From IMG/VR virus record IMGVR_UViG_3300050821_002102, positions 1 through 21,867 of that record: 21,867 bases of DNA; one strand, 5' to 3'. Each line of letters starts with the position of its first letter. The first letter of the stretch is position 1. Below the pieces are notes generated by a model that worked only from the letters and a program-made list of their open reading frames with translations, was not told the DNA's origin and did not search any database. A program made the translations under genes and the position numbers. Of the stretch, positions 1-21,867 are shown in pieces. This stretch comes from a virus.

Positions 1-6
1 GCACCG

Positions 7-51
7 TTCCAGCTGTTGACGATGGATTCAACCAGGTCCCAACAGCTGGAA
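7..51. repeat. 12-bp inverted repeat after the holin-like gene
   Basis: Perfect inverted repeat: 7-18 pairs with 40-51, with a 21-base loop. Each arm includes the palindrome CAGCTG. No T run follows on the minus strand, so it is not a clear terminator. It could be a stem-loop end of the operon, a protein-binding site, or part of the next gene. Confidence 0.5.
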
Positions 52-79
52 GCGGCGCGCACTTACGCGAAAAAGACTT

Positions 80-709
80 TTACTGAGAAGCCGCTTGCGC
101 CTGCGTAGCGATCGTGTCGTCTTTGACGCGCGAGCTCGACGTGGTACCGAAGAAATATGATGTGGCCGCTTTGGCTTCTGCCCACAGATACCCGGACATG
201 TTGCCGATCAAGAGCCAGCCCTGCGCCGGGATCTTGTTCACGGCATCGCCCCAGCCCACTAGGATGGCCAACTGCGCGATCGAGATTGCAAACGCGCCAC
301 CGATGATCGAATATGCCAGGTATGCCGGCGTGTTGTCCTTGACGGCGATCTGACGCTCACGCGCGCTAGCCCGGTCTTGCACGTCGGCATTCCAACCCGC
401 CTCCTGGTGCGCCGCGTTCAGCTTCGCCAGGTCGATGTTGTTCTGAGCGATGAACTCTGAATGTCGCGTCTCAGCCAGCTTCAGCTGGACAATCTGATCT
501 CCAGTGAGTTTGCCCTGCGCCAGTGCGTCAGCGATCGATTGTGCGCGGGTTCCCAGGTCACTGGACGCGGCCGGCGAGATCCCGAGTACCTTTTCCAGTT
601 CCTGCACTCCCGTGGCCGCCAGCGGGCCGCCTAGCATGCCTGCGATGGTGGGGGCAAACGACGCGATACTGGTGCCGATGCTACCGAGAATGTCACTGAA
701 GCCGCTCAC
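80..709 (-). CDS. Holin-like membrane protein with soluble N-terminal part
   Basis: A 209-residue protein when started at GTG 709, which overlaps the previous stop as GTGA and has AAGGA seven bases upstream. An ATG 15 bases earlier (724) is possible but has a weaker GAAG site. Residues 10-30 are mildly hydrophobic and Gly-rich, 65-125 are a charged helix (E-T-R-H-S-E-F-I-A-Q-N-N), 129-152 and 163-188 are membrane segments, and the end is hydrophilic. This resembles three-segment holins of the gene-transfer-agent type, which make the inner-membrane hole for lysis. Its place at the end of the late gene block fits. Last gene seen in the window. Confidence 0.65.
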   Translation of the reverse strand: MSGFSDILGSIGTSIASFAPTIAGMLGGPLAATGVQELEKVLGISPAASSDLGTRAQSIADALAQGKLTGDQIVQLKLAETRHSEFIAQNNIDLAKLNAAHQEAGWNADVQDRASARERQIAVKDNTPAYLAYSIIGGAFAISIAQLAILVGWGDAVNKIPAQGWLLIGNMSGYLWAEAKAATSYFFGTTSSSRVKDDTIATQAQAASQ

Positions 710-1170
710 TGGGAATCCTTCCATTTGTATTGAACTTCGATACAGGGTGCACCATTTGCGGCGACCATGAATGCTTTGAATGCCGTCGTGCTGCTCGCCA
801 CAGCTAGCTGCGGAGATTTGCCCGGCGGCGCGAGTTGCGCATGCGACGTGCCGAAAATGGTGCATCCTTCGACATCCGATCGGAACCCGAGCGACACGTC
901 CCCGGCCCAGTTGCCGATATGGAGTTCGCACGCTACACGATTCGGCACGTTCTCTAATTCGTACACGTCGTACCCGAATTTGGAACTTGTCCGCAGATGC
1001 GCCATGTACAGCCCTGGCGGCACGCATGAGATCCCCGACGCATTGTCACGCCACGGGAGTTCTAGGGAATATCCGGCCCACATTTCGATGCCGGCGGGGT
1101 GTACAAGTTCTGCGGTACCGGGCGTGCCCTGGTCCGTAGAAGGGTCACGCACGATGATAAGGCGGTCCAT
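706..1170 (-). CDS. DUF5675 family protein, possibly peptidoglycan-active
   Basis: A 154-residue protein, two bases after the preceding stop. Family marks are L-E-L-P-W-R-D-N, C-V-P-P-G-L-Y, S-S-K-F-G, then L-H-I-G-N (H84), S-D-V-E-G-C (C103) and F-G-T. DUF5675 genes are common in phage lysis cassettes; the reaction is not known to me. The His, then Gly-Cys order recalls YkuD L,D-transpeptidases, so an enzyme acting on cell wall is possible, but the spacing differs and this is only a guess. The holin-like gene starts inside its stop (GTGA). Confidence 0.75.
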   Translation of the reverse strand: MDRLIIVRDPSTDQGTPGTAELVHPAGIEMWAGYSLELPWRDNASGISCVPPGLYMAHLRTSSKFGYDVYELENVPNRVACELHIGNWAGDVSLGFRSDVEGCTIFGTSHAQLAPPGKSPQLAVASSTTAFKAFMVAANGAPCIEVQYKWKDSQ

Positions 1171-1172
1171 GA

Positions 1173-1442
1173 TTATCCGAGACTGAGGGGTAGATGAAGT
1201 AATTTCACGGCGGCCAGGGTAACACCCCCAGTGGCGACATGCGAAACGGCAGAAACAATTCGGGCGCGCATCTGGCTCGTCGCCTTCTGCACAACTAGCG
1301 TCTGCAGCACTTCGTTGAGTTTATCGCCCATTTCTTTGCGACCCGCACGCATTTCTTCGCGCACTTCGCCGATCTTCTCGGTCAAGTGCGTATAGTTTGC
1401 CTGTAGCACGGCGATGTCGGTTTCAGTGGACACGATTATCAT
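1173..1442 (-). CDS. Small coiled-coil protein with C-terminal membrane segment (lysis-associated)
   Basis: An 89-residue protein. The ATG at 1442 makes a 4-base ATGA overlap with the fibre stop; a longer in-frame version would lie inside the fibre gene. Residues 5-55 form a charged coiled coil (E-K-I-G-E-V-R-E-E-M-R, K-L-N-E-V-L). Residues 61-85 are hydrophobic (I-V-S-A-V-S-H-V-A-T-G-G-V-T-L-A-A-V). This architecture resembles XhlA-like holin partners. It is followed by the DUF5675 and holin-like genes, so a lysis role is likely but not shown. Confidence 0.6.
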   Translation of the reverse strand: MIIVSTETDIAVLQANYTHLTEKIGEVREEMRAGRKEMGDKLNEVLQTLVVQKATSQMRARIVSAVSHVATGGVTLAAVKLLHLPLSLG

Positions 1443-2401
1443 CCCACGAGGACTGCCGAAAAACTTGTTTGCGCATTGCCAGTAATCGGCAACGTCGAAG
1501 ACGCGGTCCATGAAGTCGTCATTTTAAGTGTGTCTCCGACTTGCATGAGAATCGTGCTGCTGCACGAATTGCCACCGGGCTGCCCAGTGGGAATATTCAC
1601 CGAGGCCCCGCTGATCGCACCGTATCGCGAACTCGAAATACTGATGCCGGCTGATTGCGTGCTACCTGACGTATTGCTCGTAGTGAATGAACTCGTCACG
1701 ACATACCGACCTGGGACCTGGCAGGTAAAAATTCCGGTGCCGCTCGCGTATCCCGTGCCGGTCTGCTCGTCGACCGTGTTGAACACAATCGTTCCGCCAG
1801 ATGCCAGCGTCGTGTTGTTCGACGACAGATGCGCGTGAAATCCAGGCTTGGCGGTATTGGCAGTCGTGCCGAGAATGATGAACGATGAATCATGCGCGGA
1901 CCACATGACGGTCACCACGCCATTCAAAACAATCTCACCGCCCTGCAGCGCATTGAAGTACGGTGTCAGGATCGGTTGACCGCCAGAACTGTTCACAGCC
2001 AGCGTAGATGCCCCCGTGTTCGAATGCGCGGGGCGGAAGCGGTACATGGCGCCATCGGTCAGCGGAACTACCGCGGCCGGCGAATAGACCAGGGTGTAGG
2101 TATTTGCCCCCGAGCCGGTGTCGGTAGCGAAACTCACGGTCTGCATCGTGGTCAGCAGGTTGCCGAGAATCGTAGCAGTCGTGCCATCATCCACGGCATT
2201 CTGCCCCGTGATGTCGGCACTCATCTGTCCGAGCACGGCGGCCATGATTGACGCCTGACGCCACACTTTATTCAGCTGATTAGACTCCGCGATACCCGTT
2301 TGAAAGCCGGGCCCGAGGGCGGCAAGCGCGGCGTATACCGCCTGCGAGACGACGTTGGCGCCGCCAGCTACGGCGAACGGGAGGAAATCGTTGGATGCCA
2401 T
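1439..2401 (-). CDS. Tail fibre with C1q-like C-terminal domain
   Basis: A 320-residue protein with AAGGA seven bases before the ATG. The N-terminus (A-S-N-D-F-L-P-F-A, then G-F-Q-T-G-I-A-E-S-N-Q-L-N-K-V-W-R-Q-A-S) resembles the attachment part of fibres in Burkholderia-type phages and prophages. A middle beta region follows at 90-180. Residues 187-320 look like a C1q/TNF-type trimeric head: F-H-A-H-L, I-V-F-N-T-V, G-I-F-T-C-Q-V-P-G-R-Y, V-G-D-T-L, and a final S-F-S-A-V-L. It should bind a cell-surface receptor. The next gene overlaps by ATGA. Confidence 0.8.
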   Translation of the reverse strand: MASNDFLPFAVAGGANVVSQAVYAALAALGPGFQTGIAESNQLNKVWRQASIMAAVLGQMSADITGQNAVDDGTTATILGNLLTTMQTVSFATDTGSGANTYTLVYSPAAVVPLTDGAMYRFRPAHSNTGASTLAVNSSGGQPILTPYFNALQGGEIVLNGVVTVMWSAHDSSFIILGTTANTAKPGFHAHLSSNNTTLASGGTIVFNTVDEQTGTGYASGTGIFTCQVPGRYVVTSSFTTSNTSGSTQSAGISISSSRYGAISGASVNIPTGQPGGNSCSSTILMQVGDTLKMTTSWTASSTLPITGNAQTSFSAVLVG

Positions 2402-2437
2402 GGAGAAATCCTTAAGGTAGAGGAATTATAGCGTGGA

Positions 2438-3505
2438 TCAAGTCACGGTAGCGGTGGCTGCCGGTAGGTCTGCGGATTCAAGAATCGGCGCAGCGCCAAC
2501 AGAGGAAACGGTTGCGACAGCGGCGTCACGATCGGCACGTTCAAGTATGGCGGATGATCCTGTCGCGATATGCGAACCGGCGGCGGCCACGGTGTCAGAG
2601 CTCTCGTGGATTGCGCTTGATCCAGTGATCTGTTGCGACCCCGTGGAGAACGACACGACAATGTCGTTGCCTTCAGTGACTGCTACGGTAGCGGTGATCT
2701 TCGGCCCGAAGGATGTCACTCGATCTGAAAGTTCGCGAATCGTACCCGACAAAGTGCTTGCTGCCGGTAGATATGATTTACCGATGATACGATCATGGTT
2801 CTCGCGAATGGCGCCCGACATAAACACTGCCGGCGAAATCACGAATTGTTCGCTAGCCCACGAACCTTGATCGAAGCCTTGGATTACTGCGTCTTCGATA
2901 TCGAACCCGAACAATGGTGCGAACGGAATGCCACCTGATCCTTGCGCAAAATAATGCGCAGTCACGCCGACGCCCGCGGCGACAACGTCGAGATAACCGC
3001 CCTTGTAGAGGGTCCCAGTGACCGCATTCGGAACCGGTCCAATCAACAGGAACGCAATTGTCATATCCTGGTGATCGATGATGTATTCGCTGTAACCGAG
3101 AGGGTTCCAGAATTGATTCAATACCGCCTCACCGCCGGGTACCGTACCGTCCCAATGATTCGCGGCCACGGTGGCATACAGCAATAGCCGGTATTCGTCA
3201 TCAGGCAATTCGTATGCAACCGTGTTGGTGCCGCCGACGCCTACCGGGGCCCATGCGCCTTGATCGAAACCGAGACCCGTGGTGTCGAACGAGAAGAAGA
3301 TGCCTGTAGGCGGCACTTGCACCACACGCGTCGGACCGATCCATTGCCCCGTAGTGTCTAGTTGTGAACCGACTGCGACATCGAGGTTGTACAAGTTCGG
3401 GAGAGCGTTAGTAACGTTTTGTTGATCAACGATAGGTTGTAGTAACGCTTGCATTACCGCGATGAAGTCGGGTTGCGAGAACGGGGCTTGCGGGAGTTGG
3501 GTCAT
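2438..3505 (-). CDS. DUF2612-like tail/baseplate protein with C-terminal ExxD-repeat array
   Basis: A 355-residue protein; ATG at 3505 follows the adhesin stop by one base, with GGAG nine bases upstream. Residues 1-160 fit DUF2612: V-G-S-Q-L-D-T-T-G-Q-W-I-G-P-T-R, then G-F-D-Q-G-A-W and D-D-E-Y-R-L-L-L-Y. A second G-F-D-Q-G-S-W occurs at residues 210-216, an internal duplication of a motif seen at 79-85. Residues 232-355 are six ExxD repeats ending mid-unit in A-T-A-T-V-T. DUF2612 proteins sit at the baseplate next to the J wedge and may link the fibre (analogous to protein I); that role is inferred. Confidence 0.8.
   Translation of the reverse strand: MTQLPQAPFSQPDFIAVMQALLQPIVDQQNVTNALPNLYNLDVAVGSQLDTTGQWIGPTRVVQVPPTGIFFSFDTTGLGFDQGAWAPVGVGGTNTVAYELPDDEYRLLLYATVAANHWDGTVPGGEAVLNQFWNPLGYSEYIIDHQDMTIAFLLIGPVPNAVTGTLYKGGYLDVVAAGVGVTAHYFAQGSGGIPFAPLFGFDIEDAVIQGFDQGSWASEQFVISPAVFMSGAIRENHDRIIGKSYLPAASTLSGTIRELSDRVTSFGPKITATVAVTEGNDIVVSFSTGSQQITGSSAIHESSDTVAAAGSHIATGSSAILERADRDAAVATVSSVGAAPILESADLPAATATVT
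2441..2812 (-). repeat. ExxD peptide-repeat array, six copies at the DUF2612 protein C-terminus
   Basis: Glutamates at residues 235, 258, 278, 301, 322 and 343, spacing 23, 20, 23, 21 and 21; every one is followed three residues later by aspartate. Cores include R-E-N-H-D, R-E-L-S-D, T-E-G-N-D, H-E-S-S-D, L-E-R-A-D and L-E-S-A-D. The turn A-T-G-S-S-A precedes two of the cores, matching A-S-G-S-S-A in the array at the right edge. Confidence 0.88.
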
Positions 3506-3506
3506 C

Positions 3507-5654
3507 TTAGAAACTCCACAACGCAAGTTGGTTGTTTCGAATGAATGTACCGTATCCGTTCGACACCCACATAGCTCCAGGTACCGCTATCGGACTACCG
3601 CTGTACACCGACGCAAGCGTATCCAAAACCGTTGCCGTATTGCCATTCGTCAATTTAAGAATTGTCACACCATTATTGTTCGATCCGGATTGTAGCCATA
3701 GAGTTTGCAAATCGACATCTAAACAACCCTTAGGCTCATTGGGATCGCTAGGATCACTGTCTGCAAAATCTCCGCTTAATGCACCCACAGTAGGCACGTA
3801 AAGAGTCGGGAATGCGCCTGTTGATACTAGCGTCGCTGCACCCCCGGTGACTTTGACAACGCTCCACACATACGGTGCCGTATTAGATGCGTTTGCGGTA
3901 ATCATCAAAATATGCGCGCCATCACTGCACGGATACACTGCTTTGATGAAAAATCCGCTAGGTACATTCGGGGCACCGCTTAGGGCTGGGAAGCAGTCGA
4001 AAAGATATGTGGCCGCGCCTGTCGAATAACCAGAGACAACGACTGCGTAGGCAGACGAATTGCTAGCATATCCGGTCGCTGCTGCGAGGAACCGAAGGCA
4101 CACACTATTACCTTCTGTAGTGCCCATAGCCCCGTAGCCAGACGAACTAAGCGTGAATCCAGAACAGCTAGGTGCGTGCCCGTTTTGGCTTCGAGCCCCC
4201 CATGCTTTTTCAACTGCACCCTCCACAGTAGTCGAAACATATGCCCCCGTGGTGGCACTGTAATTATAAATATTACCGTCACCAGCAAGTTGCGCAAATG
4301 TAGTTCCGTAATTGCTACGGTCAACTATATTGATGCCCCCGGACAAACTCATTCCCGTGATCACTGGCCACAATGAGGTAGCTGTGGTGTATCCGGACGT
4401 AGCGAACGGTGGAGTAGTTACAGTGGTTTCAAAAATCTTGGATAGCGCACGCAACGAAGTAGTCACTGTGTCACGAGATTCGCGCATTGCACCCGACATC
4501 GCTACAGTAACTCCTGCTACGGCGACGACAGAGTCATGCCCCTCACATGCTCGCGATCTTGCGACCGGCGGTACAACGACAGGCGCACTCAGCGAGTTGT
4601 TGTGCTCCGGAATGATAAGCGACAGATAGGATTGCACAGTAACAGGCGTCGGCGCCGGAGGTGCGGCAAGCGAGGCAACATTCGGCACATTGATTGCTAG
4701 GATTGATTGCCCCGCGGCTGTTTGACTTCCACCGAGAGCCCACGTTGGCGTTAACGAAACAGAATATGTTCCAGCCGTCGTATATGTGTGTGTTGGATCC
4801 TGCAATACGCTCGTCGCACCATCACCAAAATTCCATGACCACGACACTTCTGTGTCGCCCGGTCCGGTAGATGTATCCGTGAACGACACTGGTGAATTCA
4901 ATCGCGCAGGAATCGGCGACATCGAGAATGCGGTGGTGTATGCAATGAACGGCGCCGTCGGTGGTGCGAAGTTTGCGGTATAGACCGCATAGTTCGACAG
5001 GCGAACTTCGTCCATGTAGCCTTGAACAAATGATTCAGCGCTCGATGATCGACTGCCACCGATGGCGGCGTAAATCAAGCCTGACAAATTAGTTGTCGGT
5101 TGAGCGTATGTGGTGTTCGAAACGATGCCGTTTACATAAAGTTTCAAAACATTCGAATGTCTGACAAACGCTATATGAGTCCACGCATTGGCAGGCAATG
5201 CGGGGCCTGTAGGAAATGAGCCACCCCACGAAGTACCAGACGAATCTGTAATGTACGCAATGAGATTACCCGAACCATCACTGACAAAATCAATATAAGG
5301 ATTGTTAGCCACGCTATTAAATTGAGCACCGGCCGCAGGCAAAATTTTACCAAACGATGCCCACGTAGAGCTACTGAAATTGTGGGTCCAGTAGGCTTGG
5401 AGTTCGAATGTCCAATCTGATTGCCAAATATCAAATGCGGCATTCGATCCGATTACTCCAATGGCACCGCCGGGAAATCCCGAGATTATGTTGCCACGAT
5501 AGGACGACGGACCAAATTTCGCTTGTGTCGTCGACAGTACCGGCGAACCTTGATCGATCGTGAACGGTGTCGCATACGCCGACGAATCGACGAACGACGT
5601 GGAGTTGTTCGCCCCGTCGAAATGCATCAGCAGAAGCGTAGGACTGCTAGTCAT
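3507..5654 (-). CDS. LamG and PKD domain adhesin with ExxD repeats
   Basis: A 715-residue protein. Residues 1-235 form a LamG/concanavalin-like domain (L-L-M-H-F-D-G-A-N-N-S at the start, W-T-H-I-A-F-V-R, L-Y-V-N-G, Y-M-D-E-V-R-L-S-N-Y-A-V-Y). Residues 245-325 are a PKD domain (W-N-F-G-D-G, H-T-Y-T-T-A-G-T-Y-S-V). Residues 348-410 are a linker with three ExxD-type repeats (E350, E371, E392, each 21 apart; the first has N for D). Residues 415-715 are beta-rich with no domain I can name, perhaps a propeller. These domains usually bind sugars, so a surface adhesin is likely. Base composition is visibly more A/T-rich than the head genes, suggesting recent acquisition. It separates two wedge genes usually close together. 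Confidence 0.8.
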   Translation of the reverse strand: MTSSPTLLLMHFDGANNSTSFVDSSAYATPFTIDQGSPVLSTTQAKFGPSSYRGNIISGFPGGAIGVIGSNAAFDIWQSDWTFELQAYWTHNFSSSTWASFGKILPAAGAQFNSVANNPYIDFVSDGSGNLIAYITDSSGTSWGGSFPTGPALPANAWTHIAFVRHSNVLKLYVNGIVSNTTYAQPTTNLSGLIYAAIGGSRSSSAESFVQGYMDEVRLSNYAVYTANFAPPTAPFIAYTTAFSMSPIPARLNSPVSFTDTSTGPGDTEVSWSWNFGDGATSVLQDPTHTYTTAGTYSVSLTPTWALGGSQTAAGQSILAINVPNVASLAAPPAPTPVTVQSYLSLIIPEHNNSLSAPVVVPPVARSRACEGHDSVVAVAGVTVAMSGAMRESRDTVTTSLRALSKIFETTVTTPPFATSGYTTATSLWPVITGMSLSGGINIVDRSNYGTTFAQLAGDGNIYNYSATTGAYVSTTVEGAVEKAWGARSQNGHAPSCSGFTLSSSGYGAMGTTEGNSVCLRFLAAATGYASNSSAYAVVVSGYSTGAATYLFDCFPALSGAPNVPSGFFIKAVYPCSDGAHILMITANASNTAPYVWSVVKVTGGAATLVSTGAFPTLYVPTVGALSGDFADSDPSDPNEPKGCLDVDLQTLWLQSGSNNNGVTILKLTNGNTATVLDTLASVYSGSPIAVPGAMWVSNGYGTFIRNNQLALWSF
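4425..4613 (-). repeat. ExxD peptide repeats in the adhesin linker
   Basis: Three copies with glutamates at residues 350, 371 and 392, exactly 21 apart, then a degenerate fourth at E409. The cores are P-E-H-N-N, C-E-G-H-D and R-E-S-R-D. They join the PKD domain to the C-terminal beta region. Confidence 0.7.
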
Positions 5655-6850
5655 TACGTCACCGTGACCACGACGTTAGCCGGCATGCAGAACGCGGCCG
5701 CGTTAAACGCAATCGGAATATTCACCATTCCGACAGGACTCGGCGCAAGTCCGACAGTGAGAGACGTGATGTAATACGTCGCGCCTGCGCCGGCCGAGTC
5801 GAGTTGCGCAGCAGGATACAGCTGCGAGTAAAACACTTCGCCACCGATCGGAAGAGATTCGAGAAATGCTGACACAGAATTTTGAATCAGCGTCGCCGTA
5901 GTGCTGGCATAGTTCGGCAACGCCTTAACCGTGATGCTAACGTAGACAGGAACCTCGGTCAGCACATCAAAGCGAATCGTCACCGGCAAACCCGAACCTG
6001 GATCAGTCACCGAGAAGGTTTCGGCACCGTACGTTCCGGTACCTTGGGATTTCGTTTGTTGAATCGTTTCGGCGATCGTCAGTAGATTGCCACCAGCCAC
6101 AATGACGTCGATCGAGTGACTGGGTACGCCATTCGCATCTGTCACTGATGTGTTGTTCTCGTATACGGTCCATTGCGTCACGCCGGATAGTTGCCCGATC
6201 GCAGCGAAGATAGACGCCAAAGGCGAGCTCGCGGGCAATGCGACGGATCCTGCCTGACGCACTCGCAACGCCGCGTCAGTTTCGACAGGTGCCCCGACCT
6301 GGGCGATATGCACAGGATTGTTCACCGAGGCCCAACCCAATTGTGGAGTATTGATCACGTTCACTGTGTTCAGCGCTGCGCTGATCGCGCCGATCTGTTG
6401 CGCGGTAGCATTCACATCGATGGCGCCAGCGAACGGGATTGTGACCGCCGTCGGCAGATTCCACAGGTTACCGTTCGTGTCCTGCACGATGCCATTATTG
6501 AGTGTCGTGTTCGCGGTCCCCGTGATCGTCACAACGACCGTACTGTTCGTGGCCACATCGCGCGTCAGACCATTGATTCGGACCATACTCGACAGATTGG
6601 CACCTTGCGCGAATGACGGACTGAACGATTGATACGCGGTCACTACGGCGTTGTTCTGATCATTGATTGCGTTTGCGAAAACTGCCAGCATATTGCCGTC
6701 CTGACTGTCCGGAGAAATCACAGAGTCAGAACCATAGATCGACTGGAAACTAGCCTGCAACGATGCATAGACGTCGGCATACGAAGGAATAGTGATCCCC
6801 GCAGAAGTGATAGTCGGGCCGAGTGTGGCTAGCGGATAAGGTCCTGCCAT
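5654..6850 (-). CDS. Baseplate wedge protein, J/gp47-like
   Basis: A 398-residue protein. The N-terminal pattern I-P-S-Y-A-D-V-Y-A-S-L, Y-G-S-D and P-D-S-Q-D-G-N-M-L, followed by helical Q-G-A-N-L-S-S-M-V-R-I-N-G-L-T-R, is diagnostic for baseplate J proteins. The middle has V-E-T-D-A-A-L-R-V-R-Q, also conserved. It forms wedge dimers around the hub and holds fibre attachment proteins. The stop overlaps the next start as TAATG, so the adhesin gene after it is coupled. Confidence 0.9.
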   Translation of the reverse strand: MAGPYPLATLGPTITSAGITIPSYADVYASLQASFQSIYGSDSVISPDSQDGNMLAVFANAINDQNNAVVTAYQSFSPSFAQGANLSSMVRINGLTRDVATNSTVVVTITGTANTTLNNGIVQDTNGNLWNLPTAVTIPFAGAIDVNATAQQIGAISAALNTVNVINTPQLGWASVNNPVHIAQVGAPVETDAALRVRQAGSVALPASSPLASIFAAIGQLSGVTQWTVYENNTSVTDANGVPSHSIDVIVAGGNLLTIAETIQQTKSQGTGTYGAETFSVTDPGSGLPVTIRFDVLTEVPVYVSITVKALPNYASTTATLIQNSVSAFLESLPIGGEVFYSQLYPAAQLDSAGAGATYYITSLTVGLAPSPVGMVNIPIAFNAAAFCMPANVVVTVT

Positions 6851-6860
6851 GTTGCACCTG

Positions 6861-7211
6861 TTAGATCGAAACTGTCACCGGCTCTGTGCCGTAAATTGTG
6901 TTCAGAGTCACGCTGCAATGCCATTGTCGTTTGCTATCGAGCGACGACGAATAGGCCAAAATTTGATTCACGCCAGGCGTATTAACGATGGCAGCTTGAA
7001 TCGCCACGTCGCGCGAGCCGGCGGTGCCGAACCCGAGCACTTGGGTGGTGTATGGAACCCCGACGTTCGAGTCGAGGAACCATTGCCCTTGCCATAGCCG
7101 CAGACGCGTCAGGACAGCTTGGGCGACGCACTGCGGACTGTTCACCAGGAATTGGGTTCTCCCGCTGAAAATCGTGCTGTCGCCGTCTGGCGTGAGTGCG
7201 CGGTACCGCAT
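6861..7211 (-). CDS. Baseplate wedge protein, gp25/gpW-like
   Basis: A 116-residue protein with AGGA seven bases before the ATG. The segments Q-F-L-V-N-S-P-Q-C-V-A-Q-A-V-L-T-R-L, W-Q-G-Q-W-F-L-D, and G-V-P-Y are typical of W/gp25-like wedge proteins, which start sheath assembly on the baseplate. Length and position before the J-like wedge are as expected. No oddities. Confidence 0.75.
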   Translation of the reverse strand: MRYRALTPDGDSTIFSGRTQFLVNSPQCVAQAVLTRLRLWQGQWFLDSNVGVPYTTQVLGFGTAGSRDVAIQAAIVNTPGVNQILAYSSSLDSKRQWHCSVTLNTIYGTEPVTVSI

Positions 7212-7219
7212 TTTTTATC

Positions 7220-7960
7220 CTATGCCACGGGGCCTGAAAGATCGCCACCGGTCTGAACTTCCGTATGCAAATGAGTCTCGTCAATCGGATGCCCGTTGGC
7301 ACGAACAGTGCCAGTGAACACAGTGGCCGCCACCACATCCAGACTTGGCGCGGTGAGATCTATATCAGTGGCTGCCGTCATGTCGATGCCAGCCCCAGCT
7401 TGCAATTTGATGCTTCCGCCGGCAGTAATGTTAACGTCAGATGGCGTTACGATGTTCACTACGTGGCCGCCGGCAATCTCGATGTAAGCCTGGCCGTCGT
7501 CTGAACGCAATTGTACCGTAGATGTGCTTACCGCCGAGAGTACGTTCGGTAGCGACCGGGGACCCACCATGACGAAGCAATCCGACAGATCGTGCATCCG
7601 CAGATCGCCCTGCTGCACAATGCCGCCCTGGCCCCACCAACCATCGATACAACGGCTCGATACGTGGAGCAGACATTCATCGTTTGGCAGAATCGGAAAC
7701 GTCAGGCTGAAGCCCCCTCCATGCGGGAATACCACGGGGCAATCGTTAATTACGGGGATGTTGATGATGATCGGATTGCTGGTGTTCGACAGCGGGTCGA
7801 TCGTCTGAATCCCAATGGTGCATTGAACCTGACACGTCTGCCGCACAGCATCGTAGGATACGATGAACGCAGGCAGGCACGTCCAGATCTGTGCTTGACG
7901 ACCATCGAGCGCGGCAGATACTGCCACACGAAGATCTTGAAATCGTTCACGCGGATCCAT
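7220..7960 (-). CDS. Membrane-puncturing spike, Gp138 family
   Basis: A 246-residue protein. The ATG at 7960 gives M-D-P-R-E-R-F-Q-D-L, the usual start in this family, and sits right after the hub stop. Residues 25-140 form the OB-fold region (I-W-T-C-L-P-A, then V-V-F-P-H-G-G-G and L-P-N-D-E-C-L-L), 145-220 a beta-helix of D/N-x-x-I/L repeats, and the tip holds H230-L-H232 followed by a G-P end. In related spikes such H-x-H pairs bind an iron ion at the needle point. It pierces the outer membrane during tail contraction. An AGAGA sequence upstream is a modest ribosome site. Confidence 0.88.
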   Translation of the reverse strand: MDPRERFQDLRVAVSAALDGRQAQIWTCLPAFIVSYDAVRQTCQVQCTIGIQTIDPLSNTSNPIIINIPVINDCPVVFPHGGGFSLTFPILPNDECLLHVSSRCIDGWWGQGGIVQQGDLRMHDLSDCFVMVGPRSLPNVLSAVSTSTVQLRSDDGQAYIEIAGGHVVNIVTPSDVNITAGGSIKLQAGAGIDMTAATDIDLTAPSLDVVAATVFTGTVRANGHPIDETHLHTEVQTGGDLSGPVA

Positions 7961-7961
7961 A

Positions 7962-8969
7962 TCAATTGTCTCTAGGGGTAAGCTGTCTCGGATGTGCCGA
8001 CGGGTCAATCGCAAGGCAGATCAGATTGCAGTACCAAGGTTGGCCCCGAGTGTCGCCTTCGTACTCGACGACATATACTCGATAGAATCCGTCACGCGAA
8101 GTGTTAGCAATAAGCTGAACCCCGGTGTATTGATTGTAAGGAACCTGCGCACTGTTGCCGCTAGCAAAAATAGTTTGGTTAATCAAACTCTCGTCGATCT
8201 GCACGAGACATCCGACAACGATGTTCGGATTCAGCAGAGTTTTGATTTTCACTCCTTGATCGGTCGCCTCAGGAATTCCGATCAATCCGGTGAACTGCGA
8301 CAGCTGAATGATCGTGCTCGTGGTCAGGTAAGAATCGTATGGAATGACTTGGATGCGTCCGTTCTGAATCGACCAGGAACACTGCAGACGCGCGGCCGCT
8401 TGCTTGAATACGTCACGCGCCATGCCGAACATCACCTTGCCACGCTTGGCGGGAAGCACACCACCTGGCAGCTGATTCAATGGGGTGCTGAGCGTAATGT
8501 CGGGAAGATTGGCCCCTCCTTCGAACGCCTGCTTCTGCGCGATGTTCATAGCAGCTAATGCGGCGTCTACTTGTGTCTCGGGCGTATGGCCGGCAGCAAG
8601 TGTTCGACTGATGAAACTGTTGTTGTACGCCACGTCGCCGTCGGCGGCAAGGATGTCCAGATAGCTGGTCACCGCATCCGACTTGCCTTTTCTGAATTGC
8701 TTTATGGTGCCGGCGAAAATCACACCGAACGGATTCGGGGATACATACCCGGCTTGCAACGTTACCTGTTGGAACTCACCGATGATTTTATTCATCGTAT
8801 CGGGTTTCAAATTATGAACGCGAATCGTTGCCGAGTTCGGGTGATCAACATCGGCCGCCTCAATGCGAAATGTGACTCGGGCCTGCGATAAGTCGATAAG
8901 GTCCCCGGCATTGTTGGTCAGCAGAAGCCCGAGTCTTCGAACAAACGTCGGTTCGGTACTGGTGGTCAT
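7962..8969 (-). CDS. Baseplate hub protein (gpD/gp27-like)
   Basis: A 335-residue protein starting in the stop of the plug gene (ATGA). It has the hub pattern: V-T-F-R-I-E-A-A-D-V-D-H-P-N-S-A-T-I-R-V near the N-terminus, V-T-L-Q-A-G-Y with G-V-I-F-A-G-T-I, and D-I-L-A-A-D-G-D-V-A-Y-N, followed by a second barrel domain. Such proteins form a trimer linking the six-fold tube to the three-fold spike encoded next. The stop is one base from the spike ATG. Confidence 0.78.
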   Translation of the reverse strand: MTTSTEPTFVRRLGLLLTNNAGDLIDLSQARVTFRIEAADVDHPNSATIRVHNLKPDTMNKIIGEFQQVTLQAGYVSPNPFGVIFAGTIKQFRKGKSDAVTSYLDILAADGDVAYNNSFISRTLAAGHTPETQVDAALAAMNIAQKQAFEGGANLPDITLSTPLNQLPGGVLPAKRGKVMFGMARDVFKQAAARLQCSWSIQNGRIQVIPYDSYLTTSTIIQLSQFTGLIGIPEATDQGVKIKTLLNPNIVVGCLVQIDESLINQTIFASGNSAQVPYNQYTGVQLIANTSRDGFYRVYVVEYEGDTRGQPWYCNLICLAIDPSAHPRQLTPRDN

Positions 8970-9286
8970 GGCGTAGTCACGAAGAACAGATTACCATCGC
9001 TACCCAAGTTTACATATGTCGGTGGCGCATCAGTATTCGAGCTCGTCTGTGCGATCAGTTGGCCGCCGAAATTCAGATAACCGTACTGCGCGAGTAGGTC
9101 AGTGCCTGTCACGAGAGGGATGCCGGTCACCATAGGGATGCCATTTGCGTCCGCGATGTCGAGCACCCATGCGTTCGTTGCCTGGTTCGAATTCCAATAG
9201 ACGCGCAACGTATACAGCACATTGCCAAGCGTAATCTGCAGCGTCTGCTGTGAATTCACGAGGGGGAATTGGTAAGCTGTAGACAT
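8966..9286 (-). CDS. Baseplate plug-type protein
   Basis: A 106-residue protein; the ATG at 9286 shares a base with the previous stop and has GGGA seven bases upstream. A GTG three bases earlier is an alternative. Visible family marks are W-V-L-D-I-A-D-A-N-G-I-P, G-I-P-L-V-T-G-T-D-L-L-A-Q-Y and Y-L-N-F-G-G. This matches the small baseplate plug proteins described in the simple cyanophage Pam3-type baseplate. The role is to seal or complete the baseplate centre. The next gene overlaps by ATGA. Confidence 0.75.
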   Translation of the reverse strand: MSTAYQFPLVNSQQTLQITLGNVLYTLRVYWNSNQATNAWVLDIADANGIPMVTGIPLVTGTDLLAQYGYLNFGGQLIAQTSSNTDAPPTYVNLGSDGNLFFVTTP

Positions 9287-9927
9287 CACTGATTCCCACG
9301 TTTGAAAGTAGTACCGTTGCGCAGTGCTTGCCGGCCGAGTAGAAAATCAGGATTCGTATTCTCGGGCTGCGCCTGCTGCGTGGCACTCGCACTCACGGAG
9401 GTTACCTGCGTCGTCACGAGAATCAATTGCCGCATAGTCAGTGTGACCATCAGGACATTGCGATTCTCTTTGTCGGTGATCGTCGATATTCCCTTGATCA
9501 TCATGTCCTGATAGACACGCTTCGTGCTATTCACGGTGTAGAGCACGCGATTGGCTTGGCCTTGCAACAACTGATCGTATACCTGGGCCAGCGCATTCAA
9601 AAACATGTCTTGATCAGCATCAGCTGCGAGCTCTAGCAATTGTTTCGCAGTCCAACCCAAGTGCAGAGTCAATTCTGCCGGTCGTTTGAACGTGTGATCA
9701 GTGATCGGGGCTCCGACTTCGATAGGGTGATCGATGATCTCCATTTCGTCGTGATGCTGTTCTTCGATCGTCACTTGGAAATTGATGTTCGGATTGTTAG
9801 CAGAACCAGGTGCCGAACCGTTCGTCAGCACCTGGTCAGGCGCGAAGAATGATCCGGTGTTCTGCGGATACAGACCGGCCACCAGATGAGCCGGCGGGGT
9901 GAATGCGGTGGTGGTTGCGAGACTCAT
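9286..9927 (-). CDS. Dit-like baseplate / distal tail protein
   Basis: A 213-residue protein whose ATG shares a base with the tape measure stop (TAATG). The block V-T-I-E-E-Q-H-H-D-E-M-E-I-I-D-H-P, then G-A-P-I-T-D-H-T-F-K-R-P-A-E-L, then D-Q-L-L-Q-G and T-K-R-V-Y-Q-D-M-M-I, is characteristic of the Dit-like phage tail proteins of simple contractile phages. The C-terminus is Gln/Asn-rich. It should form the ring connecting the tail tube to the baseplate hub. It is followed by plug, hub and spike in the expected order. Confidence 0.8.
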   Translation of the reverse strand: MSLATTTAFTPPAHLVAGLYPQNTGSFFAPDQVLTNGSAPGSANNPNINFQVTIEEQHHDEMEIIDHPIEVGAPITDHTFKRPAELTLHLGWTAKQLLELAADADQDMFLNALAQVYDQLLQGQANRVLYTVNSTKRVYQDMMIKGISTITDKENRNVLMVTLTMRQLILVTTQVTSVSASATQQAQPENTNPDFLLGRQALRNGTTFKRGNQ

Positions 9928-11417
9928 TACGATTTCCCAGGAGTGGCCAACAAGCCTCTCGTGTCGCGGGTCAGATCACCCATGTCGCGTCTATTCTGTT
10001 CGGCTGCAGATTTGCCAATCGTAGCGGCGTCGTTCCCGTGAATGTTTTGCGTGATGTTCTGCGTGACATTGACGTTAGCGCCGGCACCCGCGTTATCTCC
10101 ACCACTCGGGTTCTTTTTCGACACCGGGGCATCCGCACCCATTCGACCAGCTTTCAGATTCCTACCGTAATGCTCCAGCGTGGTGTAAAGATGCTGTTGA
10201 GTTTCCTCAGGCATGTGCTGAAGCCAGTCGTCACCGAATTGCCGAACCATCTGACGAACATGCTCGGGTGTCGAATTTGTCGCAGCGATGGCTTTCTCGA
10301 TATCCTTGAACTCATTGATGTTACGTTCGAGCATGCCCATTCCGGCTTCGGCATTTGGCGCTGTCTCCATCATCTGAGTCTTATTCGTATGGAGCGCGGC
10401 GAAGTTGCTCGGGTCAATCTGGAAACCACCGGTAGCCCCACTCTTGGGATTCACCATATTCTGACCACGGGAGGACTCTGTAGCCCACAGGGCATCCGCG
10501 AGTAACGGATCGACTCCGTGCTGCTTGGCGATGCGCGCGATAATCTCAGGGTCGTTTTCAGGCTTTGCTTTGGCAGTATCGAGCGCGGTCTGTTCTTCTT
10601 CTGTTTGAAATCCAGCACTCAGCGGATCCTGGAAATTACCACCCGTGGCCAGCGATCCTCCGAAACCTTGCACCAGCATATGCAAGTTTTCTTCGATCGC
10701 CTTCATCACGGTATTCACGGTGGGCATAAGCACGACCGCCAACTGCGATCCGATCGCGCCGATATCGGCGCCCATCTTGCGGAGATTGTTGTTGAACTCG
10801 GTGGACTTCTCGGCGAGATCGCCCATGTTCACGCCAGACTCTTTTAGCAGCGCGACTCGGTCCGCCTCGATCGCGGCGATCTTGTCGATGTTTTTGACTG
10901 CCGTGTTGAAGTCTCGCTCGCTCATTCCGAACACGAGATTGGCCTGCTGCGCAGCGACGGCATACGATCCCGTCTTCGCCATGTCGGCCAGCTTTTTCAT
11001 GATCGCCATGGCGGCCTCGGCCTTGTCCATGGATGCAGTGTCGATGCCAAACATGTTCGACACGAATTCGGTCATTCCCGGATTCGCACGAAGATTCTCG
11101 GCCAATCCTTCGATGAATTCAGTACTCTTGCCCGCGGCAAAACCGGCGCTTTGAAACGCGCCTTCCATGGCTTTGAGGTTCGTGACTGATGCGCCGGTAC
11201 GCTGCGAAATGTAGAACAGCTTCTCCATTCCGTTGGCCATATGCTCGACGAATTTTTCGACGGCGAAGCCCGCTCCGATCAGGGCCGCCCCAACGCCCAT
11301 CGCACCTTTGGCAGATCCCGTCAGCGCATTGCCGAACTTCTTCATGCCTGCTTCGTCGATCTTGAAGCCGAGGCCGATCAGAAACTCTTTGATAATTTCG
11401 GAATCAGTCGTTGCCAT
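9927..11417 (-). CDS. Tail tape measure protein with lytic transglycosylase domain
   Basis: A 496-residue protein. The ATG at 11417 gives M-A-T-T-D-S-E-I-I-K-E-F-L-I-G-L-G-F-K-I-D-E-A-G-style start (shown split), typical of tape measures in this phage group; AAGAG lies eight bases upstream. Residues 35-55 and 220-250 are hydrophobic and the first 280 residues are helical. Residues 290-410 form a soluble lytic transglycosylase-like domain: V-D-P-L-L-A-D-A-L-W-A-T-E-S-S with E314 as probable acid, and S-G-A-T-G-G-F-Q-I. The end, V-N-V-T-Q-N-I-T-Q-N-I-H-G, is usual for tape measures. It sets tail length and opens the cell wall. At under 500 residues it implies a rather short tail. Confidence 0.88.
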   Translation of the reverse strand: MATTDSEIIKEFLIGLGFKIDEAGMKKFGNALTGSAKGAMGVGAALIGAGFAVEKFVEHMANGMEKLFYISQRTGASVTNLKAMEGAFQSAGFAAGKSTEFIEGLAENLRANPGMTEFVSNMFGIDTASMDKAEAAMAIMKKLADMAKTGSYAVAAQQANLVFGMSERDFNTAVKNIDKIAAIEADRVALLKESGVNMGDLAEKSTEFNNNLRKMGADIGAIGSQLAVVLMPTVNTVMKAIEENLHMLVQGFGGSLATGGNFQDPLSAGFQTEEEQTALDTAKAKPENDPEIIARIAKQHGVDPLLADALWATESSRGQNMVNPKSGATGGFQIDPSNFAALHTNKTQMMETAPNAEAGMGMLERNINEFKDIEKAIAATNSTPEHVRQMVRQFGDDWLQHMPEETQQHLYTTLEHYGRNLKAGRMGADAPVSKKNPSGGDNAGAGANVNVTQNITQNIHGNDAATIGKSAAEQNRRDMGDLTRDTRGLLATPGKS

Positions 11418-12014
11418 GGTAGTACTCTTGAACGCGTCTTTGATTTTCGGCTCGAACGTCAAGGGCCTCGTTCATTAGGAATATGCGGTACAGATCTAGA
11501 GTACCATCCCAAAGGCTCTCTTCGCGACACATACCTTCGATGACAGGGCGGTAGATGAAATCCTCATTGCCGGCCATCGAAACGAACTCTATGTCGTCAG
11601 AGGCCCCGCCGCCTCGCCTTTCGAAGGGGCGACGAGGAGCCCCTTGAAAAAAGGCTGGAAATTTTCCATCAGGACTTCCCACGTTAGTCGCAGCAGCTGC
11701 GGCATGTCGAAGTCCTGGTACATCATCGTCGCGCCCCGCATGACCGGGAAGCTCATTCCGCGTGCGTCATCTTTGACTCTAATCACGGAAAGGCATTTGT
11801 TGATGACATAGTCCAACTGTTCGTCGGGCAGAGTAGAAAGCGTCTCAGACATGGCCATGACCATATCCAGCTGGTTCACACCGCCCGGCGTGCGCATAAC
11901 TTGCAACACCGGCTTCATGATCGGCATCACGCGGCGAAACACATGTAGCTGTTCGAACGCGTTCAGTTTGCCGATCTCAAATGTCTTGCCGTCAATCGTC
12001 GCTTCAGTGGCCAT
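11404..12014 (-). CDS. Tail assembly chaperone, -1 frameshift fusion (gpGT-like)
   Basis: Slipping back one base at T-TTT-TTC (11652-11646) joins the first 123 codons of the chaperone to an overlapping frame that runs to 11404 and adds 80 residues (Q-G-A-P-R-R-P-F-E-R-R and onward to Q-E-Y-Y-H-G-N-D). The total is about 203 residues. The added part has no start codon or ribosome site of its own within the new segment, and its stop overlaps the tape measure start by 14 bases. This is the standard organisation of the lambda G/GT pair, found in most phages with long tails. Exact slip rate cannot be read from sequence. Confidence 0.82.
11589..12014 (-). CDS. Tail assembly chaperone (short, unshifted form)
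   Basis: A 141-residue, mostly helical protein starting two bases after the tube gene stop. It begins M-A-T-E-A-T-I-D-G-K-T-F-E-I-G-K-L-N-A, a form usual for chaperones encoded between tube and tape measure genes (functional counterparts of lambda gpG). It should bind the tape measure while the tail is assembled. Near its 3' end at 11646-11652 the transcript has T-TTT-TTC in frame, a classic -1 slippery heptamer, which leads to the longer form. Confidence 0.8.
   Translation of the reverse strand: MATEATIDGKTFEIGKLNAFEQLHVFRRVMPIMKPVLQVMRTPGGVNQLDMVMAMSETLSTLPDEQLDYVINKCLSVIRVKDDARGMSFPVMRGATMMYQDFDMPQLLRLTWEVLMENFQPFFKGLLVAPSKGEAAGPLTT
11646..11652 (-). promoter_or_regulatory. -1 programmed ribosomal frameshift site T-TTT-TTC
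   Basis: The heptamer is in the correct frame of the chaperone gene (the TTT codon begins 363 bases, or 121 codons, after the start). A 7-bp stem can form just downstream, between AAGGGGC at 11645-11639 and GCCCCTT at 11630-11624, with other possible pairings further on; it may stimulate slipping, though the spacer is very short. Confidence 0.8.
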
Positions 12015-12016
12015 GA

Positions 12017-12460
12017 TTAGGCCGCCGCTCCGAGGATCCAGTCACTGACGCCGACCAGGAACGTCCAGTCGACCATCTTGCCCGCTTTGTCAAAATCGAT
12101 ACGCGGCACCTTCTCGAACGCCACGTCGGAGCCTGAGAATTCGTCGCCAGTGGCGGTTTGCGTAAGGGAGATCACGTTGTCACCCCACAGAGCGCCACTC
12201 GACCGTTGAAACTGTACCGTAGCCATCAGAGCCGCGTTGATTGGGGAGGTCTTCAACAGGTGCAGCGTTACGCGAGCACCTTTCGTGGCCTGCAGAACTT
12301 GCATGGGGGTACCGTCACCACCGATGACCATGTGGCCGACATTGTCGACCTGCTCGATCGTGATGCCCTCTTCGGCAAGACCTGCACCGTTGCCGATCGG
12401 GATGCTGACGCCAGGACCCGAAAAGGTAGCCTGGACGTCAATGAGGGAGTAAGTTGCCAT
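12017..12460 (-). CDS. Tail tube protein, DUF3277 family
   Basis: A 147-residue protein with GAGGA seven bases before its ATG. Family marks are the N-terminus M-A-T-Y-S-L-I-D-V-Q-A-T-F-S-G-P-G, the I-T-I-E-Q-V-D-N-V-G-H-M-V-I-G-G-D-G block, and a C-terminal K-M-V-D-W-T-F-L-V-G. Length is normal for DUF3277 proteins. Hexameric rings of this protein stack to form the inner tube through which DNA passes. It follows the sheath and precedes the assembly chaperone. Confidence 0.88.
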   Translation of the reverse strand: MATYSLIDVQATFSGPGVSIPIGNGAGLAEEGITIEQVDNVGHMVIGGDGTPMQVLQATKGARVTLHLLKTSPINAALMATVQFQRSSGALWGDNVISLTQTATGDEFSGSDVAFEKVPRIDFDKAGKMVDWTFLVGVSDWILGAAA

Positions 12461-12473
12461 GTGTAAATCCTCG

Positions 12474-13985
12474 TTACTGGTTGACGGTCACGGCGAGGTT
12501 CACGGTCTGAACCGCGCCGGCAAGCTTGATCGCGACCTGAATCGGAACCGACTTGCGCGCGAGGCGATCGGTAGGATTCTGCGTATTCACGGAAGGCGCG
12601 AAGATGTAGTAACCGGTCGGCATGAAATCACCTTGATTCAATTGACCGAAGCCACCCACATTCCACACGCCCGGCGCGATGAATCCGTTGTTCACGTACT
12701 GGATACAATCGGCCTTGATCACGGTAGTGATCTGGTGCGTACCGGAGTCAGTCTGCGGGATTTTCGTCTGCGACAGATACAGCAGGTTGTAGATATCCGT
12801 CTGCAACTGGATCGCGAAGTTGTCCGATCCGATGAGGACGTCGGAGTACAGATTCGACGCACTGACGAAGGACTCTAGAATCGCCGTGTTGTTGTTGTAC
12901 GCAGCGAACACATTAGCATTGAAGCCCTGCAACGTCGCCAGCTGAGTCACATTCAGGTTCTCCGCGGCGATCAACGGTTCCTGCTTGTACATCAGCGTGA
13001 TGGTCGTGTTGTTCCCGCCGTAGTTCGTGGTCAGGATCCGAGCGAACGCACTGGTGATCGCGTACGGACTCGTGCTCGAATACTGCGTGTACGTGCGATT
13101 CAGTTTCAATGCCTTCAACAGATACGCGATGTTGGCCGTGTCCGAAGGATTGTTGATGATCGCGCCTTCGCTGGTCGTCACGCCGTAGATGTGCTTGTTA
13201 CCTGAGCCCTCGATGTAGCTGGCTACCGCAACGTGATCTGCATCGCTATTTATCGTCGGCATGGTCAGCGCGAACCACGTCTGACCGAACATGTTGTCGA
13301 ACAGGGTTGCGGCACTCACAGCGCTTTCGGCCACTAGGCCGACCGCTACATACGCGCCACTGCTGGTCGAACGACCTTGCAACGTGCTGGAGATATCCGT
13401 GCCAGTCGTACCTGCCGTCAAGAACGACACGGTGCTGCTCGCCCCCGTGGTCGGCGACGTGAACTCGAAGCGCCCGAAATTGGCGTTGTAAACCACTACC
13501 ACCGAATCAGACAGTGCCGTACGCGCTGCGGCTTGAATCACTGCGGCTACGCCGGACAGGCTCAGCGCGCCGGCAAACGGACTGGTTGCCATATCGACGT
13601 TGATCACGGAACCGCCATCGACTGCGACTTTGAAAGACGCCTCGCTAAGGGCGGTCCAGTAGCTCAGAAGCAATTGGGCAGGAGCGAGCGGGGCGCAGAT
13701 CAATTGGCCTGCGGAAGCACTTTGAACCCATCGGCCGATCGCGATTTCTGTCGGTTGCGGGGTTTGGGCGAACCACAGATTAGCGGCCAGATACTCGGGT
13801 GCGTTAGTACCGAAGTCGGCAGCGACACCGCCGAGGGTGGCGTAGTAGCGGACGCGGGTGACAGGATCGATCACTGCGCTATTGCCAAGCACCAATTCTA
13901 CGGACGTGTTCTGAGCCTGCGCAGCGGCCGGCGACAGATTGACCGAAACCTGAATCAGGGCGTCAATGGAAAGAGTTGCGGGCAT
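12474..13985 (-). CDS. Tail sheath protein, DUF3383 family
   Basis: A 503-residue protein. I chose the ATG at 13985 (M-P-A-T-L-S-I-D) because GGGAG sits about eight bases upstream; an earlier in-frame start would overlap the terminator gene. V-S-V-N-L-S-P-A-A-A-Q near the N-terminus, the central T-L-M-Y-K-Q-E-P-L-I-A-A-E-N-L segment, and the C-terminal D-C-I-Q-Y-V-N-N-G-F-I-A-P-G-V-W-N and R-K-S-V-P-I-Q-V-A-I-K-L-A-G-A fit DUF3383 sheath-like proteins. It polymerises around the tube and contracts during infection. The tube gene follows after a short gap, the usual sheath-tube order. Confidence 0.9.
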   Translation of the reverse strand: MPATLSIDALIQVSVNLSPAAAQAQNTSVELVLGNSAVIDPVTRVRYYATLGGVAADFGTNAPEYLAANLWFAQTPQPTEIAIGRWVQSASAGQLICAPLAPAQLLLSYWTALSEASFKVAVDGGSVINVDMATSPFAGALSLSGVAAVIQAAARTALSDSVVVVYNANFGRFEFTSPTTGASSTVSFLTAGTTGTDISSTLQGRSTSSGAYVAVGLVAESAVSAATLFDNMFGQTWFALTMPTINSDADHVAVASYIEGSGNKHIYGVTTSEGAIINNPSDTANIAYLLKALKLNRTYTQYSSTSPYAITSAFARILTTNYGGNNTTITLMYKQEPLIAAENLNVTQLATLQGFNANVFAAYNNNTAILESFVSASNLYSDVLIGSDNFAIQLQTDIYNLLYLSQTKIPQTDSGTHQITTVIKADCIQYVNNGFIAPGVWNVGGFGQLNQGDFMPTGYYIFAPSVNTQNPTDRLARKSVPIQVAIKLAGAVQTVNLAVTVNQ

Positions 13986-13998
13986 GCTGGACTCCCAA

Positions 13999-14724
13999 TC
14001 AAGTGTGCGTCGCGGTAGCAGACACAGTATCGAACTTTTCAATCACCGACATCATCCCAATCGGTGGCCCAAACACTGAAGCCACGGCATGCACGATGTC
14101 AGAACTTTCGTTTATCGACGCGTCGCCGTCGGGCTGCAACACCACGATCGTCGTCGTGTACGACTCATTGTTCACGGTCACATTAGCGGCGACCAGATCC
14201 AGAATCGCATACCAACGGACAATCTGACGTCGTATTCTAACAGGCAAATCCACCCGATAGAGCCAGCGCTCCTTCGTGAGAGAGGGTACTGTCCTCAGAT
14301 CTCCGGTGTCGACCAGGCTCGCATTCTGAGTGTTCAGGATGGCCAGATTCTGCGGAATGTAAAGTCCGTCACGCAGTAGCGCAGCATAGTAATCGGCAGT
14401 GCCATCAGGACTGTAGAATGAGACAAGAATTTCAAGCGTCTCGTGTGTCTGAAATTCGTCATGTTCGGGGATGTTGCCGGTCGCCGGCACATGTTTGATG
14501 AATGCGAATTTCGGATTGCTACGTTTCGTCACACCAAATGCGGCCCAATTGCCGACGGGCAGATTCGCGACATCCGGAAATTGCCATCGCGGGAAGAACG
14601 ATGTCCCCGGCATCCCCGTGATATTGACGAAGATCTGCTGCAGGAATCGAAACAGATCCTGCCCTTCGAGTGGCGCGGGTGCGTTGTACGGGAGAAGATA
14701 GCCACCGGTGGCCGACGTGTTCAT
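13999..14724 (-). CDS. Tail terminator protein with C-terminal ExxD-repeat extension
   Basis: A 241-residue protein. Residues 1-196 match phage neck/tail terminator proteins: an N-terminal helix L-F-R-F-L-Q-Q-I-F, the segment P-R-W-Q-F, then H-E-T-L-E-I-L-V-S-F-Y and R-E-D/L-R-D-G-L-Y-I-P-Q-N, a layout shared with LIC12616-like proteins. Such proteins form the hexameric ring ending the tail tube and accept the head. Residues 202-241 are extra: two copies of the ExxD repeat (E206/D209 and E229/D232, spacing 23), ending mid-unit in S-A-T-A-T-H-T. The extension is odd because terminators are usually compact. The sheath ATG is 13 bases downstream. Confidence 0.75.
   Translation of the reverse strand: MNTSATGGYLLPYNAPAPLEGQDLFRFLQQIFVNITGMPGTSFFPRWQFPDVANLPVGNWAAFGVTKRSNPKFAFIKHVPATGNIPEHDEFQTHETLEILVSFYSPDGTADYYAALLRDGLYIPQNLAILNTQNASLVDTGDLRTVPSLTKERWLYRVDLPVRIRRQIVRWYAILDLVAANVTVNNESYTTTIVVLQPDGDASINESSDIVHAVASVFGPPIGMMSVIEKFDTVSATATHT
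14002..14121 (-). repeat. ExxD peptide repeats, two copies on the tail terminator
   Basis: Two copies with cores N-E-S-S-D and I-E-K-F-D, 23 residues apart and separated by a P-P-I-G turn, as in the 23-residue units of the partial protein at the right edge. The gene ends seven residues past the second Asp-Thr-Val, at the same phase as the end of the DUF2612 protein. Confidence 0.8.
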
Positions 14725-15125
14725 GACTGCACCACCGAATCAATTCTATCGACGCTTGTAGCCACTACGCGCACCCAGCCCGGACCGAATCGGTTCCAGG
14801 GAAGTACCTCGATGACCATGAACGTATCCCCGCTCCACAGCAGCAGATCAGGCTGACGCTGAGTCGAGCCGGACTGCGCAGCACTGTTCAGCAATGCCTT
14901 CGTGAATATCACGATAGTGCGGGTGCCACGTTGCATTTCTGGCACTCGACGCAGATCGCCAGGTTTGGCCGGCGTCACCACCCCGAGCACGTTGTGCGTG
15001 GTCGTATTGCTGGTCGAAACCTGCCCGAAATTGTCGACCAACTGCACGCGTTGGACGACAGCAAACCTGTCGGTAAATTGCGGATCCGACAACATGATGC
15101 TCGGGTCGATAAACGGCCCGGCCAT
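14721..15125 (-). CDS. Head closure / head-tail joining protein
   Basis: A 134-residue protein. The block L-R-R-V-P-E-M-Q-R-G-T-R-T-I-V-I-F-T, followed by D-L-L-L-W-S-G-D-T-F-M-V and G-W-V-R-V-V-A-T, matches small stopper or head-closure proteins that contain an oligomerising beta barrel (general pattern: R-x-x-P-E, then W-x-G-x-x-Y/F-x-V). The stop overlaps the next gene start as ATGA, so the two are coupled. Function is inferred from this pattern and from the position between connector and terminator genes. Confidence 0.65.
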   Translation of the reverse strand: MAGPFIDPSIMLSDPQFTDRFAVVQRVQLVDNFGQVSTSNTTTHNVLGVVTPAKPGDLRRVPEMQRGTRTIVIFTKALLNSAAQSGSTQRQPDLLLWSGDTFMVIEVLPWNRFGPGWVRVVATSVDRIDSVVQS

Positions 15126-15129
15126 GACA

Positions 15130-15531
15130 TTACACCACTGCGATGCCGGTCGTCACATCGATCCAGCTGGTACCGTTCGAAAAACAGGCCGAGCCAGTGA
15201 CATGGGCGCCGGTCGCATTCGACACATAAATCATGCCGCCCGCCGTACCGACTGCAGGTAGTGCCGTTTTCAAATACGACGGCAGCAAGAACTCGGTAGT
15301 TGCGCTGAGTGAACCAGGGGCTACAACTGCCGCCGGAAGCGTCAGGGTCACCACACTGCCAACCGTGGTTGCGGTGATTTGATTCGCGGTACCGGCGACG
15401 GAAGAGAACGAGCTCGCGCCGAATTGCGTCAACACACCTTGCGCGTTTTGAATGCCGTACGGAACACCGTTGTTCAATACCAGCAATTGCGGTTGTCCGA
15501 CGATGCCGAGATCGATGTATGCCAATGCCAT
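15130..15531 (-). CDS. Fibre-like structural protein in the connector cluster
   Basis: A 133-residue protein with AGGAG about seven bases before the ATG. It combines features of fibre proteins: V-A-G-T-A-N-Q-I-T-A-T-T-V-G, a T-L-T-L-P-A-A-V-V-A-P-G-S-L strand pattern, and a C-terminal block G-G-M-I-Y-V-S-N-A-T-G with F-S-N-G-T-S-W-I-D-V that resembles the end domain of many phage tail or head fibres. It lies among neck genes rather than tail-fibre genes, so a head or neck fibre, or a decoration protein, is the best guess. Exact role unknown. Confidence 0.65.
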   Translation of the reverse strand: MALAYIDLGIVGQPQLLVLNNGVPYGIQNAQGVLTQFGASSFSSVAGTANQITATTVGSVVTLTLPAAVVAPGSLSATTEFLLPSYLKTALPAVGTAGGMIYVSNATGAHVTGSACFSNGTSWIDVTTGIAVV

Positions 15532-15540
15532 TTCGTTCTC

Positions 15541-15768
15541 CTACTGGTTCGAAACCAGATCTGTACGTTCGCGCTTCTGTTTCTCAGAACGCTTACCAGG
15601 ATGCGAGCCCGGTGTAAACACTCCCGCACCATTGCGGGGATGCTCGGAATTCTGTAGTGGTTTTCCTGCCCCGTGACCGAATTGACCCCGGCCTCCGCGC
15701 GGATGCTCCTTCTGATCGAAGTCGAGCGTCCGTACACTGTCACCGTGATGGATATGAACTTTGACCAT
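15541..15768 (-). CDS. Small basic His-rich protein with HPR-GxF motifs
   Basis: A 75-residue protein starting M-V-K-V-H-I-H-H-G-D. I take the ATG at 15768 because it lies just after the preceding stop; longer in-frame starts give an Arg-rich stretch that is an out-of-frame reading of the preceding gene. Two imperfect copies of a motif are visible, E-H-P-R-G-G-R-G-Q-F-G and E-H-P-R-N-G-A-G-V-F-T. The first looks like the widespread phage W-D-E-x-K-H-P-R-D-x-x-G-R-F motif of unknown function. Highly charged and likely disordered. No clear ribosome site, so it probably depends on coupling. Confidence 0.6.
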   Translation of the reverse strand: MVKVHIHHGDSVRTLDFDQKEHPRGGRGQFGHGAGKPLQNSEHPRNGAGVFTPGSHPGKRSEKQKRERTDLVSNQ

Positions 15769-15772
15769 GGCA

Positions 15773-16015
15773 TCACAGCATTGGGTTATCGGCTTTCGCC
15801 TTCTCATGCGCGGCCTGGCGCGCGGCCTCGACCGCTTCTTTCGAATGCTTCGCGGCATACGCGGCCGCTCCGGTCGCGGGGGTATTCACGCGGGCTGTAC
15901 CTGTCGACGTCGCAAATTTGCCGCCGGCACGCTTATGCTTCGCCTCTTCGAACGCGTCCGCGACGTGTTGTCCGAACATGCCGGCACGTAGATGTAAATG
16001 GATGTGGGTGGCCAT
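15773..16015 (-). CDS. Small His-rich protein with HxHxH N-terminus
   Basis: An 80-residue protein beginning M-A-T-H-I-H-L-H-L. Alternating histidines suggest a beta strand that binds metal, but this is unproven. Further on comes K-H-K-R-A-G-G-K-F-A-T, similar to the G-R-F-A motifs seen in many phage head-region proteins, then an Ala/Lys/Glu-rich helix to the end. The ribosome site is weak (GAGA). Its TGA stop lies four bases before the ATG of the next small His-rich protein, implying translational coupling. I recognise no named family. Confidence 0.65.
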   Translation of the reverse strand: MATHIHLHLRAGMFGQHVADAFEEAKHKRAGGKFATSTGTARVNTPATGAAAYAAKHSKEAVEAARQAAHEKAKADNPML

Positions 16016-16023
16016 GATCGGTC

Positions 16024-16590
16024 TCAGGTTTTGTTTCTAACAACGTATGTTACCGCGTTTCTCATTTCCGCCTCGTCTACCAGAGTGTTCGTTCTAGTCA
16101 CCCCGCGCGCCCGGCGATCTGCCAAGGTCCGTTCAGCCAAAGGCGGCGGGGTGTTCGAATTGATTTGTTCCTTAATTGAATCGGCCGCCACGATGCCGGC
16201 AGCATTCAAACCTATCTCGATCCCTTGCGCATTTCCAGCTATGGCCGATCGCGCCACTGCCGACATGTGTTTGTTAATCGCCTCTTGCGCAGCCTCGATG
16301 CCCGGCATCATAGTCGGGCGTGCGGGAATGTTCGCCTCGGGGGCACCGAATTCGTTGATATACAGTCGCGCTGCGTTATTCAAAGATTCAGGATCCTTTT
16401 CACGATCCGCGTGATCTGCCGGAATTCCCACAACGACCTCGCGTTGTACAAGGTCGTATAGGGCCTGTATAACGATCTGAGAACGATCCGTCGTCTGTGA
16501 TGCCCCATTGCCGCCCACAACCCTGAATGCGTTGCTCAGGCTCGCTACAAGCCCGCGCATAGCTGATTCGTCGAATGCGCCGGTTGCCAT
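16024..16590 (-). CDS. Phage virion morphogenesis protein, gp10/gpG-like neck protein
   Basis: A 188-residue protein. The segment V-V-G-I-P-A-D-H-A-D-R, then N-N-A-A-R-L-Y-I-N-E-F-G-A, and I-P-A-R-P-T-M-M-P-G is the hallmark of gp10-like or virion morphogenesis proteins, which take part in joining head and tail. After it come an amphipathic helix (I-E-A-A-Q-E-A-I-N-K) and a C-terminus with P-P-L-A-E-R-T-L, also typical for this group. It sits between the DUF4054-like connector and small His-rich genes. No oddity in length. Confidence 0.75.
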   Translation of the reverse strand: MATGAFDESAMRGLVASLSNAFRVVGGNGASQTTDRSQIVIQALYDLVQREVVVGIPADHADREKDPESLNNAARLYINEFGAPEANIPARPTMMPGIEAAQEAINKHMSAVARSAIAGNAQGIEIGLNAAGIVAADSIKEQINSNTPPPLAERTLADRRARGVTRTNTLVDEAEMRNAVTYVVRNKT

Positions 16591-16592
16591 GA

Positions 16593-17081
16593 CTACCCCG
16601 AGAAGTCTTCGAAGCGAGGCCCGGACCAGGCAGCCCCCATCGGCGAAAACACCCCTGAATTGAACTGCTGTCCTGGCGGTGTGAATCCAGGGGGCGACTG
16701 CAGTGGTCCCGAACCAAATTGCCGGGCCATGTGCAGGAGAAGCGTCCCGTATCGAGTGCTGGCGAACGGGCCGTCTTCTGCGTGCGCGCCCATCGCGGTG
16801 TCATAAGCGATCGTGAGCTCACCGACCGTCTTGCTGGAAATCGGCCCTATCGTCATTCCTGGAGGCGCGCCATTGCTGCCTTCGGCCGTAGATAGCCCTT
16901 GCATCGTGAGATTGTGCGCCGTGTACAGCTGCGCGCCAAGATCGATCGCGACATTCCAACGTCGAGACGGCAGCAGTATATAGGCGTACTGCAGCCACAG
17001 ATTCACCATCGAATCCGGGTAGATAGTGGTCGACTTGAATTCCGGGAAATTAGCCCGGAAGCCTGGAACATCGATAGCCAT
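16593..17081 (-). CDS. Head-tail connector protein, DUF4054-like
   Basis: A 162-residue protein. The N-terminus F-R-A-N-F-P-E-F, then Y-P-D-S-M-V-N-L-W-L-Q-Y-A, R-R-W, and A-A/Q-L-Y-T-A-H-N-L follow the helical pattern of DUF4054 head-tail connector proteins (gp6/gp15-like). These bind the portal as a ring and open the path to the tail. The C-terminus is Gly/Pro-rich and probably flexible. The start is four bases after the stop of the small gene before it, with only a weak GAAG site, so coupling is likely. The next gene begins two bases after its TAG stop. Confidence 0.8.
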   Translation of the reverse strand: MAIDVPGFRANFPEFKSTTIYPDSMVNLWLQYAYILLPSRRWNVAIDLGAQLYTAHNLTMQGLSTAEGSNGAPPGMTIGPISSKTVGELTIAYDTAMGAHAEDGPFASTRYGTLLLHMARQFGSGPLQSPPGFTPPGQQFNSGVFSPMGAAWSGPRFEDFSG

Positions 17082-17085
17082 GGTG

Positions 17086-17280
17086 TTACTTCAAAAAGTC
17101 GGCCGCGCGAAGTTCGGCTTCTGTCCAACCTGCAGCTAGGAAGTCCACAATGGATACGCCTTGGGCTTTCGCCGTCATGCGGGGATCTTGGACCTTGCTG
17201 TGCGGGGCAGTGCCGCCATGCGGCTGATTGTGGGGATCCACACTCGGGGCCACTTTGTGACTGGTAGGCAGTAACGACAT
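17086..17280 (-). CDS. Small hypothetical protein between capsid and connector genes
   Basis: A 64-residue protein starting M-S-L-L-P-T-S-H-K. I chose this ATG because AGGAG lies just upstream (in the 17286-17292 region) and because longer in-frame versions would run backwards through the terminator hairpin into the capsid gene. The centre is rich in His, Pro and Gly (P-H-N-Q-P-H-G-G); the C-terminus has V-D-F-L-A-A-G-W-T-E-A-E-L-R-A, a pattern common at the ends of small phage head proteins. No known function. Position suggests a head-associated role. Confidence 0.7.
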   Translation of the reverse strand: MSLLPTSHKVAPSVDPHNQPHGGTAPHSKVQDPRMTAKAQGVSIVDFLAAGWTEAELRAADFLK

Positions 17281-17298
17281 TTCTATCTCCTGAAAGTG

Positions 17299-17326
17299 AA
17301 AGGGCCGGGGTTTGCCCCGGCCCTTT
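17299..17326 (-). terminator. Hairpin terminator after the capsid gene
   Basis: A perfect 12-bp inverted repeat (17299-17310 with 17315-17326) around a 4-base loop, mostly G and C and ending in AAA/TTT. On the minus-strand transcript it is followed by a broken U stretch (UUUCACUUUC). It lies between the capsid stop and the next ribosome site, so it probably reduces read-through into the connector genes. The weak U stretch means termination may be partial. Confidence 0.8.
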
Positions 17327-17351
17327 GATGGGGCTTCCATCGATCTCTGAA

Positions 17352-18443
17352 TTACACCCCGTAACGCCAGCCTGCGGTTTCCGGGTACACGACTTCCACG
17401 ACGCCAAGGCGGCAGAAGTAGGTCGTCATGTGCCAGATGCCCGAGTATTGGATCGGCGTGCGCTGGAGCGTCGTCATCGGATAACGGACCCGGTTGTACT
17501 GCTTCGTGTAGCAGAACATGACATCGTTCGAGCTCGTCTTCGTGCCCGGTACACCGAAGCTTGCCGCTCCGACGCCAGCATTCAGACCGACCAGCCATTT
17601 GCACGGGAAGATCTGCAGACCGCCGCCCTTTTGGGCGCGGACGGTGATGTTGTTCTCTTCCAGGTACTTCAGGACCGACACATTACCGGCATTCGAAACC
17701 TTCTGCGTCGAGATCAGACCAAACACGACCGGCGGGAGCAGCAGGCGGTTCGGCATCACTGCCCACGCCGAAGCGGTCCATACGCTCGTGATGAGTTCGT
17801 TCACGTCGGCCAGCATTTCGTCGGCTTGCTTGCTCGCCCACGGTGTGTAGCCGCTGGCACCCGTCGCCACGATCTTGTTGTTCGTGATCAGCGAGGAATT
17901 GAGCAGACCGGTGTCGCCCGTGCCGAGGTCACCAACGTACACTTGCTCGTCGATGTCCATCTGATGCTTCAACTGCAGGAATTCGAATTTCTGCTGGTCG
18001 ACAGGACGACCCGTCTTCGCAGCCGATTCAAGTTCCATGATCGTGAACTTGACTTCTTGTTCCCAAATCCGCAACGGATTGGCGATCTTCGCGATGTCGA
18101 GCGATTGGCTGGTCACCTGATTGGTGGTCTTGCCGGCCCACGACTTACCACGACCGACACTGTTGCCAGTGCCGAGGCCGCCCGGCGAACCACCGGTCGA
18201 CAGCGTGTAGGACGAAAGCTCGTCCGCGATCGTAACGTCGGAGCGCAGATCGATGTCACGGTGCCAGGTGACCGAAGCCAGCGGCATGTGCAGCGTCTGA
18301 TCCAGACGTTCGAGTTCTCCGACCATGAACGCGCCGGTCGAGTCGACCGTACGGATCACGGCACCCTTGCTGTCACGCACCTTGGCAGGCGTGGTCAGCA
18401 TGTAACCCTTGATCGGGTCCAGGACGAGATTGGTCATATCCAT
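17352..18443 (-). CDS. Major capsid protein, DUF2184 type (HK97 fold)
   Basis: A 363-residue protein with AAGGA eight bases before its ATG. It matches the DUF2184 capsid family in length and order: an N-terminal arm, a central region W-E-Q-E-V-K-F-T-I-M-E-L-E-S-A, the helix D-E-M-L-A-D-V-N-E-L, then L-L-P-P-V-V-F and L-K-Y-L-E-E-N-N-I typical of the A domain, and a final R-R/T-P-I-Q-Y-S-G-I-W beta segment. The mature protein forms the icosahedral shell. It directly follows the cement gene and is followed 25 bases later by a strong hairpin terminator, fitting high expression. Base composition is the most G+C-rich I counted by hand (38 of 60 in 17581-17640). Confidence 0.9.
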   Translation of the reverse strand: MDMTNLVLDPIKGYMLTTPAKVRDSKGAVIRTVDSTGAFMVGELERLDQTLHMPLASVTWHRDIDLRSDVTIADELSSYTLSTGGSPGGLGTGNSVGRGKSWAGKTTNQVTSQSLDIAKIANPLRIWEQEVKFTIMELESAAKTGRPVDQQKFEFLQLKHQMDIDEQVYVGDLGTGDTGLLNSSLITNNKIVATGASGYTPWASKQADEMLADVNELITSVWTASAWAVMPNRLLLPPVVFGLISTQKVSNAGNVSVLKYLEENNITVRAQKGGGLQIFPCKWLVGLNAGVGAASFGVPGTKTSSNDVMFCYTKQYNRVRYPMTTLQRTPIQYSGIWHMTTYFCRLGVVEVVYPETAGWRYGV

Positions 18444-18482
18444 TGCAGTTTCCTTCGTGTTGTGCCGTTGGGCTCAGATTGA

Positions 18483-19058
18483 TTAGTCGACCAGGACGAT
18501 TTCGGCCACGCCGAAGCTGTCCGCCCCGCCCATCCAATAAGCGTCATCAACGATCAGCTGATTGGTGGTGTAGGGATCCTGAACCGATTCGAATCCACCA
18601 ACCGGCAACGTCGTGAACGCGGAGGGGGTCGTCGCAGTAGTCACTCGAACATACACCGTGCCGCCGAGTACGGAGGTCGCGGCATACGTGCCTGTGGGTT
18701 GGTTCTGAGCAACGAGGATCGAACCTTGGGTCAGCACGTCAACCACTTGGCCGGCCGTCGGGCCGCTAGCGTTGAACGCAGCCGCGCCAAACGTCTCGCC
18801 CGAGCCATTGTCTTGCGTCGGGTACGGACGAACGGTCACGCCCACGATGTCGACGGAAGTGGCACCCTTGCCGCTGTCGTCGGTATGATCAACTGCACGC
18901 ACGGTGTTCGTCGCGCCATGGAACAGAACGGCTTGACCGAACAGAGTTGCGGGGTTCGAGCCACTGGCGTCATTCATGAACGCGCGGATCGAGCTCGGGT
19001 GAATACGGGTAACATCACCGGGAGAACCGGCACCCATGCGGTACGTGAAAGCGGCCAT
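18483..19058 (-). CDS. Structural cement / head decoration protein
   Basis: A 191-residue protein with AAGGA about seven bases before the ATG. It is almost all beta-prone, with many G, T, V and A, no membrane segment and no catalytic motif. The sequence M-A-A-F-T-Y-R-M-G at the start, the R-I-H-P-S-S-I-R segment and the stretch Y-V-R-V-T-T-A-T-T-P resemble phage cement proteins that sit between a DUF2213 protease and a DUF2184 capsid protein. Such proteins trimerise on the capsid surface and stabilise it after expansion. Position supports this role strongly; the family name is from memory. Confidence 0.7.
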   Translation of the reverse strand: MAAFTYRMGAGSPGDVTRIHPSSIRAFMNDASGSNPATLFGQAVLFHGATNTVRAVDHTDDSGKGATSVDIVGVTVRPYPTQDNGSGETFGAAAFNASGPTAGQVVDVLTQGSILVAQNQPTGTYAATSVLGGTVYVRVTTATTPSAFTTLPVGGFESVQDPYTTNQLIVDDAYWMGGADSFGVAEIVLVD

Positions 19059-19093
19059 GATTGATTCCTTGTCGTGTCGTAGTCAGTTGAAAA

Positions 19094-20077
19094 TTACTCG
19101 GCGGCTTGTTGCTTTGCCCAAAAATCTTCGTTCATGCGCTGCACGTCGGCCGTCGACATGGGGCTGTAGGAAATGGTATTCGTTGCGCCCAATGAGGCGG
19201 ATGCATCGCTAACTCGCTTGGCATTGGCTGCAACTTCTTCCGCCGTCATACCGCGGAGAGACGCCGTGCTCAGCTGGGCTTTGCGAACCGCGACCGCGCC
19301 GCGGAACGCAGAAGTCACGTCACGGCAGCTGCAGTCAGCGAAATTGGTCGTACGCGTGATTTGCGCCAGAACTGCTTGACCTTCGGTCGACGCGGCAAAC
19401 GCCGTCAGCGCTTTGCGGCGCATCCCGGTGATCGCAGCAAGACCTTGCGTCGGCGACAGCGCGCTGTCGAAAGTCGGGATCGAGATAGTGGGGGACAGAA
19501 CGGCGGCGTCAGCCAGTGTCTGAGCAAACGAGTCGACCAGCATCACGGAATCTTTGGCCTTGATCACGGCGTCGCCGGTTGCCTGAGGCGCTTCTTCTTT
19601 GAGTTCGCCCTCGATTTCCTTGTTGGCCTTCTCATGCGCGGGCTCGTCACCTTCTTTGCTGTCAACCATCGTGCCGGCGGTCTTGGCTTCTTCCGACATG
19701 GCATCCAGACTCTTCTTGATTTCGGCGAAACCATCTTCGCACGTCTTCTTCAGATGCTCGAACGAGTCATCCATGCCCTTGATCTTCTCGTGGAACGCGG
19801 TATTCGCTTCCGAGTCTTGGAAGAAAACCTTCTCGCCAAACATGCTGGCCGAATTGTCTTTGGCTGAGTCCACGCGTGTATCTCCTGTTTCGGGCAGCCC
19901 ACCTTCGGGCTTCGTCGTTTCCGGTCCACCCAAATGGATATGGACGTGTGTTTCTGATTCCGGGTCGCCGGTAAGCTTCATGACTTCGTCGCTGTCGTCC
20001 ATGGCGGCCTTCATAGCCTCCTTGTCGTCACGCATGACGGCGTCTTTCATTCGCTTCATCCAATCGGCAACGCGCAT
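19094..20077 (-). CDS. Putative nested in-frame scaffold (internal start in protease gene)
   Basis: An in-frame ATG at 20077 (residue 216, M-R-V-A-D-W-M-K-R-M) has a GGAG box at 20086-20089, eight bases upstream. The start falls exactly between the protease domain and the charged helical region, so it would give a free 327-residue scaffold without the protease. This layout is known from other phages: lambda C with nested Nu3. Here it is inferred from the ribosome site and domain boundary only. Confidence 0.45.
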   Translation of the reverse strand: MRVADWMKRMKDAVMRDDKEAMKAAMDDSDEVMKLTGDPESETHVHIHLGGPETTKPEGGLPETGDTRVDSAKDNSASMFGEKVFFQDSEANTAFHEKIKGMDDSFEHLKKTCEDGFAEIKKSLDAMSEEAKTAGTMVDSKEGDEPAHEKANKEIEGELKEEAPQATGDAVIKAKDSVMLVDSFAQTLADAAVLSPTISIPTFDSALSPTQGLAAITGMRRKALTAFAASTEGQAVLAQITRTTNFADCSCRDVTSAFRGAVAVRKAQLSTASLRGMTAEEVAANAKRVSDASASLGATNTISYSPMSTADVQRMNEDFWAKQQAAE

Positions 20078-20722
20078 AGCAGAATCTCCGGTCTTCGTGG
20101 TTGTTTGCACACCACAGGGAGGAAGTATATCAGCACATTCGCAGGTAGTAGGTACCCCCCACAGATCGAGCGTCTGTAGTGGCGCAGCTGAATCTTTAAC
20201 TGAGCACACTCCGGATCCGCAACGACCCTCTTTGTGTCGCAAGAACGCAACATGGTTGATGCGAATGTTGCGCTGCGCTGCGCGGCCTGGTCCGTAGATC
20301 TGGTATTGCGATTCGTAGCCACATGACAGATCCTGCTCCGGATCCGCTTCGATAGCTTCAATCGCCTCGGGACTTTTGAACACCAGATCAGCAAACAACA
20401 AATGGTCTTCGACACCTTCGCCGCGACGCACGTTCTGCATGTGCCCGTGTGAAAGCATCTTCCAGTTGCCGGGAGTCACATCGACACCTGGATGATCGTC
20501 GACGATGTCTTTACCTTCGGCGCTCGCTATGGCCTCAGGCGAGAACACTTCCTCTGCATCACGTTCGACGCGAATGATCCCGTTAGGATCCGCCGGCAGA
20601 TCGACTTCGTTATGGCTATACAGCTGGAACCCAGTGCGCGCGATAGCGCAGCCGGAGATAACGAGGAAACCTTCCGGCGTCTTCGCTTTCCGTTTACTGA
20701 GTTTGATCGGCGTGTAGAACAT
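19094..20722 (-). CDS. DUF2213-type prohead protease fused to scaffold-like region
   Basis: A 542-residue protein. Residues 1-175 fit the DUF2213 family of phage head maturation proteases: T-P-E-G-F-L and I-A-R-T-G near the N-terminus, D-D-H-P with H77, V-T-P-G-N-W, L-S-C-G-Y with S133, and N-H-V-A-F with H157 ahead of a G-R-C-G. H77 and S133 are the likely catalytic pair by family analogy. Residues 215-400 are charged, Lys/Glu-rich and predicted helical, typical of an internal scaffold; residues 259-263 are H-V-H-I-H. The C-terminal 140 residues are Ala/Ser-rich. The protein should guide capsid assembly and then cleave the scaffold. It precedes the cement and capsid genes. The first ATG has no clear ribosome site, whereas an internal ATG at residue 216 has one (see that entry). 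Confidence 0.85.
   Translation of the reverse strand: MFYTPIKLSKRKAKTPEGFLVISGCAIARTGFQLYSHNEVDLPADPNGIIRVERDAEEVFSPEAIASAEGKDIVDDHPGVDVTPGNWKMLSHGHMQNVRRGEGVEDHLLFADLVFKSPEAIEAIEADPEQDLSCGYESQYQIYGPGRAAQRNIRINHVAFLRHKEGRCGSGVCSVKDSAAPLQTLDLWGVPTTCECADILPPCGVQTTTKTGDSAMRVADWMKRMKDAVMRDDKEAMKAAMDDSDEVMKLTGDPESETHVHIHLGGPETTKPEGGLPETGDTRVDSAKDNSASMFGEKVFFQDSEANTAFHEKIKGMDDSFEHLKKTCEDGFAEIKKSLDAMSEEAKTAGTMVDSKEGDEPAHEKANKEIEGELKEEAPQATGDAVIKAKDSVMLVDSFAQTLADAAVLSPTISIPTFDSALSPTQGLAAITGMRRKALTAFAASTEGQAVLAQITRTTNFADCSCRDVTSAFRGAVAVRKAQLSTASLRGMTAEEVAANAKRVSDASASLGATNTISYSPMSTADVQRMNEDFWAKQQAAE
20086..20089 (-). promoter_or_regulatory. Internal ribosome binding site GGAG for nested scaffold
   Basis: GGAG on the minus strand, eight bases before an in-frame ATG at 20077. 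It contrasts with the gene's own first ATG at 20722, which has no purine-rich box at proper distance. Confidence 0.45.
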
Positions 20723-20728
20723 GGCGAT

Positions 20729-20995
20729 TTACAGAATTGTCCACGCATCCGCGGCCGCGCCGGCAAACAGAATTTGACCGATCGGACCGTTGTAATTCAG
20801 CAGCAGCGTGCCCGCCGTCGTTGCGGTCGGAGACAGCGTGACAAAATTCACACCATCAGCACTGATCTCGATTGCACGGCCAGCGTTGGTCGAATTCAAC
20901 TGAATGCTGAACGGGGGCGAACCTGCACCCACGCCAACGGCTACCGTGCCGCCGGCAGGCAATGTTCCGTGCATGAAAGCGTATGGCGTATCCAT
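20729..20995 (-). CDS. Small beta-rich hypothetical virion protein
   Basis: An 88-residue protein starting MDTPYAFMHG. Its ATG shares one base with the stop of the gene before it, and GGAG lies eight bases upstream. It is rich in G, A, T, S and V and contains the strand-like stretch I-E-I-S-A-D-G-V-N-F-V-T-L-S, which resembles turns in phage decoration or fibre proteins. No signal peptide, membrane segment or catalytic motif is visible. Location between an adaptor-like gene and the prohead protease makes a structural role likely. I do not recognise the family. An upstream TTG could in principle add one residue. Confidence 0.55.
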   Translation of the reverse strand: MDTPYAFMHGTLPAGGTVAVGVGAGSPPFSIQLNSTNAGRAIEISADGVNFVTLSPTATTAGTLLLNYNGPIGQILFAGAAADAWTIL

Positions 20996-21327
20996 CAAAT
21001 ATTCTCCGCGACAATGAGGCGAAAGCCCCGAGTGAATTCACGATTGTCGGCAGTGACGATCGTGTTCGATACGAAATATGTTCCGGCCGTCGGAGTGGTG
21101 ATCCACGCAGTGTTCACGTTGGTTGGATTGTTGACCGATACCGCGCCAAGTGTTACGCCGGCCGGGAGATTCCACACTGAGGTCTTGATCTGATCGGACG
21201 GGACACTGCCCAAGCTGGCTAGCAGTAGCGTCCAATCGATGCTGTAGTCACGGTCGTCAGTCGGCGCAGCCAGAATGAACCAACCGTTCTCGTCACGTTG
21301 GAAACCATTCGGCGTGTTCTCATTCAT
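20995..21327 (-). CDS. Small virion protein, resembles phage fiber-tail adaptor-type proteins
   Basis: A 110-residue protein starting at the ATG that shares one base with the upstream stop (TGATG). A GAGG box lies seven bases before this ATG; a GTG three bases earlier is possible but worse spaced. Visible landmarks are D-Y-S-I-D-W near the N-terminus, then S-V-W-N-L-P-A-G-V-T, a W-I-T-T-P-T-A-G-T-Y-F-V-S-N stretch and a final R-E-F-T-R-G-F-R-L-I-V strand. This order (YxxDW, WxxPxGL, TAGTxYxVxN, R-x-F) is one I recall from small beta-rich phage proteins annotated as fiber-tail adaptors; I cannot confirm the family here. Fold inferred as an Ig-like beta sandwich. It probably acts in the virion rather than as an enzyme. 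Confidence 0.6.
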   Translation of the reverse strand: MNENTPNGFQRDENGWFILAAPTDDRDYSIDWTLLLASLGSVPSDQIKTSVWNLPAGVTLGAVSVNNPTNVNTAWITTPTAGTYFVSNTIVTADNREFTRGFRLIVAENI

Positions 21328-21867
21328 CACTCGACCTCTAGTACGGCGGGTTCGGGGGGCAATTGAAAAGTGGTCGGCTCTGCCGGCAATTGAAGGGTCA
21401 TTTGCCCCTCTCCATCAATCGTCATTCGGGAAATTTCAGCAAGCAGGGCCAGCGTAGCGGGTTCGGCAGGCAGAAATAACGGTACGTTAGGATTATACGC
21501 GCGAAGCGATGCGACGAAGGACTCGCTCCGTTCCAGTATCGCTGCGTGTCCGATGACCGGCGTGGTGACTGTGCTCGATGCTGATACCCGATCATGTGTT
21601 TCGACGATTGCGGATGACCCGCTCGCAATCACGGAAGATGATACGAATACGCGATCATTCGACTCACGAATTGAAGCGAATCCAATGGGTGGCGATAGTG
21701 CAATAGCGGTGGCGGCAACCTGATCATGACCTTCAGTGATTGCAGCACTGCCTGTAGCAGTAACCGCACTCGTGCCTACAACTCGATCGTGGGTCTCAGT
21801 GATAACCGCATTGCCAGTAGCGGTGATATTTGCTGACGCCGAAACATTGTCGTGAGATTCAAGAATT
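21327..21867 (-). CDS. C-terminal part of a repeat-rich virion protein (5' end outside window)
   Basis: The reading frame is open to the window edge, so only the last 179 residues are seen and the true start lies upstream. The first roughly 115 visible residues are six copies of a repeat with core I-x-E-x-x-D (E3, E24, E45, E68, E89, E112 of the visible part), spaced 21, 21, 23, 21 and 23 residues apart; the last copy has lost the Asp. The remainder contains a second small motif, LPAEP/LPPEP, three times before the stop. I do not recognise a conserved domain in the visible part. Its place just upstream of the small adaptor-like protein and the prohead protease, and the sharing of its repeat with three tail or neck proteins, suggest a structural protein. 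The next gene starts within its stop codon (TGATG). A GTG at 21632 is only an internal codon. Confidence 0.75.
   Translation of the reverse strand, partial: ILESHDNVSASANITATGNAVITETHDRVVGTSAVTATGSAAITEGHDQVAATAIALSPPIGFASIRESNDRVFVSSSVIASGSSAIVETHDRVSASSTVTTPVIGHAAILERSESFVASLRAYNPNVPLFLPAEPATLALLAEISRMTIDGEGQMTLQLPAEPTTFQLPPEPAVLEVE
21522..21866 (-). repeat. ExxD peptide-repeat array, six copies
   Basis: Tandem copies of a 21- or 23-residue unit with consensus A/S-I-x-E-x-x-D-x-V followed by alternating A/S/T/V residues. Units of 21 carry a T-A-T-G-like turn; units of 23 carry P-P-I-G or P-V-I-G at the same place. The bases diverge clearly between copies, so selection appears to be on the protein. 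The array may continue upstream of the window. Confidence 0.85.

Follow-up and report, generated by a model that had tools for sequence, protein, structure and literature searches.

A 21-residue peptide repeat is shared by four proteins encoded in the window, the whole 21,867-base IMG/VR virus record analysed here, which is a fragment from a contractile-tailed phage. The repeat is an almost exclusively phage-borne structural module for which no family or function has been described. As a reading made from the sequence alone had proposed, it is common to proteins from the head, neck and baseplate regions. There is about an even chance that it forms an elongated, length-adjustable beta stalk or spacer, which would set lectin heads and C-terminal extensions off the virion.

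Genome context

Window gene order was compared with that of annotated relatives. On the minus strand, the genes run from a partial protein at the right edge through a Gp77-family protein, an 89-aa protein, a DUF2213 protein, capsid, neck and terminator to sheath, tube, chaperone, tape measure, baseplate proteins, a LamG/PKD protein, a DUF2612 protein and a tail fibre. Among cultured phages, those nearest in sheath and capsid include Edwardsiella phage ZHS and Burkholderia phage Magia, and the nearest relative is a 71.8-kb record, G001. At 11404-12014, the tail assembly chaperone ORFs lie in different frames and share a stretch containing the slippery-like sites AAATTTC and TTTTTTC, which fits the programmed frameshift usual for such genes. 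The tail fibre (1439-2401) has a C-terminal C1q match (PF00386, E 1.2e-6).

The repeat unit and its carriers

The four carriers and their repeat tracts are as follows.

21327-21866, minus strand: right-edge ORF, 5′ end missing at the contig end
21492-21866, minus strand: six repeat units in the right-edge ORF (pattern and unit HMM)
13999-14724, minus strand: neck/tail terminator ORF (PF23961)
14002-14127, minus strand: two repeat units at the terminator C-terminus (PF23961; unit HMM)
3507-5654, minus strand: LamG/PKD protein ORF
4419-4562, minus strand: two repeat units of the LamG/PKD protein, flanked by a DUF2612-type peptide and the C-terminal domain
2438-3526, minus strand: DUF2612 baseplate-region protein (PF11041, Pfam E 1.3e-37)
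2441-2821, minus strand: six repeat units at the C-terminus of the DUF2612 protein (unit HMM)

A six-frame scan of the window for the strict pattern [hydrophobic]-x-E-x-x-D-x-V gives 12 occurrences, all of them in these four ORFs. Counting looser units gives 16 copies: six in the edge protein, two in the terminator, two in the LamG/PKD protein and six in the DUF2612 protein. The unit consensus is GxAxITExxDTVxAxGxxxxx (21 aa), its variable positions are small residues for the most part, and units are mostly spaced by 20, 21 or 23 residues. The sequence-only reading had claimed at least 17 copies in four unrelated proteins, with glutamates mostly 21 or 23 apart. That spacing agrees with ours. 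The copies stand with the exception of a third one in the LamG/PKD adhesin (IIPEHNNSLSA), which by profile score is better read as a DUF2612-type N-terminal peptide. The description as unrelated fails for the edge protein and the adhesin, since the edge orthologue in G001 is itself a LamG protein.

A unit HMM was trained on 107 two-unit segments from other viral contigs only, with the window left out. It matches exactly the four proteins first proposed to share the repeat (E 6.8e-21, 1.4e-9, 4.2e-6 and 9.5e-6); the next-best ORF of the window is at E 0.74. Of 4,000 tract shuffles (1,000 residue shuffles for each of the four tracts), none reaches the real score. With the E and D columns excluded, identity between units from different genes is 25%; shuffled units give 11% (no more than 13.6% in 500 trials), and within a gene the value is 28%. 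The copies thus align better with each other than shuffled sequences do. Nucleotide identity of units is only 43-46%, about equal within and between genes, and recent DNA copying among the repeat genes of the window was therefore ruled out.

Distribution

A two-unit DNA pattern was found in at least 119 IMG/VR stretches, with true 21-aa arrays in about half of the matches listed. Three strict units follow one another in at least 28 stretches among the matches listed. The three-unit pattern matched 47 stretches in 84,980 bacterial and archaeal genomes, two of which are this repeat, and one of the two, from Mesorhizobium, is identical to an IMG/VR contig. Most of the 47 are unrelated sequence, several being coiled coils or other repeats, and viral matches L133 and L141 were likewise dismissed as other repeats. 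Uncultured phages carry the unit widely and bacterial genomes hardly at all. Searching 50,697 cultured phages by tblastn with the edge tract and the G001 DUF2612 tract gave no match, probably in part because of the low-complexity filter. With a regular array as query, three cultured phages were matched (Vibrio 367.14, Curvibacter P26059A and Salinibacter B2_17); Salinibacter B2_17 has no match to the unit profile.

The profile finds the repeat in other phages, a check that the sequence-only reading had asked for; clustering of copies in several structural genes of the same phage, which it had raised as a question, did not prove general. Of 24 other records sampled, some of them partial, 21 confine the repeat to a single ORF, and the remaining three have one repeat ORF plus a neighbouring or weak second. 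G001 carries it in the edge orthologue, two LamG proteins and the DUF2612 protein, with a weak unit in the terminator; the carriers in G002 are the same where that record is complete. Spread to the terminator, the DUF2612 protein and baseplate LamG proteins is peculiar to the clade of the window.

Pfam and NCBIfam hold no family for the unit, a PDB profile search returned no counterpart, and a literature search with the motif letters found no paper. Pfam matches to SPOCS and haemagglutinin repeat families were below the cut-off. The sole match over it, to mucolipin (L024), is clearly due to chance, the protein being repetitive. Recognizing a widespread nameless module and its cassette offers a way into many hypothetical proteins of environmental phages.

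The right-edge protein and its cassette

Two further features adjoin the edge tract.

21330-21491, minus strand: C-terminal tail of the edge protein, with LPAEP-type short repeats, directly before the Gp77-family gene
20995-21330, minus strand: Gp77-family protein, 111 aa (PF23148, Pfam match)

The usual home of the repeat is a single gene beside phrog_3758 (annotated "virion structural protein"). In 25 of 25 examined records having phrog_3758, this gene lies on the same strand less than 5 kb from the repeat gene (7.1 expected), and in 23 of the 25 it is upstream. A Gp77-family gene follows 15-88 bp downstream of the repeat gene in eight records, and the family is present in 11 of 47 repeat-bearing records. 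Besides the window, seven phages have such a gene directly after the repeat gene. The window member scores 44.1 bits against PF23148 (cut-off 27). The G001 genes run from a portal-like protein and a minor head protein to the phrog_3758 homologue, followed by the LamG-repeat protein, the Gp77 protein and the 89-aa protein. The window edge protein fills the slot of the repeat gene in this cassette, and the cassettes of P26059A and G008 are also among head genes. The G001 edge orthologue (374 aa) consists of LamG, repeats and tail; its tract and tail are 38% identical to those of the window. We infer that the Gp77-family protein binds the C-terminal tail of the repeat protein.

ExR or LPAEx short repeats often end Gp77-adjacent repeat or fibre proteins (L026, L027, L068, L088, L117, L190, L253 and window 21330-21491). 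The association of ExR-type tails with Gp77 (Fisher p about 0.009) is a lead only, the pattern having been picked post hoc and the counts made by hand. Such a short ExR/LPAEx tail is possibly the segment held by the Gp77 adaptor. Contig L245 (8054-8908) has a second short repeat, AGEASPTDIRLR, twice, N-terminal to its 21-aa units, and L031 has a YTPP-related motif ahead of its 21-aa repeats. Several short motif families seem to be combined, mosaic-like, in the cassette proteins.

Repeats added to conserved cores

Copies sit on conserved cores, at C-termini or in linkers, as first described, and phage ZHS has the same cores without the repeat. The ZHS terminator (189 aa) and DUF2612 protein (223 aa) are repeat-free. 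In both ZHS and Magia, the DUF2612-region proteins are repeat-free and no LamG gene precedes DUF2612. The terminator carries two units in the window, one each in G001 (single and weak), L002 and L004, and none in ZHS and Magia, a gain or loss of units. Repeat tracts diverge much faster than cores: between the window and G001, the DUF2612 core is 86% identical and the repeats 53%.

The 21-aa unit is absent from all 77 other DUF2612 loci searched, some of which are near-identical to each other. In two DUF2612 relatives at 61% identity, L257 (4780-5547) and L259 (5941-6714), the C-terminus carries another short tandem repeat, YTPPxGGxLxFNF. The DUF2612 C-terminus therefore appears open to interchangeable repeat modules, which suggests a putative exchange site for unrelated ones.

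Fast divergence, unit indels and these unrelated repeats at the same end would all suit neutral or flexible C-terminal additions, that is, an expansion-tolerant low-complexity peptide with no specific role beyond exposure. Such an account is unlikely, given that the small, beta-prone and acidic pattern is kept at a 21-aa period in very divergent phages, that units resemble each other between genes about as closely as inside one gene, and that the conserved gene neighbourhood speaks for function.

The LamG/PKD protein and a DUF2612-type peptide

The LamG/PKD protein contains one further feature.

4596-4637, minus strand: DUF2612-type N-terminal peptide VQSYLSLIIPEHNN within the LamG/PKD protein (ungapped profile scan)

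Nearly all sampled DUF2612 proteins outside the clade of the window have an N-terminal YxxLITSEH or near variant, a peptide that is frequent by count in this analysis and lies outside the Pfam definition of DUF2612. It is absent from the DUF2612 proteins of the window and G001. In an ungapped scan of the 152,576 14-mers of the window, G001 and G002 with a profile of DUF2612 N-termini, VQSYLSLIIPEHNN was the top 14-mer at 24.8 bits, and the best unrelated 14-mer scored 9.1. Five LamG matches to the profile scored 24.8 and 19.2 bits. HMMER did not report the peptide in LamG proteins, so the likeness rests on a 14-residue motif. The form YxxLIxPEH is present in LamG proteins of the window (4596-4637) and of L006 (8278-9998). 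It is as if a putative baseplate docking peptide had moved from the DUF2612 protein of this clade to its adhesins. Its presence on lectin proteins hints at how adhesins may attach to the baseplate of a contractile tail.

Pfam has no family for the C-terminal 300 or so residues of the LamG/PKD protein (3507-4418), and the PKD match lies outside the repeat tract. The fusion of LamG to repeats in this clade speaks for the stalk, and its restriction to the clade, in three of 46 repeat proteins, counts against it. Lectin function, if any, resides in the LamG domains.

In the clade of the window, the same unit is on conserved anchors and on separate lectin proteins, an arrangement that could reflect homotypic docking: units of the anchors (terminator, DUF2612) and of lectins would stack edge to edge and capture accessory lectins at several virion sites. 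One or two terminator units are insufficient in length for a useful stalk and fit a docking site better, and solenoid-like ends could stack, at low structural confidence. This idea is doubtful all the same: most phages carry the unit in a single protein and hence need no docking partner, and the LamG proteins already have a DUF2612-type docking peptide. Moreover, the unit came to sit on both anchors and lectins inside one clade, so a comparative test of their association is impossible. A contact between virion parts, which the sequence-only reading had also suggested, is a possibility. A virion-wide code, in which repeat-end stacking joins lectin proteins to head, neck and baseplate anchors, is improbable; if true, it would be a plug-in system by which one phage decorates several sites with interchangeable adhesins.

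Predicted structure

For the window edge protein, the AlphaFold2 model is weak (pLDDT 60, pTM 0.48); it shows two strands in each unit, and Foldseek found nothing significant for it, which also counts against the stalk. For a regular nine-unit array from L090, pLDDT was 70-83 in most repeats, with three short strands per 21-aa unit. This model aligns with beta-solenoids, for example 3p4g (Z 15.8, rmsd 3.3 over 208 residues); its Foldseek E-values were not significant. AlphaFold2 over-predicts solenoids and gives confident but unrealistic ones for perfect repeats of such length (PMC11795689). A predicted beta-rich and elongated tract is therefore held likely, and a solenoid fold is left as a possibility.

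Could the repeat itself be a decoration that binds a ligand, either sugar or metal, as the sequence-only reading had suggested? E and D are its two fixed positions, though the search itself required both; a calcium-dependent beta-helix is among the best structural matches, and phage Ig-like domains, which are spread similarly, are proposed to help surface binding (PMC10385173). The unit has no conserved aromatic or cationic platform for sugar and lacks the glycine-rich calcium loops of 3p4g, and LamG would already provide lectin function. Ligand binding by the repeat is unlikely.

Proposed role

The repeat usually resides in one fibre-like protein of a conserved structural cassette of phrog_3758, repeat protein and often a Gp77-type adaptor. 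In the clade of the window, this protein has a LamG lectin first, then the repeats, then a C-terminal tail. Units have also been appended to the C-termini of the neck terminator and the DUF2612 protein, and one or two baseplate LamG proteins have them beside the DUF2612-type putative docking peptide. In the stalk reading, the edge protein would be attached via Gp77 and the LamG proteins via the DUF2612-type peptide. Exposed at the surface, lectin heads and flexible extensions would then probably project from head, neck and baseplate and promote reversible adsorption to cell-surface glycans. One clade with the same unit in head, neck and baseplate proteins is a natural system for studying multiple adhesive surfaces.

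Comparison with known systems

The only existing family that catches the unit is phrog_38872 (PHROGs v4), whose model spans 422 positions and has no assigned function. This family matches the edge protein (E 7.5e-6) and 33 of the 46 repeat proteins (best E 1.3e-48). The terminator, LamG/PKD and DUF2612 proteins of the window do not match it, though the unit HMM matches them, and recurrence of the unit in several proteins of one virion is absent from its record.

By its core, the window DUF2612 protein is a clear member of PF11041. It differs from other members in its added C-terminal repeat extension and in lacking the usual N-terminal YxxLITSEH, the peptide being found in LamG proteins instead. 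The gene directly downstream of the edge gene belongs to the same family as the Gp77 fibre-tail adaptor of podophage GP4 (PF23148, PDB 8jou), and one PF23148 family member matches 8jou chain D. The adaptor here is the neighbour of the repeat protein, not the repeat protein itself.

The beta-helical antifreeze/adhesin domain of MpAFP (PDB 3p4g) aligns structurally with the regular-array model, and no sequence relation to the unit was found. Calcium-binding beta-helices of the MpAFP type have a GTGND-type calcium loop in each repeat; the unit consensus has none.

The nearest analogue in behaviour is the phage Ig-like domain. Ig-like domains of phage virions, Hoc among them, were reportedly described by Fraser et al. 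in 2006. Pfam detects no Ig-family domain in the window proteins or the 46 repeat proteins, and at 21 aa the unit is far shorter than the Ig fold, which is about 90 aa. Like the repeat, phage Ig-like domains are small beta modules carried in variable number on various structural proteins.
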